From contig CANMFP010000002.1 of assembly GCA_947497265.1 (NCBI GenBank), positions 558,001 through 622,000 of the forward strand: a stretch of 64,000 nt of DNA, written 5' to 3'. Both the position numbers and the translations under genes were made by a program. Under the pieces are notes generated by a model. It was not told where the DNA came from. It did not search any database and was given only the letters and a program-made list of their open reading frames with translations. Each line of letters begins with the position of its first letter. Within the stretch, counting starts at the first letter, position 1. The DNA is from an uncultured Isoptericola sp. Its GTDB lineage: Bacteria > Actinomycetota > Actinomycetes > Actinomycetales > Cellulomonadaceae. Below are positions 1 to 64,000 of the stretch, one piece after another.

Positions 1-560
1 GGACCGCCTCCGGGTCGGTCGCCGTCCACGGCGCGCGGGCACGGGTCGCCCGCGGCTCACGCATCTGGGTGGAGGGCAAGCACGACGCGGAGCTCGTCGA
101 GAAGGTCTGGGGCGACGACCTGCGCGTCGAGGGCGTGGTCGTGGAGATGCTCGACGGGGTGGACAACCTGGCCGACGCCCTGGCGGAGTTCGGCCCCTCC
201 CCGGAGCGCCGTGTCGGGGTGCTGGTCGACCACCTGGTGCCCGGCGCGAAGGAGCAGCGGCTGGCGGACGCCGCGCTGCGCACCGTCCGCCCTGGCACGG
301 TGCTCGTCCTGGGACACCCCTACGTCGACGTCTGGCAGGCGGTGCGCCCGGCACGGGTCGGGCTGCCGGCGTGGCCGGCGATCGACCGCGGCACCGAGTG
401 GAAGATCGGCATCCTGCGCGAGCTCGGCTGGCCGGCGTCGGGCCCCGCGGACGTCGGCCGGGCGTGGCAGCGGATCCTCGCCTCGGTCCGGGACTTCCGA
501 GACCTCGACCCGGCCCTGCTGGGCCGGGTCGAGGAGCTCATCGACTTCGTGACGGCGTGA
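1..560 (+). CDS. DUF3097 family protein, 3' part
   Basis: The gene is cut by the left edge of the window; the reading frame is open from base 3 and gives 185 C-terminal residues. The visible part begins in a segment containing WVEGKHDAELVEKVWGDDL, then a stretch with LVDHLVPGAKE and a TEWKIGIL segment near the C-terminus. These are hallmarks of the actinobacterial DUF3097 family, whose members are described as Toprim-like from the WVEGKHDAE motif (glutamate plus a later aspartate, as in primase/topoisomerase folds). No experimental function is known to me. It ends with TGA immediately next to the stop of the convergent DUF4282 gene, with no intergenic base, so no terminator separates them. 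Family assignment is confident; biochemical role is not established. Confidence 0.85.
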   Translation, partial: TASGSVAVHGARARVARGSRIWVEGKHDAELVEKVWGDDLRVEGVVVEMLDGVDNLADALAEFGPSPERRVGVLVDHLVPGAKEQRLADAALRTVRPGTVLVLGHPYVDVWQAVRPARVGLPAWPAIDRGTEWKIGILRELGWPASGPADVGRAWQRILASVRDFRDLDPALLGRVEELIDFVTA

Positions 561-1082
561 TCACAGCATCCCGTCACGCCGGGCGTAGTGGTTGACCTTC
601 TCGGAGATCGACACCACGGCCAGGTAGAACTCGAGCGTGATGCGGGCGATCGCGAGATAGACCAGCGCGATGATCCAGCCGAAGAGCAGGAACCCGATGC
701 CCGCCCACACGCTGTTGCTGAACGCCGCCACGAGCGCGACCAGCCAGCCGAGCGCGATGAGCACCGTCACGATGACGTAGACGATCTTGACGACCTTGGG
801 CGTCACGTAGCTCATGAACGAGTAGTCGAACAGCGCCCCGAAGAATCCCTTGGTGTCGTTGCGGGCCACGTCCGCCGCCGACGACGCCGCACCGGCGTAG
901 AACGGGGGGTCGCCCGCGGGCGGCTCGCCGACCGGCCGCTCGCCGATCGGCTGCTGGTACGGCTGGGCCGGCTGCTGGTGAGGCTCCTGGTGGTACGGCT
1001 GGTGGGGCGGCTGACCCGGCGGCGGCTGCTGGCCGTACGGGTCCTCCGGCTCTCCGGGGGGCCTCGGCGTGTTCTCGCTCAT
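561..1082 (-). CDS. DUF4282 domain membrane protein
   Basis: 173 residues. The first ~75 residues are a Pro/Gln/Tyr-rich low-complexity cytoplasmic segment (PPPGQPPHQPYHQEP-type repeats). It is followed by a linker with DTKGFFGALFDYSF and two hydrophobic helices around residues 100-125 and 130-155, then a short basic tail. The FFGALFDYSF-to-membrane arrangement is typical of DUF4282 proteins, small two-helix membrane proteins of unknown function. The ATG start is well placed behind AGGAGG (about 1087-1092). It is divergent from a DUF4870 membrane protein that has a similar proline-rich N-terminus, and a second DUF4870 gene follows, so these look like a small neighbourhood of tail-anchored envelope proteins. 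No catalytic motif is visible. Confidence 0.85.
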   Translation of the reverse strand: MSENTPRPPGEPEDPYGQQPPPGQPPHQPYHQEPHQQPAQPYQQPIGERPVGEPPAGDPPFYAGAASSAADVARNDTKGFFGALFDYSFMSYVTPKVVKIVYVIVTVLIALGWLVALVAAFSNSVWAGIGFLLFGWIIALVYLAIARITLEFYLAVVSISEKVNHYARRDGML

Positions 1083-1200
1083 CGTTCCTCCTCATAGGTG
1101 GGCCAGCACCACTCTCGGCCCGCCGGACAGGGCACGCCACCGGTGCGTCCGGTTCGTCCGACATCTGGGAAGCCGCACCGCCCTCTGCCAGGATGGATGC

Positions 1201-1596
1201 ATGACCCACAACCCGCCGCCTCCCGACCAGCACTACGGGCCTCGGCCGCTCTCGCAGCCCGACGAGCGGACCTGGGCGATCCTCGCCCACATCGGCCCCC
1301 TGCTGGTGGCGGCGATGACCGGCGGGACGCTCGGACTCCTGGCCCCGTTGATCATCTGGCTCGTGCTCCGCGACCGCAGCGCCTTCGTCGCCGACCAGGC
1401 CAAGGAGGCGCTGAACTTCCAGATCACGCTGCTCATCGCGGTCATCGTCGGCTGGGTCACCACCATGATCCTCGTCGGCTGGCTCGTCCTCGTCGCGGCC
1501 TGGATCACCGGCCTGGTGCTCGCGATCATCGCGGCGATCACCGTGAACCGCTACGAGCTCTACCGCTACCCGATCATCCTTCGCCTGGTGAAGTGA
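1201..1596 (+). CDS. DUF4870 domain membrane protein (first copy)
   Basis: 131 residues. A short proline-rich N-terminus is followed by DERTWAILAHIGPLL and then two or three membrane helices separated by a loop containing DQAKEALNFQI. This conserved loop and the terminal RYELYRYPIILRLVK tail identify DUF4870 (formerly Tic20-like), a small membrane protein family of unknown function. I chose ATG 1201 rather than an ATG 132 bp upstream because the family profile begins here and a -10-like CAGGAT (1189-1194) ends 6 nt before it, suggesting a leaderless mRNA. A second, 145-residue paralogue lies 117 bp downstream on the same strand, with the same DERTW and QAKEALNFQ core, so this is a tandem duplication. 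Confidence 0.82.
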   Translation: MTHNPPPPDQHYGPRPLSQPDERTWAILAHIGPLLVAAMTGGTLGLLAPLIIWLVLRDRSAFVADQAKEALNFQITLLIAVIVGWVTTMILVGWLVLVAAWITGLVLAIIAAITVNRYELYRYPIILRLVK

Positions 1597-1713
1597 CCGG
1601 GTGAAATCTTGTCGCGGCCGTGGAGGCCCGCACCACCAGCCCTGCGCGACCGATAGGTTCGCCCGGGTGCGCCCGGCGCCAGAGAGCGCCATCCGACGAT
1701 GGAGAGGAATCAG

Positions 1714-2151
1714 ATGACCGAGCAGTCACCCGACCCGAACGCAGGTCAGGACCCCCAGCAGCCGCCCCAGCAGCCCTACGGCCAGCAGCCGCCCCAGCAG
1801 CCCTACGGCCAGCAGCCGGGCGGCCCCGTCTCGCCGTCGGACGAGCGCACCTGGTCGATCGTCGCGCACGCCGGCGGCATCCTCGTCGGCTTCGTCGCAC
1901 CGCTCGTCGTCTGGCTGATCTTCAAGGACCGCAGCCAGCGCCTGAACGACCAGGGCAAGGAGGCGCTGAACTTCCAGCTCACGCTCCTGCTCGCCTACGT
2001 CGTCGGGTCGGTCCTGACGATCATCCTCATCGGCGGACTCATCCTCTTCGCGGCCTGGGTCTGCGCCATCATCTTCGGGATCCTCGGAGCGATGGCCGCC
2101 TCGCGCGACGAGCTGTACCGCTACCCGTTCAAGATCACGTTCATCAAGTGA
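1714..2151 (+). CDS. DUF4870 domain membrane protein (second copy)
   Basis: 145 residues. The N-terminus carries two perfect copies of a QQPPQQPYGQQ-type repeat, then DERTWSIVAHAGGIL, two to three transmembrane segments, the diagnostic loop DQGKEALNFQLTL, and a RYPFKITFIK tail. It is the paralogue of the gene at 1201-1596. ATG 1714 is preferred over an in-frame ATG 15 nt upstream because GGAGAGG (1701-1707) sits at ideal Shine-Dalgarno distance from 1714. It ends just before a 40-nt perfect palindrome shared with the convergent hemW gene. Function unknown; probably an envelope protein. Confidence 0.82.
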   Translation: MTEQSPDPNAGQDPQQPPQQPYGQQPPQQPYGQQPGGPVSPSDERTWSIVAHAGGILVGFVAPLVVWLIFKDRSQRLNDQGKEALNFQLTLLLAYVVGSVLTIILIGGLILFAAWVCAIIFGILGAMAASRDELYRYPFKITFIK

Positions 2152-2155
2152 CGCG

Positions 2156-2195
2156 GATCCCGGCGCCCGGCGGCATGCCGCCGGGCGCCGGGATC
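2156..2195. terminator. 40-nt perfect palindrome between convergent genes
   Basis: The 20 bases from 2156 are exactly complementary to the 20 bases ending at 2195 (GATCCCGGCGCC... mirrored to ...GGCGCCGGGATC). It starts 5 nt after the stop of the second DUF4870 gene and touches the stop codon of hemW on the other strand. It would fold into a very stable hairpin in both transcripts, so a bidirectional terminator is the natural reading. There is no T-tract, as is common in actinobacteria. Confidence 0.75.
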
Positions 2196-3468
2196 AGGCG
2201 GTCAGCTCCCGCACCACGGAGTCGGCGAGCAGCCGTCCCCGCCGCGTGAGCACCGCGCGCCCCTTCACGGCGGCCGTACCGTCCAGCAGTTCCTGGGCCA
2301 CGAGCCCCGCGACGGCGCGGCGGCCGTCGGCGTCCAGGACTGCGAGGTCGAGCCCCTCAGCCAGCCGGACGCCGAGCATCACCCGCTCGAGGTGCGCCTC
2401 CTGCGTGGCCAGCAGCTCGCGTCCAGCACCCGGTGACCTGCCCGCCTCGAGCGCCGCGGCGTAGCGCCGCGGGTGCTTGACGTTCCACCAGCGCACACCG
2501 GAGCGACCACCGTCCGCGGCGCCGCCGTCGGCCCTCGAGCGTGCCCCGACGTAGGAGTGCGCACCCGGGCCGATCCCCCACCAGTCGTCCCCGCGCCAGT
2601 ACGCGAGGTTGTGCCGACAGGCGTGCTCGGACCCCCGCGCCCAGTTGCTGACCTCGTACCAGGCGAGCCCGGCGGCGGTGAGCAGGTCGTCCGCGATCTC
2701 GTACTTGGTGGCCTGGTCGTCCTCGTCCGGCAGCCGGACCTCGCCACGACGCACCTGGGCGGCCATCTTCGTGCCGGGCTCGACGACGAGCGCGTACGCG
2801 GAGACGTGGTCGACACCGGTAGCCAGCGCAGCCTCCACCGACGCCCGCCAGTCGGCGGCGGACTCCCCCGGCGTGCCGTAGATCAGGTCGAGCGAGACGT
2901 CCAGACCCGCCTCCCGGGCCCAGCGCACGACGTCGGGGATGCGGTCGGGGTCGTGGGTGCGCTCGAGGGTGGCCAGCACGTGCGGCACCGCGGACTGCAT
3001 CCCGAAGGAGACCCGGGTGAACCCGGCCTCGGCGAGCAACGCCAGCGACTCCGGGGTCACCGAGTCGGGGTTGGCCTCCGTGGAGACCTCCGCGCCGGGC
3101 GCCAGTCCCCAGGCGTCACGCACGCCGGTCAGCACCCTGGCGAGGTCGGTGGCCGGCAGCATGGTAGGCGTCCCGCCCCCGAAGAACACGGTCGAGACCG
3201 GCCGGTCACCCAGGCCTGCGTCGTCCAGCACCCGGGCGGCCAGGTCGACCTCCCGGAGCGCCGTCGTCGCGTACGCGAGCTGCGACGCCCCACCGCCCAG
3301 CTCCGAGGCGGTGTAGGTGTTGAAGTCGCAGTAGCCGCACCGCACCGAGCAGAACGGCACGTGGACGTACACGCCGAACCGCGCGCCGTCGTCCGTCGCC
3401 GGCCCGGCCACGAAGGAGGGCAGGGCCCCGTCCGCCGGGACGGCCTCGCCGTCGGGAAGAGCGGGCAC
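2194..3468 (-). CDS. hemW: HemW, radical SAM heme chaperone
   Basis: 424 residues. The radical SAM cluster motif is visible as PFCSVRCGYCDFNTY (CxxxCxxC), followed by FFGGGTP (SAM binding), EANPDS and RVSFGMQS, all in the order found in HemW/HemN-like proteins. The C-terminal region carries the HemN_C winged-helix domain. The first cysteine is followed by VRCGYC, as in HemW, the heme chaperone formerly called oxygen-independent coproporphyrinogen oxidase-like; it is therefore unlikely to be a true HemN. The start is GTG 3468, one base after the lepA stop (TAG, C, GTG), implying translational coupling. The lepA-hemW order is common in actinobacteria. Confidence 0.9.
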   Translation of the reverse strand: MPALPDGEAVPADGALPSFVAGPATDDGARFGVYVHVPFCSVRCGYCDFNTYTASELGGGASQLAYATTALREVDLAARVLDDAGLGDRPVSTVFFGGGTPTMLPATDLARVLTGVRDAWGLAPGAEVSTEANPDSVTPESLALLAEAGFTRVSFGMQSAVPHVLATLERTHDPDRIPDVVRWAREAGLDVSLDLIYGTPGESAADWRASVEAALATGVDHVSAYALVVEPGTKMAAQVRRGEVRLPDEDDQATKYEIADDLLTAAGLAWYEVSNWARGSEHACRHNLAYWRGDDWWGIGPGAHSYVGARSRADGGAADGGRSGVRWWNVKHPRRYAAALEAGRSPGAGRELLATQEAHLERVMLGVRLAEGLDLAVLDADGRRAVAGLVAQELLDGTAAVKGRAVLTRRGRLLADSVVRELTA

Positions 3469-3469
3469 G

Positions 3470-5413
<1,944 letters not shown>

Positions 5414-5509
5414 TGTCCCATGCCGCCGACGGTCCGGATGGCAGCACCTCGACGGCCCCTGGCAGGCCGAGACCTTCATCTCGGACGCGCCGCCCTCTAG
5501 CGTGACGTC

Positions 5510-6280
5510 ATGATCACGGCCGCACCTGTCGTCGACCCCCGCTCCGGTCGCCGCCCCGACGCCGCGGACGATCTCGACCACCTGGCGTTGCTGGGCGGCC
5601 TGCAGCAGGCCTTCGCTGTGGACGTCGAGAGCGCGGACCCGGACGCCCGCGTCCCGGCGTGCGGACGCTGGCGAGTCCGGAACCTCGTCACCCACCTCGG
5701 GCGCATCCACCACTGGGCCGCAGGCCAGGCCCGTCGCGTGCAGGAGACACCGCTCGGCCGCGGCCCGTTCGACCTCGCGCCGTTCTACGCGGAGCAGGCG
5801 GCCGAGGTCCGCGAGGCCCTCGCGACGCTCGGCCCTGACGCCAGGTCGTGGACCCTGCTCGGCAACGGTCCCGCCTCGTTCTGGCGACGCCGGCAGGCGC
5901 ACGAGACGCTCGTGCACCTGCACGACCTGCGGGCCGCGCGCCAAGGTTCCGCCATCGCCGTCGGGCACGAGGCACCGATCGACGTCGCGGCGGAGGTCTG
6001 GGCCGACGCCCTCGACGAGGTCGTCAGGATGTTCGCCCCGCGCCAGGTGCGGCTGGGTCGGATGGACCCGCTGACCGTCGCCGTCGGGCTGGAGGCCACC
6101 GACGTCGGCTGGTCCTGGACGCTGGGCGGCGGCACCGGACCGGACGTCGTCGTCCGCGGATCGTCCCGCGACCTCGCCCTGGTGCTCTGGCGGCGCCTCA
6201 CCCCCGCCGAGGCGGACGTCGAGATCGTGGGCGACGTCGCGGCGCTCGGCAGCGCTCTCGCCGCGCCGATCGTGCCCTGA
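5510..6280 (+). CDS. Mycothiol-dependent maleylpyruvate isomerase-family enzyme
   Basis: 256 residues. The N-terminal half is a DinB-like four-helix bundle with [19 protein letters not shown] (residues ~45-65), the conserved region holding the metal-binding histidine of the MDMPI (TIGR03083) family, and a second histidine-containing segment [13 protein letters not shown] (~130). The C-terminal half is the small alpha/beta domain typical of the family. Such enzymes use mycothiol, the actinobacterial thiol, for isomerisation or conjugation; the substrate here is not deducible. ATG 5510 follows a TAGCGT -10 (5498-5503) by exactly 6 nt, suggesting a leaderless transcript. It is divergent from lepA. 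Confidence 0.8.
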
Positions 6281-6387
6281 GGAGACACGGTCTCGCTCGC
6301 CACCCGTCCGCTGCCCTGGTTCACTGGACCGCCGACCGGTCCGTCCGCGGTCTCCCCCGGCCGCTTCACCGCCCTGAGGAGCACCCT

Positions 6388-7176
6388 GTGCCGCACACCG
6401 TCACTGTCGAGGACGACGGCGCCGTCGCCGTCGTCACCCTGCAGCGTCCCGAGGCCCGCAACGCCCTCGACCTGACGCTCAAGGAGGAGCTGCTGGCCGC
6501 GCTCGGCGAGGTGGGAGCCGATCCCGAGGTGCGCGCCGTCGTCCTCGCCGGCGCCGGCCCCGCCTTCTGCGTCGGTCAGGACCTGCGCGAGCACGTCGCG
6601 TCGCTCGACTCGGGCGCCTGGGCCACCCAGCGCACCGTCGAGCGGCACTACAACCCCATCGCGGAGGCGCTGACCACGATGCCCAAGCCGGTCGTCGCCG
6701 CCGTGCACGGCGCGTGCGTCGGGGCAGGCCTCGGCATCGCGCTGGCCTGCGACCTGCGGGTGCTCGCCGACGACGCCGTGCTCGGCACGGCGTTCGGCGG
6801 CATCGGCCTGACGTTCGACACGGGGCTGTCGGCCACGCTCACCTGGGCGGTGGGAGCGGCGCGAGCCCGCGAGCTGGTCCTGCTCGGCGACACGTTCGAC
6901 GCCCGGAGCGCCGTCGCGTGGGGTATCGCAGGGCGCGTCGTGCCCGCCGAGGACGTGCTGACGACCGCCCGCGAGCTCGCGGGGCGGCTCGCTGCCGGCC
7001 CGACGCTCGCCCACGCGGCGTCCAAGCGACTCGTCGCCGCGGCGACGACCCAGCCGTTCGCGGAGACGTTGGCGGCGGAGGCCGAGGAGCAGGAACGCCT
7101 CGGACGGTCTGCCGACCACCGCGAGGCGGTCGACGCGTTCCTCGCCCGTCGCCGCCCGACGTTCGGCGGGCGGTGA
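6388..7176 (+). CDS. Enoyl-CoA hydratase/isomerase family protein
   Basis: 262 residues. The crotonase fold is clear: [12 protein letters not shown] near residue 20, [12 protein letters not shown] (~55, first oxyanion-hole strand) and [21 protein letters not shown] (~105, second oxyanion-hole segment), then [16 protein letters not shown] and AWGIAGRVV. The FCVGQDL plus GLTFDTG spacing resembles PaaG-type isomerases, but substrate cannot be assigned. GTG 6388 is chosen because it follows GAGGAG (6376-6381) and starts the conserved domain; the frame is open for 540 nt upstream but that overlaps the previous gene in a different frame. No beta-oxidation partner genes flank it. Confidence 0.85.
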
Positions 7177-7182
7177 CCGGAC

Positions 7183-7995
7183 CTACTCCCAGGTCGCGGT
7201 GGCGGGGTCGATGCCGTGGGTCCGGGCGTTCGCGTCGACGATGCGCCGGAACCACGAGGCAAGACCCGGGCGGACGCCGTCGTAGTGAGCCGCGAAACCC
7301 GGCTCCGCCTCGAACCGGCGCGCGAGGCAGACCTGCATCTGCCGGCTGAGGGGGAAGCACGAGGCCGAGAAGACCTCGCGGTGCCGTTCGGCGAGCCGGT
7401 TCGCCTCGGGACCACCCGGGACGACGCCGTCGTCCATCGCCTCACCGAGCGCGACCTCGACGCCGGCCAGGGCGTCAGCCGCGCCCTGCCACTCCTGCGG
7501 ACCACGAGAGGCCGAGCGTTCGGCGTAGCGCAACCACTCGGCCGTGTCTCCGTAGCGCCGGCGCGCCTCGGCGGACCAGCCCGGGTCCCAGCCCGGGCCG
7601 AGGATCGCGGCCTGCTGCTCCGCGGTGAGCAGCAGGCCGCGCTCGTGGGCCTCGATCATCCGGTCCAGACCGACGCCGAGCTGCCGGAGTCGCTCGGCGC
7701 GGGCGGCGACCTCGGCACGCTGCGCCCGCAACGCGGCGGGCACGTCCGTCGTCGGACCGTCCAGGACCGCACGGACCGCGTCCAGCCCGAGGCCGGTCTC
7801 GCGGTAGACGACGATCCGCTGCAGGCGTTCCACGTCGTCCGCCGTGTAGAGCCGGTACCCCGCGGCGGTGCGCGCGGACGGGCGCGCCAGGCCGATCTCG
7901 TCCCAGTGGTGGAGCGCGCGGACCGTCACCCCCAGGCGGGTCGCGACCTGGCCGACCGTCAGGCCGTCGGAGGGCGCGGGCGGGGCAGCAGGCAT
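7183..7995 (-). CDS. MerR-family regulator with TipAS-like drug-sensing domain
   Basis: 270 residues. The N-terminal MerR helix-turn-helix is seen as LTVGQVATRLGVTVRALHHW followed by EIGLARPSARTAAGYRLYT (residues ~10-45), then the dimerisation helix. The C-terminal ~140 residues match the TipAS antibiotic-recognition domain, with WDPGWSAEARRRYGDTAEW and the paired HREVF and HYDGVRPGLASWFRRIVDANA segments. TipA-type regulators bind thiopeptides or other amphipathic drugs and activate export or sequestering genes. ATG 7995 has CTGAGGAG upstream. It lies 11 nt after a VOC gene that it probably forms an operon with; a matching operator precedes that gene. Confidence 0.88.
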   Translation of the reverse strand: MPAAPPAPSDGLTVGQVATRLGVTVRALHHWDEIGLARPSARTAAGYRLYTADDVERLQRIVVYRETGLGLDAVRAVLDGPTTDVPAALRAQRAEVAARAERLRQLGVGLDRMIEAHERGLLLTAEQQAAILGPGWDPGWSAEARRRYGDTAEWLRYAERSASRGPQEWQGAADALAGVEVALGEAMDDGVVPGGPEANRLAERHREVFSASCFPLSRQMQVCLARRFEAEPGFAAHYDGVRPGLASWFRRIVDANARTHGIDPATATWE

Positions 7996-8006
7996 GCTCC
8001 TCAGTA

Positions 8007-8534
8007 TCACCGCCCGTCGCCGTCCCCGGCGTGCGTCGGCCCGGTGATACCGATGTCCGCGAGGTTCCGCGCCTCCTCGCTGTCCCCGTCGTACTGCTTC
8101 GCGGCCGTGAGCACGACCCGCGCGTTCTCGGGCGTGATCACCTCCACGTCCCGGGTGTTCCACGGTGTATCCCGGGGCCCGTGGACCCCGTGCGGTCGCA
8201 GGGCACGGCAGGCCTCGGCCACCTCGTCGACCTGGCTCAGCACCCCCGCGAAGCTGTAGCTCATGGCCGGCGGCTCCTCCGGGACGCTCGCCGCGGTGAC
8301 GAGCAGCACGTCCTGGAACGTCCACCGGCGCAGATGCACCAGGACGCCGGGGATGCCGAACAGCTCGAAGAACCCGAGCCCTCGGACCCAGAAGTCGGTC
8401 GAGCCGGCAAGATCGGTCGTGGGAACCGTCACGAACGCCGGCATCCCGTAGATGCCGCGGAACGGCTCCGGCGGGACGGCGTCAGGGCCGGGGGCGGGGA
8501 CAGGGCTGATCTCGAACGCGTGGTAGAAGGTCAT
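8007..8534 (-). CDS. VOC (glyoxalase/bleomycin-resistance fold) family protein
   Basis: 175 residues. A single vicinal-oxygen-chelate domain is visible: PAFVTVPTTDLAGSTDFWVRGLGFFELF, then a middle strand region and VEVITPENARVVLTAAKQY at the C-terminus. The N-terminal ~35 residues carry a short family-specific extension. VOC proteins include dioxygenases and drug-binding resistance proteins. Sitting directly upstream of a TipA-like regulator, a drug-sequestering role is plausible but not shown. ATG 8534 is preferred to an in-frame upstream start because GGAGGGTGG precedes it. It is divergent from the MazF-like gene; the two share a 51-bp spacer with a palindromic operator. Confidence 0.8.
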   Translation of the reverse strand: MTFYHAFEISPVPAPGPDAVPPEPFRGIYGMPAFVTVPTTDLAGSTDFWVRGLGFFELFGIPGVLVHLRRWTFQDVLLVTAASVPEEPPAMSYSFAGVLSQVDEVAEACRALRPHGVHGPRDTPWNTRDVEVITPENARVVLTAAKQYDGDSEEARNLADIGITGPTHAGDGDGR

Positions 8535-8549
8535 GCGCCCACCCTCCGG

Positions 8550-8566
8550 CCTCACGCCGCGTGAGG
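8550..8566. promoter_or_regulatory. Putative MerR/TipA-type operator
   Basis: CCTCACG-CCG-CGTGAGG, a perfect 7-bp inverted repeat with a 3-nt centre, directly followed on the minus strand by the -35-like TTGACC (8567-8572 region). TTGACC fused to a CCTCACG-type palindrome is the classic layout of MerR-family operators in actinobacteria. It should be bound by the MerR protein encoded at 7183-7995, giving autoregulation of the VOC-merR pair. The minus-strand -10 is poor. Confidence 0.6.
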
Positions 8567-8573
8567 GTCAAGC

Positions 8574-8579
8574 TATGCT
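8574..8579 (+). promoter_or_regulatory. -10 box of the MazF-like gene
   Basis: TATGCT ends 6 nt before the GTG at 8586, the same spacing seen in front of many genes of this window. It implies transcription starting at the start codon (leaderless). The -35 region overlaps the palindrome at 8550-8566, so the divergent MerR protein could also affect this gene. Confidence 0.5.
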
Positions 8580-8585
8580 GCCCGC

Positions 8586-9134
8586 GTGAGAATGCCCCGC
8601 TGGTCGACGCTGCGACGTGCGGCTCGAGTCCTCGGTTCCGCGATCGGCGCCCGGCCTCAGGGCCGGCGCACCCCGGTCGGCACGACGCCGCGGTCCGGCG
8701 GCCCGGCAGCGAGCGCCCCGACGGCGCGAGGGACCTACCCGGGGGACTACGACCGCGCCGTCCGCGCCAGCTACTCCCCGCGCCCCGACGGCGCACCGGA
8801 CCCGGGCGAGATCGTCTGGACGTGGGTGCCCTACGAGGAGGACGCCACCCAGGGCAAGGACCGGCCGGTGCTGCTCGTGGGCCGCGACGGCCCCTGGCTG
8901 CTCGGCCTGCAACTCACCAGCCGGGACCACGACCTCGACGCCGCTCAGGAGGCCCGGCACGGCCGGTACTGGATGGACATCGGCAGCGGCCCGTGGGACC
9001 GCCGGCGGCGACCGAGCGAGGTCCGGCTGGACCGGGTGATCCGTGTAGACCCGGGGGCGGTGCGCCGCGAGGGCGCCGTGCTGGACCGGCACGTCTTCGA
9101 CCGGGTGGCCGAGGCGATGGCGCGAGGGGCCTGA
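8586..9134 (+). CDS. Solo PemK/MazF-like protein with basic N-terminal extension
   Basis: 182 residues. Residues ~70-182 carry a PemK/MazF-like SH3-barrel: [21 protein letters not shown] (the strand and RP loop of MazF nucleases) and [21 protein letters not shown]. The first ~65 residues are Arg/Pro/Ala-rich and have no recognisable fold. MazF proteins are sequence-specific endoribonucleases, but here no antitoxin gene is found next to it: the neighbours are a divergent VOC gene and rpsT. Solo actinobacterial members of this type are often annotated simply as PemK-like. GTG 8586 (leaderless position) or ATG 8592 can both serve as start. Fold assignment is good; toxin activity is unproven. Confidence 0.75.
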
Positions 9135-9285
9135 GGCTGGTAATCTAGTGCGCTGCGTGTCCGCCCAGGTCGGCGGGCACAGCCACAGTTCCTCTCCACG
9201 GGTTCCCCACCCCAGTCCCGGAGCTGCGGCCGCCCTCTACGACCTATCCGCTCGCCGTCAGGCGAACACACCAGGAAGTACTCCA

Positions 9286-9546
9286 GTGGCAAACATCAAG
9301 TCCCAGATCAAGCGCAACAAGACGAACGAGAAGGCTCGTCTGCGCAACAAGACCGTCAAGTCGGAGCTGAAGACGCACATCCGTAAGGTTCGTGCCGCCG
9401 TCGCCGCCGGTGACAAGGAGGCCGCCTCGGCTGCCCTGCAGACCGCGACGCGCAAGCTCGACAAGGCCGTCTCGAAGGGTGTCATCCACTCCAACCAGGC
9501 GGCCAACCGCAAGTCGGCCATCGCGAAGGCTGTCGACTCGCTCTGA
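9286..9546 (+). CDS. rpsT: 30S ribosomal protein S20
   Basis: 86 residues, the normal size for S20, a 16S rRNA-binding protein of the small subunit. It begins [21 protein letters not shown] (GTG start) and contains [11 protein letters not shown] and [17 protein letters not shown], all typical. The start is preceded by AGGAAG (about 9273). A 151-bp upstream leader holds a possible stem (GTCCGCC/GGCGGGC, about 9158-9178) and TGGTAATCT as a possible -10. Codon third positions are less extreme than in its neighbours, as expected for a highly expressed gene. A strong hairpin follows. Confidence 0.97.
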
Positions 9547-9567
9547 GCTGACACCGAACGCTGGTGC

Positions 9568-9604
9568 GAGAGGGCGCCGTTCCCGGACGGGACGGCGCCC
9601 TCTC
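9568..9604. terminator. Rho-independent-type hairpin after rpsT
   Basis: A 13-bp perfect stem (9568-9580 with 9592-9604, GAGAGGGCGCCGT paired with ACGGCGCCCTCTC) with an 11-nt loop, starting 21 nt after the rpsT stop and 22 nt from the stop of the convergent holA gene. It should terminate both transcripts. Confidence 0.85.
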
Positions 9605-9625
9605 GCTGTTCCAGCGCCCGCGCCG

Positions 9626-10651
9626 TCAGCGCATACCACGGGCGCGCGCGATCGTCAGGACGGCCTTCTCGACCGCGTAGACCGGGTCACGCCCCCCGCC
9701 CTTGACGTCCGCGTCGGCCTGCGCCACCGCCGCGATCGCCGCGGCCAGGCCTTCCGGTGTCCACCGGGAGAGGTCTCGGTTCGCGTTGCGCACCTGCCAC
9801 TCCTGGAGCCCTTGCTCCCGCGCCGTCGTCGAACCACCACGGATCGCCGCGACCCGAGCGAGAGTACGCAGCCGCAGCGCAAGAGCCGCCACGACCGGCA
9901 CCGGGTCCGCCCCGGTGTCCAGGGCGTGCCGCAGGAGCGCCACCGCTGACCCGGCGTCCCCCGCCACGGCGGCGTCCGCCACCTTGAACCCCGTCGCCTC
10001 GACGCGCCCGCCGTAGTAGCGGTCGACGGTCGCCTCCCCGATCGTGCCGGTGGTGTCGGCCACGAGCTGAGCGCACGCCGAGGCGAGCTCGCGCAGGTCG
10101 TTGCCGAGGGCGTCCACCAGGGCACACACGGCCGCGGGCTCAGCCCGCCGCCGAGCAGCGCGCAGCTCACCGGAGACGAACGCCACCTTGTCGGCGTCGC
10201 GACTGATCGCGTCGCACTGCAGAACCGGCGCGCCGGAGGTAGTGATGGCGTCGAGCATCCGTTTGCCGCGGTTGCCGCCGCCGTGCACCACGACGACCAC
10301 GCCCTCCGGGTCAGGGGCCGCGACGTAGTCGACCAGGTCGGCCACCAGGTCCTCCGTGCACGCCTCCGCGCCGCGGACCACCACCACCTTGGCCTCGCCG
10401 AACAACGACGGGCTCGCGGCGACCGTCAGCTCACCGCCGACGTAGGCGGCGGCCTCGAGCTCGACCTTCTCGATCTCCGGGTCGCGCGACCGCGCGAGGT
10501 CCACGACACCGTCGACCGCGCGTTCCGCGAGGAGTCCCTCCGGTCCGCGCACGAGCACGACCGGGGCGAGCGTCGGGTCGTCCCAGGGCCGGGTGTTCGC
10601 CGAGGCCTTCGGGCGCCGCGCTGGGCGAGGACGAGAAGAGGTCGATGGCAC
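9626..10651 (-). CDS. holA: DNA polymerase III subunit delta
   Basis: 341 residues, the usual length. The order of segments fits the clamp-loader delta subunit: VVLVRGPEGLLAERAVD near residue 30, then LFGEAKVVVVRGAEA, the lid region with CDAISRDADKVAFV, a helical collar with ALGNDLRELASACAQLVAD, and the C-terminal YAVEKAVLTIARARG. As in most delta subunits, there is no Walker A motif. HolA opens the beta clamp during loading. GTG 10651 follows CAGGCT (-10) by 6 nt, so a leaderless mRNA is likely. The rpsT-holA convergent pairing is widespread in actinobacteria (normally with comEC nearby, as found here 7 kb away). Confidence 0.92.
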   Translation of the reverse strand: MPSTSSRPRPARRPKASANTRPWDDPTLAPVVLVRGPEGLLAERAVDGVVDLARSRDPEIEKVELEAAAYVGGELTVAASPSLFGEAKVVVVRGAEACTEDLVADLVDYVAAPDPEGVVVVVHGGGNRGKRMLDAITTSGAPVLQCDAISRDADKVAFVSGELRAARRRAEPAAVCALVDALGNDLRELASACAQLVADTTGTIGEATVDRYYGGRVEATGFKVADAAVAGDAGSAVALLRHALDTGADPVPVVAALALRLRTLARVAAIRGGSTTAREQGLQEWQVRNANRDLSRWTPEGLAAAIAAVAQADADVKGGGRDPVYAVEKAVLTIARARGMR

Positions 10652-10723
10652 GGGCCCAGCCTGCCAGACCGCACCGACAGTCGGCGCGGCCCGGCAGGCA
10701 GGGCGAACGGTCGCTCGGACCGG

Positions 10724-13700
10724 TCAGTCCGTGGCGCAGCGCACCCCGTCGAGGTGGAACACCTCGGGCTCGTCGCCGTCGGCACCGCTGCTCAGGTACC
10801 CGAAGGTCGCGGTGTCTCCGCGGACTTCGGTGCCGTCCGGGTCGGCCAGACGGCCGTTCCACGAGGCGTTCCCCGCCGTGACCGTGGCGCCCTCCTGCGT
10901 GACGTCGGCGCTCCACGACCGCGTCACCGACTCGCCGTCACCCAGCTCCCAGGCGAGCTCCCAGCCGTCGATCGCACCCGGACCGAGGTTGGTCACCCAG
11001 ACCTGGGAGTTTGCCCCGCCACCGGGCCACGTGCCGTGCCGGGTGTACGACACCTGGCACGTCGGCGTCGGCGGCTCCCACGCCGTCGCGCCGTCGCCCA
11101 TGTCGGCCGCCCAGGAGGCGTACCAGGCGAGCGCGGCATTCCAGTTGATGGTGGTCTCGTTCGTCGACCACGAGTCGGCGTCGTCGATGTAGCACGCCTG
11201 GGGCGCGCAGCCCTGGAGGTTGGCCTGCGCCACCGGGTCCTCGATGCCCGAGTTCGGGCCACCGGCCACCTTCCCGTCCGGGAAGGGCGGCAGGCGATCG
11301 GCGGAGGCGTACCAACGGCTGTGCATGTTCTGCGAGAAGTGCGATCCGTACGCCGTGACGTACGAGTTGTTGATCGCGTTGCGGCCGAGCACGTAGTCGA
11401 TCGACTCCAGCGCCGCGGCACGGTACTTCTCCTCGCCGGTCAGGTCGAACGCCGTGGCGATGATCACCGCGTTGTTGAGGACCTGGTGGGTCGAGCCCCA
11501 GACGTAGCCCCCCGGGTTGTACGGGTGGCCGAACGGCTCGCCCTGCTGGATCTCCAGGTAGCCGTCCGCGCCCTCCACCACGGAGTCGATGACGTCCCCG
11601 CGGCCGGGCAGGTTGTTCGGCACCGTGGCCAGGTCGAGACGGCCGGCGACAGCCGTCCTGCCCCAGTCGAACCCGGTGGGCGACCAGATGTCTCCCTGGT
11701 CACCGCCGACGTGGTACTCGGACTCCAGGACCGCATCGGCGAACTCTTCCTCACCCGTGGTGAGGAAGAGCTGGGCCGCAGCCCAGTACCGGTCGTCGTC
11801 GAGCTCGTCGTCGTTGTACGGGCCACCACCCGGGTTCGGGTCGAGGTCGTTCGTGTTGGGCGCGAGGATGTCCGGGTGGGCACCCGCGGCCTCCCACGCA
11901 CGCCGGGCGGCGTCGAGCAGCTCGTCGGCGTACGCCGCATCGTGCTCGGCGTACAGGCGGGCGCCCTGGGCGGCGGCGGCGGCGAGGTTGAGCGTGGCCG
12001 CCGTCGAGGGCCGGTGCACGTAGCGCGGCATCGGGTCCTCGTGGGGCAGCGTGTTCAGCCCGGTCCAGGCGATGTCGTGGAGCTTGTGGTGCACCAGCCC
12101 GCCCGCGTCGACCTCGTCGCCGTCGATGGTCATGTCGACGCCGTCGGCCACCTGCATCTTCAGCATCCAGTCGAGGTTCCAGCGCACCTCGTCAAGGACG
12201 TCCGGCACATCGTTGCCTCGCTCGGGGATCACGAGGGTGGAGTCGCCGAGCGCGCCCTCGTTCACCACGCCGGCGTGCAGCGAGCGCTCGTAGGCCGAGA
12301 GCAGCTGGTAGACCGAGATGCCCGAGTTCACGACGTACTTGCCGTGGTCGCCCGCGTCGTACCACCCGCCGGACGCGTCGATGGTGTACCCCTCGGGGCA
12401 GGCCCACCCGTCGGCACCGTAGTGGTCGTCCCCGCCGAGCTGGGGCGAGCCCTGGTGGTCGACGGCACCGGTGGGCGGCAGGCAGGGCACGTCGACGTCG
12501 CCCTGGTTGACGTCGCTGCCGCCGAACTTCGACACGTGACCGGCCGGGCGGACGTACTCCTCCTTGTGCAGCTCGCCGTCGATCTCGATCGGCTCGATCT
12601 CGATGCCCGAGCGCTGCGTGTAGTAGATGCCGAGGGCGTCGGTGCGCAGCCGCTCGTACAGCGACGGCGTGATCTCGAACGGGTACGACTCCTCGCCGTC
12701 GGCAGCCAGGCGGAAGCCGGTGCCCGTCTCGGCGACGTCGCCGAAGTCGATGGTGTGCACGTCCAGGCCCGCCGACTCGTCGAAGCCGGCCGGTTCCGAC
12801 TCGCCGGAGGCGACGACGTCGCCGCCGTCGTCGAGCAGTTCCCACACGACCGGGTCGACCGCTTCCGTCACCAGGGTGGCGTTCTTCGGGCCGTCCGGCA
12901 GGTAGCCGAGCTGGTTCACCCGCACGCGCGGGCCGGTGTCATGCTCGAACTCGGCGACCTCTCCGCCGGTGGTCAGCGAGACCAGTTCCAGGCAGACCTC
13001 GAAGTCGTCCTCGTTGCCGCCGAGCTGGAGCTGGATCTCCGACTCGGCGTCGGCCGCCACCTCGAAGGTCTCGCTGAACGACTGCCCGTCGGGCCGCAGC
13101 GTGACGTCCGCGAAGTAGAGCGGGGGCCACTCGGTCTCGGGGTCGGGAACGATGACGCGGGCCGAGGCCTGCGGCTCGGCGCTCGCGGTCACCGTGACGG
13201 TGTAGGCACGACCGGCCTCGAGGGCGACCCCGCTCTGGCCGACGATGACGTCCCACTGCTCGCCGCCGCCCGGCACGACTCCGCACAGGCGGCCGTCGGA
13301 CTCTGCCAGCGTCACGTCGCCCGCGGTCCACCACGGCTCGAGCCCGTCGAACGTCGGGTTGGCCAGCAGCTCGGCGACCGGGTTGACGTGCACCGACGTC
13401 AGGCACAGCTCGCTGGCGGGTTCGGCACCGGAGAGCTCGAACTGGATCCGCTGCGCGTCGCCGGAGGCCGTGAACGACCACTCGTACTCCTGCGCCTCGG
13501 GCGAGACGGCGAACGCCTCCTGGACGTCGTAGGTCACCTCACCGGCGGCACCGTCGGACTGCACGCTCATCTGCAGGCCGGCCGTGCCGGGTTCGCCGTG
13601 CGCGGTGAAACCGACGGAGTACGTCTCGCCCGCGACGAGGTCGAGGTCGACGAAGTTGCCGAACCGTTCCACCTCCGGGACGCCGAGGCAGAGCTCGCCG

Positions 13701-13882
13701 TCGCTCACCTGGCTGTCGTCGATCCCCCACCACTGGCCGGCCACACCCGGTTCGAACGAACCGTTGGCGACGAGGTTGGGGGCGTCCTCGGCCTGGGCAC
13801 CGATCGGTACCAGGGTGGCGGCGAGGGCGAGTGCTGCTGCGGCGGCCACGACCGGACGGCGTCGTTGCTGTCTTGGTCTCAC
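10724..13882 (-). CDS. Secreted multi-module GH9 cellulase (CBM4-CBM4-Ig-GH9-CBM2)
   Basis: 1052 residues. A Sec signal peptide (RPRQQRRRP, then an Ala-rich core ending GAQA, residues 1-31) is followed by two CBM4/9-type modules (~34-165 and ~166-310; NLVANGSFEPG and LLANPTFDGLEPWW mark their starts), a CelD_N Ig-like domain (~318-415, VRVNQLGYLPDGPK) and a GH9 catalytic domain (~420-930). The catalytic signatures are SGGWYDAGDHGKYV (Asp base), SHFSQNMHSRWY and NETTINWNAALAWYASW (acid Glu). A C-terminal CBM2 (~945-1052, starting CQVSYTRHGTWPGG) completes it. The N-terminal layout resembles Cellulomonas fimi CenC, but the C-terminal CBM2 replaces its extra Ig domains. It should cut beta-1,4-glucan outside the cell. 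GTG start with GAGGAG just upstream. Two operator-like sites lie in its promoter. Confidence 0.95.
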   Translation of the reverse strand: MRPRQQRRRPVVAAAAALALAATLVPIGAQAEDAPNLVANGSFEPGVAGQWWGIDDSQVSDGELCLGVPEVERFGNFVDLDLVAGETYSVGFTAHGEPGTAGLQMSVQSDGAAGEVTYDVQEAFAVSPEAQEYEWSFTASGDAQRIQFELSGAEPASELCLTSVHVNPVAELLANPTFDGLEPWWTAGDVTLAESDGRLCGVVPGGGEQWDVIVGQSGVALEAGRAYTVTVTASAEPQASARVIVPDPETEWPPLYFADVTLRPDGQSFSETFEVAADAESEIQLQLGGNEDDFEVCLELVSLTTGGEVAEFEHDTGPRVRVNQLGYLPDGPKNATLVTEAVDPVVWELLDDGGDVVASGESEPAGFDESAGLDVHTIDFGDVAETGTGFRLAADGEESYPFEITPSLYERLRTDALGIYYTQRSGIEIEPIEIDGELHKEEYVRPAGHVSKFGGSDVNQGDVDVPCLPPTGAVDHQGSPQLGGDDHYGADGWACPEGYTIDASGGWYDAGDHGKYVVNSGISVYQLLSAYERSLHAGVVNEGALGDSTLVIPERGNDVPDVLDEVRWNLDWMLKMQVADGVDMTIDGDEVDAGGLVHHKLHDIAWTGLNTLPHEDPMPRYVHRPSTAATLNLAAAAAQGARLYAEHDAAYADELLDAARRAWEAAGAHPDILAPNTNDLDPNPGGGPYNDDELDDDRYWAAAQLFLTTGEEEFADAVLESEYHVGGDQGDIWSPTGFDWGRTAVAGRLDLATVPNNLPGRGDVIDSVVEGADGYLEIQQGEPFGHPYNPGGYVWGSTHQVLNNAVIIATAFDLTGEEKYRAAALESIDYVLGRNAINNSYVTAYGSHFSQNMHSRWYASADRLPPFPDGKVAGGPNSGIEDPVAQANLQGCAPQACYIDDADSWSTNETTINWNAALAWYASWAADMGDGATAWEPPTPTCQVSYTRHGTWPGGGANSQVWVTNLGPGAIDGWELAWELGDGESVTRSWSADVTQEGATVTAGNASWNGRLADPDGTEVRGDTATFGYLSSGADGDEPEVFHLDGVRCATD

Positions 13883-13895
13883 GCTGTCTCCTCTG

Positions 13896-13909
13896 TGAGA
13901 GCGCTTCCA
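13896..13909. promoter_or_regulatory. LacI/CebR-type operator before the GH9 cellulase gene
   Basis: TGAGAGCGCTTCCA: an imperfect palindrome centred on GC that resembles the CebR box (TGGGAGCGCTCCCA) used by cellobiose-responsive LacI repressors. It sits 14-27 nt upstream of the GTG start and just downstream of the predicted transcription start (about 13918), where a bound repressor would block elongation. No LacI-family gene is in this window, so the regulator is encoded elsewhere. Confidence 0.65.
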
Positions 13910-13924
13910 TCTTTGGACGCCCCG

Positions 13925-13930
13925 AGCCTA
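13925..13930 (-). promoter_or_regulatory. -10 box of the GH9 cellulase gene
   Basis: On the minus strand TAGGCT, with TTCACG (13948-13953) 17 nt upstream as a weak -35. The predicted transcript start is near 13918, giving a leader of about 35 nt that contains the LacI-type operator and the GAGGAG ribosome binding site. Confidence 0.5.
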
Positions 13931-13933
13931 GCG

Positions 13934-13949
13934 CGTGAGACAGATCACG
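13934..13949. promoter_or_regulatory. CRP/Fnr-type palindrome in the GH9 promoter
   Basis: CGTGAGACAGATCACG holds GTGA-N6-TCAC, the core of CRP/GlxR-type operators. It overlaps the predicted -35/-10 spacer (centre near -23 from the inferred start), a position more consistent with repression than activation. A second GTGA-N6-TCAC site occurs at 63925-63940. Confidence 0.5.
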
Positions 13950-14032
13950 TGAACCCGTGCCCGAATGGATTCGATCCTGTGCCCACGCCGCCGCCCCTCC
14001 CCACTCGTGCCGGCCCCCGGTAGCCTGGGCCG

Positions 14033-15172
14033 GTGCCCCGGACCCTCGTCGTCACCAACGACTTCCCCCCGCGTCAGGGCGGTATCGAGACGTTCGTCCA
14101 CGCGATGACCTCCCGGTTCGACCCGGCCGAGGTGGTCGTCCACACGTCCGCCACCCCCGGCCAGGACGCGTTCGACCGCACCCTGCCCTACCCCGTGGTG
14201 CGCGCGGACACCCGCATGCTGCTGCCGACCCCCGCGCGCACCCGCCAGGTGGTGCGGCTCGTCGAGGAGCACGGCTGCGACAGCGTGTGGTTCGGCGCTG
14301 CGGCCCCGCTGGGGCTCATGGCTTCCGCGCTGCGTCGTCGCACCTCCGTGCGCCGCATCGTCGCCACCACCCACGGCCACGAGCTGTGGTGGGCCCGGGT
14401 CCCGGGCACCCGCGCGGCGCTGCGACGCATCGGCCGGGACGTGGACCACCTCACCTACCTCTCGGACCGCACGGTCGACACGCTCGCGGCCGCCGTCGGA
14501 CCGCAGGCCGCGGCGCGCGCCGTCCGCCTCTCCCCCGGCGTCGACCCCGAGACGTTCGCCGGCGCCGACCCGGCCGGGGGCCGGGAGGTGCGCACCCGCT
14601 ACGGGATCCCGCCGGACGCGCCGGTCGTGCTGTGCGCTGCCCGGCTGGTGGAGCGCAAGGGGCAGGACACGCTCGTCCGCGCCCTGCCGGCGGTCCTGCG
14701 CGACGTGCCGGACGCGCGGCTGCTGATCGTCGGGGACGGGCCGGACGCCGACCGCCTGCGCCGGCTCGTCCACGACCGCGACCTGGCTGACCGCGTGGTG
14801 CTCGCCGGCGGGCACCCGCACACGGCGATGCCCTCGTTCTACGCGGCGGCCGACGTCTTCGCAATGCCGTCGCGCAGCCGGCGCGGCGGGCTCGAGGTCG
14901 AGGGCCTGGGCATCGTCTACCTCGAGGCCCAGGCCGCCGGGCTGCCCGTGGTGGTGGGCAGCTCCGGTGGCGCCCCCGACGCGGTGCGCGACGGCAGGAC
15001 CGGGTTCGTCGTCGACGGCACCGACCCGGACGACGTCGCCCGCCGCCTGGTCGAGCTGCTCGCGGACCCGGCCCGGTGCCGACGCATGGGGGCCGACGGG
15101 CCGGGCTGGGTGCGGGGCGCCTGGACCTGGGACCAACGGTTCGACACGCTCCACCGGCTTCTCACGGCCTGA
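14033..15172 (+). CDS. pimB: GT4 mannosyltransferase, PimB type
   Basis: 379 residues. A GT-B glycosyltransferase of family GT4: NDFPPRQGGIETFV near the N-terminus, the linker with RLSPGVDPETF, the nucleotide-binding segment CAARLVERKGQDTLVRAL, and EVEGLGIVYLEAQAAGLPVV, which contains the EX7E motif. The SRSRRGGLEVEGLGIVYLEA stretch is characteristic of actinobacterial PimB, which adds the second mannose to phosphatidylinositol monomannoside in the cell-envelope PIM/LM pathway. GTG 14033 lies exactly 6 nt after a TAGCCT -10 (14021-14026), so it is probably leaderless. Divergent from the GH9 gene. A PimC or other GT4 role cannot be excluded by reading alone. Confidence 0.8.
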   Translation: MPRTLVVTNDFPPRQGGIETFVHAMTSRFDPAEVVVHTSATPGQDAFDRTLPYPVVRADTRMLLPTPARTRQVVRLVEEHGCDSVWFGAAAPLGLMASALRRRTSVRRIVATTHGHELWWARVPGTRAALRRIGRDVDHLTYLSDRTVDTLAAAVGPQAAARAVRLSPGVDPETFAGADPAGGREVRTRYGIPPDAPVVLCAARLVERKGQDTLVRALPAVLRDVPDARLLIVGDGPDADRLRRLVHDRDLADRVVLAGGHPHTAMPSFYAAADVFAMPSRSRRGGLEVEGLGIVYLEAQAAGLPVVVGSSGGAPDAVRDGRTGFVVDGTDPDDVARRLVELLADPARCRRMGADGPGWVRGAWTWDQRFDTLHRLLTA

Positions 15173-15249
15173 CGCCGGGAAGCCGGCGCGCGCCTGACAC
15201 AGCGTGGACTTCCGCTGCTGTCGCCCCGCGCACGTGGTTGCATGATCCG

Positions 15250-17445
15250 GTGGACCGCTACCTCGCCGCCGCGCCGACCTTCGCCGCCCGCCGCACGCGG
15301 CTGCTGGGTCGCGAGCACGAGGTCCAGGCGGTCCTGGAAGCCGTCGACGCGGCCAGCCAGTCCGTCGTGACCATCACCGGCGTCGGCGGGTCCGGCAAGA
15401 CGTCCCTCGCCGTCGAGGTCGGTCACCTGCTCGCCGGTCAGTTCGGGCGTCGATGGTTCGTCGACCTCACGGTCGTCGACCAGTCCGAGGACGTCGTGGT
15501 GCACGTGCTGCACGAGGTCGGGCTGCGCTCCTCGCTGGGCGACCCGCACGACGTCCTCGCGGCGGAGCTGCGCAGCGGGCCCGCCCTGATCGTCCTCGAC
15601 AACTGCGAGCACGTCCTCGACGCCGCGGCCCACCTCGTCGGCATGGTCGCGGCGGCGTGCCCCGAGCTGACGATCGTCGCGACGAGCCGGCGTCCCCTGG
15701 ACGTTCCGGGCGAACGCCGGCTCGGCCTCGGTCCGCTGCCGCTGACCGACGACGGCGAGCCCGGCCCGGCGGTACGGCTGCTGGCCGCACGGGCGAACGC
15801 CGTCGGAGCCCGGGTGGACCCGAGGGGACCGGAGGGCGCCGCTCTGCTCTCCGTGTGCCGGCGGCTCGACGGGCTCCCCCTGCCGCTCGTCCTGGCCGCC
15901 ACGCAGCTGCGCACCATGACGCCGGCCGAGCTCGACGCCGGCCTCGCCGAGCGATTGCGGCTGCCCGCGATGCGCGGCGGCACCGCCCACCAGCGCACGA
16001 TGACCGCCTCGCTCGACTGGAGCCTGGCGCTCCTGACCGACGACACCACCGATCTCTACCGGCGGCTCGGCACGTTCGTGGGTGGCTTCGACGCCTCGCT
16101 GGCCGGTGCGGTCTGCCCGCCCGGCTCCTCGCCGGCACAGGTCGTGGCGGGCCTCGCCGAGCTCGTCGACCACTCGCTGCTGGCCGTCGACACCACCGGT
16201 GCCACGACGCGCTACCGCATGCTCGCCGTCGTCCGCGAGCACGCCCGGGCCTGCCTGGACGACGCGGCTCGCGTCGAGGTGACCGCCGCGCACCGCCAGG
16301 CCGTGCTGGCCCGGATCTCCGCACAGCGCGACCGTGACCGCTACTTCTCCCCGGAGCAGATCCACGAGCTCGAGGAGCTGCACGACGACATCGTCGCGGC
16401 CATCGACAGCGCCATCGCCTGCCGCGACGCCCCCACCCTGGTCGGTCTGCTCACCGGCACGATCCGCTTCTGGCGGGTGACGGGTCGGATCCGGTTCGGG
16501 CTGGATCGCAGCAAGGCCGCCATCGCCGTCCTCGACGGCGCCGGGCGTGCCGTCCTGGAGTACATGCTCGCGGACCAGGAGCGCATCCTCGGCCTCCTCG
16601 ACGACGCGGCCGAGCACGCGCGCGACGCCCTCGAGAAGATCCGTCGTCGCGGTGAGCCGGCCTCCTGGCTGCCCTTCGCCCTGGGGGTCAGCGGAGACGT
16701 CGCGGCCGCCCAGGGGCGGTTCGACGACGCCCGCGACGCATACCGGCAGGTGCGGGAGCTGTACGACCCGCAGACGGACCCCCGCCTGCACGCTCTCTGG
16801 TGCGCCAACCTGGGCGGGATCGAGCTCGAGGCCGGCGAGGACGCCGTCGCGGAACCGCTGCTGGAGGAGGCCCGGGAGATCTTCGCGGTCCACCCTCCGG
16901 TCTGGCTGGCGGGCCGCGTCCGCGGGCACCTCGGGGTCCTGGCTCGACGCCGCGGCGACTTCGGTGCGGCCGCGACGCTCCTGCTCGAAGGGCTCGACGA
17001 CCTGGCGCCGTACCACGCGCTCGCCGAGGCCGCTCCCCTGGTCGACGAGCTGGCGCTCGTCCTGGGGGCCACCGGTAGGGTGCGGGACGCGAGCGACTGC
17101 CACCGCGCCGCGGCGGAGATGCGTCGCCGCATCGGCTCCGCCGAGCCTGGGGACACCGAGACGATGGGCGGTCAACCGGCGCTCTCGATCGCGGAGGTGG
17201 TGGCGCTGGGCCGTCGCACGACGACCCTCAGGCGTGGCGCGGCCGTCCTCACCCCGCGCGAGCTCGAGGTGGCCGAGCTCGTGGCCGAGGGCCTCACGAA
17301 CCCGCAGATCGCCGAGCGCCTCGTCATCTCCCCCGGCACGGCTCGGACGCACGTCGAGCGGATCCGCACCAAGCTGGGCGTCGGCTCGCGTGTCCAGGTG
17401 GCTCGATGGGTGCTCGAAGAATACGTCGAACGACAGACGCGCTGA
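15250..17445 (+). CDS. Large LuxR-family regulator with NB-ARC-like ATPase and TPR region
   Basis: 731 residues. The N-terminal ATPase has Walker A GVGGSGKTSLAV (~45), a Walker B-like ALIVLDNCEHVLD (~115), and STAND-type segments CRRLDGLPLPLVLAA and RTMTASLDWSLALL (~205-260). A long helical TPR-like region follows, and the C-terminal LuxR helix-turn-helix is LTPRELEVAELVAEGLTNPQIA...SPGTARTHVERIRTKLGV. Such STAND regulators oligomerise on an unknown ligand before activating transcription. GTG 15250 is preferred to an ATG at 15076 that would overlap pimB by 97 bp and add a basic, non-conserved stretch; a weak TTGCAT ends 6 nt before it. Nothing nearby reveals the target genes. Confidence 0.82.
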   Translation: MDRYLAAAPTFAARRTRLLGREHEVQAVLEAVDAASQSVVTITGVGGSGKTSLAVEVGHLLAGQFGRRWFVDLTVVDQSEDVVVHVLHEVGLRSSLGDPHDVLAAELRSGPALIVLDNCEHVLDAAAHLVGMVAAACPELTIVATSRRPLDVPGERRLGLGPLPLTDDGEPGPAVRLLAARANAVGARVDPRGPEGAALLSVCRRLDGLPLPLVLAATQLRTMTPAELDAGLAERLRLPAMRGGTAHQRTMTASLDWSLALLTDDTTDLYRRLGTFVGGFDASLAGAVCPPGSSPAQVVAGLAELVDHSLLAVDTTGATTRYRMLAVVREHARACLDDAARVEVTAAHRQAVLARISAQRDRDRYFSPEQIHELEELHDDIVAAIDSAIACRDAPTLVGLLTGTIRFWRVTGRIRFGLDRSKAAIAVLDGAGRAVLEYMLADQERILGLLDDAAEHARDALEKIRRRGEPASWLPFALGVSGDVAAAQGRFDDARDAYRQVRELYDPQTDPRLHALWCANLGGIELEAGEDAVAEPLLEEAREIFAVHPPVWLAGRVRGHLGVLARRRGDFGAAATLLLEGLDDLAPYHALAEAAPLVDELALVLGATGRVRDASDCHRAAAEMRRRIGSAEPGDTETMGGQPALSIAEVVALGRRTTTLRRGAAVLTPRELEVAELVAEGLTNPQIAERLVISPGTARTHVERIRTKLGVGSRVQVARWVLEEYVERQTR

Positions 17446-17547
17446 GCCCACCCGGCGGCGCAGGATGGAGCCAGATCGGGTGCGGGGTTCGAGACGCCGC
17501 GCCCGAGACGGTGCGAGCCGTTCCCCCGGCGGCTCACCTGGCACCAC

Positions 17548-17574
17548 GGTGGCGTCGGCGCTGTCGGCGCCACC
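17548..17574. terminator. Hairpin between convergent LuxR and comEC genes
   Basis: GGTGGCG (17548-17554) pairs with CGCCACC (17568-17574) around a 13-nt loop, 4 nt before the comEC stop. The 133-bp convergent spacer has no other marked structure. Moderate as a shared terminator; no T-tract. Confidence 0.45.
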
Positions 17575-17578
17575 GATG

Positions 17579-20020
17579 TCATCCGCCCCTCGCGCAGGTG
17601 AGCACCAGGCCGCCCTCGCGCACCGCGAGCGCCGACGTACCGCACTCGTCCGTGCGCACGAGGCGCGAGCCCACCGAGGTGTACATCGCGAGCGCCGCCT
17701 GCGTGGGGTGGCCGTAGTCGTTCTCCCCGACGGGCACCAGCGTCACGCGCGGCGCCAGCAGCCGCGCGAGCTCCGCGGACTGCGACGCCGAGCCGTGGTG
17801 GGCCATCTTGAGCACCTCGACCGGCTCCTCCGGGAGTCCGGACGCCTCCAGCAGCCGCACCAGCCGTTCCTGGCCCGGCTGCTCCAGGTCGCCGAGCGTG
17901 ACGACATCGATGCCGCCGGCGGTCCGCAGTGTCAGCACCACGCTCGCGTCGTTCGCCCCGCCCGCGCCGCTCGCGGACGACGCCTCGGGCGCCAGCACCC
18001 GCCATGCCACCGTGCCCGCGACCCCCTGCTGCTCGAGGCTGCCGACCACGACGGGCACGCCGGCGTCGGCGAGCGCACGCCGGGCGCGCCGTGCCGGCGC
18101 CGCCGGTTCGTCGAGCGGTGAGACGACGGCGGCGCGCACGCTGCGTCCGGCGAGCACGGCGTCCAGCCCGCCGACGTGGTCGGTGTGGAAGTGGCTCAGG
18201 ACGAGCAGGTCGATCCGCTCCACCCCCAGCCGCCCGAGGCACCGTGCGGCGGCATCGCCCGGTGGGCCGACGTCGACGACGACACCGGCGCGTGCGCCGC
18301 TGCGCACCACCAGGGTGTCGCCCTGGCCGACGTCGCAGGCCACCACCTGCCAGTCGTCCGGCGCCTCACCGGGGCCGCCGGGGACGAGCCGTGGTACCAC
18401 CAGTCCGACCAGCAGCGCGCCCGTGACGAGGAGGCCCACGCACAGCACGCCGCGGACCCGGCGTCCCGGGCGCCGGTCGAGACGGCGCGAGCCCCGGGCG
18501 ACGTGGCGCACCGCCTCCGCCAGGAGCTCGTGGGGTGGGCGCCGCCACCCCCGGCCCGGCGGCCTGCGCAGCAGGACCCACAGCACCGCCGTCGTGGCCG
18601 CTGCGAGCAGGAGGGCACCACCGACCCCGCCCGGCCACGGCAGGCTCGCCCCGGGCAGCCCGGCGAAGAACCGGGCGACCGCCGCGATCCACGCGGTCGC
18701 CATCCCCGCGAACCACGCCACCACGCCCGCCGTCGCCGGTGCCCAGGGCGCCAGGAGCGTGGCCACCAGCCCCAGCACCGTGGCGGGTACGAGCGCCGGT
18801 GCCGCCAGGAGGTTGGCGGGCACTGCCGTCGCGGGAAGCGCAGGGTCGAGGAGGACCAGCACGGGCCCGCACGCGGCCTGCGCGGCGAGCGGCACACCGA
18901 CGGCGAAGGCGAGGGCTCGCCCGCACCACGGCGCGAGCCGTCGGACGACCGGCCCGGTGAGCAGGATGATGCCGGCGGTCGCGGCGCACGACAGCGCGAA
19001 CCCGAACGACCGTGACATCCACGGGTCGACGAGGAGCAGCACCGTCGAGGCCACCGCGAGCGCGGGCGGCCCGGCAGCGGGACGCCCGAGCGCCAGGGCG
19101 AGCAGCGCGACGGCGCAGGTCCAGGCCGCCCGGAGCACGCTGGGCTCGGGACGGACCAGCACCACGAAGCCTGCCGCACCGAGAACCAGGAGCACGACGC
19201 GTGCGGCGCGGGGTACCCGCAGGAGCACGCAGGCGACGGTGAGCGCTGCCACGACGATCGTGAAGTGGCTGCCGGAGACGGCGGTGACGTGCGTCAGCCC
19301 GGTGGCCCGCATGGCCTCGTCCAGGTCGTCGGGGAGCCGGGTGGTGTCTCCCACCGCAGCGCCCGGCACCAGTCCGCGGGCCTGCGGCGACAGCCCGTCG
19401 GTGACCTCCAGGAGCTCCTCGCGCAGGATCGTCGTCGCTCGCAGCACGGCACCGGGCGGGGTGGTGGTGCGTACCGCTGTCGCGGCCGCGGACGCGACCG
19501 TCCCCGCACCGATGCCCGGCGGGCCGAGACGCACGTCGGCGACGACCGTGGCCCCGTAGCGCGGCGGAGGACCGGGCGCCGTGACCTCGACGTGCCCCCG
19601 CGCCGCCGACCCCGTGCCGCGGGCCCACACCTGTGTCACGGCGACCTCCCAGCGGGTCCCGGCACCGAACGTCGCCGGCCGCGGCTCGGAGACGACCGTG
19701 CCGCGCAGGGTCGCGACGGCACCGGCACCGGCAAGCTCCGGCAACGGGGCACGCGCCGCGACCTGGGTGTGCACCGAGACGCAGAGCGCGACCAGGCACA
19801 CGCCGGCCAGCAGGAGGTGGCCGATGGCAGGCCGCCGGGACCGGCGCACGGCGACGAGACACCCGAGCGCGACCGCCGCGGCGAGGAGCGCGACGGCGAG
19901 CACGGCACCCCTGCCGGTGTCACCGCCGTCGTCCGCACCGGGCTCGACGGTCCCGGTGAGGCACCACGCCGCGACCCAGACGACGAGTGCCGTCGGGGCG
20001 AGCCGCAGGTCCGACGTCAC
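17579..20020 (-). CDS. comEC: ComEC/Rec2 DNA-uptake channel
   Basis: 813 residues. About ten membrane helices in the N-terminal ~560 residues with the Competence domain (RGLVPGAAVGDTTRLPDDL and VTAVSGSHFTIVVAAL are typical), then a C-terminal metallo-beta-lactamase-type domain with LSHFHTDHVGGLD (HxHxDH) and MAHHGSASQS. ComEC forms the inner-membrane channel for transforming DNA; the C-terminal domain is thought to act as a nuclease. It overlaps the upstream comEA by 4 nt (ATGA). No comF/comG genes are in the window, so competence is only possible, not shown. The comEA-comEC-holA cluster is partly preserved, with holA 7 kb away. Confidence 0.9.
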   Translation of the reverse strand: MTSDLRLAPTALVVWVAAWCLTGTVEPGADDGGDTGRGAVLAVALLAAAVALGCLVAVRRSRRPAIGHLLLAGVCLVALCVSVHTQVAARAPLPELAGAGAVATLRGTVVSEPRPATFGAGTRWEVAVTQVWARGTGSAARGHVEVTAPGPPPRYGATVVADVRLGPPGIGAGTVASAAATAVRTTTPPGAVLRATTILREELLEVTDGLSPQARGLVPGAAVGDTTRLPDDLDEAMRATGLTHVTAVSGSHFTIVVAALTVACVLLRVPRAARVVLLVLGAAGFVVLVRPEPSVLRAAWTCAVALLALALGRPAAGPPALAVASTVLLLVDPWMSRSFGFALSCAATAGIILLTGPVVRRLAPWCGRALAFAVGVPLAAQAACGPVLVLLDPALPATAVPANLLAAPALVPATVLGLVATLLAPWAPATAGVVAWFAGMATAWIAAVARFFAGLPGASLPWPGGVGGALLLAAATTAVLWVLLRRPPGRGWRRPPHELLAEAVRHVARGSRRLDRRPGRRVRGVLCVGLLVTGALLVGLVVPRLVPGGPGEAPDDWQVVACDVGQGDTLVVRSGARAGVVVDVGPPGDAAARCLGRLGVERIDLLVLSHFHTDHVGGLDAVLAGRSVRAAVVSPLDEPAAPARRARRALADAGVPVVVGSLEQQGVAGTVAWRVLAPEASSASGAGGANDASVVLTLRTAGGIDVVTLGDLEQPGQERLVRLLEASGLPEEPVEVLKMAHHGSASQSAELARLLAPRVTLVPVGENDYGHPTQAALAMYTSVGSRLVRTDECGTSALAVREGGLVLTCARGG

Positions 20021-20973
20021 AGCACGACGAGGTCGCGCACGTCCGCGAGCAGCGCGGGGCCGATCCCCGAGATCTCCGTCAGCTCCTCGACACGCGTGAA
20101 GGGGCCGTGCTCGTCGCGCCAGGCCACGATGCGCTCGGCGATCACCGGTCCCACACCGGGAAGGGAGGTCAGTGCCTCCGCCCCGGCGGTGTTCAGCGCC
20201 ACGGGTGCGCCGCCCGCACCGTCCGCCGTGCCGTCCGTCGAGCCTTCCGGGACGGGTGCCGGCACGGCGGGCGGGTCCTCCCCCGGCGCGGGGACGTGGA
20301 CCTGCTCGCCGTCGACGACGGCCCGGGCGAGGTTGAGCGCCGCCAGGTCGGCGTCGTCGCCGGCCCCGCCCGCGCCCTCCACCGCGTCGGCCACCCGGGC
20401 TCCGGCCGGCAGGTCGACCAGGCCGGGTTCGGCGACCTCGCCGGTCACGTGGACGACGACGGCCGCCGGCGCCGTCGCGGACGCCGCAGCCGGCGCCGGG
20501 CTCGCCGACCCGTCCACGACGCCGGGCTGCGGGGCGAGCAGGTCCGTCACCGCCTCCTCCTCCGCGGGCCCCGCCTCCGGTCCACCGACGGCGACCCCCA
20601 GGTCCTCGCTGCTCGCGCCGGAGAGGTAGGCGAGCGCTGCGACGGTCAGCGCCAGGGCCAGGGTCACACCGCAGACGGCGACGGCGACCGGACCGGACAG
20701 CGCCCAGCGGCGACGCACCCCGCCGTCGTCCGCCGTCACCGGGTGGCCGTGCGCCGCGCTGTACGCGGCGGCCACGTGCCCGGCCGACCGGCGGGATCGC
20801 AGGCGCTCGACCAGCTCGGGGTCCGGCACGTCGGGCGCCATGCGTGCATCCGTTCCCGGCAGGGGTGCTGCCACGGGTGCGGACGGTTCCGCGACCGTCT
20901 CGTCGAGGGCTGCTCGCAAAGCATCGAGTCGTGCGGCGGCGTCGGGGGTGCGCGGCGTGGCGGAGGTGGTCAC
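20017..20973 (-). CDS. comEA: ComEA-type DNA receptor
   Basis: 318 residues. An N-terminal ~95-residue cytoplasmic region rich in Ala/Arg precedes one transmembrane helix (SGPVAVAVCGVTLALALTVAAL, ~100-120). An SLBB domain follows (VVVHVTGEVAEPGLVDLPAGARV, ~170-220), then a Pro-rich linker and a C-terminal double helix-hairpin-helix domain (LNTAGAEALTSLPGVGPVIAERIVAWR and FTRVEELTEISGIG). ComEA binds incoming DNA outside the membrane and hands it to ComEC. GTG 20973 is 6 nt behind TAGCGT, so it is likely leaderless; the stop overlaps comEC by 4 nt. The cytoplasmic extension is longer than in Bacillus ComEA. Confidence 0.9.
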   Translation of the reverse strand: MTTSATPRTPDAAARLDALRAALDETVAEPSAPVAAPLPGTDARMAPDVPDPELVERLRSRRSAGHVAAAYSAAHGHPVTADDGGVRRRWALSGPVAVAVCGVTLALALTVAALAYLSGASSEDLGVAVGGPEAGPAEEEAVTDLLAPQPGVVDGSASPAPAAASATAPAAVVVHVTGEVAEPGLVDLPAGARVADAVEGAGGAGDDADLAALNLARAVVDGEQVHVPAPGEDPPAVPAPVPEGSTDGTADGAGGAPVALNTAGAEALTSLPGVGPVIAERIVAWRDEHGPFTRVEELTEISGIGPALLADVRDLVVL

Positions 20974-21066
20974 GACGCGACGCTAAGGACCTCGTCGACC
21001 GTCGTGCCGCCGTCGACCGCTGATCTGTGGACGTCCCCGCCCGGGGGTGGCCTCTGGCGCTCGGGC

Positions 21067-21981
21067 CTACCAGGGACCGCCCGGCTCGAGGTCGTGGACG
21101 TGCCCGCCGCGGTCGACGACCATCACCGCCAGCGCCCCCGGCCCGACGTGCGCCCCCAGCACGGCGCTGACCGGCGTGACGACGGGCCGCAGGCCCAGCC
21201 GGTCGGCCAGCTCCTCGGCCACCTCAGCGGCACGCTCCGGAGCGCCGAGATGATGCACCGCGACGGCCGGCCGGGTGGCCCGGCGCGCACGCTCGACCGC
21301 GATCGCCACGAGGCGCGCGACGGCGGCCCGGCGGGTGCGCACCCGCTGCACCAGCTCGACGCGGCCGTCCCGCACCCCGAGGATCGGCCGGACTCCGAGC
21401 GCCGTGCCCAGTGCCGCCGCGGGGGCCGAGAGCCGCCCACCGCGGCGCAGGTGGTCCAGGGAGTCCACCAGGAACACCGCCTCGGCCGAACCGGCGACCT
21501 CCGCGGCACGCCGCGCGACGTGCTCGGTGTCACAACCCGCGGCGGCGCACCGGGTCGCCTCGACCGCCGCGAACCCGAGGGCCATCGCCGCGGTCCTCGA
21601 GTCGACGGCGCGCACCGGGATCATCGCCCGGTGCCCGGCACGCTCCGCCGACGCGAAGGTCCCCGACAGCTCGCCCGACAGGTGCACGGAGACCACCGAG
21701 CGGGCACCGTCGGCGGCGGCCGCGCGGTAGGCGTCGGAGAGCTCGACCGTCGAGGGCTGCGACGTCGTCAGGCGCTCGCCACCGCTGATGCGTGCGGCCA
21801 CGTCCTGCGGGCTGACGTCCACACCCTCGCGCAACGTCCCGTCCTCGGTGACGACCCGCAGCGGAACCACCATCGGGCCGCGGTCCAGCCCCTCCCAGAG
21901 CTCGGCATGTGCCGCGTCGTCGGGCGCGGGCAGGCAGGCGGTCGAGTCGGTCACGACGCGCACGGCGACAAATTCAGGCAT
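21067..21981 (-). CDS. DegV family fatty-acid-binding protein
   Basis: 304 residues. The DegV fold is shown by VRVVTDSTACLPAP at the N-terminus, SGGERLTTSQPSTVEL (~65, the TSQPS motif), SVHLSGELSGTFASAE (~95), a DSRTAAMALGF segment and FLVDSLDHLRRGGRLS (~165). DegV/FakB proteins bind fatty acids and, with FakA (a DAK-type kinase), deliver them for phosphorylation; no fakA gene is adjacent. ATG 21981 lies 8 nt after TACACT, and the long open frame upstream of it is not conserved. It is separated from glgP by a 337-bp region discussed separately. Confidence 0.88.
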   Translation of the reverse strand: MPEFVAVRVVTDSTACLPAPDDAAHAELWEGLDRGPMVVPLRVVTEDGTLREGVDVSPQDVAARISGGERLTTSQPSTVELSDAYRAAAADGARSVVSVHLSGELSGTFASAERAGHRAMIPVRAVDSRTAAMALGFAAVEATRCAAAGCDTEHVARRAAEVAGSAEAVFLVDSLDHLRRGGRLSAPAAALGTALGVRPILGVRDGRVELVQRVRTRRAAVARLVAIAVERARRATRPAVAVHHLGAPERAAEVAEELADRLGLRPVVTPVSAVLGAHVGPGALAVMVVDRGGHVHDLEPGGPW

Positions 21982-22083
21982 CGCTGCCGAGTGTAGCCAG
22001 GCCCACGCCGCGCACCACGGCGCTCGCGGTCGTGGCGACTCCTGCGCGCGCGGATCACGCCGAGTCGCGTTAGCGTGCACGAC

Positions 22084-22263
22084 ATGCCCGACGACGCCAA
22101 GCCTGCCGCCCACGCCGCGGTCCGGGCCGTCGGAGGTGCCGGGGAGCACACCGGCCGGGCGCTCGTCACCGCCGGCAACGCCGTCGTTCCGGAGGAAGGG
22201 AGGCACGCACCAGGGCGTGCCCGACACCACCGTCCGGACCACGGTCGCCGGCGACGTCCCTGA
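22084..22263 (+). pseudogene. Short open frame, possibly a frameshifted small gene
   Basis: 59 codons starting MPDDAKPAAHAAVRAVGGAG. The first ~37 codons have the strong G/C third-position bias of real genes here (only three A/T-ending codons), and a TAGCGT -10 ends 7 nt before the ATG. After about 22195, in a purine run (GGAGGAAGGGAGG), the bias disappears in this frame and moves to the +1 frame (GGTHQGVPDTTVRTTVAGDVP), which stays open into the glgP terminator. The simplest reading is a small gene with a one-base insertion, or two overlapping tiny genes. I do not recognise a family; a sequencing error is possible. Confidence 0.3.
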
Positions 22264-22276
22264 CAGGGGGAGCGAT

Positions 22277-22313
22277 CGTCGTCGGGTGCCGGAACCATCG
22301 GCACCCGACGACG
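22277..22313. terminator. Strong hairpin after glgP
   Basis: A 15-bp perfect stem (22277-22291 with 22299-22313; CGTCGTCGGGTGCCG and its complement) closing a 7-nt loop. It begins 5 nt beyond the glgP stop codon and can act in both directions. Confidence 0.85.
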
Positions 22314-22318
22314 GCGGC

Positions 22319-24799
22319 TCATGGCGAGGGCAGCACGCCCGCGTGCCAGACGCGGTCCAGGTAGTCCCGCATCGAGCGGTCCGAGGAGAAGAATCCTGAG
22401 CGGGCCACGTTGAGCACGGCGGATCGGCTCCACGCGTCCGGGTCGCGATAGGCCTCCTCGACCCGCTCCTGGGCGGCCAGGTAGGACCGGAAGTCGGCCA
22501 GGACCATGAAGCGGTCCTCCCCCAGCAGGTTGGACACCACCGGCTCGAAGGTCGACCGGTCGCCCCCGGAGAACTCCCCGTGCGCCACGAGGTCCAGCGC
22601 CCTGCGCAGCAGCGGGTCCGACTCGTAGTACGACGACGGCCGGTACCCGGCCTCCTGCATCGCGGCGGCCTCGGGCTCGGTGAGCCCGAACAGGAAGAAG
22701 TTGTCGTCCCCCACGAGCTGGCGGATCTCGACGTTCGCGCCGTCGTCGGTGCCGACGGTCAACGCGCCGTTGAGGGCGAACTTCATGTTCCCGGTGCCGG
22801 ACGCCTCCTTGCCCGCCAGCGAGATCTGCTCGGACAGGTCCGCAGCCGGGATGAGCGTCTCGGCGACCGTGACGTTGTAGTTCGCCGGGAACGCGACCCG
22901 CAGCACCTTCGAGACCTCGGGATGGGCACCCACCACCGCTCCGACGTGGTTGATCAGCGCGATGATCTCCTTGGCCATGACGTACCCGGGCGCCGCCTTG
23001 GCGCCGAAGACGACGGTGCGCGGCACCACGTCGTCGACGTCGAGCTCGCCCGAGACGATCCGGTCGTAGACGCTGATCACGTGCAGGATCTTCAGCGTCT
23101 GACGCTTGTACTCGTGCAGGCGCTTGACCATCACGTCGAGCATGGTGGACGAGTCGACCTCGATCCCGTCCCGGCGCGCCAGGAGCTCGACGAGCCGGTC
23201 CTTGCCGGCCGCCTTGACCTCGCGGAAGCGGCGACGGAACTCGGCGTCGTCGGCCAGCGGCTCGAGCTCGCGCAACCGGTCGAGGTCGGTCACCCAGCCG
23301 TCCCCGATGGCCTCGGTGATCAGTGCGGACAGCCCAGGGTTGGCCAGCCGGACGAACCGGCGCGGCGTGACGCCGTTGGTCACGTTGGTGAACTTCTCGG
23401 GCCACAGCCGGGCGAAGTCCGCCAGGACCTTGTCCCGCAGGAGCTGGGAGTGCAGCTCCGCGACGCCGTTCACCTTGGTCGCGGCGACGGTGGCCAGGTG
23501 GGCCATCCGCACGCTCCGCGAGGGGTGCTCCCCGATGATCGACATCCGCCGCACCAGCAGCTCGTCGTCGCCGGAGTGCTCCCGCACGCGGGCCAAGAAC
23601 TCGTCGTTGATGCGGTAGATGATCTCCAGGTGCCGCGGCAGCAGGCGCCCCAGCAGGTCGACGGGCCACACCTCCAGCGCCTCGGGGAGCAGCGTGTGGC
23701 ACGTGTAGGCGAAGCAGCCCTGCGTGACCTCCCAGGCCTCGTCCCAGTCGAACCCGTTCTCGTCCACGAGGATGCGCATCAGCTCGGGCACCGCGATCAC
23801 GGGGTGCGTGTCGTTGAGCTGGAAGCAGATGCGCTCCGGCAGCCGGTGCAGGTCGAAGTCCTCCGGCAGCAGCTGGTCGATGAAGTCCCGCAGCGAGCAC
23901 GCCACGAAGAAGTACTGCTGCTGCAGCCGCAGCTCCTTGCCCTGCGGCGTCGAGTCCTCCGGGTAGAGCACCTTGGAGATGTTCTCGGCGAAGGTCCGCG
24001 CCCGCACCGCGTCGGCGTAGTCGCCGTGGTTGAAGATCTTCAGGTCGAAGGCGTGCGTCGCGCGCGAGCTCCACAGTCGCAGCGTGTTGACCTGCCCGTT
24101 GCGGTAGCCCGGGACCATGTAGTTGTACGGCACGCCGAGCACCTGCCAGCCAGGCACCCAGCGCGTGCGCTCGCGCGCCGTCTCGCCCTCGCCCTCGGTG
24201 TACGTCTCGGTGCGCCCGCCGAAGCTGACCGTCACCTCGTGCTCAGGGTGCGCGAACTCCCACGGCGACCCGCCGGACAGCCAGTCGTCCGGCTCCTCGA
24301 CCTGCCGGCCGTCGACGAACGTCTGGCGGAAGATCCCGTACTCGTAGCGGATGCCGTAGCCGATCGCGGGCACGGACATCGTGGCCAGCGAGTCGATGAA
24401 GCAGGCCGCCAGCCGGCCGAGGCCGCCGTTGCCGAGGCCCGGCTCGACCTCTGCCTCGCGCAGCACGGCGAGGTCGATGCCCAACGAGGCGAGCGCCTCG
24501 GCGGCGATCTCCTCCAGGTCGGCGGCGACGAGCGCGTTGTCGAGCTGCCGGCCGAGCAGGAACTCCGCCGACAGGTAGGCCACGGCCTTGGGCTGGCGGC
24601 GGTAGTGCTCGGTCGTGGTGGTGATCCACCGGGCCATGAGGTAGTGGCGCACTGTGCGTGCCAGGGCGAGGTACTGGTCGTTGACGCTCGCCCGCTGCAG
24701 GATGGTGCCCTGCGCGAAGTTGAGCTCGCGCAGGTACTCGCGGACGAAGCCCTCGACGGTGTGCTCCGGCGTGGCGATCAGGGGGGTCGATTCGGTCAC
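22319..24799 (-). CDS. glgP: Glycogen/alpha-glucan phosphorylase
   Basis: 826 residues, the size of the GT35 (classical) glycogen phosphorylases. It shows AYLSAEFLLGRQLDNAL (~70), GNGGLGRLAACFIDSLA (~120), RICFQLNDTHPVIAVPEL, EKFTNVTNGVTPRRF (~465), VKRLHEYKRQTLKI (~560) and the PLP-lysine segment EASGTGNMKFALNGALTVGT (~660). The enzyme releases glucose-1-phosphate from storage glycogen. GTG 24799 is chosen over GTG 24817 because TAATGT (minus-strand -10) ends 7 nt before it, and the protein then begins TESTPLIATPEH. Regulatory phosphorylation sites of eukaryotic enzymes are absent, as expected. No other glg gene is linked. Confidence 0.93.
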   Translation of the reverse strand: MTESTPLIATPEHTVEGFVREYLRELNFAQGTILQRASVNDQYLALARTVRHYLMARWITTTTEHYRRQPKAVAYLSAEFLLGRQLDNALVAADLEEIAAEALASLGIDLAVLREAEVEPGLGNGGLGRLAACFIDSLATMSVPAIGYGIRYEYGIFRQTFVDGRQVEEPDDWLSGGSPWEFAHPEHEVTVSFGGRTETYTEGEGETARERTRWVPGWQVLGVPYNYMVPGYRNGQVNTLRLWSSRATHAFDLKIFNHGDYADAVRARTFAENISKVLYPEDSTPQGKELRLQQQYFFVACSLRDFIDQLLPEDFDLHRLPERICFQLNDTHPVIAVPELMRILVDENGFDWDEAWEVTQGCFAYTCHTLLPEALEVWPVDLLGRLLPRHLEIIYRINDEFLARVREHSGDDELLVRRMSIIGEHPSRSVRMAHLATVAATKVNGVAELHSQLLRDKVLADFARLWPEKFTNVTNGVTPRRFVRLANPGLSALITEAIGDGWVTDLDRLRELEPLADDAEFRRRFREVKAAGKDRLVELLARRDGIEVDSSTMLDVMVKRLHEYKRQTLKILHVISVYDRIVSGELDVDDVVPRTVVFGAKAAPGYVMAKEIIALINHVGAVVGAHPEVSKVLRVAFPANYNVTVAETLIPAADLSEQISLAGKEASGTGNMKFALNGALTVGTDDGANVEIRQLVGDDNFFLFGLTEPEAAAMQEAGYRPSSYYESDPLLRRALDLVAHGEFSGGDRSTFEPVVSNLLGEDRFMVLADFRSYLAAQERVEEAYRDPDAWSRSAVLNVARSGFFSSDRSMRDYLDRVWHAGVLPSP

Positions 24800-24916
24800 G
24801 GTCTCGACATTACCCACGGCGCCCGGGCCGTGTCGCCGGATGACACAGAGCCGACCCCGAAACGCCTCGTGCCCGACGGCTGCACGGGCGCGGGTGCCAT
24901 CATCTCGTGTCCGCCG

Positions 24917-25750
24917 TCAGGCCACCTGAGGGACCATCGCCCGCAGCATCGAGGCACCCGCAGCGAACCGGGGCAGGTCGGCCAGCGGGTCGGCGAGCGC
25001 AACCTCGATCAGCCATCGCACGATGTGCTGCGGGAGCGCGTCGACCAGCGCGCGCAGCTCGTCGCTCGGCAGCGCCAGCGCCAGACGTGCCACCCGGGCG
25101 TTGGGCACGAACTCCGGCCGGACGGCCAGGCGGAGCACGTCCCAGGAGGTGCGGACCTCCTGCCGGTTGAGCTCTGACTCCACCTCGGGCCGGCGCCGGA
25201 ACGCCGTGGCGTCCACCACCAGCACGTGGTGGACACTCGTTGCCCCTGCCTGGACGAGCACCGTCTCCATCGACTGCTCGTGAAGCCCCGTGACCGAGAC
25301 GTCGTCGAGCACGATGACGGTCGTCCCGGCAACCTGCGGGACGATCGTGCTGGCGTCGAGCGCTCCTGCCATGGCGGCCCGTCGATCGGCGGTCCCCATG
25401 GTGGCGTAGTCCCCGTCGGTCGGCCGATGGCGATGCACCTTGACTGCGGACACCGCGACGTCGGGACCGAGACCGGCGCCGAGCGTGTCGACGAAGGGCC
25501 TGACGAGGGACCAGGACGCCGGAGCTGCCAGGCTGAACCCTGACGACGTGACGACGATCCTGGGGCGCGACTCGACATCCGCCTCCCTCAGCACGACCTC
25601 CGCCATCAACGCGCCGTACTTCAGGGAGATCGCGCCGTCGCCGTGCTTGAACCGACTGTACTCGGCGAGGGACAGGTCGCCCGACCGGCCGACGAGGCGC
25701 AGCCCGGCGCCCCGTGTCCGCTCGAGACGGGACACGGCGTACCGACCCAT
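24917..25750 (-). CDS. Ter-cluster phosphoribosyltransferase, second paralogue
   Basis: 277 residues. The PRPP-binding loop is VIVLDDVSVTGLHEQ (~145-160), a type I phosphoribosyltransferase motif. Upstream, LSLAEYSRFKHGDGAISLKYG matches the LDLSDYSSMKHGDVGAA segment of the preceding gene, showing that the two are diverged paralogues (both with a conserved [DE]YS..KHGD). The C-terminal ~110 residues are an alpha-helical domain containing TSWDVLRLAVRPEF. Such PRTases occur in ter stress clusters and are predicted to make a nucleoside-like metabolite. The ATG overlaps the stop of the upstream paralogue (TGATG), and the gene is the last of the operon; a heterodimer is a reasonable guess. Confidence 0.78.
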   Translation of the reverse strand: MGRYAVSRLERTRGAGLRLVGRSGDLSLAEYSRFKHGDGAISLKYGALMAEVVLREADVESRPRIVVTSSGFSLAAPASWSLVRPFVDTLGAGLGPDVAVSAVKVHRHRPTDGDYATMGTADRRAAMAGALDASTIVPQVAGTTVIVLDDVSVTGLHEQSMETVLVQAGATSVHHVLVVDATAFRRRPEVESELNRQEVRTSWDVLRLAVRPEFVPNARVARLALALPSDELRALVDALPQHIVRWLIEVALADPLADLPRFAAGASMLRAMVPQVA

Positions 25751-26607
25751 CACGTCGTACCGGTGCGGTCGACGACGTGGGCGAGCGCCTCCGCGTGCCG
25801 GGCACGGAACTCGTCGCCCGTCGCGACGACGCCGTCCACGATCTCCTGCACGAGCTCGCCCGGGCACACGTCGAGGAACGCCTCTCGGTCGGCCGGCGTC
25901 GTCTGGAGCAGCTGCTTGAGGAAGCGGATGGTCAGCATGAATTCCCTCCGCCGTACGGCGCCCGCCATGTCGGCGCACGTTCGGACCGTGTGCTGGTTGA
26001 GCCGGGCCTCGACCGCGGGATCGCGCGCCAACGCACCCTCGACGACGGCGACGTAGGCCAGCGCGACGGCAGACGGCCGCGCGCCGGCCAGCGCCGCCAG
26101 GATCGTCGTCTCGGAGCTTCCCGTGACGCGGACGTCGTCGACCACGACGACCTGTGCACCGTCGAGATCGTCCTCGAGCCGGAACCCGATGCCCTCCAGC
26201 TCGGCGGCGCGGTCCACGGCGGACGCCGTGGCGTAGTCCGTCACCGTCACGGCGTCCTTGGCGACCCGGACGAGCCGGCCAGGACCGAGGCCTGCCGCGG
26301 CGCGAGCGGCATCGAGGTGGGCGAGCACCGCTCGCGCCAGGAGCCAGCACGCCGGTCGGACCGCCTTGTAGGCGACCGGAAGGATCGGCTCAGCGGGGTC
26401 CGTGATCAGTGCGGGAGCCTGCTCGACGAGCGCACGAGCGACGGGGACCGCGAGCCTGCGCGCGGCGCCGACGTCGCCGTGTTTCATCGACGAGTAGTCG
26501 GACAGGTCGAGCGACCCGGGTCCGGTGCACGTCAGGTCCGCCGGGGTGGTGAGTCGATAGGCCGCGACCCGGGTCGCCGAGACCGCTCCGACGACGTCGA
26601 CGCTCAT
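25750..26607 (-). CDS. Ter-cluster phosphoribosyltransferase, first paralogue
   Basis: 285 residues. PRPP loop VVVVDDVRVTGSSETT (~165-180), preceded by LDLSDYSSMKHGDVGAARR near residue 35 and by YKAVRPACWLLARAV. The C-terminal domain has QHTVRTCADMAGAVRRREF and FLKQLLQTTPADREAFLD, parallel to the downstream paralogue's C-terminus. ATG 26607 overlaps the stop of the HAD gene (ATGA), and its own stop overlaps the next start (TGATG), so HAD-PRT-PRT is tightly coupled. The family is the PRTase of TerD/TerC stress operons; substrate and product are unknown. A GTG 9 nt further upstream is possible but less likely given the ATGA overlap. Confidence 0.78.
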   Translation of the reverse strand: MSVDVVGAVSATRVAAYRLTTPADLTCTGPGSLDLSDYSSMKHGDVGAARRLAVPVARALVEQAPALITDPAEPILPVAYKAVRPACWLLARAVLAHLDAARAAAGLGPGRLVRVAKDAVTVTDYATASAVDRAAELEGIGFRLEDDLDGAQVVVVDDVRVTGSSETTILAALAGARPSAVALAYVAVVEGALARDPAVEARLNQHTVRTCADMAGAVRRREFMLTIRFLKQLLQTTPADREAFLDVCPGELVQEIVDGVVATGDEFRARHAEALAHVVDRTGTT

Positions 26608-27389
26608 CCCGGGCACCTCTGGTCCAGCCTGGCGAGCATGGACGAGACCACACGATCGGTGCCGTACGTCGCGTCGACATGCGCCGGGATCATGCCGGCG
26701 TCCTGGGCGCCCGCCACGTCGGCGTGCGGGTTGTCGCCCACGTGGACGACGTCCCCGGGCGCGAGTCCCGCGACGTATGCCTGGAGCCCCGCGAGGGTGG
26801 CCGCGAAGATCGTCGGGTCGGGCTTGGCCGCGCCGACCTCGTCGGAGAACGTACGGACGACGAAGGGCTCGAGGAGCCCGATCTCGGCGAGCAGGGCCTG
26901 CATCGTGCCGGCCGGGAGCATGCCGGTGTTCGAGGTGATGGCGAGCGGCACCACGGTGGCGAGCTCGTCGAGGAGCCCGGGGAGCGACGGGTCCAACGGT
27001 TCCGGAAGCAGCTCCAGTGCCAGGTCGTGCTGGCGGGCTCGGAGCTCCTCGACCACGCTCGCGTCGAGATCCGTCGGCCCGCGTCCGAGGACCCCGAGTG
27101 TGAGGTTCAGCCGATCGCCCATGTCATGGTCCCGGCCCGTCGTCTCGGCGCGACGGTCGGCGTCGACATCGGCCTGGCGAAGAGCGTCCGCGAAGCGCGC
27201 ACGATCGGCGTCGGGCGCGATCGCGGCGCGGATCAGGTCGTTGCGCTCTGCCTTGAACCGCGGGTTGCTGCGGATCAGCGTGAGCCAGACGTCGAAGCTG
27301 GCGGCGCGCGGTGCCTCGGGCCGACCCCACCCGAGATCGGGGCGTCGGTCGTCAGCGGCGACCGACGCCCCAGAAGCCACAGAGGTCAC
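26604..27389 (-). CDS. HAD-superfamily hydrolase of the ter operon
   Basis: 261 residues. HAD motif I is ASFDVWLTLIRSN (~30), motif II ITSNTG (~145), motif III lysine GAAKPDPTIF (~185) and motif IV HVGDNPHADVAGA (~215). The nucleophile Asp is present, but the usual second Asp of DxDGT is replaced by Trp (D-V-W-L-T), a variant seen in FDVWxTL-type HAD proteins. HAD phosphatases accompany PRTases in ter clusters, where they are predicted to remove a phosphate from the metabolite; this is inference. GTG 27389 gives a GTGA overlap with the upstream terD stop; GTG 27395 would add two residues. Confidence 0.8.
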   Translation of the reverse strand: MTSVASGASVAADDRRPDLGWGRPEAPRAASFDVWLTLIRSNPRFKAERNDLIRAAIAPDADRARFADALRQADVDADRRAETTGRDHDMGDRLNLTLGVLGRGPTDLDASVVEELRARQHDLALELLPEPLDPSLPGLLDELATVVPLAITSNTGMLPAGTMQALLAEIGLLEPFVVRTFSDEVGAAKPDPTIFAATLAGLQAYVAGLAPGDVVHVGDNPHADVAGAQDAGMIPAHVDATYGTDRVVSSMLARLDQRCPG

Positions 27390-27976
27390 AGGCACTCGAG
27401 CGCGAGAGGGGCGAGCTGTTGCGCCGTCCTGCCGTTCCCGGGGCGGCCGATCGCGGTGAACGTCCAGCCCGCCGGCGTCCGGGAGACCTTCGCCATGACG
27501 AGGGCGGTGTGCGGGCCGGAGCCGGTCAGCGTGAACCGACCGAGCTCGGCGTCGCGGTCGGTGCTGTCCACGACCCGGACCGAGGCGTTGTCGATGTCGG
27601 CGAACGTGTCACCGCTGTAGGAGTTCACGGTGAAGACGATGTGCTCCACCCACGACGAGACCTGGGGCAGGTCGACGACGATCGACTCGTCGTCGCCGTC
27701 GCCCTTTCCTGTGAGGTTGTCCCCGGTGTGGACGATCGAGCCGTCCTTCGAACGCAGGTGCCCGAAGTAGATGGTCTCGCCCACCTTGCCCCTGCCGATC
27801 AGGAGGGCGGAGGCGTCCAGGTCGATCGCCTTCTCGACCGTCCTGGTCCGACCGAAGATCGATCGCTTCTCGACCAGCTTGACGTCCCAACCCAGTCCCA
27901 TGCGGACCTTCGTCAGCGCGGCGCCGGATGTCTTGGCCAGGTCGATGGACTGGCCCTTGGCCAGGGAGATGCTCAT
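27386..27976 (-). CDS. TerD-domain protein (third canonical copy)
   Basis: 196 residues, one TerD beta-sandwich domain. It starts MSISLAKGQSIDLAK, has an insertion of basic residues (KRSIFGRTRTVEK) before IDLDASALLIG, and keeps both calcium-ligand segments: DLDAS and GDNLTGKGDGDDE (~85). The C-terminus (FTAIGRPGNGRTAQQLAPLALECL) differs from the two neighbouring terD copies, so it is more like the TerZ/CABP-type branch. TerD proteins bind Ca2+ and act in tellurite, phage and oxidative-stress resistance at the membrane. It follows terC by 66 nt, with AAAGGAA as ribosome binding site, and overlaps the HAD gene. Confidence 0.9.
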   Translation of the reverse strand: MSISLAKGQSIDLAKTSGAALTKVRMGLGWDVKLVEKRSIFGRTRTVEKAIDLDASALLIGRGKVGETIYFGHLRSKDGSIVHTGDNLTGKGDGDDESIVVDLPQVSSWVEHIVFTVNSYSGDTFADIDNASVRVVDSTDRDAELGRFTLTGSGPHTALVMAKVSRTPAGWTFTAIGRPGNGRTAQQLAPLALECL

Positions 27977-28042
27977 CTCGTGAGGTTCCTTTCGAGTGTG
28001 ATGGTCGACGGCACGACGTGCCAGGCCGTGGATCAGTGCAGG
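27977..28042. promoter_or_regulatory. terC-terD spacer with a small palindrome
   Basis: 66 nt between terC and the third terD. It contains GGCACG-T-CGTGCC, a perfect 6-bp inverted repeat that could be a weak attenuator, followed by AAAGGAA in front of the terD ATG. No clear promoter was seen. Confidence 0.35.
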
Positions 28043-29188
28043 TCAGGCGCCGTGCTCGCTGGTGCCGACCGAGGCGAGCTCGGTCTCGCCCCCCTCGGAC
28101 GCCTCCCCCGCCGCCATCGCGGCGGCGTCCCTCCGGTTGGCCACGACCGACGAGGTCCACGCGGCCGCGATGAAGGCGATCCCGCTGAGGCCGATGACGA
28201 TCTCGGGGATGTCGACGGCGAGCGTCAGCACGAGCAGGATGGCCAGCGCACCGATCGCCCAGTGCGCACCGTGCTCCAGGTATCGGTACTCGGCCATGGT
28301 CCCGTTGCGCACCAGGTAGACGGTCATTGACCGCACGAAGAGCGCCCCGATACCCAGCCCCAGCGCGATGATGATCGGGTCGGGCGTGATGGCGAAGGCA
28401 CCGATCACGCCGTCGAACGAGAACGTCGCGTCGAGGACCTCTAGGAAAAGGAAGAGGGAGAAGGCCGCCTTGCCTGCCAGTAGCACCTGGGAGCCCGCAC
28501 CCCCCGACCCGGCCGCGAGCTCCTCCTCCTTGGCCGCTTCCTGCTCCTCCATCGCGGCGGCCAGCCCGTTGACCCCGATGTAGAGCACGATGCCGAGCAG
28601 ACCCGAGAACAGGACGGTGGAGCGCACGTCGGCGTCGACCAGGAACTCGGAGGCGAGCAGGAGCGCGACGCCGGCCACCACGGTCGGGAGCTGGTCGAGA
28701 CGGCCCATGCGAAGGAGCGGCTTCTCCACCCACGAGAGCCACGTCGACTCTCGCTCCGGGTCGAGGACGAAGTTCAGGAAGAGCAGCAGCAGGAACATGC
28801 CACCGAACGCAGCGATGCTCGGGTGAGCCTGCTCGAGGAGGAAGCCGTAGGTTCCTGGCTCGTGCGGGTCCCCCTTCTCCATCGCGAGGCGGACCGCCTC
28901 GGCGGGCGACACCTGTCCCGTCACGCAAACGATGACGAACGGGAAGACCAGCCGCATGCCGAACACGGCGATGAGGATGCCGACGGTCAGGAACATCCGC
29001 TGCCAGAACGCGTTCATGCGCGCGAGGTACTTGGCATTCACCGCAGCGTTGTCGAACGAGAAGACGATCTCGACCACGATGAGGATGGCGGCCAGCCAGA
29101 CCGCTCCCCAGCCCTGATAGAAGTACGCGATGACCAGCGCCGCGGTCAGCGCGAGCAGGTCCCACTTGAAGTGGCGGAGCGTGTGCAT
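28043..29188 (-). CDS. terC: TerC-family (DUF475) membrane protein
   Basis: 381 residues. Seven to nine hydrophobic helices with the TerC acidic signatures EIVFSFDNAAVNAKYL (helix 2, ~40-55) and LEVLDATFSFDGVIGAFAIT (~245-265); the intramembrane Glu/Asp of SFDN and SFDG are thought to coordinate metal ions. The C-terminal tail is short, acidic and cytoplasmic. This is the DUF475-type of TerC found in actinobacterial ter operons, which forms a membrane complex with TerD-domain proteins and has been linked to metal (Mn2+) export. ATG 29188 (MHTLRHFKWD) is preceded by AAAGAGA and lies 25 nt after the upstream terD. Confidence 0.92.
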   Translation of the reverse strand: MHTLRHFKWDLLALTAALVIAYFYQGWGAVWLAAILIVVEIVFSFDNAAVNAKYLARMNAFWQRMFLTVGILIAVFGMRLVFPFVIVCVTGQVSPAEAVRLAMEKGDPHEPGTYGFLLEQAHPSIAAFGGMFLLLLFLNFVLDPERESTWLSWVEKPLLRMGRLDQLPTVVAGVALLLASEFLVDADVRSTVLFSGLLGIVLYIGVNGLAAAMEEQEAAKEEELAAGSGGAGSQVLLAGKAAFSLFLFLEVLDATFSFDGVIGAFAITPDPIIIALGLGIGALFVRSMTVYLVRNGTMAEYRYLEHGAHWAIGALAILLVLTLAVDIPEIVIGLSGIAFIAAAWTSSVVANRRDAAAMAAGEASEGGETELASVGTSEHGA

Positions 29189-29213
29189 GGTTCTCTTTCT
29201 TCGAGTGGTGCCG

Positions 29214-29801
29214 TCAGCCGGCAAGGAGGCCGAACTCGGTCAGGACGCCGGCCAGTCCGCTGCTGAAGCCCTGCCCGACGGCACGGAACTTCCAGTCGCT
29301 GCCGTGCCGGTACAGCTCGCCGAAGATCAGGGCGGTCTCGGTCGAGGCGTCCTCCCCGAGGTCGAACCGCGCGTCGGCCGCGATGGACGCGGAGTCGTCA
29401 GCGTCGAACACGCGGATGTAGGCATCCGACACCTGGCCGAACGTCTGGCGCCGGGTGTCGGCCTGGTCGATGGACGCGACGAACACGACACGGTCCGCCT
29501 CGGCCGGCAACGCCCCGAGTGCGACGGTCAACGTCTCGTCGTCGCCGTCGCCGTCGCCGGTGCGGTTGTCTCCGAGATGAACGACCGCACCGCTGGGGTC
29601 CTTCGTGTTGTTGTAGAAGACGAAGTGGGCGTCCGACAACGCCTTGCCGCTCGTGTCGACGACGACGGCGGAGGCGTCGAGGTCGAAGGGCGCTCCGTCG
29701 GTGGTACGGGGGTTCCACCCGAGCCCGACCGAGGCGCGCGTCAGCCCGGGGCTGACCTTGGCGAGCGAGATGTTGCCGCCCTTGCTGAGGTTGATGGTCA
29801 T
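29214..29801 (-). CDS. TerD-domain protein (second canonical copy)
   Basis: 195 residues. Canonical TerD: MTINLSKGGNISLAKVSPGL, VGLGWNPRTTD, FDLDASAVVVD, FVFYNNTKDPSGAVVHLGDNRTGDGDGDDE, and RFDLGEDASTETALIFGELYRHG. Both Ca2+-binding segments (DLDAS; GDNxTGxGDGDDE) are intact. It is nearly colinear with the upstream copy at 29816-30403 (same length, most motifs identical), so the two arose by tandem duplication; 14 nt separate them. It precedes terC by 25 nt. TerD-type proteins are cytoplasmic Ca2+-binding proteins working with TerC at the membrane. Confidence 0.94.
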   Translation of the reverse strand: MTINLSKGGNISLAKVSPGLTRASVGLGWNPRTTDGAPFDLDASAVVVDTSGKALSDAHFVFYNNTKDPSGAVVHLGDNRTGDGDGDDETLTVALGALPAEADRVVFVASIDQADTRRQTFGQVSDAYIRVFDADDSASIAADARFDLGEDASTETALIFGELYRHGSDWKFRAVGQGFSSGLAGVLTEFGLLAG

Positions 29802-29815
29802 CGTCGTATCCCTTC

Positions 29816-30403
29816 TCAGCCGGCGTTCAAGCCGTAGTCGGCGATGACGCCGGCGAGTCCCGACGTGTATCCCTGTCCGATGGCGCGGAACTTCCAGTCG
29901 CCGCCGCGCTGGTACAGCTCACCGAACACGAGCGCCGTCTCGGTCGAGGCGTCCTCGCCGAGGTCGAAGCGGACGACCTTGGCGTCGTTCGTCGGGTCGT
30001 CGCGGTCGTAGACCCGGATGTACGCGTCAGCGACCTGGCCGAAGTTCTGCCGCCGCCCCGCCGCGTCGTGGATGCTGGCGAGAAAGACGATCCGCTCCAC
30101 GGCCGGTTCGAGCGCGGTGAGCTCCACGTTGATGGTCTCGTCGTCACCGTCGCCGACGCCCGTCAGGTTGTCACCCTGGTGGAGGACGGCTCCGCTCGGG
30201 TCTTTGAGATTGTTGTAGAAGACGAAGTGCTGGTCGGAGATCGCCTTCCCGGTCGCGTCCAGGAGGATCGCCGAGGCATCGAGGTCGAAAGGGGACCCGT
30301 CGGTGGTGCGCGGGTCCCACCCCAGGCCCACGCAGGCGTGGACCATACCGGGCGCGACTTTCTCGAGCGAGATGTTCCCACCCTTGGAGAGGTTGACTGT
30401 CAT
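29816..30403 (-). CDS. terD: TerD-domain protein (first canonical copy)
   Basis: 195 residues. MTVNLSKGGNISLEKVAPGM, VGLGWDPRTTD, FDLDASAILLD, FVFYNNLKDPSG, the calcium loop GDNLTGVGDGDDE and RFDLGEDASTETALVFGELYQR are all present, followed by the conserved YTSGLAGVIADYG end. It is the closest of the TerD proteins here to the E. coli plasmid TerD/TerE type. ATG 30403 shares its A with the TGA of the upstream gene (TGATG), so translation is coupled. Roles known for the family: tellurite resistance, phage inhibition and stress tolerance; the stress sensed here is unknown. Confidence 0.94.
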   Translation of the reverse strand: MTVNLSKGGNISLEKVAPGMVHACVGLGWDPRTTDGSPFDLDASAILLDATGKAISDQHFVFYNNLKDPSGAVLHQGDNLTGVGDGDDETINVELTALEPAVERIVFLASIHDAAGRRQNFGQVADAYIRVYDRDDPTNDAKVVRFDLGEDASTETALVFGELYQRGGDWKFRAIGQGYTSGLAGVIADYGLNAG

Positions 30404-31176
30404 CAGAGGTTCCCTTCGTGCGGGTGCGGGTGGCTCGGGGAGAGGGGTCGGTCCGGCGACGCCCAGGTGACGTCGTCGTAGCCGTAGGCCTCCGTGGCGT
30501 CGCGGAGCGTTCCGGTGACGGACCGGCCTTCGGCACGCAGGACCAGGCAGCCGAGGACGACGTGACCCGTGAGTGCCACGGAGCGCCCGTCGTCGGGGAG
30601 ATCGAGGTCGATCCGCGCGCCGGTCGCTGTCGTGACGACCAGGGTTCCCCCGGAACTGCGGGCGACGACCGCGAACCGGGAGATCTCGTCGACATGGCCC
30701 AGATCGACGTGAACACCGTCGTCTCGGCGCCAGAAGCGTGGGTGCTCCGCATCCGGACCGTGGCGATCGGCACCCGTCAGCACCCCTTGCATCCCGCGTG
30801 CCTGGTAGGCCACGACGAGGTCTGCCGGCGTGGGTGCGAGCACCCGGCAGCTCAGTGCGCCGATGCCGCTCGCGGCGCGCCCCAGCATCACCACTGGTTC
30901 GACGTCGGTCAGCCGGCGGCGTTCACCGGCCCCGAGCCGGGGGATTCCTGTCGGTTCCGCCGGCAGCGCTGCCCGCGACCGGCGGACCGCGCCGGCCGAC
31001 GACGCGCTGGCCGACGACACGCTGGCCGATGACGAACCGCCCAGCGCTGGAGGTGTCGGCGCCGGACCGACAGGCGACGAACGACGCTGCGGCGCCGGGG
31101 GCCGACGACGTCTCATGAAGGCGAGGTCTGGGCGCGGCGGGGCAGCGGCCGCCGTCGCCCCGGATGCTTCCGTCAC
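30403..31176 (-). CDS. Divergent TerD-like protein with low-complexity N-terminus
   Basis: 257 residues. Residues ~15-85 are Pro/Arg/Ser/Ala-rich and disordered-looking (MRRRRPPAPQRRSSPVG, then Ser/Ala repeats). Residues ~85-257 look like a beta-sandwich: DVEPVVMLGRAASGIGALSC, VHVDLGHVDEISRFAVVARSSGGTLVV and VVLGCLVLRAEGRSVTGTL, which follow the strand order of TerD (the VDL..V..I.RF.VVA part aligns with the VDL..VP..V.RIVF part of TerD). No DLDAS or GDN..DGDDE calcium motif is present. GTG 31176 overlaps the upstream stop (GTGA). I regard it as a TerD-related partner, but a distinct unrecognised family is possible. Confidence 0.55.
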   Translation of the reverse strand: MTEASGATAAAAPPRPDLAFMRRRRPPAPQRRSSPVGPAPTPPALGGSSSASVSSASASSAGAVRRSRAALPAEPTGIPRLGAGERRRLTDVEPVVMLGRAASGIGALSCRVLAPTPADLVVAYQARGMQGVLTGADRHGPDAEHPRFWRRDDGVHVDLGHVDEISRFAVVARSSGGTLVVTTATGARIDLDLPDDGRSVALTGHVVLGCLVLRAEGRSVTGTLRDATEAYGYDDVTWASPDRPLSPSHPHPHEGNL

Positions 31177-31739
31177 AACGGCAGCTCGAACTGGCGGGCC
31201 AGGCCGACGAGACCCGAGGCGTGTCCCTGGCCGACGACGCGGAACTTCCAGTCGTCGCGGTGCCGGTAGAGCTCGCCGATCACCAGGGCGCTCTCGTTGC
31301 TCAGGTCGTCGGTGAGGTCGACGGAGCGCACGAGCACGTCTCCGCTCGATCCATCGGAGACCTGGACGACGCACGAGCGCAGCTGGTTCAGTGCCCGGCG
31401 CTTGGGGCTGCCCTCGTTGACGTGCAGGATGAAGGCGATCCGCCCCACCTCGGCCGGGACCGCCGGGAGGTCGACCTCGATCTGTTCGACGTCGACCTCG
31501 CTCGCCGCGTCGGCCACCGCGACCGAGCGGTCCGACGACACGAGCTGGTTGAAGTAGACGAGATCTTCGGCGGACCGCGCGACACCGTCTCCGCTGCAGA
31601 GGATCGCCGCCAGCCGGAGGTTGTCGGCGAGCGCGGGGTCGGTGCTGGGGTCCCACGAGATGCCGACGACGACCTGCTCCAGCCCCGGCACCTCCCGGGT
31701 CAGGGCGACGTTCGCGCCCCGCATGAGCCCGGCCGTCAC
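31173..31739 (-). CDS. TerD-domain protein lacking calcium ligands
   Basis: 188 residues. The overall TerD plan is kept: MRGANVALTREVPGLEQVVVGISWDPS, LVYFNQLVSSDRSV, EVDLPAVPAEVGRIAFILHVNE, VDLTDDLSNESALVIGELYRHRDDWKFRVVGQGHASGLVGL. However, DLDAS is replaced by DNLRLAAIL and the GDN..DGDDE loop by AVADAASEVDVEQIEV, so both Ca2+-binding segments are gone. It may be a structural, TerA-like member that forms mixed assemblies with the Ca2+-binding TerD proteins. GTG start overlapping the upstream stop (GTGA); stop overlapping the next start. Between the XpaC-like gene and the 257-aa gene. Confidence 0.8.
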   Translation of the reverse strand: MTAGLMRGANVALTREVPGLEQVVVGISWDPSTDPALADNLRLAAILCSGDGVARSAEDLVYFNQLVSSDRSVAVADAASEVDVEQIEVDLPAVPAEVGRIAFILHVNEGSPKRRALNQLRSCVVQVSDGSSGDVLVRSVDLTDDLSNESALVIGELYRHRDDWKFRVVGQGHASGLVGLARQFELPL

Positions 31740-32260
31740 AGGTCGCTCCCGGCGAACTTGGTGCGCAGGAACGCGCCCTGCACCTCGTGCGCCAGCACGT
31801 CGTCCTCGCGCGCTGCGACGAGGGTCTCCTGGACGAAGGACCGCATCGCTTCGAGCTGCTCGACGAGGTCCCGGTCCACGGCATCGGTCGCGCCGGCCCG
31901 GCGAGCGCCTACGTACCGCGTCAGCGTGGTGGGCAGATAGTCACGCAGGAGGGCGTCGAGTCCGATGCGCCCCTGGATGTCCAGTCCACCCTGCAGCGCA
32001 GGCCGCAAGATCTCTCGCGCACCGTCGGTCACGAGGCGTGCCAGCACCGTCGCCTGGGGCGGGAGAACACCGCCGAGCCGGTCGATCTCCTGCTCGACCG
32101 TGCCCACCCGCTGCATCAGCACCACCGGGTCGTCGTCCGCGCGGACGGTCTCCTCCAGCCGTTGCACGACGGGGTCGGCGACACGGAACCGCCACCGGGA
32201 GAGGAGCCGTCCGACGACGCCAGGGGACTCGGCGGAGGCTGCGGGATCCGCAGTGCTCAT
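31736..32260 (-). CDS. XpaC-like helical partner of TelA
   Basis: 174 residues, almost entirely alpha-helical. The N-terminus (VVGRLLSRWRFRVADPVVQRLEETV) is amphipathic. The C-terminal half, with DALLRDYLPTTLTRYVG, DLVEQLEAMRSFVQETLVAAREDDVLAHEVQGAFLRTKF, resembles the C-terminal pattern of XpaC/PF10112 proteins (YLPTTLKLLEKY ... acidic helix), which are encoded next to telA in many bacteria. The typical XpaC membrane helices are not evident, so the assignment is tentative. The ATG overlaps the telA stop by 4 nt, and the stop overlaps the next gene by 4 nt. Function unknown; a complex with TelA is the obvious hypothesis. Confidence 0.5.
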   Translation of the reverse strand: MSTADPAASAESPGVVGRLLSRWRFRVADPVVQRLEETVRADDDPVVLMQRVGTVEQEIDRLGGVLPPQATVLARLVTDGAREILRPALQGGLDIQGRIGLDALLRDYLPTTLTRYVGARRAGATDAVDRDLVEQLEAMRSFVQETLVAAREDDVLAHEVQGAFLRTKFAGSDL

Positions 32261-33438
32261 CCGTCGATCGAGCGCTGAGCGCGGTCGACGTACGGCTGCG
32301 CGCGTGCCACCTGCTCCTCGAGTTGGGTGATCGTGCTCGCCATCGACTCTGTGGCCTGCGAACGGAAGGTGTCGATTGCGTCCATGGTGGCGAACACGTT
32401 GTCGAAGGCGGCCTTCAGCTTCTCCACTTCGAGGGTGCTCTCGGCGGCCTGCTGCTGGATCGCAGCACCCTGCTGCCGCAGCTGCACCGAAGTGGACTCG
32501 ATGAGGCTGCTCGTGGTCGAGTTCAGCGCGTTGACCTGGTCCAGCACGAGCTTCTGCTGGCCCAGCGCCTGGGACACGATGACCGCGGTCCGCAACGCCG
32601 CGATCGTGGTGTTCTGCGCCCGGTCGACCCCGCGGATCAGCTCGAGGTTGTTCTTCCGGATGAGGTCCATGGCCAGGTAGCCCTGCACCGAGACGGTCAT
32701 CTGGGTCATGACGTCCTGGTTGCGCTGACGCACGGCGAACAACACGTCGGACCGGAGCGCCTCGGCGGCCTCCGTGTCCCCCGCGTGCTCGAGGTGCGCG
32801 ATCCGGTCGGTCAGGACCGTGTCGAGAGCGTCCAGCTCGGCCTTGACCTCGCCGAGCTTGTTCATCGTCTCCCACATGCGAGAACGCTCGACCTCGATGG
32901 CGGCGTTGTCCTTGCGGAGCTCGTCCTGACCAGAGGCGAGCGATCGGATGATCGCGTCGATGTGGGACTGCGCCGACTGGTACTTGGCGAAGTAGCGGTC
33001 GATCTTCTGGCCGCCCGGCAGCCACTTGAGGACCTTCTTCACCCCGGTCAGGTCCGCACGCGAGGGGTCGAGCTCGGTCACCGTGCTGCGCAGCTCGACC
33101 AGGGTCTGCCCGACCTTGCCCTGCGGGCTCGTGGCAGAAGCCTGAGCGGCCGGCCGCTCGAGCATGCGGTTCGATGCCTGACCAGAACTGCGGATCTCCC
33201 GCTCGCCGAGGGAGCTGATGGCGGTGACCTTGGCCGTGAAGTCGGGCGACTTCGGGTCGAGCGCGGAGAGCTCGCCCACGATCACCTGAGCCCGACGGTC
33301 GGCCTCGGACCGGTGCTCGACGACCTCGGCGTTCTGAGCGATCGTCGCGACGGCCTGGTCGTCGGTGACGCGCGGGGCGGCGGTCGACGCTTCGAGCACC
33401 AGTGCCGGCGGCTGAGCCCCATCGGTAGCTGTGTTCAT
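32257..33438 (-). CDS. telA: TelA-family toxic-anion resistance protein
   Basis: 393 residues. Long helices with LKWLPGGQKIDRYFAKYQSAQSHIDAIIRSL (~130), DELRKDNAAIEVERSRMWETMNKL (~165), VQGYLAMDLIRKNNLELIRGVDRAQNTTIAALRTAV (~265) and TVSQALGQQKLVLDQVNALN-like segments identify PF05816 (TelA/KlaA). The family is tied to tellurite, cell-wall antibiotic and bacteriocin resistance by an unknown mechanism. ATG 33438 follows GGAGGGG at good distance; the frame is open 17 codons further but lacks a site. It heads the ter operon and has its own promoter (TTGGTA-N18-TAGCGT). Upstream, 106 bp away, lies jetC. Confidence 0.9.
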   Translation of the reverse strand: MNTATDGAQPPALVLEASTAAPRVTDDQAVATIAQNAEVVEHRSEADRRAQVIVGELSALDPKSPDFTAKVTAISSLGEREIRSSGQASNRMLERPAAQASATSPQGKVGQTLVELRSTVTELDPSRADLTGVKKVLKWLPGGQKIDRYFAKYQSAQSHIDAIIRSLASGQDELRKDNAAIEVERSRMWETMNKLGEVKAELDALDTVLTDRIAHLEHAGDTEAAEALRSDVLFAVRQRNQDVMTQMTVSVQGYLAMDLIRKNNLELIRGVDRAQNTTIAALRTAVIVSQALGQQKLVLDQVNALNSTTSSLIESTSVQLRQQGAAIQQQAAESTLEVEKLKAAFDNVFATMDAIDTFRSQATESMASTITQLEEQVARAQPYVDRAQRSIDG

Positions 33439-33475
33439 GGCCGTCCCCTCCGCCTGTGATGCTGTACGCGGGAGG

Positions 33476-33505
33476 ACGCTAGCAACCATCGTTCCGGGAT
33501 ACCAA
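33476..33505 (-). promoter_or_regulatory. Promoter of the telA-ter operon
   Basis: On the minus strand a -35 TTGGTA (33505-33500) and a -10 TAGCGT (33481-33476) are separated by 18 nt. The predicted transcript starts about 30 nt upstream of the telA ATG and contains GGAGGGG. It is the only convincing promoter seen inside the ten-gene ter run, so most of that run probably forms one transcript. Confidence 0.6.
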
Positions 33506-33507
33506 TC

Positions 33508-33537
33508 ATGTCCGTCTTTTCACCCTTGACCGGACAT
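33508..33537. promoter_or_regulatory. Inverted repeat upstream of the telA promoter
   Basis: ATGTCCG (33508-33514) and CGGACAT (33531-33537) form a perfect 7-bp inverted repeat with a 16-nt spacer, ending 2 nt from the telA -35 box. The position suits an activator or a dimeric stress regulator. The same heptamer was not seen as a pair elsewhere in the window. Confidence 0.45.
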
Positions 33538-33544
33538 CGAACGC

Positions 33545-36500
33545 TCATGTCCCGACGAGCGTCACCAGCCGTGAGCGCCCCGCAGCGTCCTTGACGGCCT
33601 GCAGCACGACGTCGACGTGCGGCTCGAGCGCGCTGACCTTGTCCAGCGGCGCACCGATCACGAGCTGGAAGCCCAGTCCGCGCCACGCGCCCACAGCTCG
33701 CCCGGCGAACCGCGCGTCGGCCTTGATGAACGCCTCGTCGAGGAACACCGGCGCGTACCGCGGGCGCTCGGCATCGGCGTCACCGAGCTGGTAGCGCAGC
33801 GCCGCCCCGACGATGAACGCCACGAGCTCCTGCGACTCCCCTCCGGACTTGCCGGCGATGTGGTCGTAGACGCTCACGTGGTGTCCTGCGAGGTCCACGC
33901 ACTCGGCGCTGATGCGCACGTGCTCACGGACGTCCACCAGTCGGCGCCGCTCCGGCGAGTCGGGCCGGATCCGATCGACGAGGCGCGCCATGCGCTCGTA
34001 CCTCCGCTGGCGCTCCGCGGGCGTCTGCTCGCCCGGGTCGCCGGCCAGGTCGCGCAGCTGCCGGCGGAACGAGGCCACGTCGCGCGCCTCGGTCACCTGG
34101 GCGGTGATGCGCAGGCGGTGGGTGTCGTCGCGGAACGGCAGCGTGGCCAGGATCGCGTTGACGGGTTCCATCCGCTCGCGGATCTCCGCGACCGACCGGT
34201 TCATCACGTTGCCGAGCAACGTCAGGTCGTGCCCGCTGAGCCGACCCAACGTGCGCGACCAGCGCTCGGTGAGCTGGTAGAGGCGCTGCTCCTCGATCTC
34301 GTCGAGGATCCGTGCGAAGTCGTCGTAGGACTCGTCGGGGTCCGTGCCCAGGTTGGGGTTGGGCCACGCGTCGCAGAACCGCTCGAACACGTTGCGCAGC
34401 GCCGCCCGTGCGGAGCGACCCGCCTCGAGCGCCTCGTCGCGGTCGCGCACGAGCTCGCGCACGACGCCGGCGGTCGCCTGCTCGAGCGCGGCGAGCGACA
34501 GCGTCTCCGGGTCCGACGGCGCCACCGCGGCCAGCGCCGCGTCCAGGCGGTCGCGCTGAACTGACGACGGCGCCACGTCCGCGCGCTCGGCCTGGTCGAC
34601 CGAGTCGGTCACCCGGTCCACGAGGTCGGTGATGGCCGCCCACTGCTCACCCAGCTCGCGCACCCGGTTCTCGGCGTCGGCTCGCTCACGGTAGAGCTCC
34701 GTGAGGCGGGAGCGTAGGCGCTGCTCGTCCTCGGCGAGGCCTCGCACCGCGTCGGATCCGTCGCGCAGCGCCGCGAGCCGTTCGGTGCGGTCGGCCACCG
34801 CCTGCTCGGCGCCGGCGACGTCGACGTCCTCCCAGGACAGGCGGAGGACCTGGCTGGCCGCCACGAACTCGTCGGTGTGCGCCGCCTGCCGCAGCCGAGC
34901 CCCCTCCAGCGCGGCACCGGCGTCGCGCAGCGCCGCCCGAGCGTCATCGACGTCGTGCTCGATGCGCGTGCGCCGGCGGGTGTTCGAGAACCCGAGCACC
35001 GACGCGCGTCCCGCACCGCCGTGCGCGCCGCGGGCGCCGTCGGACATCTGGCCGGTGCGCGTGAGCGCCCGCCGGTGGGCGCGCAGCTCGGTGGGGTCGT
35101 CCACGCAGACGTAGGCGAACTGCTCGGCCAGGCGTCGGGCGAGCCAGCCGCCGAACGGGCCGGCCTTGACCTCGAGCCGGCCGGGCAGGGTCGACGGGTC
35201 GGCGTCGTCGTCGAGCGGCAGCCCGGTGGGCACCCCCTCGAACCGGACGCGCCGGCGCAGCGGCACCCCGTCGATGGCTGCCCGGAAGTCCGCCAGCCGC
35301 TGTGCGTCGACGAGCAGCGTGGTGGCGAACCCGCCGAGCGCGACGGAGACGGCCTCGCGCCAGGGCTCGTACTCGCCGCGCACCTCGATCAGCTCGCCCA
35401 CGAACGGCAGCTCGTCGACCTCGAGGCCGGCCGCCTCGGCCAGCGCGAGCCGCGCCGCGTGGTCCTCGGCCGGCATGTTGCCGCGACGTCCGGACAGCGA
35501 CGCGCGCTCCTGCTCGAGCCGCGCGAGACGCTTCTCCGCCTCGGCCACCGCCTGGCGGGCAGCGAAGACCTCCTCCTCGTGCTCCCCGGCCCGGCGCGTG
35601 CGCGACTCGACCAGGTCGTGCGCGCGGCGCAGCACCCGGTCGAGGTCCCGGCGCGTGGCGACCTGCTCCTGCAGGACCCCGAGGTGGGTCTCCAGGCCGG
35701 CACGAGCCGTACGGGTCTCCTCCAGAGCCTCGGTCCGACGCCGGATCTCCCGCTCCGTGGACTCGATCGCGTCGCCGCCCTGGCTGCGCAGGGACGCCCG
35801 CACCTCCTCGAGGTCCGCCTCGGCCGACGCGATCCGCGCGACCGCGGCGGTACGACGCTCCTCGGCGGCACGGTGCGCCGACCTGTTCGCGCCCTCCTCC
35901 GCGCGCACCAACGCCAGCCGGCGATCGTCCCGCCAGGCACCGAACACCGTGGGGCCGGCGGACTCGCCCCCTGCACCGTTGTCGGGCACCCCGAGGGTGT
36001 CCAGCAGCGCGACCGAATGCTGCGCGGCCTCCGCCTGCTCGCGCAAGGTCCGCATCGGGCGGAGCACCTCGACCTGCCGGTTCGCGGTGAGCATCTCGGT
36101 GCGCACGGCGCTGAGCTCGTCGAAGTGCTCGACGGCGCGGTCCGCGACCTCGAGCGTCTCGGGCTCGGTGAGCACCATCGCCTTGTACAGCGCGTCGACG
36201 GTGGTGATCGCCTGCCCCGCCTGGATGCGGCCCAGCAGCTGCATCGCCTTGTGGCCGTCACCGGCGGCGCCGATGCCGAGCGCCGAGTGCAGCCGCGTGG
36301 CGAAGGCGACATCCGTGTCGTACGTCGTGAGCCCTGCGTCGGTCAGCCCTGCCCGGGCGAACCGCCCGGCGGCCAGCGGCTCCAGCTCGCGCAGGTCGAA
36401 CGTGTCGTCGGCGGTGGCGCGCACGACGACGCACTCCTCGTTGCGGGTCGCCCCACGGGGCACGTACCAGGCGCGCAGCGCCGTCAGGACCCCGCCGGAC

Positions 36501-36922
36501 TGGTCGGACCACGACATCGCGATGGCGGTCCACGTGTCCGCCCCGTCCCCGCGCAGCACCTGCTCGCGGCTCGTGGTGCCGTCCGCGCGGGACTCGTCGA
36601 GCTTCCCGCGCGCATAGGACAGCACGTTGCGCTGCTCGCGTCCTCGCGCCCGGCCGGCCGCAGCGCCGTTCGAGGCGCCGTTGAACGGCGTCGTGTGGCT
36701 CATCATCAGCGCGATGTAGGCGTCCAGCAGGGTCGACTTGCCGGAGCCCGACGCACCCGAGAGCAGCGTCGCCGCCGCGGAGAAGCGCACCTCGTGGTGC
36801 CCGTGGTAGCCGCCCCAGTTCACGAGCTGCATCGACCGGGCCGTCCACTGCCGGCCGTCCGAGGCCGCGGGGATCAGCCCGAACAGGGAGTCGTTCATCC
36901 GTGTCGGGGTCGTCACGCTCAT
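33545..36922 (-). CDS. jetC: JetC/MksB-type SMC ATPase
   Basis: 1125 residues. Head-domain start LVNWGGYHGHHEVRF, Walker A GASGSGKST (residues 56-64), then RNVLSYARGKLDE. A long coiled coil (~290-990) is interrupted by a small hinge/insert around LPFVGELIEVRGEYEPWREAVSVALGGFATTLLV and RRVRFEGVPTG. The C-terminal head has signature GKSGGESQ (1024-1031) and Walker B VFLDEAFIKAD (~1060). The order and motifs match the MukB-like ATPase of Wadjet (JetC) and MksB. Every ATPase residue looks intact. In Wadjet, JetABC forms a loop-extruding complex that presents small plasmids to the JetD nuclease; JetD is missing here. ATG overlaps the jetB stop (ATGA). Confidence 0.9.
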   Translation of the reverse strand: MSVTTPTRMNDSLFGLIPAASDGRQWTARSMQLVNWGGYHGHHEVRFSAAATLLSGASGSGKSTLLDAYIALMMSHTTPFNGASNGAAAGRARGREQRNVLSYARGKLDESRADGTTSREQVLRGDGADTWTAIAMSWSDQSGGVLTALRAWYVPRGATRNEECVVVRATADDTFDLRELEPLAAGRFARAGLTDAGLTTYDTDVAFATRLHSALGIGAAGDGHKAMQLLGRIQAGQAITTVDALYKAMVLTEPETLEVADRAVEHFDELSAVRTEMLTANRQVEVLRPMRTLREQAEAAQHSVALLDTLGVPDNGAGGESAGPTVFGAWRDDRRLALVRAEEGANRSAHRAAEERRTAAVARIASAEADLEEVRASLRSQGGDAIESTEREIRRRTEALEETRTARAGLETHLGVLQEQVATRRDLDRVLRRAHDLVESRTRRAGEHEEEVFAARQAVAEAEKRLARLEQERASLSGRRGNMPAEDHAARLALAEAAGLEVDELPFVGELIEVRGEYEPWREAVSVALGGFATTLLVDAQRLADFRAAIDGVPLRRRVRFEGVPTGLPLDDDADPSTLPGRLEVKAGPFGGWLARRLAEQFAYVCVDDPTELRAHRRALTRTGQMSDGARGAHGGAGRASVLGFSNTRRRTRIEHDVDDARAALRDAGAALEGARLRQAAHTDEFVAASQVLRLSWEDVDVAGAEQAVADRTERLAALRDGSDAVRGLAEDEQRLRSRLTELYRERADAENRVRELGEQWAAITDLVDRVTDSVDQAERADVAPSSVQRDRLDAALAAVAPSDPETLSLAALEQATAGVVRELVRDRDEALEAGRSARAALRNVFERFCDAWPNPNLGTDPDESYDDFARILDEIEEQRLYQLTERWSRTLGRLSGHDLTLLGNVMNRSVAEIRERMEPVNAILATLPFRDDTHRLRITAQVTEARDVASFRRQLRDLAGDPGEQTPAERQRRYERMARLVDRIRPDSPERRRLVDVREHVRISAECVDLAGHHVSVYDHIAGKSGGESQELVAFIVGAALRYQLGDADAERPRYAPVFLDEAFIKADARFAGRAVGAWRGLGFQLVIGAPLDKVSALEPHVDVVLQAVKDAAGRSRLVTLVGT

Positions 36923-37662
36923 TCGTCCGCCTCCTGCGGGCTCGCCGCGATGTCCTCGTCCGGCTGCGGGGCAGGCACGGCCTGCTCGTCGGCCCCGTGC
37001 AGCCACCGGGTCAGCTCGCGCAGCCGGTCCACCGGCAGCAGGATCTCCACCACCGGCAGGATCCGGTAGCGACCGGTGGCGACCTCCTCCAGCACCCGCT
37101 CGCGCGCCAGCGCCGCCACCGCGTTGTCGATCTCCCGCCTCCGTGCGGACAGGTTGGTCTCGTCGTGCGCCAGGAAGCCCAGCGCGTAGTCGGCCATCTC
37201 CTCGGCGTCCACGTAGGCCGCCGCCTGGCCCGCGCCCTGTTCCTGACGGAACCGGTTGCGCACGAACAGCATGAGCAGGGTCTCGACCCGCTTGTACGGC
37301 TCGTCCTTCAGCAGCACCGGGATGGTCAGACCGTCGGAGCGGACCTGCCGCTTGTAGGCGATCTCGTAGTCTCGGTCCACCACCAGCTCGACGAACAGGT
37401 CGTGCAGGCGCGAGGACACGACCTGCTGGTGGGTCAGCAGCGCCTTCCACTCCACCGGGTGGTCCGCCGCGGCGAGGTAGCGCCGCTGGAGCAGCAGAGC
37501 CAGCACCCGGCGGGCCTCGAACGGCAGCACACCGGTGTCTCCCGGGAAGAGCCCCGGATCGTCGTCCTCCACCGCCAGGGCCTCGACGAACGTGCCCGAC
37601 GGCGCGGCCTCGTCCGGATCCGGCACCTGCGCCGCGCGTGGCTCCGTGTCCAGCTCAGTCAT
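36919..37662 (-). CDS. jetB: JetB/MksE-type protein (DUF4194)
   Basis: 247 residues. The DUF4194 body (~45-220) contains VLALLLQRRYLAAADHPVEW, LHDLFVELVVDRDYEIAYKRQV, LLKDEPYKRVETLLMLFVRNRFR and EIDNAVAALARERVLEEVATGRYRILPVVEILLP, a winged-helix, kleisin-associated protein as in MukE/MksE/JetB. Short acidic tails flank it. The ATG overlaps the end of jetA by 8 nt, and its stop overlaps jetC by 4 nt, so the three subunits are translationally coupled. It bridges the kleisin (JetA) and the SMC heads. Confidence 0.9.
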   Translation of the reverse strand: MTELDTEPRAAQVPDPDEAAPSGTFVEALAVEDDDPGLFPGDTGVLPFEARRVLALLLQRRYLAAADHPVEWKALLTHQQVVSSRLHDLFVELVVDRDYEIAYKRQVRSDGLTIPVLLKDEPYKRVETLLMLFVRNRFRQEQGAGQAAAYVDAEEMADYALGFLAHDETNLSARRREIDNAVAALARERVLEEVATGRYRILPVVEILLPVDRLRELTRWLHGADEQAVPAPQPDEDIAASPQEADE

Positions 37663-39157
37663 CCGTCCTCCTGATCGGGGTGCGGGGCAGCACGAAGTCG
37701 CGGACCGTCCCGTCGGGACGTCTCGTGGCGACCTGTTCGAGGCCGTCCGCCGGGACGTCGCCCGACGCGCCGCCGTCGTCGTCCGCCGCAAGGTCGAGGT
37801 AGCCGAGCAGCTCCACCGGGCGGCGCAGCGACTCCGGGCCGGAGGCGAAGGCCTGACCGATGCTCGACGGGGCGGCGAGCGTCCCCAGGTGCGCCAGGAT
37901 CTCGGCGTGCTGCGGACCGCCCATGGCGCGCAGGTCCGCGATCTCGTCGCCCGGCGCGAGGCCGTCGGACCAGTCCTCGAGGTCGTCCGGCGGGGTCTCG
38001 GGGCGCAGGTCGTGCAGGGCGGTGCGCAGGCGACCGGGGCGCGCCCGCTCGAACCAGCGCAGCGGCTCCACCCGCGCGGCGCGGCCCGAGGCGGGGAACC
38101 ACTCGGCCATCGCGGCGGTCGCCTCGCGCAGCGCGTCGTCGAGCTCGCGGTCGCGCAACGGGTTGTGGTGGCGGATCTGCGCGGTGACCGTCCGGGACGC
38201 CCGTGCCTGCGCGGCCAGCACCACCTCGATCGCACCGACGAGCTGGGCCCGCAACGACTGCAGCACCGCCCGGTGGTCCGGCGGCAGCTCGGCCGCGAAC
38301 GGGTGCTCGAGGATCGAACGGACCCGGTGCTCGAGACCGTCGAGCAGGTCCGGGTCGCCGAGCAGCTCCATGGCGCCGGCGAACGCCCGGCCCTCCGGCG
38401 TCCGCTCCAGGAGGTTCTCCGAGGCGTCCAGGTACTCGGCGACGACCACGCCCGTGGTGCGCTCGTCCTGCCGCAGCCGCGTCACCATCTCGCGCTGCAG
38501 GCCGGCGATCGACTCCGCGACCCGCGCGAAGTCGGCCGGCAGCTCGCGCACCAGGGAGAGCACGTGGTCGTACTGCTCGGCGAGCCGCGCTGGCTCGACG
38601 GACTCCACCTCTCCGCCGGCCTCGAGCCTGGCCAGCTCCGTCCGTGCGTCGTCGATGCGCGAGCGCAGCTCGCGCATCCGCGCGTCCCGGTCCGGGTGGG
38701 CGTCGCGCGCGAGGTCCTCCACCGTCACGAGCAGCGTCCGGATGCGCGACTCGCTCACCAGACCGCGGGTCCCCTGGGTGCGGGCCACGACGTCGAGCGC
38801 TTCCGCGGCGTAGCTGGAGAGCTGATACCGCTCCGCTCCCACGTCGTCGAGCGACCGCACGAGCCAGCGCTCGCGGACCCACCGAGTGCACAGCACGCGA
38901 GCCGGGTCGCCGGGGACACCGGGTGCGGGAATGTCGGTCGCGTCGGCGGCGGGGACGGCCGTGCGCAGCTCGGCCAGCAGGTCGTCGACCTCCACGTGCA
39001 GCTGCTCCGTGGCGATCGTGGGCCGGTCCGGGGTGAAGACGCAGCGCAGCACCGCCACGACCAGCGGAGCCTCCGCCCTGTGCAGCAGGCCGAGCGTGGG
39101 CGCAGCGAAGGCGCGCTCGACCCCCGCGAGCGCCGTCGCCAGGCGTGCGCTCGTCAC
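37655..39157 (-). CDS. jetA: JetA/MksF-type kleisin (DUF3375)
   Basis: 500 residues from GTG 39157. DUF3375 features: FAAPTLGLLHRAEAPLVVAVLRCVF (start of the domain), VRERWLVRSLDDVGAERYQLSSYAAEAL, an extended helical segment with VEDLARDAHPDRDARMRELRSRID, RTTGVVVAEYLDASENLLERTPEGRAF and a C-terminal HAEILAHLGTLAAP. JetA is the MukF/MksF-like kleisin that links the SMC heads of JetC. A TTG at 39223 would extend it by 22 residues and overlap leuS by 11 nt; GTG 39157 better fits the family N-terminus but has no good ribosome binding site. It lies directly downstream of leuS on the same strand, so read-through from leuS is possible; no jetD lies on either side. Confidence 0.88.
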   Translation of the reverse strand: MTSARLATALAGVERAFAAPTLGLLHRAEAPLVVAVLRCVFTPDRPTIATEQLHVEVDDLLAELRTAVPAADATDIPAPGVPGDPARVLCTRWVRERWLVRSLDDVGAERYQLSSYAAEALDVVARTQGTRGLVSESRIRTLLVTVEDLARDAHPDRDARMRELRSRIDDARTELARLEAGGEVESVEPARLAEQYDHVLSLVRELPADFARVAESIAGLQREMVTRLRQDERTTGVVVAEYLDASENLLERTPEGRAFAGAMELLGDPDLLDGLEHRVRSILEHPFAAELPPDHRAVLQSLRAQLVGAIEVVLAAQARASRTVTAQIRHHNPLRDRELDDALREATAAMAEWFPASGRAARVEPLRWFERARPGRLRTALHDLRPETPPDDLEDWSDGLAPGDEIADLRAMGGPQHAEILAHLGTLAAPSSIGQAFASGPESLRRPVELLGYLDLAADDDGGASGDVPADGLEQVATRRPDGTVRDFVLPRTPIRRTDD

Positions 39158-39212
39158 CGAGCCGCCGGACGACCGCGCTCCGCGTCGTCCGGGCCTGCGG
39201 TTCCCCTGCGGC

Positions 39213-42170
<2,958 letters not shown>

Positions 42171-42221
42171 GCCGGCGAGTCTACCGGCCGGTCACCGGGC
42201 GACCCGCCCGTTTTCCGCGGC

Positions 42222-42884
42222 TCAGAACGAGGCGATCAGCGCCGGTCCGACGGCGAGCAGCAGCCACGCGACGGCCACGACGTAGCCGATGGCGAGGATC
42301 ACCCAGCGGTTGCCGACGACGGCGCGCCGCAGGCCGTCGCTCGCGGGGAGGTGTCCCGTCTGCACCGCGCGCACGACCTGGACCCACAGCAGGGGCCACA
42401 TGATGGTCCACACCACCATGCAGGCGGGGCACAGCGCGACGAGGACGTAGAAGCTGGTCCACATCAGGAAGAAGATCAGCGCCTGCCCCAGGACCGTGCC
42501 GGCGAGCAGGCTCAGCATGTACCAGCGCGGCAGGCGGGCTCCGACGAGGAGCACGACGCCGGTGGTGATCACCACCGGGAAGGCCGCCACCCCGAGGAAC
42601 GGGTTGGGGAAGCCCAGGATCGCACCCTGCCACGAACCCATGGCGACACCGCAGTCCAGGAACACGTTGATGCTGCACGACGTGACGCGGTCCGGGTCCT
42701 GCAGCTTGAGGACCTTCTCGATCGCGAGCCACAGCGAGCCGCCGAACCCGATCCCGCCGAGCACCACCAGCAGCGTGCCGAAGGTCCGGCCGGACAACCT
42801 GCGCAGCCCGGGTGCGGCGCCCGCGCGGTCGAGGTCGTCAGGGCTCCCGTGGGAGCCGTCGGTGCTCACCGTCGTGTCGCTCAC
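42222..42884 (-). CDS. VKOR-family disulfide-bond-forming membrane protein
   Basis: 220 residues. Five to six membrane helices; the first loop contains CSINVFLDCGVAMGSWQGAI (paired cysteines) and the redox site is CPACMVVWTIMW (CxxC, ~155), both typical of bacterial VKOR homologues, which re-oxidise DsbA-like proteins with quinone in actinobacteria. The N-terminal 30 residues are hydrophilic. No DsbA partner is fused or adjacent. GTG 42884 follows TAGCCT by 7 nt (leaderless). The gene ends 51 nt before leuS on the same strand, and a small hairpin (CGGGCG-GGT-CGCCCG) lies in that gap. Confidence 0.88.
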   Translation of the reverse strand: MSDTTVSTDGSHGSPDDLDRAGAAPGLRRLSGRTFGTLLVVLGGIGFGGSLWLAIEKVLKLQDPDRVTSCSINVFLDCGVAMGSWQGAILGFPNPFLGVAAFPVVITTGVVLLVGARLPRWYMLSLLAGTVLGQALIFFLMWTSFYVLVALCPACMVVWTIMWPLLWVQVVRAVQTGHLPASDGLRRAVVGNRWVILAIGYVVAVAWLLLAVGPALIASF

Positions 42885-42930
42885 GCGGGTGAGGCTACCG
42901 CACGGTTCTGGGAGGGCGCTGGGTGCATCG

Positions 42931-44139
42931 TCAGGAGCTCGCGGCGCTCACCGGGGCGCGACGCACCCTGGTCCGCGCCGAGGCGAGCACGATGGCCAGA
43001 CCCACGAACGTCAGCGCGAGGCCGGTCCAGGCGGGCGCGACGTACCCGTACCCGGCGGCGATGACGAGCCCGCCGAAGAACGCACCGCCCGCGTTGGCCA
43101 GGTTGAGGGCCGAGTGGCACAGCGCGGCTCCGAGCGACTCCGCCCGCGGCGAGAGGTCCATGAGCCGTGTCTGCATCGCCAGGCCCAGCACCTGGGAGGT
43201 CACGCCCAGCAGGAAGAGCCCGGCCACGGCACCGACCGGCGACCCTGCCGTCAGCGCGAACAGCACGAGCGCCGCGGCGGTGGTCAGGAATCCGCCGATC
43301 ACCGTGCCGAGCACCGAGCGGTCGGCGAGCCGGCCGCCCACGAGCGTGCCGACGGTCATCCCGACGCCCATCACCGCCAGCACCCAGGGCACGGAGCCCT
43401 CCGACATCCCGGTGACCTGCGTGACCGTCGGCGCGACATAGGTGTACACGGCGAACAGCCCGCCGAAGCCGATGGCACCGGCCACGAACGCCACCCACAT
43501 CGGCCCGTTCGCCAGCGCGCCGAGCTCCTTCCGCACGCTCGACTCCACCGGCCCCTGCTCGGGCACGAACCGCCAGAGCCCGACCAGCGCCGCTCCCCCG
43601 AGGACGCCGATGAGCACGAAGGCGAGGCGCCAGCCGAAGGCCTGGCCGACGGCGGTGGACAGCGGCACGCCGACCACGTTGGCGACCGTGAGCCCGGTCA
43701 TCATCACGGCCACCGCGTGCCCGCGCCGTCCCGGACCGGCGACCGAGGCGCCCACCGCCGCCCCGACGCCGAAGAACGCTCCGTGCGGCAGCCCGGCGAG
43801 GAACCGGCCGGCCACCAGCCACTCGATGCTCGGCGCGGCGGCCGAGAGCACGTTCGCCACGGTGTAGCACCCCATGAGCCACAGCAGCAGCCGACGGCGC
43901 GACATCCGCGCCGCGGCGACGGTCAGCAGCGGCGCGCCCACCACGACGCCGATGGCGTAGGCGGTGACGGCGTGCCCGGCCGTCGGGTCGCTGACGCCGA
44001 GGTCGGCGCCGAACTGCGGGAGCATGCCCATGGTCGCGAACTCGGTGGTGCCGATCGTGAAGCCGCCGAGCGCCAGGGCGAAGAGCGCCCAGGAGGCCGG
44101 GCTGAGGCGCGAGGCGGGGCGGGAGGGAGCCAGGGTCAC
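42931..44139 (-). CDS. MFS drug exporter, DHA1-type
   Basis: 402 residues, 12 predicted helices. FTIGTTEFATMGMLPQFGADLGV in helix 1, a motif A-like RMSRRRLL between helices 2 and 3, and PLSTAVGQAFGWRLAFVLIG (motif C region) are typical of AraJ/chloramphenicol-exporter-like DHA1 proteins. The substrate is unknown. GTG 44139 is preceded by GAGGA at good distance. The ~480 nt of open frame upstream overlaps the mntR gene and is not conserved. It lies 86 nt downstream of the MntR-type regulator on the same strand, but there is no sign that it transports metals. Confidence 0.86.
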   Translation of the reverse strand: MTLAPSRPASRLSPASWALFALALGGFTIGTTEFATMGMLPQFGADLGVSDPTAGHAVTAYAIGVVVGAPLLTVAAARMSRRRLLLWLMGCYTVANVLSAAAPSIEWLVAGRFLAGLPHGAFFGVGAAVGASVAGPGRRGHAVAVMMTGLTVANVVGVPLSTAVGQAFGWRLAFVLIGVLGGAALVGLWRFVPEQGPVESSVRKELGALANGPMWVAFVAGAIGFGGLFAVYTYVAPTVTQVTGMSEGSVPWVLAVMGVGMTVGTLVGGRLADRSVLGTVIGGFLTTAAALVLFALTAGSPVGAVAGLFLLGVTSQVLGLAMQTRLMDLSPRAESLGAALCHSALNLANAGGAFFGGLVIAAGYGYVAPAWTGLALTFVGLAIVLASARTRVRRAPVSAASS

Positions 44140-44225
44140 AGGGGTCCTCGGGGTTCGGAAGCGCTCGAAACGATTCGACGGCGCGTCGCAAGCATCGCGA
44201 GCACGCCGTCGGGGATGCGCCCAGC

Positions 44226-44921
44226 CTACGCGGGGACCACGCGGATGCGCGAGGCCGCCAGGTGCCCGAGATCCACGGACACCGGCCCCTCCGCCCCGGT
44301 CCAGGTCACCGACAGCGTCCCGGCGTAGTCCCGGCGCCGGACCACGGTGACCTCGACGTCCAGCTCCAGGCCGAGCCCGGCGAGGTACCGCAGCGCCTCC
44401 GGGTCGGCGTCGGAGATCCGCGCGACGACGCCGCTCTGCCCGGCGGCGAGGTCGGCGAGCAGCACGGCGTCCGGCCGCACGACACGGCCGTCCGCCGTCG
44501 GGATCGGGTCCCCGTGCGGGTCGCGGTCCGGGTGGCCGAGGCGCGCGTCGATCCGGGCCACCAGGCGGTCGGAGACCGCGTGCTCGAGCACCTCGGCCTC
44601 GTCGTGCACCTCGTCCCACGTGTAGTCGAGCTCACGCACGAGCCAGGTCTCGATCAGCCGGTGCCGCCGCACCATCGTCAACGCGTGCCGCCGTCCGAGA
44701 TCGGTCAGCCACACCCCGCCGTAGGGCTCGTGGCCCAGCAGACCCTGCGCCGTCAGCCTCCGGACCGTCTCGGAGACGGTCGACGGACCGACGCCGAGCC
44801 GGTCGGCGAGCAGCCCGGTGGTGACCTTCTCGTCGCTCCACTCCTGCGCGGACCAGATGGTCTTGAGGTAGTCCTGCGCCACGGACGTGAGGTCGGCCGG
44901 CTGCGTCTCGGTGTCGGTCAC
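44226..44921 (-). CDS. mntR: MntR-type (DtxR-family) metalloregulator
   Basis: 231 residues. Winged helix with TTGLLADRLGVGPSTVSETVRRLTAQGL (~30-60), dimerisation/metal region with RRHRLIETWLVRELDYTWDEVHDEAEVLEHAVSD (~85-120), then an SH3-like FeoA-type domain to the C-terminus. In the metal site, the Cys that iron-specific DtxR/IdeR use (before W-E-H) is Glu (AEVLEHAVSD), and the DtxR Met10 position is Asp (AQDYL): the Mn-type ligand set. This predicts a manganese-sensing repressor, not IdeR. GTG 44921 follows TAGGCT by 7 nt (leaderless). Targets are unknown. Confidence 0.8.
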   Translation of the reverse strand: MTDTETQPADLTSVAQDYLKTIWSAQEWSDEKVTTGLLADRLGVGPSTVSETVRRLTAQGLLGHEPYGGVWLTDLGRRHALTMVRRHRLIETWLVRELDYTWDEVHDEAEVLEHAVSDRLVARIDARLGHPDRDPHGDPIPTADGRVVRPDAVLLADLAAGQSGVVARISDADPEALRYLAGLGLELDVEVTVVRRRDYAGTLSVTWTGAEGPVSVDLGHLAASRIRVVPA

Positions 44922-44950
44922 GCCTGAAAGCCTACGCGGGGCCCGCTCGC

Positions 44951-46636
44951 TCAGGGCGCGAGCGGGCCGCCGACGGCCGGGGACCCCGAGGGTGAGCTCG
45001 TCCCGGACGGCTCGCCCTCCGGCGTCGGCGAAACGGGCGTGGTCGTGTCGTCCAGCTCGCCGACCGGCGGCACGACGGCGGGCATCGGCACGCGGTCGTA
45101 GACCGTCGCCTGGCCGGTCGGCGTGACCGCGATCACCTGGCTGTCCAACCACTGACGGGCCTCCCGGTCGAACCGCAGCAGGGTCATCTCGGCCGTGCCA
45201 CGCAACGGGCCCACGGTGGGCTGCCCGGACGCGGCACCGGCGGTGCTGGCCGAGACGTGCCGGAGCCCGCGGCCCACCTGCTCCGGGCCGGAGCGCCGGT
45301 GGGTGTGCCCGGAGACCTGCAGCGGGACGCACCCGGACTCGAGGGCGGGCAGGCCGATCACCGGGGTGTGGACGAGGAGCAGGTCCACGTCGTCCTCGCA
45401 CGCCGTCACGGCCAGCTCGGCGGCCTGCTCGTCCGGCAGCTGCTCACGGGCCGCCCGCGTCCCCTCCCCGACCCGGGTCTCGAGGACGTCGCGGTCACCG
45501 AGCACGCGGACGCCGGCGATCTCGACGACGCTGCCGTCGAGCACGACCTGGCCGTGGGCGGCCTCCTGCTCGGACGTCAGGACCGAGTCGTGGTTGCCGT
45601 CGGCGACGACCATCTCGACGCCGTCGGGCACGGCAGAGGCGAACGCGTCCACGCAGACCTTCTCGACGGCGGTGCCGTTCATGGTGGTGTCGCCGGCGTT
45701 GAGCACCACCTCGGCGCCCGAGCGCTGGACTGCCTCCTCGATCACCGTCGACATGCCGGTGTTGCAGTGCAGGTCCGACACGACGAGCATCGACACGACG
45801 TCCTCGCCGTCGTCCCCCGCCACGGCTTCGTCCGCACCGTCGTCCAGCTGCTCGGCCAGGCTCGTCCGGACGGCGTGCCGGATCTCCCACGCGTTCCACG
45901 CGCTGCCCAGGTCGTCACGCGCCGCCTCGTAGAACGCCTCGTTCTCGTCGTACAGCTCGACGAGCTGGCCGCCGTACGTGTCGATCACACCGGCGAGACG
46001 GCCCGTGATGCGCGCGCCCTCCAGCGCGGTGCCCTCGAAGACGACCGAGGCGGGCCGGCCGGAGCGAGGTACGCCGACGTCGGCCGAGACGAGCGACATG
46101 CCGATGAACGTCACCACCAGGACCCCGGCCGTGATCTGCCACGTCCGCGGCGCGAGGACGCGCGCGAGCTCACGCCGTCGCGAGCCGCCGAGCAGCGCCC
46201 GGACGCCCCAGCCGACCAGGCCGACCGCGGCCAGCGCGAGCAGCGCACGGCGCGCCGCGTCGGTGAGCAGCGCCGCGGTCACGGCGTCGACCGTCACCTG
46301 GGGGCTGTCGTAGAACTGCAGGTAGCTGTCGAGGTCGCCCACGAGCCGGTCGAGCGTCGACGACGCGCCCACGGCCGAGAGATCGGCGGGGATCTCCTTG
46401 ACGGTGATGTCGACCCCGAGCCCGAGCGGCAGCGGCGAGTCGATCTCGAGCGTGCCGAGCGGCCCGAGGTCCACCACGACGAGCCCGTCGGTGTCCACCG
46501 CGTAGTCGGCCTCATGGGGCCCGAGGCTCAGCGTCGCCGTCGCGGTCGTCACCCCGAGACCGACGCAGAGGACGACGGCGGCGAGGGCGGCGAGCGCCCA
46601 GCGCAGCCAGCGGGGCGGAATGGGTCTGTCGCGCAT
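44951..46636 (-). CDS. Membrane-anchored metallophosphoesterase
   Basis: 561 residues. The N-terminal half holds two or three membrane helices: one near the N-terminus (LRWALAALAAVVLCVGLGV) and two around residues 130-190. The C-terminal extracytoplasmic domain (~260-520) is a calcineurin-type metallophosphoesterase: SDLHCN (~270), NAGDTTMNG (~300), VVADGNHDS (~330), and VSGHTHRR (~435). A Pro/Ser/Thr-rich tail follows. Known relatives with this two-part layout are envelope phosphodiesterases of unknown substrate. No ribosome binding site stands out; the ATG lies 49 nt downstream of the MFS stop on the same strand. Confidence 0.8.
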   Translation of the reverse strand: MRDRPIPPRWLRWALAALAAVVLCVGLGVTTATATLSLGPHEADYAVDTDGLVVVDLGPLGTLEIDSPLPLGLGVDITVKEIPADLSAVGASSTLDRLVGDLDSYLQFYDSPQVTVDAVTAALLTDAARRALLALAAVGLVGWGVRALLGGSRRRELARVLAPRTWQITAGVLVVTFIGMSLVSADVGVPRSGRPASVVFEGTALEGARITGRLAGVIDTYGGQLVELYDENEAFYEAARDDLGSAWNAWEIRHAVRTSLAEQLDDGADEAVAGDDGEDVVSMLVVSDLHCNTGMSTVIEEAVQRSGAEVVLNAGDTTMNGTAVEKVCVDAFASAVPDGVEMVVADGNHDSVLTSEQEAAHGQVVLDGSVVEIAGVRVLGDRDVLETRVGEGTRAAREQLPDEQAAELAVTACEDDVDLLLVHTPVIGLPALESGCVPLQVSGHTHRRSGPEQVGRGLRHVSASTAGAASGQPTVGPLRGTAEMTLLRFDREARQWLDSQVIAVTPTGQATVYDRVPMPAVVPPVGELDDTTTPVSPTPEGEPSGTSSPSGSPAVGGPLAP

Positions 46637-46685
46637 GGTGGACCAACGATCACCGACGAAGCGGCCCGCTCACAACCCGGCGCGC

Positions 46686-48215
46686 TCAGCGGCGCTGGTC
46701 TCGTAGCGTGAGCAACGCGACACCGGCTGCGACGAGCATCAGCACGACGCCGATCGCCGCCGTGAGCCCCACCCCGCCGGCGAACGCCTGCTGGGCCGAC
46801 TCGACGAGCGCCCGGGCCGTCGCCGCCGGCAGCCCCGCCGCCACCTCGGCTGCGCCCCCGAGGGTCTGGGTGGCCGCCGCGGCGTCCGACGCCGGCACCT
46901 CGGCGGGCACCACCACGGACGCGGCGTAGCTCGCCGTCAGGATGCTGCCGAGCACGGCGGTGCCCAGGACGGCGCCGAGCTCGTACGCGGTCTCGGAGAT
47001 CGCCGAGGCGGCACCGGCCTTCGCGGCCGGCACGCTGGAGACGATGAGGTCGTTGCTCACCGTCTCGGCGGCACCGATCCCCAGCGAGAGCACGACGAAG
47101 GCGACGACCAGCGGGGCGAGCAGTCCCGATCCCCCGAAGAGGGCGACCAGCAGGTAGCCGAGCGACGAGACGAGCAGTGCCGTCGCCACGACGCGCTGCG
47201 CCGGGAGCCGCCGCACGATGCGCACCACGCTCAGGCCCGCGACGACCATGGCGACCGTGCCGGGCAGGAGCGCCAGCCCTGCCTCGACCGGGGCGAGCCC
47301 GTGCACCATCTGCAGGTCCTGGGAGACGAAGAACAGGAAGCCCACCAGCGAGAACACGCTGAGCAGGTTGACCACGACGCCGCCGCTGAACGCCGGGATC
47401 CGGAACAGCCGGACGTCGAGCATCGGCACCGGCCGGCGCAGCTGGCGGTGCACGAAGAGGATGCCGCTCACGACGCCGACCGTCACCGCGGCGAGCGCGG
47501 TCGCCGTGACGCCGTCGGCGGCGACCTTCTTGACCGACCAGACGAGCGGGGTCATGGTGACCATGGCCAGGGCCACGGAGACGAGGTCGAGCGGGCCGGG
47601 CTCCGGATCCTTCGACTCGGGCAGCACGGCAGGCGCGAGCAGGAGGAAGACGACCAGCACGGGAACGGCCAGGAGGAAGACGGAGCCCCACCAGAAGTGC
47701 TGGAGCAGCAGCCCGCCCACGATGGGACCCAGAGCGCTGCCGGCCGCCCACCCCGTGGCCCAGATCGCGATCGCCAGCCGCCGCTCCTCCCGGTCGACGA
47801 ACACGTTGCGCAGGAGCGAGAGCGTCGAGGGCATGAGCATCGCCCCGAAGAACCCGAGAGCAGCACGGGTGGCCACGAGCATGTCGGCGGTCGGCGCGAA
47901 GGCGGCGACGGCGGAGACCACGGCGAAGCCGATCGACCCGACGAGGAGCAGCCGCCGGCGGCCGACGCGGTCGGCCAGGGATCCCATCGGCACGAGGAGG
48001 CCGGCGAGGACGAGCGGGTAGACGTCCACGACCCACAGGAGCTGCGTGCCGGTGGGCCGCAGGTCTGCCGAGATCTGCGGCAGGGCAAAGCTGAGGACGG
48101 TGTTGTCCACGGACACGAGCAGCACCGGCAGCATCAGTGCGACGAGAGCGATCCAGCGACGGTCGCGGAGCGCGGGTGCCGAGGGCTGCGGTGTCGTCAC
48201 CGAGATGGTGGTCAC
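46686..48215 (-). CDS. MFS drug exporter, DHA2-type (14 TM)
   Basis: 509 residues, 14 predicted helices. The DHA2 signature LMLPVLLVSVDNTVLSFALPQISADL is in helix 1, motif A-like LADRVGRRRLLL between helices 2 and 3, and motif C GSALGPIVGGLLLQHFWW follows. This is the EmrB/QacA class of proton-coupled exporters. GTG 48215 follows GAGAGGAA. It is divergent from a TetR gene, and the perfect operator between them (48268-48289) overlaps its promoter: a classic drug-inducible exporter arrangement. Substrate unknown. Confidence 0.88.
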   Translation of the reverse strand: MTTISVTTPQPSAPALRDRRWIALVALMLPVLLVSVDNTVLSFALPQISADLRPTGTQLLWVVDVYPLVLAGLLVPMGSLADRVGRRRLLLVGSIGFAVVSAVAAFAPTADMLVATRAALGFFGAMLMPSTLSLLRNVFVDREERRLAIAIWATGWAAGSALGPIVGGLLLQHFWWGSVFLLAVPVLVVFLLLAPAVLPESKDPEPGPLDLVSVALAMVTMTPLVWSVKKVAADGVTATALAAVTVGVVSGILFVHRQLRRPVPMLDVRLFRIPAFSGGVVVNLLSVFSLVGFLFFVSQDLQMVHGLAPVEAGLALLPGTVAMVVAGLSVVRIVRRLPAQRVVATALLVSSLGYLLVALFGGSGLLAPLVVAFVVLSLGIGAAETVSNDLIVSSVPAAKAGAASAISETAYELGAVLGTAVLGSILTASYAASVVVPAEVPASDAAAATQTLGGAAEVAAGLPAATARALVESAQQAFAGGVGLTAAIGVVLMLVAAGVALLTLRDQRR

Positions 48216-48267
48216 GACGTTCCTCTCACGACGAGCGGCGGCCAGGGCGACGCCGCGCGCCGATCTT

Positions 48268-48289
48268 CTGTACCGTCCAGACGGTACAG
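48268..48289. promoter_or_regulatory. TetR operator between exporter and regulator
   Basis: CTGTACCGTC-CA-GACGGTACAG: a perfect 10-bp inverted repeat with a 2-nt centre in the 102-bp divergent spacer. TACAGA (minus strand, overlapping the operator) is a plausible exporter -10. The TetR protein at 48318 should bind here and repress both genes. Confidence 0.8.
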
Positions 48290-48317
48290 TAACGCTTGGC
48301 CCGCTACCCTGACAACC

Positions 48318-48857
48318 ATGCCTCCCGCCCCCGCCGCACGAGCCAAGGTCCTGCACGCCTTCGCCGAGCTCCTCGTCACCTCGGGCGAGCGGTCCGCCAC
48401 CCTCGACGCGGTCGCGGAGCGCGCCGGCGTCTCCAAGGGCGGCCTGCTGTACCACTTCCCCACCCGGGACGCGCTGGTCGACGGGCTCGTGGACCACCTG
48501 CACGCCCTCATCGCCGCCGACGTGGCCGTCATGACGTCCGCACCCGAGGGGCCCGTGGCCTACCTGCTGCGGAGCTCACTGGAGACGGGCGGCGAGCTCG
48601 ACCTCGCGTTCCGCGGCGTGTCCCAGCTCGCGCAGGGATCCGCACCGCACGCCCGCACCGCGCTCGACACGGCGCACGACACCTGGACCCGGGCCGTCAC
48701 GACCCAGGTCGAGGACGCGCCGACCGCGCACGCGATCATGCTGATCAGCGACGGTCTCTACCACCGCAGCTCGATCGGGGCGCAGTCGCCCGACCTGGAC
48801 GAGCTCCTGCAGATCGTCGATCGGCTCGTCGCGACCCAGCCCACCCGCACCGGCTGA
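48318..48857 (+). CDS. TetR-family repressor
   Basis: 179 residues. N-terminal helix-turn-helix: RAKVLHAFAELLVTSGERSATLDAVAERAGVSKGGLLYHFPTRDALVDGL (standard TetR_N). The C-terminal ligand-binding domain resembles TetR_C with YLLRSSLETGGELDLAFRGVSQLA. ATG 48318 follows TACCCT by 7 nt (leaderless). Divergent from an MFS exporter, with the operator in the shared spacer, so the likely target and its own gene are clear; the inducer is not. Confidence 0.9.
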   Translation: MPPAPAARAKVLHAFAELLVTSGERSATLDAVAERAGVSKGGLLYHFPTRDALVDGLVDHLHALIAADVAVMTSAPEGPVAYLLRSSLETGGELDLAFRGVSQLAQGSAPHARTALDTAHDTWTRAVTTQVEDAPTAHAIMLISDGLYHRSSIGAQSPDLDELLQIVDRLVATQPTRTG

Positions 48858-48881
48858 GGTGGGGCGCTCCCGCCCGGCGGG

Positions 48882-49733
48882 TCAGCCGGTCTTGCGTTGG
48901 GACGACTTCGAGGACTTCGACGACTTCGACGACGAACCGGACTTCGACGACGACCTCGACGACTCGACGGACCGCTTCAGCGCCTCCATGAGGTCCACGA
49001 CCTCCGCACCCTCGCCCTCCTCCTTGGCGCCGAAGGTCTCGGCCGGGTCGAGGGTGTCGCCCTTCTCGATCTTGGCCTCGATGAGCTGGCGCAGCTGAGC
49101 CTGGTACTCGTCGGTGTAGTCCTCGGGCGTGAAGTCGGACTCGTAGCTCGACACCAGCTGGGCGGACATCGCCAGCTCCTTGTCCGAGACAGAGGTCGAG
49201 CCGTCCAGGGACGGGAACTCGGCCTCCCGGATCTCGTCGGCCCACAGCAGCGTCTGCAGAGTGAGGACCTCCTCGCGCACCCGCAGCGCGGCCAGGCGGG
49301 TGCGCTGGCGCAGCGCGAACTTCACGATCGCGGTCCGGTCCGTCTCCTCGAGCGTGCGCCGCAGGAGCACGTACGCCTTCGGGCTCTTGGAGTCCGGCTC
49401 GAGGTAGTAGGTGCGGTCCAGCAGCACGGGGTCGACCTGGTCGCTCGGCACGAACTCCACGACCTCGATCTCGCGGTTGGTCTCGGCCGGCAGCGCGGCG
49501 AAGTCGTCCTTCGTCAGCACCACCATGCGCTCGCCGTCGTCGTAGGCCTTGTCGATGTGCTCGTAGGGCACCGTCTCGCCGTCGAGCTCGCAGACGCGCC
49601 GATAGCGGATCCGGCCGCCGTCGGCGTCGTGCACCTGGTGCAGCGAGACGTCATGGTCGGACGTCGCGCTGTACAGCTTCACCGGGACGTTGACGAGACC
49701 GAACGTCACCGCACCCTTCCAGATGGCCCTCAT
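48882..49733 (-). CDS. ku: Ku protein, bacterial NHEJ
   Basis: 283 residues. The Ku core (1-~250) has MRAIWKGAVTFGLVNVPVKLYSAT, VHDADGGRIRYRRVCE, EIEVVEFVPSDQVDP and TYYLEPD, then a C-terminal extension of Ser/Lys repeats (SSKSGSSSKSSKSSKSSQRK) replacing the basic tail that recruits LigD. Homodimeric Ku binds DNA ends and recruits LigD, found 5.6 kb away on the other strand. ATG 49733 follows GACCAT by about 6 nt. The Ser/Lys tail is a coding repeat, not a DNA tandem array. Confidence 0.95.
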   Translation of the reverse strand: MRAIWKGAVTFGLVNVPVKLYSATSDHDVSLHQVHDADGGRIRYRRVCELDGETVPYEHIDKAYDDGERMVVLTKDDFAALPAETNREIEVVEFVPSDQVDPVLLDRTYYLEPDSKSPKAYVLLRRTLEETDRTAIVKFALRQRTRLAALRVREEVLTLQTLLWADEIREAEFPSLDGSTSVSDKELAMSAQLVSSYESDFTPEDYTDEYQAQLRQLIEAKIEKGDTLDPAETFGAKEEGEGAEVVDLMEALKRSVESSRSSSKSGSSSKSSKSSKSSQRKTG

Positions 49734-49779
49734 GACCCCATGGTCACGCGCAACGCGCGTGCGCGCAGCACGTCGCGGG

Positions 49780-50010
49780 TCAGCCGCCGTTCCCCAGGAC
49801 GCCGAGCACCCCCACGACCCCGACCAGGAGGGCGAGGGCGACCGAGACGCCGACGAGGACCGCGTGCACGGTGTAGAAGCGCGTGGGCCGCCCGGCCTCG
49901 TCGCGGGCGCGCGGGTCCTTCGTCACGCGGCGCCAGAACTGGGGCCAGACCACGAGGTTCCACACGGCGGCGAGGATCAGGACGAGGGACCACACGACAG
50001 GGAGCTGCAC
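49780..50010 (-). CDS. SCO4848-family small membrane protein
   Basis: 76 residues with two hydrophobic helices: VVWSLVLILAAVWNLVVWPQFWRRV and VHAVLVGVSVALALLVGVVGVLGVL, joined by KDPRARDEAGRPTRFYT. This matches the SCO4848 family of actinobacterial membrane proteins of unknown function. GTG 50010 begins QLPVVWSLVLI; GGGGGC lies upstream. Convergent with nothing: it is followed by ku on the same strand after 46 nt. Function unknown. Confidence 0.72.
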   Translation of the reverse strand: MQLPVVWSLVLILAAVWNLVVWPQFWRRVTKDPRARDEAGRPTRFYTVHAVLVGVSVALALLVGVVGVLGVLGNGG

Positions 50011-50031
50011 GCCCCCGAGTATCCCACCGGG

Positions 50032-50047
50032 TGAGACAACGCTTTCC
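50032..50047. promoter_or_regulatory. LacI-type half-palindrome before the ricin/beta-helix gene
   Basis: TGAGACAACGCTTTCC contains the AACGCTT core seen in LacI-family operators and overlaps a possible -35 (TTTCCC, 50043-50048) that is 18 nt upstream of TACGTT (50067-50072). It resembles the box before the GH9 gene (TGAGAGCGCTTCC) in outline. Weak evidence. Confidence 0.35.
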
Positions 50048-50134
50048 CTCGGCGACGGAACCGCTGTACGTTCATCGATGTAGAGCCGCGGCGAGGGGGC
50101 CGCCCGGCACGCCATCGATGCAAAGGAGCACGAC

Positions 50135-51766
50135 GTGCGAACGATCGCTTTCCCGAGCACCACCCCGTGGCGGACCAGCAGGCGCCTGCTGGCGTCGCTG
50201 GTCGCCCTGATCATCGCCGCGGCGACGCTGACCGTCGCCGGAGCGCCCGCGGCCCGGGCCGCCACGATCGACACCGGCACCGAGTACGTGCTGGTCAACC
50301 GGCACAGCGGCCTCGTCGCCGACGTGCTCGACGCCTCCACCGAGAACGGCGCCGAGATCATCCAGTGGCACCGCACCGACGCGGCCTGGCAACGGTGGCA
50401 CTTCGTCGACGCCGGCTCCGGCTACTACCGCATCGTCTCCGTCCACTCCGGCAAGGCCCTCGACGTCTGGGAGAAGTCCACGGCCGACGGCGCCGAGATC
50501 CGTCAGTACACCGACACCGGGGGCGCCAACCAGCAGTGGCGGCCGGTCGACACCGACGGCGGCGTCCAGCTCGTCAACCGCAACAGCGGCAAGGCGCTCG
50601 AGGTGTGGGAGTGGTCCACCACCCCGGCGGACCGGCTCAGCCAGTACACGTCGCTCGGCGGCGCCAACCAGGTCTGGGACCTCGTCCCGGTCGGCGACGA
50701 GCCGGGGAGCACCGAGTGCGGCAGCGGGAGCTTCACCACCGAGGCCGTCCGTTCCGGCTCCACCTGGACCGCGCACCGCGGCGGGACGACGCTCTACTCC
50801 GGCTCCGACATGGCCTCGGCCGTCCGTGCCGCCGTCGGCGGGCTCACCGCCGGCCGCACGACCCAGGAGCGCGTCGTCGTGCGCGGCTCCGGCTCGATGT
50901 CCGCCTCCAGCTCGATCGACCTGCCGAGCCACACCTCCCTCGAGGTCTGCGGCACGATCGACGTGACGGGCTCGGCCAGCGGGAACAACGCCCCGATCCG
51001 CATCCGCCACGCCCGCGACGTGTCGGTCCCCCACCTCAGCCTCACCGGCGCCCCGTACTTCGGGGTCTGGGTACGCACGTCCTCCGACGTGCATCTCGGC
51101 CAGATCGACCTGCGGCTGTCCGGCGGCCTCGGCATCCGCATCGACTCCCGGGACGACGATGCCGTCCGCGAGGCGCGGAACATCCGGATCGACGACGTCT
51201 ACGTCTCCGGCACGAATAACCACGGGGTCGAGACCTACGGCGTCGACGGCCTGACCATCGGGACCGTCACCGCCCGGAACACCGGGTACTCCGGCCTGCT
51301 CCTCAACGACACGGTCAACGCCACGGTCGGGAAGGTCGACGCTCAGGGCGCGGGCACCGGGACCGGCTATGCCGCGTTCCGCATGGCCAACCGCAACGGG
51401 TCCGTCGGTGGCTCCTACCCGACCAACATCCGGGTCGGTGAGGTCGTCGCCCGCGGCGGTGGGCGCGGCATCTTCTGCGTCTCGGAGTCGGGCGGAGCGG
51501 TGATCGAGCGTGTCGACATCGCCGACACCGGGTCCAACGCGATCCTCGTCGAGAACTGCTACAACGTGGCGATCGCGTCCCAGGGGGGCACGGTCTCCGG
51601 TCCGGGAGACATCCGCATCGCCGCCCGCTCGGAGTTCGCGAACACCCGCGACGTCACCTTCGCGAACCTCTCCCTGCACGGCACGTCGATCCGTGAGTCG
51701 CCCTGCGGGGACAACACCCGGCTGACGAACATCACCTGGAACGACAGCAGCAACCAGACCTGCTGA
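50135..51766 (+). CDS. Secreted ricin-type lectin plus right-handed beta-helix protein
   Basis: 543 residues. Signal peptide (Arg-rich, then LLASLVALIIAAATLTVAGAPAARA, to ~43), a RicinB-lectin domain (~45-185) with three QxW-type repeats (SGKALDVWEKSTADGAEIRQY, ANQQW, SGKALEVWEWST), then a right-handed parallel beta-helix (~200-543) with repeated NIRIDDVYVSG- and LTIGTVTARNTG-like rungs. The lectin should bind sugar polymers; the helix resembles pectate-lyase/polygalacturonase folds, but no catalytic triad can be pointed out by eye. GTG 50135 follows AAAGGAG. Substrate unknown; probably a secreted polysaccharide-active enzyme. A 72-nt hairpin follows it. Confidence 0.82.
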   Translation: MRTIAFPSTTPWRTSRRLLASLVALIIAAATLTVAGAPAARAATIDTGTEYVLVNRHSGLVADVLDASTENGAEIIQWHRTDAAWQRWHFVDAGSGYYRIVSVHSGKALDVWEKSTADGAEIRQYTDTGGANQQWRPVDTDGGVQLVNRNSGKALEVWEWSTTPADRLSQYTSLGGANQVWDLVPVGDEPGSTECGSGSFTTEAVRSGSTWTAHRGGTTLYSGSDMASAVRAAVGGLTAGRTTQERVVVRGSGSMSASSSIDLPSHTSLEVCGTIDVTGSASGNNAPIRIRHARDVSVPHLSLTGAPYFGVWVRTSSDVHLGQIDLRLSGGLGIRIDSRDDDAVREARNIRIDDVYVSGTNNHGVETYGVDGLTIGTVTARNTGYSGLLLNDTVNATVGKVDAQGAGTGTGYAAFRMANRNGSVGGSYPTNIRVGEVVARGGGRGIFCVSESGGAVIERVDIADTGSNAILVENCYNVAIASQGGTVSGPGDIRIAARSEFANTRDVTFANLSLHGTSIRESPCGDNTRLTNITWNDSSNQTC

Positions 51767-51771
51767 GCAGG

Positions 51772-51843
51772 GTTGTGGGCGGGAAATCTGGCGCCGACAT
51801 CCGTACCAACCAGGCATATCGGGCCAGATTTCCCGCCCACAAC
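51772..51843. repeat. 72-nt near-perfect hairpin between convergent genes
   Basis: Bases 51772-51792 are exactly complementary to 51823-51843 (21 bp: GTTGTGGGCGGGAAA... and its mirror), and the loop sides CCGACAT / ATATCGG extend the pairing with one mismatch after a bulged G. It begins 6 nt after the stop of the ricin/beta-helix gene and ends 16 nt before the response-regulator stop, so a bidirectional terminator is possible, but the stem is far longer than the other terminators here. Confidence 0.7.
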
Positions 51844-51859
51844 ACAGCTTGCTTGCGTC

Positions 51860-52543
51860 TCAACCGAGCAAGCCGTGGTGCAGCGCGCGCAGCACCGCCT
51901 TGGTCCGGTCGGTCGTGTCCAGCTTGAGCAGCACCGCCGAGACGTGGTTCTTCACCGTGCCGGGCGCCAGGTGGAGCACGTCGGCGATCACCCGGTTGGT
52001 GCAGCCCTCTGCCATCAGCCGCAGCACCTGCGTCTCACGCTCGGTCAGCGGCTGGACGAACGCCTCCCGCAACCCGGGCGCGACCTCCGGCACGGCACCC
52101 GACCCCAGCGCCCGGACCAGGCGGGCCGTCACCGACGGCTGGACATGGGTGCCGCCGTCGGCCAGCGTGCGGACCGCGCCCGCGAGCTGTTCGACCGTCA
52201 CGTCCTTGAGCAGGTAGCCCTGAGCGCCCGCTCGCAGCGCCGCCAGCACGAGCTCGTCGTCGTCGAACGTGGTCAGCACCAGCACCGGCACGTCCAGCCG
52301 ACGACGGCGGAGCTCGCCCAACGCCCACAGCCCGTCGGTGCCGGGCATGCGCAGGTCGAGGAGCACCACGTCAGGATCGTGCTCGACCACGGCCGAGACC
52401 CCGGAGCCGCCGTCGTCCGCCTCCGCGACCACCTCCACCCCGCCCGCGATCTCCAGCAGGCTGCGGATGCCGTGGCGCACGAGTGTCTGATCGTCCACCA
52501 GCACCACCCGCGTCGCGGGTGACCCGCCGCCCGCGACGCTCAC
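51860..52543 (-). CDS. NarL/FixJ-type response regulator
   Basis: 227 residues. REC domain: VVLVDDQTLVRHGI (acidic pocket), the phosphoacceptor D in VVLLDLRMPGTDG (~60) and LKDVTVEQLAGAVRTL (Lys). C-terminal LuxR helix-turn-helix: LTERETQVLRLMAEGCTNRVIADVLHLAPGTVKNHVSAV. GTG 52543 overlaps the histidine-kinase stop (GTGA), so the pair is coupled. Its target is probably the ABC exporter on the opposite strand, through an inverted repeat in the divergent spacer (53716-53754). Confidence 0.92.
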   Translation of the reverse strand: MSVAGGGSPATRVVLVDDQTLVRHGIRSLLEIAGGVEVVAEADDGGSGVSAVVEHDPDVVLLDLRMPGTDGLWALGELRRRRLDVPVLVLTTFDDDELVLAALRAGAQGYLLKDVTVEQLAGAVRTLADGGTHVQPSVTARLVRALGSGAVPEVAPGLREAFVQPLTERETQVLRLMAEGCTNRVIADVLHLAPGTVKNHVSAVLLKLDTTDRTKAVLRALHHGLLG

Positions 52544-53679
52544 GAGAGCACCCGCTGCGGCATCGCGACCTCGAGACGGAACCCGCGTCCGCCGGCGTAC
52601 CGCACGCTGCCGCCCAGCGCCTCCGTGCGCTCGACGATCCCCCGCAACCCGTTGCCCGGCGTCACCCGGCCCGCGCCGTAGCCGTCGTCCTGCGCCACGA
52701 ACGTCAGCATGCCGTTCGCGACGCCGACCTCGAACGTCAGCTGCGTCACCTCCTCCGCGTGCCGTACGGCGTTCGTCGCGGCCTCCTGGGCCACCCGGAC
52801 CAGCGCTGCGGTCTGCTCCTCGTCCGCGGAGACGTCGTCGGCGACGGACACCACCACCCGGGGGTGCGGTACCGCGTCAGCCACCGCACCGAGCGCCTCG
52901 CGCAGGTCGGGTGCCCGACGGCGCAGCTCGCCCACCGTCGTCCGCACGTCACCCAACAGCTCGCGCGCCATGCTCCGCGCACGCTCCACGTGCTCGGTCT
53001 GCGCGGCACCCGTGCGGTGGGTCGCCGACTCCAGCTCCAGCGTGAGCACGGTGAGCTGGTGGCCGAGCAGGTCGTGCAGCTCGCGCGCGATCCGCAGCCG
53101 CTCCGAGGCGCGGCTCGTCTCGTCGCGCAGCACGGTGGCTGCGGCGAGGTCGGTGTGCGCCACGGACAGCTCGGTGCGCAGCCGCTGCTCGCGCTGCAGG
53201 ACGGCGCTGACCAGTGCCGACGCGACCTGGAGCAGCAGGTACAGCCCGGCGCTCAGCACGATCTCCACCACCGGCACCTCGCTGTCCCGCAGCCGGGCGC
53301 CCAGCACCAAGCCGACCACCAGGACTGCGGTGTTGACGACGATGACCACCGCGGTGGCCCGCCACGACACCAGGTAGGTGCTCAGCGCCGCGCCGAACAC
53401 GAGCAGGATCGGCAACCACCCGGCGCCCGGGATGCCGATGATGAGGACGCCGGCCAGCGCCGTCTGCGCGGCGACGCCGGCGACCGTACGGCGAGCGCCC
53501 GACGGCTGCATCATCACCCAGACAGTCACCGACAGGTAGCACACGGCCGCGACCCACCAGGTCCACACCGGGATGAGGTATGCCGGGCTCTCCACGGCGA
53601 GCGGGACGATCAGCACGACGGTGAAGCACACCGCCAGCACGGTCAGGCCTGAGACGGTCTCGGCTCCGGGGCGTCGCAC
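52540..53679 (-). CDS. Sensor histidine kinase (HisKA_3 type)
   Basis: 379 residues. Four or five membrane helices in the first ~150 residues, then a coiled-coil linker, the HisKA_3 H-box ERLRIARELHDLLGHQLTVLTLELE (His ~205), the N-box AATNAVRHAEEVTQ and a G-box PGNGLRGIVERTEALGGSV. It forms a DesK/NarX-like two-component system with the response regulator. GTG 53679 follows TAGCGT by 6 nt (leaderless). Divergent from an ABC-2-type exporter; this arrangement is common for membrane- or drug-stress-sensing systems in actinobacteria. Confidence 0.92.
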   Translation of the reverse strand: MRRPGAETVSGLTVLAVCFTVVLIVPLAVESPAYLIPVWTWWVAAVCYLSVTVWVMMQPSGARRTVAGVAAQTALAGVLIIGIPGAGWLPILLVFGAALSTYLVSWRATAVVIVVNTAVLVVGLVLGARLRDSEVPVVEIVLSAGLYLLLQVASALVSAVLQREQRLRTELSVAHTDLAAATVLRDETSRASERLRIARELHDLLGHQLTVLTLELESATHRTGAAQTEHVERARSMARELLGDVRTTVGELRRRAPDLREALGAVADAVPHPRVVVSVADDVSADEEQTAALVRVAQEAATNAVRHAEEVTQLTFEVGVANGMLTFVAQDDGYGAGRVTPGNGLRGIVERTEALGGSVRYAGGRGFRLEVAMPQRVLS

Positions 53680-53715
53680 GGTTCCACGCTACGGCAGGTC
53701 GACGACGTGCGGCGG

Positions 53716-53754
53716 GTGCCACAAGTCATGGGCCCAGGTCATGACCCGTGGCAC
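53716..53754. promoter_or_regulatory. Inverted repeat between the kinase and the ABC exporter
   Basis: GTGCCACAAGTCATG (53716-53730) and CATGACCCGTGGCAC (53740-53754) pair at 13 of 15 positions around a 9-nt centre. It lies midway in the 112-bp divergent spacer, upstream of both TAGCGT -10 boxes. It is the best candidate binding site of the response regulator at 51860. Confidence 0.6.
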
Positions 53755-53791
53755 GCGACCGCCGGTGCCCGGCGTCCCTAGCGTCGAGACC

Positions 53792-54526
53792 ATGACAGCG
53801 ATACGAGCGAGGAACCTGCGCAAGGAGTTCCGCCGTCGGGGGCGGACCACCGTGGCGCTGGACGACGTCAGCCTCCATGTCGAGGTCGGCGAGATCGTCG
53901 GGCTGCTGGGCCGCAACGGGGCCGGCAAGTCCACGACGGTCGACCTCATCAGCGGCCTGCGCACCCCCGACGCCGGCACGGTCCGGGTGCTGGACCACGC
54001 CCCCCGGACCGACCGCGCCAAGGTCCGTGGCGTCCTGGGCGTCCAGCTCCAGCAGCCCCGCCTGCACGACGCCCTGACGGTGCTCGAGCTCGTGCGGCTG
54101 CACCGCTCCTTCTACCCGACGGGCCGCGAACCCGACGAGCTCATCGAGGCCATGGGCCTGACCGGCAGCCGCCGTACCCGGTTCTCCGACCTCTCCGGCG
54201 GGCAGATGCAGCGCACCTCGATCGCCGTGGCACTGGTCGGCAACCCGCGGGTGGTGATCCTCGACGAGCTCACCACCGGCCTCGACCCCGAGGCCCGGCG
54301 CGGCATGCTCGACCTCGTCCGCGGCCTGCGCGACGACGGCACCACGGTGCTGCTGGTGAGCCACCACATGGACGAGGTCGAGAAGCTGTGCGACCGCGCC
54401 GTCGTCCTCGAGGCCGGCCGCGTCGTCGCCGCGAACACGCCGGCCGGCCTGGCCGCCGACGCCGGCCTGGCCCCGGACGCCGGGCTCGAAGAGGCGTACC
54501 TGACACTGACCGGAGGGACCCGATGA
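53792..54526 (+). CDS. ABC-2 type transporter ATPase
   Basis: 244 residues. Walker A GLLGRNGAGKSTT, Q-loop with VQLQQPRLHD, signature LSGGQMQR, Walker B RVVILDELTTGLDP and switch His VSHHMDE are all present, the standard drug-exporter type. ATG 53792 follows TAGCGT by 7 nt and begins the conserved domain; an in-frame GTG upstream is less likely. It overlaps the permease by 4 nt (ATGA). Confidence 0.92.
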   Translation: MTAIRARNLRKEFRRRGRTTVALDDVSLHVEVGEIVGLLGRNGAGKSTTVDLISGLRTPDAGTVRVLDHAPRTDRAKVRGVLGVQLQQPRLHDALTVLELVRLHRSFYPTGREPDELIEAMGLTGSRRTRFSDLSGGQMQRTSIAVALVGNPRVVILDELTTGLDPEARRGMLDLVRGLRDDGTTVLLVSHHMDEVEKLCDRAVVLEAGRVVAANTPAGLAADAGLAPDAGLEEAYLTLTGGTR

Positions 54527-55311
54527 CCGACACCCTGACCCCGTCCCTGCCCGAGGTGCGCCCCGGAGCCCGGGCGTGGCTGGCGATGACGGCCGCCGAG
54601 GCGAAGGTGGTCGCACGCGACACCGCCGGGCTCATCGTCCCCCTCGGCATGCCGACGCTCATCCTGGTCATGAACGGCATCAGCTTCGACACCGACGTCG
54701 TGATCCCCGGCACCGGCGGCCGCACGGCCCTCGACATCTTCGTGCTGCCCATCACCCTGGCCTTCGTGGTCGCCATGGTCGGCGTGGTCAACATGCCGAG
54801 CTTCCTGGCCGCCTACCGGCGCACCGGGATCCTGCGCCGCCTCGGCGTGACGCCCGCCTCCCCGGTGATGGTGCTGGTCGCCCAGGCGGTGGTCGGGATC
54901 GTGCAGATCCTGCTCGGCCTGGTGCTCACGCTGGGCGTCGCCTGGGTCGCGTTCGGCGCCCACCCGCCGGTGGACGGCTGGACGGCCGTCGCGGTGCTCG
55001 CCCTGACCGTCGCAGCCATGTACGGCGTCGGCATGCTCGTCGCCGCGATCGCGCCGACCCCGCAGTCGGCCGTGGCGATCGGCCTGGTCGCCTTCTTCGC
55101 GATGGCCGCGCTGGGCGGCATGTTCGGCCCCCGGGACAACCTGCCGGAGCCGCTCGCCGACGTCGGCGGGATGCTGCCCTTCGGCGCGGCGGTCGACGCG
55201 CTCGGGGCCGCCTGGGCGGGCGACGTCGTGCCCCTGTCCGCCGTCGCCGGGCTCGCTGTGGCGACCGTGGTCAGCAGCGCCCTGGCCGCGCTGTGGTTCC
55301 GGTGGGAGTGA
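54523..55311 (+). CDS. ABC-2 type transporter permease
   Basis: 262 residues, six predicted helices in the ABC2_membrane pattern: LGMPTLILVMNGISF after an N-terminal cytoplasmic segment, then LAAYRRTGILRRLGVTPASPVMVLVAQ (the conserved coupling loop) and PLGGMFGPRDNLPEPL-type extracellular region near helix 5-6. It works with the ATPase at 53792 and is regulated by the adjacent two-component system. Substrate unknown; typical of small exporters linked to DesK-like kinases. Confidence 0.88.
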   Translation: MTDTLTPSLPEVRPGARAWLAMTAAEAKVVARDTAGLIVPLGMPTLILVMNGISFDTDVVIPGTGGRTALDIFVLPITLAFVVAMVGVVNMPSFLAAYRRTGILRRLGVTPASPVMVLVAQAVVGIVQILLGLVLTLGVAWVAFGAHPPVDGWTAVAVLALTVAAMYGVGMLVAAIAPTPQSAVAIGLVAFFAMAALGGMFGPRDNLPEPLADVGGMLPFGAAVDALGAAWAGDVVPLSAVAGLAVATVVSSALAALWFRWE

Positions 55312-55354
55312 GCCCGGACCTGCGCGTCGGCCCGGTGCGCGGCAGCATGGGCGC

Positions 55355-57910
55355 ATGGCAGCAGCCGACGCGCCCCGGACCCGGCCCCAGACGGTCTCGG
55401 TCGACGGCCACCGGCTGCAGCTGACCAATCTGGGCAAGGTGCTCTACCCGGCGACGGGCACCACCAAGGGTGAGGTGCTGCACTACCTGTCTCAGGTGGC
55501 GCCCGCGCTCGTGGCGCACGCCGCGCACCGTCCGGCCACGCGCAAGCGGTGGCCGGACGGTGTCACCGGGCAGATGTTCTTCCAGAAGAACCTCGATGCC
55601 TCGACGCCCGAGTGGGTGCCGCGGCGCACCATGCGGCACACGTCCTCCACCAACGACTACGTGCTGGTCGACGACCTCGCCACGCTGACCTGGCTCGGGC
55701 AGACGGCCACGCTCGAGATCCACACCCCGCAGTGGCAGTTCGGTCGCACCGGTGCTCCGCTGGCCCCGGACCGTCTGGTCCTCGACCTCGACCCCGGGCC
55801 CGGGGCGGGCCTGGCCGAGTGCGCCGAGGTCGCCCGGCTGGCCCGCGACATCCTGGTCGGCATGAACCTCGAGCCGCTGCCCGTCACCAGCGGGTCCCAG
55901 GGCATCCACCTGTACTCGGCGCTCACGGCCGACCATGGCGAGCTGACGTCCGACGACGTCTCCGCCGTCGCGAAGGAGCTCGCACGCCACCTGGAGTCCG
56001 CCCATCCGGACCTCGTGGTCAGCGACATGAAGAAGTCGCTCCGGGCGGGCAAGGTGCTGGTCGACTGGTCGCAGAACAACGGGTCGAAGACGACGATCGC
56101 GCCCTATTCGCTGCGTGGCCGCGAGGAACCGACGGTGGCCGCACCCCGGACCTGGGACGAGCTCGACGACCCGGACCTGCGCCAGCTGGGCCACGCCGAG
56201 GTCCTCGAGCGGCTCGATCGCGACGGCGATCTCCTCGCTCCCCTGCTCACCGGCCACCTGTCCCGGCTCGAGCCCACGCCGGAACGCCTCGCGTCGTTCC
56301 AGCGGCTCGAGACGTACCGGTCCAAGCGCGACCCCGGCAAGACCCCGGAGCCGTTCGGCCCGGGTGCCGACCGCACGGACCCGCCCGGAGAGGCCGCGGG
56401 GACGACCGGACCGTCGTTCGTCATCCAGGAGCACCACGCCCGCCGCCTGCACTGGGACTTCCGGCTGGAGCACGACGGCGTGCTCGTGAGCTGGGCGCTG
56501 CCCAAGGGCGAACCGACCGACCCGGCCCAGAACCACCTGGCGGTGCAGACGGAGGACCACCCGCTGGAGTACGGCGGCTTCGAGGGGACGATCCCTGCCG
56601 GCGAGTACGGCGCCGGCGAGGTGACGATCTGGGACGCGGGCAGCTACGAGCTCGAGAAGTGGCGCGAGGGCAAGGAGGTCATCGTCACCCTGCACAGCGA
56701 GCGGCGGGGACGACGGCGTCTCGCCCTCATCCAGACGGGCGGGCGCGACGGCAGCGAGAGCTCCTGGCTCATCCACCGCACCAAGGACCAGCCCGACGAC
56801 GCGGGCGCACCGACGACCGGACCCGACGAGGTTGCGCCGTCGTCCACCACGGGGCGCGGATCGCCGGGCGCGCGCCTCGGCGCTCCACCACGCCCGATGC
56901 TCGCGACCACCGCCGCCCCCGCGGAGCTGACCAGGCTGGACACCGCCGAGTGGGCGTTCGAGGCCAAGTGGGACGGTTTCCGGGCCGTCGTGGAGGTGCT
57001 GCCCGGATCACCGGCTCGGGTGCGCCTCACCTCCCGCTCGGGCCGGGACCTCACGCCGACCTTCCCGGAGCTGGCCGCGATCGGCGAGATGGTGCCCGCC
57101 ACCGAGCTGCCCCTGGTGGTGGACGGCGAGATCGTGGCGCTCGACGCCACGGGGCGGCCGAGCTTCCGGCGCCTGCAGCAGCGGGCCAACCTGGTCAGGC
57201 CGCGCGACGTCGAACGGGCGCGCCGCGGCGTGGGCGTGGACCTCGTGCTCTTCGACGTGCTGCGCGTGGCGGGCGTCGACGTCACGGACCACACATACGA
57301 CGAGCGCCGCGAGATCCTGGCGCGGGTGATCGCCTCCCGCCGGCCGGTGCACGTGCCGGAGGCGCTGCCCGGTGACGCGTCCGAGGCGATGGCGGAGTCC
57401 CGGCGGCTCGGGCTCGAGGGTCTTGTCGCGAAGCGGCGTCGGTCCGGGTACACGACCTCTCGTCGGTCGCGCGACTGGCTCAAGCTGAAGCACGCGCACA
57501 CCCAGGAGGTCGTCGTGGTGGGTTGGCGCCCGCTGCACGCCGGGAGCGGCCGGGCCGACGTGCGCAACGTGGGATCGCTGCTGCTCGCCGTGCCGGTGCC
57601 CGTGCCCGACGGCGGGACGCGGCTGCGCTACGTCGGCAAGGTGGGCACGGGGTTCCGCGAGCGCGACCGTCGCGACCTCGCGGCCCGGCTCGCGGACCTG
57701 GAGCGCGACGACGCCCCGTTGGACGGCGTGCCGGCCTCGGAGGCGGCGCACGCCCGCTGGACGGAACCGACCCTGGTGGGAGAGGTCGAGTACGCCGACT
57801 GGACCGCTCGGCCGGACGACGTGGGTGCCGACGACGAGTCGCGGCTGCGGCACGCGGTGTGGCGCGGCTGGCGACCCGACAAGACCCCGCAGGACGTCAC
57901 CACGGAGTGA
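55355..57910 (+). CDS. ligD: Multifunctional NHEJ ligase LigD (Pol-PE-Lig)
   Basis: 851 residues in the mycobacterial domain order. Polymerase domain (~12-290): LTNLGKVLYPATG, LVLDLDPGPG (catalytic Asp pair) and VTSGSQGIHLYS. Phosphoesterase domain (~340-470): FVIQEHHARRLHWDFRLEHDGVL (His/Asp/Glu metal site). ATP ligase domain (~510-851): motif I EAKWDGFRA (Lys 538), VVDGEIVALD, GLVAKRR and a C-terminal OB fold with RYVGKVGTGF. Together with Ku it repairs double-strand breaks. ATG 55355 follows CAGCAT by 6 nt (leaderless). Ku lies 5.6 kb upstream on the other strand, so the two genes are linked but not an operon. Confidence 0.95.
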   Translation: MAAADAPRTRPQTVSVDGHRLQLTNLGKVLYPATGTTKGEVLHYLSQVAPALVAHAAHRPATRKRWPDGVTGQMFFQKNLDASTPEWVPRRTMRHTSSTNDYVLVDDLATLTWLGQTATLEIHTPQWQFGRTGAPLAPDRLVLDLDPGPGAGLAECAEVARLARDILVGMNLEPLPVTSGSQGIHLYSALTADHGELTSDDVSAVAKELARHLESAHPDLVVSDMKKSLRAGKVLVDWSQNNGSKTTIAPYSLRGREEPTVAAPRTWDELDDPDLRQLGHAEVLERLDRDGDLLAPLLTGHLSRLEPTPERLASFQRLETYRSKRDPGKTPEPFGPGADRTDPPGEAAGTTGPSFVIQEHHARRLHWDFRLEHDGVLVSWALPKGEPTDPAQNHLAVQTEDHPLEYGGFEGTIPAGEYGAGEVTIWDAGSYELEKWREGKEVIVTLHSERRGRRRLALIQTGGRDGSESSWLIHRTKDQPDDAGAPTTGPDEVAPSSTTGRGSPGARLGAPPRPMLATTAAPAELTRLDTAEWAFEAKWDGFRAVVEVLPGSPARVRLTSRSGRDLTPTFPELAAIGEMVPATELPLVVDGEIVALDATGRPSFRRLQQRANLVRPRDVERARRGVGVDLVLFDVLRVAGVDVTDHTYDERREILARVIASRRPVHVPEALPGDASEAMAESRRLGLEGLVAKRRRSGYTTSRRSRDWLKLKHAHTQEVVVVGWRPLHAGSGRADVRNVGSLLLAVPVPVPDGGTRLRYVGKVGTGFRERDRRDLAARLADLERDDAPLDGVPASEAAHARWTEPTLVGEVEYADWTARPDDVGADDESRLRHAVWRGWRPDKTPQDVTTE

Positions 57911-57933
57911 CACCGCCGTGGCCGTCCAACCGC

Positions 57934-58755
57934 TCAGCTCGACGCGGCCCTGCCGTGGCGCCAGTAGCCGAGGAACGTGATGTGCGTCTTCGGCATGCCC
58001 TCGGCCACGAGGTGGCGTCGCACGCCGGTGGCCAGCCCGGCCTCACCGGCCGCGTAGGCGGAGCCGACGCCGTCGGGCAGCGTGAGCCCGCACACCTCCG
58101 CGAGCGCGGCCTGCCCCGGTACGGCGTCCGCGCCGGTGGTCTCGTCGCGGGCGACCCAACGCACCTCGAGGCCGGCCGGCGCCCGGAAGTCCTGCTGGTC
58201 GTCCGCCGTCGGAACCTCGATGACGGCGGTGCCGCGGGCGTCGGCAGGCAGCGACTCGCAGATGCCGGCCACGGCCGGCAGTGCCGTCTCGTCACCCACG
58301 AGCAAGGTCCAGTCGTGGTCGTGCTGCGGGTCGTAGGAGGCGCCCTGGTCGAGCAGTCCGACGGTGTCGCCCGACCGTGCCGTCGTCGCAAAGTCTGCGG
58401 CCGGCCCGGTGCGGCCCTGCGCGTCGGCGTGGAGGACGAAGTCGACGTCGATCTCGCCCAGGTCGAGGCGTGCGGCGCGCACGGTGTAGTTGCGCACCCA
58501 GGGCCGCCGGGACTTCGGGGTGGCGAGGTACTGCAGGTACCAGCCCCACTCGGAGGAGCGGGTGGGCGGGCGCAGCACGTCCTGGCCGGGCCGCTGCAGG
58601 AACAGCCGGAACCACTGGTCGTACCCGAGTGCGGAGAACCGGTCGAGCCCGCCCAGCGTCACGCGCATCATGTGGGGCGTGACCTGCTTGGTGCGCACGA
58701 CCTCGGCGACGACGACCTGGGGATCGACCGGCTTGCGACCGTGGTGAGACGACAT
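57934..58755 (-). CDS. Siderophore-interacting (SIP) flavoprotein, ferric-siderophore reductase type
   Basis: 273 residues. FAD-binding domain: VVVAEVVRTKQVTPHMMRVTLGGLDRF near the N-terminus, then RNYTVRAARLDLGEIDVDFVLH (the R-x-YT FAD motif) and a second C-terminal SIP domain with DETALPAVAGICESLPAD and AGEAGLATGVRRHLV. Such SIP proteins reduce ferric siderophores in the cytoplasm. The leaderless -10 TAACCT lies inside an iron box (58761-58779), so iron represses it, presumably through an IdeR/DtxR protein encoded elsewhere. ATG 58755 begins SSHHGRKPVDPQ. Convergent with ligD. Confidence 0.88.
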   Translation of the reverse strand: MSSHHGRKPVDPQVVVAEVVRTKQVTPHMMRVTLGGLDRFSALGYDQWFRLFLQRPGQDVLRPPTRSSEWGWYLQYLATPKSRRPWVRNYTVRAARLDLGEIDVDFVLHADAQGRTGPAADFATTARSGDTVGLLDQGASYDPQHDHDWTLLVGDETALPAVAGICESLPADARGTAVIEVPTADDQQDFRAPAGLEVRWVARDETTGADAVPGQAALAEVCGLTLPDGVGSAYAAGEAGLATGVRRHLVAEGMPKTHITFLGYWRHGRAASS

Positions 58756-58760
58756 ACAGA

Positions 58761-58779
58761 TAAGGTTAGGCGAACCTCA
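58761..58779. promoter_or_regulatory. DtxR/IdeR iron box
   Basis: TAAGGTTAGGCGAACCTCA closely matches the 19-bp DtxR/IdeR consensus (TTAGGTTAGSCTAACCTAA). On the minus strand it contains the -10 box TAACCT (58768-58763) of the SIP gene, whose start codon is 7 nt further on, so a bound regulator would block the promoter. Confidence 0.8.
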
Positions 58780-58862
58780 TCCGTCAGGGAAGGGGCGTCC
58801 CGCCACGCGGACGCTCGACCGAGGTGCCCGGCGCCGCAGCCGTCGTCGGGCACGATGGGCCT

Positions 58863-59636
58863 GTGCGCCGGCCATCGCTCCCCGCCCTCGTCGTCCTGTC
58901 CTGCTGCCTGCTCGGAGCCTGCACGGCAGAGCCCGACGAGGCCGGGACCGAGGCGCCGTCGCCGGCCGCCGCGGCATCACCGAGCACCGGGCCACCGGCC
59001 GGCACCGCCGGACCTGCCGAGAGCACCTCGACGGAGGCGTCCTCCGCAGACACCGCCCTCACCGTCTCGGCGCCCGGCGAGAGCGGCCCCTCCGGCATCG
59101 AGGTGGTCCACGGGGACGACGGCGTGACCACGATCCGGACCGGCGCAGCCCCGGGCGCACCGGCCACGATCACGCTGGACTCCCCCGGCCGCCTGCGGGT
59201 GAACGCCGACTCCACCGTGACGATCCTGGACGACGACGGCGCCCCGGTCGCGGGCCTCTCGCGCGTCACCGGCGGCGCGCAACTCACCGCGGTCGACACC
59301 ACGACCGTGCACGTCGAGGCGTCGGAGGCGACCACCGCCGAGACGATGCTGGGCACCGAGGCCGTCGAGAGCACCGCCTGGGGCCAGCGCGAGGGCGGCC
59401 GGTCGCTCGCCGTCGCCCCCACCCGCTGGGCACGGTCCGCCGGCGAGGCCGGGACGGACCTCGTGTGGGCCGAGCTCGTCGCGGCAGATCCCGAGGTGGA
59501 CCAGCCCGGCATGCATGACCAGCTCGTCTGCCACTCGATCGGCGCGCCCGCCAAGGACACCTGGAACCTCGAACCGTGGCGGCCCGACGTCGGGCTCGTG
59601 GCCGTGCTGGCCGACCGCTGCAACCCCACGGACTAG
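58863..59636 (+). CDS. DUF2599 domain lipoprotein
   Basis: 257 residues. Lipobox LLGAC (Cys ~20) after a hydrophobic signal, a Ser/Thr/Pro/Ala-rich linker (~25-75), then a C-terminal DUF2599-like domain: RSLAVAPTRWARS, DLVWAELVAADPEVDQPGMHDQLVCHSIGAPAKDTWNLEPWRPD and ADRCNP. DUF2599 proteins are actinobacterial secreted or lipid-anchored proteins of unknown function; the two cysteines (LVCH and RCNP) could form a disulfide. GTG 58863 follows CACGAT by 6 nt (leaderless). Confidence 0.78.
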   Translation: MRRPSLPALVVLSCCLLGACTAEPDEAGTEAPSPAAAASPSTGPPAGTAGPAESTSTEASSADTALTVSAPGESGPSGIEVVHGDDGVTTIRTGAAPGAPATITLDSPGRLRVNADSTVTILDDDGAPVAGLSRVTGGAQLTAVDTTTVHVEASEATTAETMLGTEAVESTAWGQREGGRSLAVAPTRWARSAGEAGTDLVWAELVAADPEVDQPGMHDQLVCHSIGAPAKDTWNLEPWRPDVGLVAVLADRCNPTD

Positions 59637-59678
59637 GCACCCGGGCCGCAGGCTGCCGCTGTGCCGGGCCGCCGCACC

Positions 59679-60254
59679 TCAGCCGTAGACCGCTGGGTAG
59701 CCGATCGCACCGCGCAGCGACCTGTCGCCGGCGTCGTAGGACGAGAGCAGCCGCACCTGACCGGCCTCGGGCGGTGCCCAGTCGGGCAGCGTGAGACGGA
59801 TCCCGTGGGGACGCGCGTCCTCGAAGCCGAAGCGTCCGTAGTAGTGCGGACTCCCCTCGAGGACGACGTACGGCTCGCCCGCGCGGTCCGCCAGCTCGAG
59901 CACCGACCGGACCAGGGTGGCGCCCCGCCCGCGCCGCTGCCGGTCGGGAGCGACGGCCAGCGGAGTCAGCATCGCCACCGTCCGTGACCCTGCCGGCCCG
60001 GTCACGGTGCACCCGGTGACCATCACGAAGCCCGCGACGCTCCCGCTGGTCCGCTCAGCGGTCTCCGCGTCGATCGCCACGAGCGAGAGCTCCGGGCGGT
60101 AGATCCACGACGCGCGGATCCGTTCCACGCCGTCGGCCACCTCACCACCGTCGTCGAAGGCGGCGGTGAGCAGCGCACGGACGGCGGCGAAGTCTGCCGG
60201 CCGCTCCGGCCGGATCAACCCGGTCCCTCCGGCCGCGGGGGTCGCCGCAGTCAT
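59679..60254 (-). CDS. GNAT family N-acetyltransferase
   Basis: 191 residues. GNAT fold of the YhbS-like group: IRPERPADFAAVRALLTAAFDDGGEV at the start, VAMLTPLAVAPDRQRRGRGATLVRSVLELA (acetyl-CoA loop, Q/RRxG-x-G), and YVVLEGSPHYYGRFGFEDARPHGIRLTLPDWAPPEA. The ATG overlaps the stop of the upstream VOC gene (ATGA). Substrate unknown. Confidence 0.88.
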   Translation of the reverse strand: MTAATPAAGGTGLIRPERPADFAAVRALLTAAFDDGGEVADGVERIRASWIYRPELSLVAIDAETAERTSGSVAGFVMVTGCTVTGPAGSRTVAMLTPLAVAPDRQRRGRGATLVRSVLELADRAGEPYVVLEGSPHYYGRFGFEDARPHGIRLTLPDWAPPEAGQVRLLSSYDAGDRSLRGAIGYPAVYG

Positions 60255-60487
60255 CGGGCCTGACGTTCTGCCGCGGACCGCAGGACGCAGGACTCGTTGC
60301 CCTCGGGGTCCGCGAGCACCTGCCAGCCGCTCCCGGGCCCGATGCCGCGGTGGTCCGCGACCAGGGTCGCACCACGGCTCAGGAGGGCCTCGACGTCGTC
60401 GACGTAGCCGAGCGTCCTCTTCCACCATCGCGACAGCCCGTAGGCGTCGGCGCAGTCGATGACCAGGTTCGAGACGAGCGAGAGCAT
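60251..60487 (-). CDS. Truncated VOC/glyoxalase-like protein
   Basis: 78 residues. It begins LSLVSNLVIDCADAYGLSRWWKRTLG, the first strand-helix of a glyoxalase-like domain, and ends GSGWQVLADPEGNESCVLRSAAERQ, the usual last strands. The middle ~40-50 residues that family members (about 110-125 aa) carry between the ALG-like turn and the VDDVEALLSRGATLV helix are missing, without a frame change. ATG 60487 follows GAGGG. Its stop overlaps the GNAT start. An internal in-frame deletion is the simplest explanation; it is probably not an active enzyme. Confidence 0.65.
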   Translation of the reverse strand: MLSLVSNLVIDCADAYGLSRWWKRTLGYVDDVEALLSRGATLVADHRGIGPGSGWQVLADPEGNESCVLRSAAERQAR

Positions 60488-60532
60488 CCCTCGACCGTCC
60501 CACGGCGAGCGGCCGGGTGCACGGATTTTTCG

Positions 60533-61885
60533 TCAGCCCGCGGGCGCGGTCTCCCGCGGCCGGTCCCTGATCCCCACCAGGCTCACCAGGCCGCCGGCGA
60601 TCAGCAGCGCGGCCGTCACGACCAGGGCCCGGTGGAACGAGTCGACGTCGAGCACCCCGCCGAGGATGACGCCGGCGAACGCGATGACCACCAGGCCCGC
60701 GACCCGGGAGACGGCGTTGTTCACCGCCGAGGCGATCCCGGCGTCGGTGGGCGGCACGGCACCGAGGATCGCAGCCGTCAGCGGCGCGACCGTGATGGCG
60801 AGGCCGAGCCCGAAGACGAGGATCCCGGGGAGCACCTGGGTCAGATAGCTCGCGTCGGCGTCCATGGTGAGCATCAGCAGGAACCCGCCCCCGGCGACGA
60901 TCGGACCGATCGTCATGAACCACCGCGCCCCGAAGCGGCCCGCGAGCGCCCCGAAGCGGGTGGACAGCGCCAGCATCGCGAAGGTGATGGGCAGCTGCGC
61001 CACGCCGGCGGCCGTCGCGGAGTAGCCCGCGACCTGCTGCAGGAACAGCGTGAGCACGAACCCGCCGAAGGCGAGCGCCCCGTAGACGGCTGCGGTCGCG
61101 ATGTTGCCCCACGCGAAGTTGCGCACGGCGAACAACCGCATCGGCAGCATCGGGTCGGGCGCGCGGCGCTCGTAGAGGACGAACGCCACCAGCAGCACGA
61201 GGCCGACACCGGCGAGCGGCCATGTCTCCTCGATGAGCCCGTACACCGTGGCCCCGAGCCCGACGGCGGCGAGGGCAGCGCCGGGGACGTCGACGCGGCG
61301 GCCGCTCGTGGCCTCCGACGGCGGTACCGCCCGGAGCAGGTACAGGGTCACCGCGACGACGGGCACGTTGATCCAGAACACCCCGCGCCAGGAGACGAGG
61401 TCGACGAGCCCGCCCCCGACGAACGGTCCGACGATCATGGCGGTGCCGGTCCAGGCGGTCCAGGCCCCGATGGCCCTGCCCTGCGCCTGGCCCTCGAACG
61501 TCGAGATGATGAGCGCCAGGGAGCTCGGTACGAGCATCGCTCCGGCGACCCCCTGCAGCAGCCGGGCACCCACGAGCACCGCACCGGTGGGTGCCACCGC
61601 GCACAGCACGGAGGCGACGGCGAAGCCCAGGAGGCCGACGAGGAGCACCTGACGGCGTCCGTGCACGTCCGAGAGCGAGCCGGCGGCGAGGATGAGGGCG
61701 CCGAGGGTCACGAGGTAGCCGTCGACCACCCATTGCTGGAGCGTCAGTCCCGCCTCCCCGGGCCCCCCGAGCTCGTCGGCGATCGCGGGCAGCGCGACGT
61801 TGACGACGGTCCCGTCGAGGAACGAGACGAAGGACGCCAGGATCGCCACGAGAAGTACGCGTCGCTGCGTCGGCGTGGTGGTCAC
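60533..61885 (-). CDS. MFS drug exporter, DHA2-type (second)
   Basis: 450 residues, about 14 helices. LASFVSFLDGTVVNVALPAIADEL (DHA2 helix 1 signature), LSDVHGRRQVLL (motif A) and GTAMIVGPFVGGGLVDLVSWRGVFWINVPV (motif C) are clear. A multidrug exporter of the EmrB/QacA class. GTG 61885 is chosen over GTG 61894 because TAGCGT ends 7 nt before it, giving a leaderless start at TTTPTQRR. No regulator is adjacent. Confidence 0.86.
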   Translation of the reverse strand: MTTTPTQRRVLLVAILASFVSFLDGTVVNVALPAIADELGGPGEAGLTLQQWVVDGYLVTLGALILAAGSLSDVHGRRQVLLVGLLGFAVASVLCAVAPTGAVLVGARLLQGVAGAMLVPSSLALIISTFEGQAQGRAIGAWTAWTGTAMIVGPFVGGGLVDLVSWRGVFWINVPVVAVTLYLLRAVPPSEATSGRRVDVPGAALAAVGLGATVYGLIEETWPLAGVGLVLLVAFVLYERRAPDPMLPMRLFAVRNFAWGNIATAAVYGALAFGGFVLTLFLQQVAGYSATAAGVAQLPITFAMLALSTRFGALAGRFGARWFMTIGPIVAGGGFLLMLTMDADASYLTQVLPGILVFGLGLAITVAPLTAAILGAVPPTDAGIASAVNNAVSRVAGLVVIAFAGVILGGVLDVDSFHRALVVTAALLIAGGLVSLVGIRDRPRETAPAG

Positions 61886-61965
61886 GCGCTTCACGCTACG
61901 ACCGCCCGGCGGTCCTGACCAGCCGCACCCGGAGATCGGGGGCGCCGGGTGGGTAGCGTGGGTCC

Positions 61966-63195
61966 ATGGCCCTCGAGATCCGCCGTTCCGTCGTTGCCGA
62001 CGCGCCTGCCGCCCGCCGCCTCGGCGAGGAGGCGTTCGGCTCTCCCGCGGCGCGGCAGCCAGAACCTGAGGCCCGTAGCTGGCCGTCGGCGAACGTGCGC
62101 CCGTGGTCCGCTCACGACGGCGCGGAGCTCGTCGCCGCCCTGGGGGTGCGCCGCTTCACGTCCTGGTTCCACGGTGCCGCCGTGCCGACCGCCGGGTTCG
62201 CGGGGGTCACCGTCGCCGCCGAGCACCGCGGCGAGGGTGTGCTCGGTCCGCTCTTCGCCGCCGCCCTCACCGAGGCGCGCGAGCAGGGAGAGGTCGTCTC
62301 GACCCTCTACCCGAGCGCCGCCGGCATCTACCGCGGGCTCGGGTACGAGGTGATCGGCTCCTACGACGAGGTGCAGCTGCCGATGTCCGCGCTCGCCACG
62401 GTGCGGCCGCCGTCCGGCGAGGTGCGCGCCCGGCGCGCCAACCCGGCCGACGTCGAGGCGATCCGCGCCGTGTACGGCTCCTGGGCCGCTCGGCAGAACG
62501 GCCCGCTCACCCGCGAGGAGAAGCCGTTCACCGTCGAGCCCGAGGAGATGTTCGGGCCGGACGCGGCCTACACGGGAGTCAGCCTCGCCGTCGGCCCGGG
62601 CGACGAGGTGCTCGGGTTCGCCAGCTGGACCCGCGGCGCCGGGTACGCCAGGACGGGCGCCCTCGAGGTCGACGACCTGGTCGCGCTCACCCCGGACGCC
62701 GCGCGGGCGCTGTGGCGCGTGCTGGGGTCGTTCACCGCCGTCGCCGGCTCGGTGCGGCTCTCGACGTCGGGCGGGTGGACCGGCTCGGACCCGAGCCGCC
62801 TGGTGCTGCCCGACCACACCGCCACCACCACGAGCCGCCCGTACATGCTGCGTCTGCTGGACGTCGCCGGGGCGCTCGGCGCCGCTCACCTACCGCCGGT
62901 GAGCGCTCAGGTGCCGTTCGCCGTCGTCGATCCGCGGACCCCCGACATCGAGGGCGCGTGGACGCTCGTCGTGGACGACGGCGTCGCACACGTCCGCCCT
63001 GACGCCCCGCCCGCCCCGGGGGCGGGACCAGAGCGGCTGACGTTCACCTCCGCCGGTCTCGCCCTGAGCTACGCCGGTGCGGCCTCGACCGCGAACCTCC
63101 GGCTCGCCGGCCTCGTGTGGGGGCCGGCGACGCACGACCGGCTGTGGGACGCCCTGTGGCACGGCCGGGACGTGCACGTGCGCGACTACTTCTAG
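61966..63195 (+). CDS. Eis-type GNAT acetyltransferase
   Basis: 409 residues. N-terminal GNAT: FAGVTVAAEHRGEGVLGPLFAAAL (acetyl-CoA loop R-G-x-G-V/I) and GIYRGLGYEVIGSYDEVQLP. A second, degenerate GNAT half follows, then an SCP2-like C-terminal domain ending WDALWHGRDVHVRDYF, with the terminal Phe that acts as the catalytic carboxylate in Eis enzymes. Eis proteins acetylate aminoglycosides and other amines at several positions. ATG 61966 follows TAGCGT by 6 nt (leaderless). Natural substrate unknown. Confidence 0.85.
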   Translation: MALEIRRSVVADAPAARRLGEEAFGSPAARQPEPEARSWPSANVRPWSAHDGAELVAALGVRRFTSWFHGAAVPTAGFAGVTVAAEHRGEGVLGPLFAAALTEAREQGEVVSTLYPSAAGIYRGLGYEVIGSYDEVQLPMSALATVRPPSGEVRARRANPADVEAIRAVYGSWAARQNGPLTREEKPFTVEPEEMFGPDAAYTGVSLAVGPGDEVLGFASWTRGAGYARTGALEVDDLVALTPDAARALWRVLGSFTAVAGSVRLSTSGGWTGSDPSRLVLPDHTATTTSRPYMLRLLDVAGALGAAHLPPVSAQVPFAVVDPRTPDIEGAWTLVVDDGVAHVRPDAPPAPGAGPERLTFTSAGLALSYAGAASTANLRLAGLVWGPATHDRLWDALWHGRDVHVRDYF

Positions 63196-63214
63196 AGGGA
63201 CGAGGACACACCCC

Positions 63215-63910
63215 GTGACCACCTTCCGCGAGCGCCTGCGCGCGCTGCCCGTCCTGCCCGACGGCCTGCCCGGCTGGGAGGTCGACGATCTCGCGAACCT
63301 CCCCGCGACGCCCCACGAGCTCTTCGAGAGCTGGTTCGACGAGACGGTCGCCGCCGGGGCGACCGGTCCGCACGCGATGACCCTGTCCACCTCGGACGGG
63401 CGCGGGGAGGTGCGCGCCCGCACGGTGATCCTCAAGGACCTCACCGCCGGCGGCTGGTGGTTCGCCGGCCACTCGACGAGCCCGAAGGGCCGTGACCTGA
63501 CGGCCGACCCCCGGGCCGCCCTGACGTTCCTGTGGCGCGAGACGGGTCGCCAGGTGCGTGTCATCGGCACCGCCACGTCGCACCCCGACGCCGGCGGCGC
63601 AGACTTCCGCGCTCGCCCGGACGCCTCGCGCGCCGCCGGGCTGGTCGACCACCAGAGCGAGGTGCTGGACGATCTGGCGCAGCACCGTGCGGCGTGGGCC
63701 GACGCCCTGGACACCGTCCGCGCCGACCCCGAGCTCGTCGCGCCCGCCTGGACGGCCTGGCGGCTCGCTCCGCGCGAGGTCGAGTTCTGGCAGTCCGGCA
63801 CGGGCACCGGGCAGACCCGCGTGCGATACCGCACCGACGCCCCGGCCGGCGCCACCGGCGCACCGGGGACCACCGACACCCCCTGGACCAAGGAGCTGCT
63901 GTGGCCCTGA
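63215..63910 (+). CDS. pdxH: Pyridoxamine 5'-phosphate oxidase
   Basis: 231 residues. The FMN-binding split-barrel: AMTLSTSDGRGEVRARTVILKDLTAGGWWFAGHSTSPKGRDLTADPRAALTFLWRETGRQVRVIGTA, and the C-terminal EVEFWQSGTGTGQTRVRYRT (PdxH dimerisation region). The enzyme makes pyridoxal phosphate. Compared with E. coli PdxH, the N-terminus is short and the C-terminus has an extra Ala/Gly/Thr-rich piece. GTG 63215 lies 20 nt after the eis stop, behind GAGGAC. Some split-barrel relatives use F420 instead of FMN, so cofactor choice is not certain. Confidence 0.8.
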   Translation: MTTFRERLRALPVLPDGLPGWEVDDLANLPATPHELFESWFDETVAAGATGPHAMTLSTSDGRGEVRARTVILKDLTAGGWWFAGHSTSPKGRDLTADPRAALTFLWRETGRQVRVIGTATSHPDAGGADFRARPDASRAAGLVDHQSEVLDDLAQHRAAWADALDTVRADPELVAPAWTAWRLAPREVEFWQSGTGTGQTRVRYRTDAPAGATGAPGTTDTPWTKELLWP

Positions 63911-64000
63911 CCCCCGACACCTGATGTGATCCACATCACTGCAGGTCAGAGGGCTTGTGACCTTCCTCTCATTCTTTGTGACACTTTTCACCAGCGTCGT
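63911..64000. other. Right-edge spacer with a CRP/GlxR-type site
   Basis: 90 nt after pdxH. They contain TGTGATCCACATCACT (63925-63940), a strong TGTGA-N6-TCA palindrome like CRP/GlxR operators, followed by AT-richer sequence with CTTGTGACC and TTGTGACACTTTTC, probably the promoter region of a gene beyond the window. Confidence 0.5.
63925..63940. promoter_or_regulatory. CRP/GlxR-type palindrome
   Basis: TGTGATCCACATCACT: TGTGA and TCACT half sites with a 6-nt centre, matching the TGTGA-N6-TCACA consensus in nine of ten informative positions. It lies 15 nt after pdxH, most likely upstream of the next gene. Confidence 0.6.

Follow-up and report, generated by a model that had tools for sequence, protein, structure and literature searches.

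A jetABC operon without jetD, probably a nuclease-free Wadjet derivative, lies beside an inserted ter operon in an uncultured Isoptericola

The window, by which we mean the whole 64,000-nucleotide stretch of uncultured Isoptericola DNA analyzed here, carries jetA, jetB and jetC as a single operon on the minus strand (positions 39157-33545), with all three reading frames intact (Table 1). As the initial annotation had claimed, the genes overlap (by 8 nt for jetA/jetB and 4 nt for jetB/jetC) and the ATPase motifs of JetC are intact, namely GASGSGKST (Walker A), KSGGESQ (signature) and VFLDEAF (Walker B). The window JetC matched the solved JetC chains 8dk2 and 8as8 (E 6.2e-44 and 2.3e-40, respectively), and residues 20-326 of the window JetA matched solved JetA. 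A canonical SMC is also encoded in this genome (TIGR02168, 904 bits). Profile matches and tblastn further bore out the described layout, a complete jetABC with leuS upstream, telA downstream and jetD on neither side: six JetD proteins, used as tblastn queries, gave no match in the window at E 0.01.

Table 1. Features of the jetABC-ter region (positions are those of the window)
Feature	Position	Strand	Evidence
leuS, upstream of jetA; regularly precedes jetABC in this group	39213..42170	-	PF13603 leucyl-tRNA synthetase editing domain E 1.6e-51; synteny
jetA (kleisin, DUF3375), GTG start	37655..39157	-	PF11855 E 2.9e-109; PDLC00464 554.9 bits
jetB (KITE, DUF4194)	36919..37662	-	PF13835 E 1.2e-36; PDLC00473 267.7 bits
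jetC (MukB/SMC-like ATPase, 1125 aa)	33545..36922	-	PADLOC JetC1 model PDLC00517 1476.8 bits; PF13555 + PF13558
jetC-telA gap, promoter-like element TTGGTA-18-TAGCGT	33490..33544	-	read by eye
Inserted ter block, ~8.67 kb, in jetC-glgP spacer	~24876..33542	-	homology breaks vs six sibling loci
telA	32257..33489	-	PF05816 E 8.6e-83
174-aa protein, conserved after telA	31736..32260	-	no Pfam, NCBIfam or PADLOC match
TerD-domain protein	31173..31739	-	PF02342 E 9.5e-46
257-aa protein, conserved in ter blocks	30403..31176	-	no Pfam, NCBIfam or PADLOC match
TerD-domain protein	29816..30403	-	PF02342 E 6.4e-75
TerD-domain protein	29214..29801	-	PF02342 E 1e-73
TerC-like membrane protein (DUF475)	28043..29224	-	PF04332 E 6.1e-118; PF03741 E 7.3e-17
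TerD-domain protein	27386..27976	-	PF02342 E 1.9e-42
HAD hydrolase	26604..27395	-	PF00702 E 1.2e-12
PRTase_3	25750..26616	-	PF15610 E 7.4e-16
PRTase_3	24917..25753	-	PF15610 E 2.7e-20
glgP (glycogen/carbohydrate phosphorylase), next after jetC in siblings	22319..24817	-	PF00343 1037.8 bits; synteny

Downstream of jetC, telA is followed by ten genes on the same strand, in the order given in Table 1, with which it provides the Ter stress-response gene set (TerD, TerC, TelA, HAD and PRTase). These had been described as ten overlapping ter genes directly after jetC; the succession of same-strand genes stands, but jetC and telA do not overlap and gaps of 14 and 66 nt occur inside the block. The jetC-telA spacing is 55 nt, or ~100 nt if the second ATG is the telA start. 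A consensus promoter scan of this gap reported no promoter; a promoter-like element read by eye is resembled in two (L091 and L092), perhaps three (L095), of seven aligned loci, a weak indication of a promoter, and we infer that the ter genes are transcribed separately. Ter stress-response operons in which HAD and PRTase biosynthetic genes accompany TerD, TerC and TelA have been described (PMC7824862, citing Anantharaman 2012); the window block looks like an ordinary member of this class, unusual solely in adjoining jetC.

Comparison with six sibling loci indicated how the two blocks came to adjoin. Homology ends, depending on the sibling, at 33551-33542, just past the jetC stop, and returns at 24876-24825, before glgP; the ter block is therefore an insertion into the jetC-glgP spacer. 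In all 17 other Isoptericola genomes jetABC is followed by glgP without ter, and the same 11-gene ter block is found at a different site in another genome of the genus (G123). Direct matches shared by the two junctions are at most 7 nt long. Inverted repeats in the insertion region number 168 pairs, of which the 25 listed are imperfect (70-86%) and mostly far apart, and these are taken as noise; this comparison of direct matches and inverted repeats revealed no mobile-element signature or insertion mechanism. A recent landing beside jetC is the most likely reason for the adjacency.

The linkage was then compared across 121 family genomes, sampled evenly from a larger group. JetC and TelA matches lie within 20 kb of each other in just 1 of the 44 genomes having both, namely the window genome itself; in the remaining 43 they lie at least 77 kb apart on the same contig (17 genomes) or on separate contigs, the assemblies being drafts or multi-replicon (26 genomes). 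Similarly, telA or terD was not found outside the window in the DNA examined around 72 family jet loci, nor around any of 80 named jetABC loci, which are the best-scoring 80 of 501 confirmed loci and therefore biased toward near relatives. The striking jet-ter layout was thus seen in one genome only, and among the literature matches listed, seen as titles and abstract starts, none concerned a jet-ter link or JetD loss in these genera.

The window genome does contain one JetD_C match, on another contig (C10), where it closes a jetABCD operon of its own, a second and complete Wadjet; its JetC and that of the window share 33% identity. The initial annotation had held that a jetD elsewhere, co-regulated with jetABC, would refute its reading; a jetD elsewhere does exist, but it belongs to a separate system, and we rejected it as a relocated gene of the window operon because it has its own jetABC. 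Neighbour clustering around the 72 family and 80 named loci (the 30 and 14 most frequent clusters inspected, respectively) gave no constant companion outside leuS-linked loci that could serve as a substitute nuclease: the frequent clusters comprised JetD itself, leuS, glgP and further synteny genes, together with clusters that were small or of mixed strand. One opposite-strand cluster, present at 14 family loci, is antisense to synteny genes in L023, the locus compared.

JetD is nevertheless found at this locus in relatives. The same slot holds the four-gene form, leuS-jetABC-jetD-glgP, in one genome (G122), and leuS-jetABC-jetD recurs in L053; the divergence of JetD is correlated with that of JetC (Mantel r 0.935, n=24; none of 2000 permutations reached this value); and two JetD-less loci retain C-terminal JetD remnants, 140 nt after the jetC match in L143 and 3 nt after it in L163. 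On these three grounds, a Wadjet origin of the window jetABC with subsequent JetD loss is well supported by sequence comparison. Ten of 22 splits are common to the JetD and JetC 25-tip trees, and transfer of JetD between lineages may have occurred, because the JetD tree joins L164 with L170 (95/97), a pairing that the JetC tree does not show.

All 28 tips of a group comprising Isoptericola, Luteimicrobium, Paraoerskovia, Sanguibacter, Jonesia, Timonella and kin are without JetD at the locus, though support for this group as a single clade is weak (SH-aLRT 87; counterpart in another tree, 42). The leuS gene adjoins jetABC in 27 of these, the 28th (L102) being cut by a contig end. On a tree that leaves out eight distant family rows, a no-regain model gave 30 JetD losses, an upper bound, and reversible parsimony gave 15 changes over the whole tree. 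The 30 losses include five of the 80 named loci (L117, L123, L124, L130 and L131) whose JetD-less state is unproved because fewer than 1300 nt follow jetC, and also the ambiguous L125, in which there is a stop near the JetD N-terminus but an open frame of 389 aa covers the remainder, and which was counted as JetD-bearing in the 80-locus survey. On a genome-wide scale, 49 of the 61 family genomes carrying the window-type JetC gave no JetD_C match anywhere, and neither did 21 of 23 additional genomes whose jetABC locus is JetD-less or uncertain. A second Wadjet, this one with JetD, is found in five members of the group that lacks JetD at the locus (G000, G084, G128, G015 and G025). The absence of JetD at this locus is real and old.

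Loss of the nuclease gene has left the rest of the operon in place. JetC is kept in all 18 Isoptericola genomes, and under relaxed patterns (stricter ones had flagged many rows) all three ATPase motifs are found in every one of the 80 named rows and in all but one of the 60 family rows, the single exception (L072) being shortened by a split frame in its assembly. Against the five nearest relatives, jetC has a dN/dS of 0.10-0.24, compared with 0.15-0.25 for leuS, and is under purifying selection among these near relatives. Beyond them, jetABC evolve faster than leuS and glgP: against L022 and L024, jetC is 64-67% identical and leuS and glgP 81-86%, with dN/dS values of 0.44-0.56 for jetA and jetC and 0.19-0.26 for leuS and glgP. 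Erosion of the JetD interface at JetD-less loci was considered and found unsupported: the N-terminal LFxGDxGxL stretch of JetB, which may correspond to the IFDR motif reported as a contact site for JetD, is retained there, so that the interface is not visibly decayed. The nuclease-free JetABC proposed in the initial annotation is thus real, occurs across a group of genera and, among near relatives, is maintained by selection, but the Ter partnership proposed with it found no support.

The reading that we consider probable, though by no means secure, is that leuS-jetABC is a Wadjet-derived locus of mostly vertical inheritance, from which jetD, formerly between jetC and glgP, would have been lost early in the lineage. 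The remaining SMC-type motor, kleisin and KITE would then extrude loops of chromosomal DNA, an activity that we infer for the window JetABC, and would cut no plasmids, so forming a second, MksBEF-like condensin beside canonical Smc; the telA-ter block, inserted into the jetC-glgP spacer, would be a self-contained and unrelated stress-response operon. Counting against this reading are the retained JetB stretch, the faster change of jetABC beyond the nearest relatives, the weak clade support for the 28 tips and the possible transfer of JetD.

The strongest of the alternatives, in our judgment still unlikely, is that JetABC remains an anti-plasmid system that traps, compacts or silences small circles without cutting them, as Smc5/6 has been proposed to do with viral circles. 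The retained JetB stretch and ATPase motifs fit this, as does the persistence of JetABC through many separate JetD absences, and a review implies that JetABC gives shape and size sensing (PMC10586767); however, the fixed site by leuS in 27 of 28 tips looks more like core genome than like a mobile defence island, and some members of the group have gained a complete second Wadjet too. That JetABC instead employs a nuclease in trans, either the JetD of the other Wadjet or an unrecognized enzyme, appears more doubtful still: a JetD does exist elsewhere in the window genome and the JetB N-terminus is conserved, but the C10 JetD comes with its own jetABC, most of the genomes surveyed are without any JetD match, and the most frequent neighbour clusters held no conserved candidate. 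We regard it as very improbable that jetABC is a relic heading for loss after jetD decay, a fate suggested by patchy JetD, the two remnants and the faster divergence of jetA and jetB relative to leuS, but at odds with the motif counts, the low dN/dS among near relatives and the presence of JetC throughout the genus. Finally, that JetABC acts together with the Ter module or under its control, as the shared strand and short gap had suggested, is hardly credible and was rejected, because gene order in relatives, the test set for it, showed the two usually unlinked (43 of 44 family genomes, 0 of 80 named loci) and siblings have a ter-free jetC-glgP site where the window has an insertion with its own weak promoter-like element; the alternative offered at the outset, two unrelated blocks simply adjacent, fits the linkage counts and the empty-site comparison best.

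For a nuclease-free chromosomal JetABC, the relatives suggest a broader, more tentative proposal, to which we give slightly less than even credence: that in Actinobacteria one Wadjet lineage repeatedly loses its nuclease and keeps its motor, with at least one group of genera long nuclease-free and holding the complex at a fixed locus as a core condensin while living sisters retain the four-gene form in the same slot, the path from weapon to organizer being recurrent and ongoing. If so, that passage could be tested in closely related strains. In practice, jetABC matches without jetD should not count as plasmid defence.

The operon resembles type I Wadjet (JetABCD/MksBEFG/EptABCD) in having homologous JetA, JetB and JetC in the same order; relatives carry JetD at the same locus, whereas the window and the rest of the 28-tip group do not. 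The MksBEF of Pseudomonas aeruginosa likewise combines an SMC-like ATPase, a kleisin and a KITE, without a nuclease, beside canonical SMC, and has been proposed to descend from JetABCD by JetD loss (PMC10586767, PMC7485682); the review regards a Wadjet origin of nuclease-free MksBEF condensins as likely but unresolved (PMC10586767). Because JetD-bearing and JetD-less forms share one locus in relatives, with remnants between them, this Wadjet-to-condensin question becomes testable in laboratory strains. The window operon differs from P. aeruginosa MksBEF in belonging to an actinobacterial lineage with living JetD-bearing sisters; the likeness between them is one of gene content, with the chromosomal role a presumed one. 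The Mks motor MksB of Borrelia burgdorferi, a species reported to lack MksE and MksF, influences chromosome contacts over long distances (PMC10406323), whereas the window has all three core subunits.

Strong family matches confirmed the initial annotation's observation of jetABC without the nuclease gene jetD, and a search of the whole window for JetD-like sequences gave nothing; window JetC and part of window JetA also matched solved Wadjet chains. Among the named JetC matches, the closest to the window's was that of I. halotolerans CG 23 (94% identical). Elsewhere in the window, ORFs 48882-49733 and 55355-57910 are putative genes for Ku- and LigD-like end-joining proteins.

Gene order around jetABC in the window
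Feature	Coordinates	Strand	Remark
leuS	42170-39213	minus	upstream of jetA
jetA	39157-37655	minus	DUF3375 family, strong match
jetB	37662-36919	minus	DUF4194 family, strong match
jetC	36922-33545	minus	JetC family, strong match
telA	33489-32257	minus	55 nt past jetC
ten genes after telA	last one ends 24917	minus	between telA and glgP
glgP	24817-22319	minus	next after ter block

The initial annotation had proposed a search for jetD elsewhere in the genome, and one copy does exist: the single JetD_C match of the window genome (G000) lies on contig C10, at the end of a complete jetABCD operon (10698-17441 of the fetched stretch L002); the proteins encoded there hit DUF3375, DUF4194, the JetC-type ATPase domains and, for the fourth, both DUF3322 and JetD_C. 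Because this jetD closes an operon of its own, with a JetC 33% identical to the window's, no nuclease gene belongs to the window jetABC itself. Near this operon (L003 1790-6915) are ORFs that are presumably Y-family polymerase-like and DnaE-like.

Conservation of the jet-ter layout was not borne out in relatives. In all 17 other Isoptericola genomes, glgP follows jetABC with no ter genes between, and leuS precedes jetA in 16 of the 16 whose contig extends there. Homology between the window and six sibling loci is lost at the jetC stop or shortly beyond it and restarts before glgP, indicating that the ter block is an insertion of about 8.67 kb; its GC content is 70% compared with 73-75% in the flanks. 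JetC matches occurred in 89 of 121 family genomes, TelA matches in 59 and both in 44. The two were never on the same contig in 26 of the 44, where draft contigs leave linkage strictly possible; in the remaining 18, match coordinates put the window pair 59 bases apart, the next closest pair being 77.6 kb apart. The linkage that the initial annotation had suggested checking in relatives was not seen in 43 of 44 genomes, the pair being at least 77.6 kb apart or on separate contigs. Further, no telA or ter gene was found in 72 fetched family jet loci, and no telA or terD in the best 80 of 501 confirmed jetABC loci from named organisms (8 kb per side for most, less for some). Only the window genome showed jet genes next to ter genes.

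We compared the ter block with ten stretches around TelA from other genomes, in none of which was a jet, leuS or glgP match found. The full 11-gene order recurred in G123 (same genus), G024 and G060, a near-identical order in G035 and G010, and a partial order in the other five. The proteins encoded at window 31736-32260 and 30403-31176, for which Pfam, NCBIfam and PADLOC gave no match, accompany telA-ter in 9/10 and 8/10 of these stretches, respectively. Two genomes (G041 and G091, stretches L097 and L098) carry terC-terD on the strand opposite telA, compared with the single-direction window block, and one TelA match (G048:C4:585831-587033) is broken by one TGA. Among seven aligned upstream regions, a weak promoter-like element was discerned by eye ahead of telA in the window, L091, L092 and perhaps L095; a promoter scanner found none.

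We then considered whether jetD was lost from, or gained at, the leuS-jetABC locus. Where present, jetD comes directly after jetC, in the order leuS-jetABC-jetD-glgP in G122 (the one of the 17 other Isoptericola genomes with jetD between jetABC and glgP) and leuS-jetABC-jetD in the Xylanimicrobium locus L053 (same record as L116). The slot that jetD occupies in G122 is variable, because seven Isoptericola jetC-glgP spacers (L018, L019, L020, L022, L023, L025 and L188) are occupied by other DNA, some 0.9 to 2.4 kb long; that of L018 contains an opposite-strand ORF. JetD and JetC distances were correlated (24 pairs, Mantel r 0.935, 0/2000 permutations as high), a value that genus structure by itself would push up. 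Trees of 25 pairs had 10 of 22 splits in common, including those separating the Nocardia, Actinomadura, Actinoplanes and Cellulomonadaceae sets, and most conflicts were poorly supported in one or both trees; the pairing of L164 with L170 in the JetD tree (95/97), against a well supported JetC split, may reflect transfer. Of the JetD-less loci, L143 (Cellulomonas sp. URHE0023) retains 57 and L163 (Actinomadura sp. 6K520) 65 residues of the JetD C-terminus, and jetD of Cellulomonas phragmiteti (L125) has a stop near its N-terminus, leaving it ambiguous whether the gene is broken; in all three loci, these sequences lie just after a full-length jetC. Both JetD states occur within Actinomadura, Nocardia, Cellulomonas, Promicromonospora and Myceligenerans. 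Overall, these sequence comparisons point to loss of jetD rather than gain.

The window's lineage took in 60 of the 71 rows of a JetC tree, and jetD adjoins jetC in six of these; with named loci added, 24 of 113 carry jetD. A 28-tip group containing the window (Isoptericola, Luteimicrobium, Paraoerskovia, Sanguibacter, Jonesia, Timonella and other kin) has jetD in 0/28 and leuS linkage in 27/28, the last (L102) being cut by a contig end. One loss at the base of this group is likely, not proven, because SH-aLRT support for the clade is just 87 in the tree with named loci and 42 for its counterpart in the 71-row tree; there may instead have been two or three early losses. Searches of whole genomes gave a JetD_C match in 17 of 121 family genomes, 4 of the 18 in the genus (a second system in G000, G084 and G128; the leuS-jetABC locus in G122) and 2 of 23 others. 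Of these last two, one is the L125 locus itself and the other, with one internal TGA, lies away from jetABC at G149:C15:52791-53216, in the genome that holds L140 (Cellulomonas denverensis). Of 61 family genomes with window-type JetC, 49 had no JetD_C match; among the other 12, it lies beside window-type jetABC in six, in a second system in five (G000, G084, G015, G025 and G064) and, in G120, on a contig other than that of jetABC, its placement beside jetABC or in a second system being undecided.

To assess selection, dN/dS was calculated with our own Nei-Gojobori script. Against the five nearest relatives, values were 0.10-0.24 for jetC, 0.15-0.30 for jetA and 0.16-0.25 for jetB (compare leuS, 0.15-0.25, and glgP, 0.11-0.21). 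Against the more distant L022 and L024, they were 0.44-0.56 for jetA and jetC and 0.39-0.45 for jetB (compare leuS, 0.26, and glgP, 0.19-0.23), the ratios being possibly inflated because the counted synonymous distance barely rises there; even so, jetABC evolve faster than the housekeeping genes leuS and glgP. JetC keeps its three ATPase motifs in 59/60 family and 80/80 named rows. Most rows with a readable pattern have an LFxGDxGxL stretch near the JetB N-terminus, with or without JetD; the script missed it in some rows of either state, in several because extraction started too far upstream. According to a review, JetB touches JetD through an IFDR motif at its N-terminus (PMC10586767), and we would guess that LFxGDxGxL corresponds to it. 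If so, the JetD interface has not decayed, suggesting another role for the stretch or a nuclease acting in trans.

Because a canonical SMC is present in the window genome, JetABC is an additional SMC-type motor. Several genomes with a JetD-less locus (G000, G084, G128, G015 and G025) have gained a second, JetD-bearing Wadjet. The fixed leuS-side place, long retention and this gain favor a role other than plasmid cutting, and we lean toward a chromosomal condensin. For MksBEF of Pseudomonas aeruginosa, a chromosomal condensin lacking a nuclease, descent from JetABCD through loss of JetD has been proposed (PMC10586767; PMC7485682), and in Borrelia, MksB is reported to promote long-range contacts (PMC10406323). 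The value of the case lies in the four-gene and three-gene jet forms at one locus in relatives. Among the literature matches listed, no title or abstract start concerned this actinobacterial JetABC, subscription journals being mostly outside the search. Nuclease-free JetABC is already known as a kind, and this actinobacterial case is a new one.
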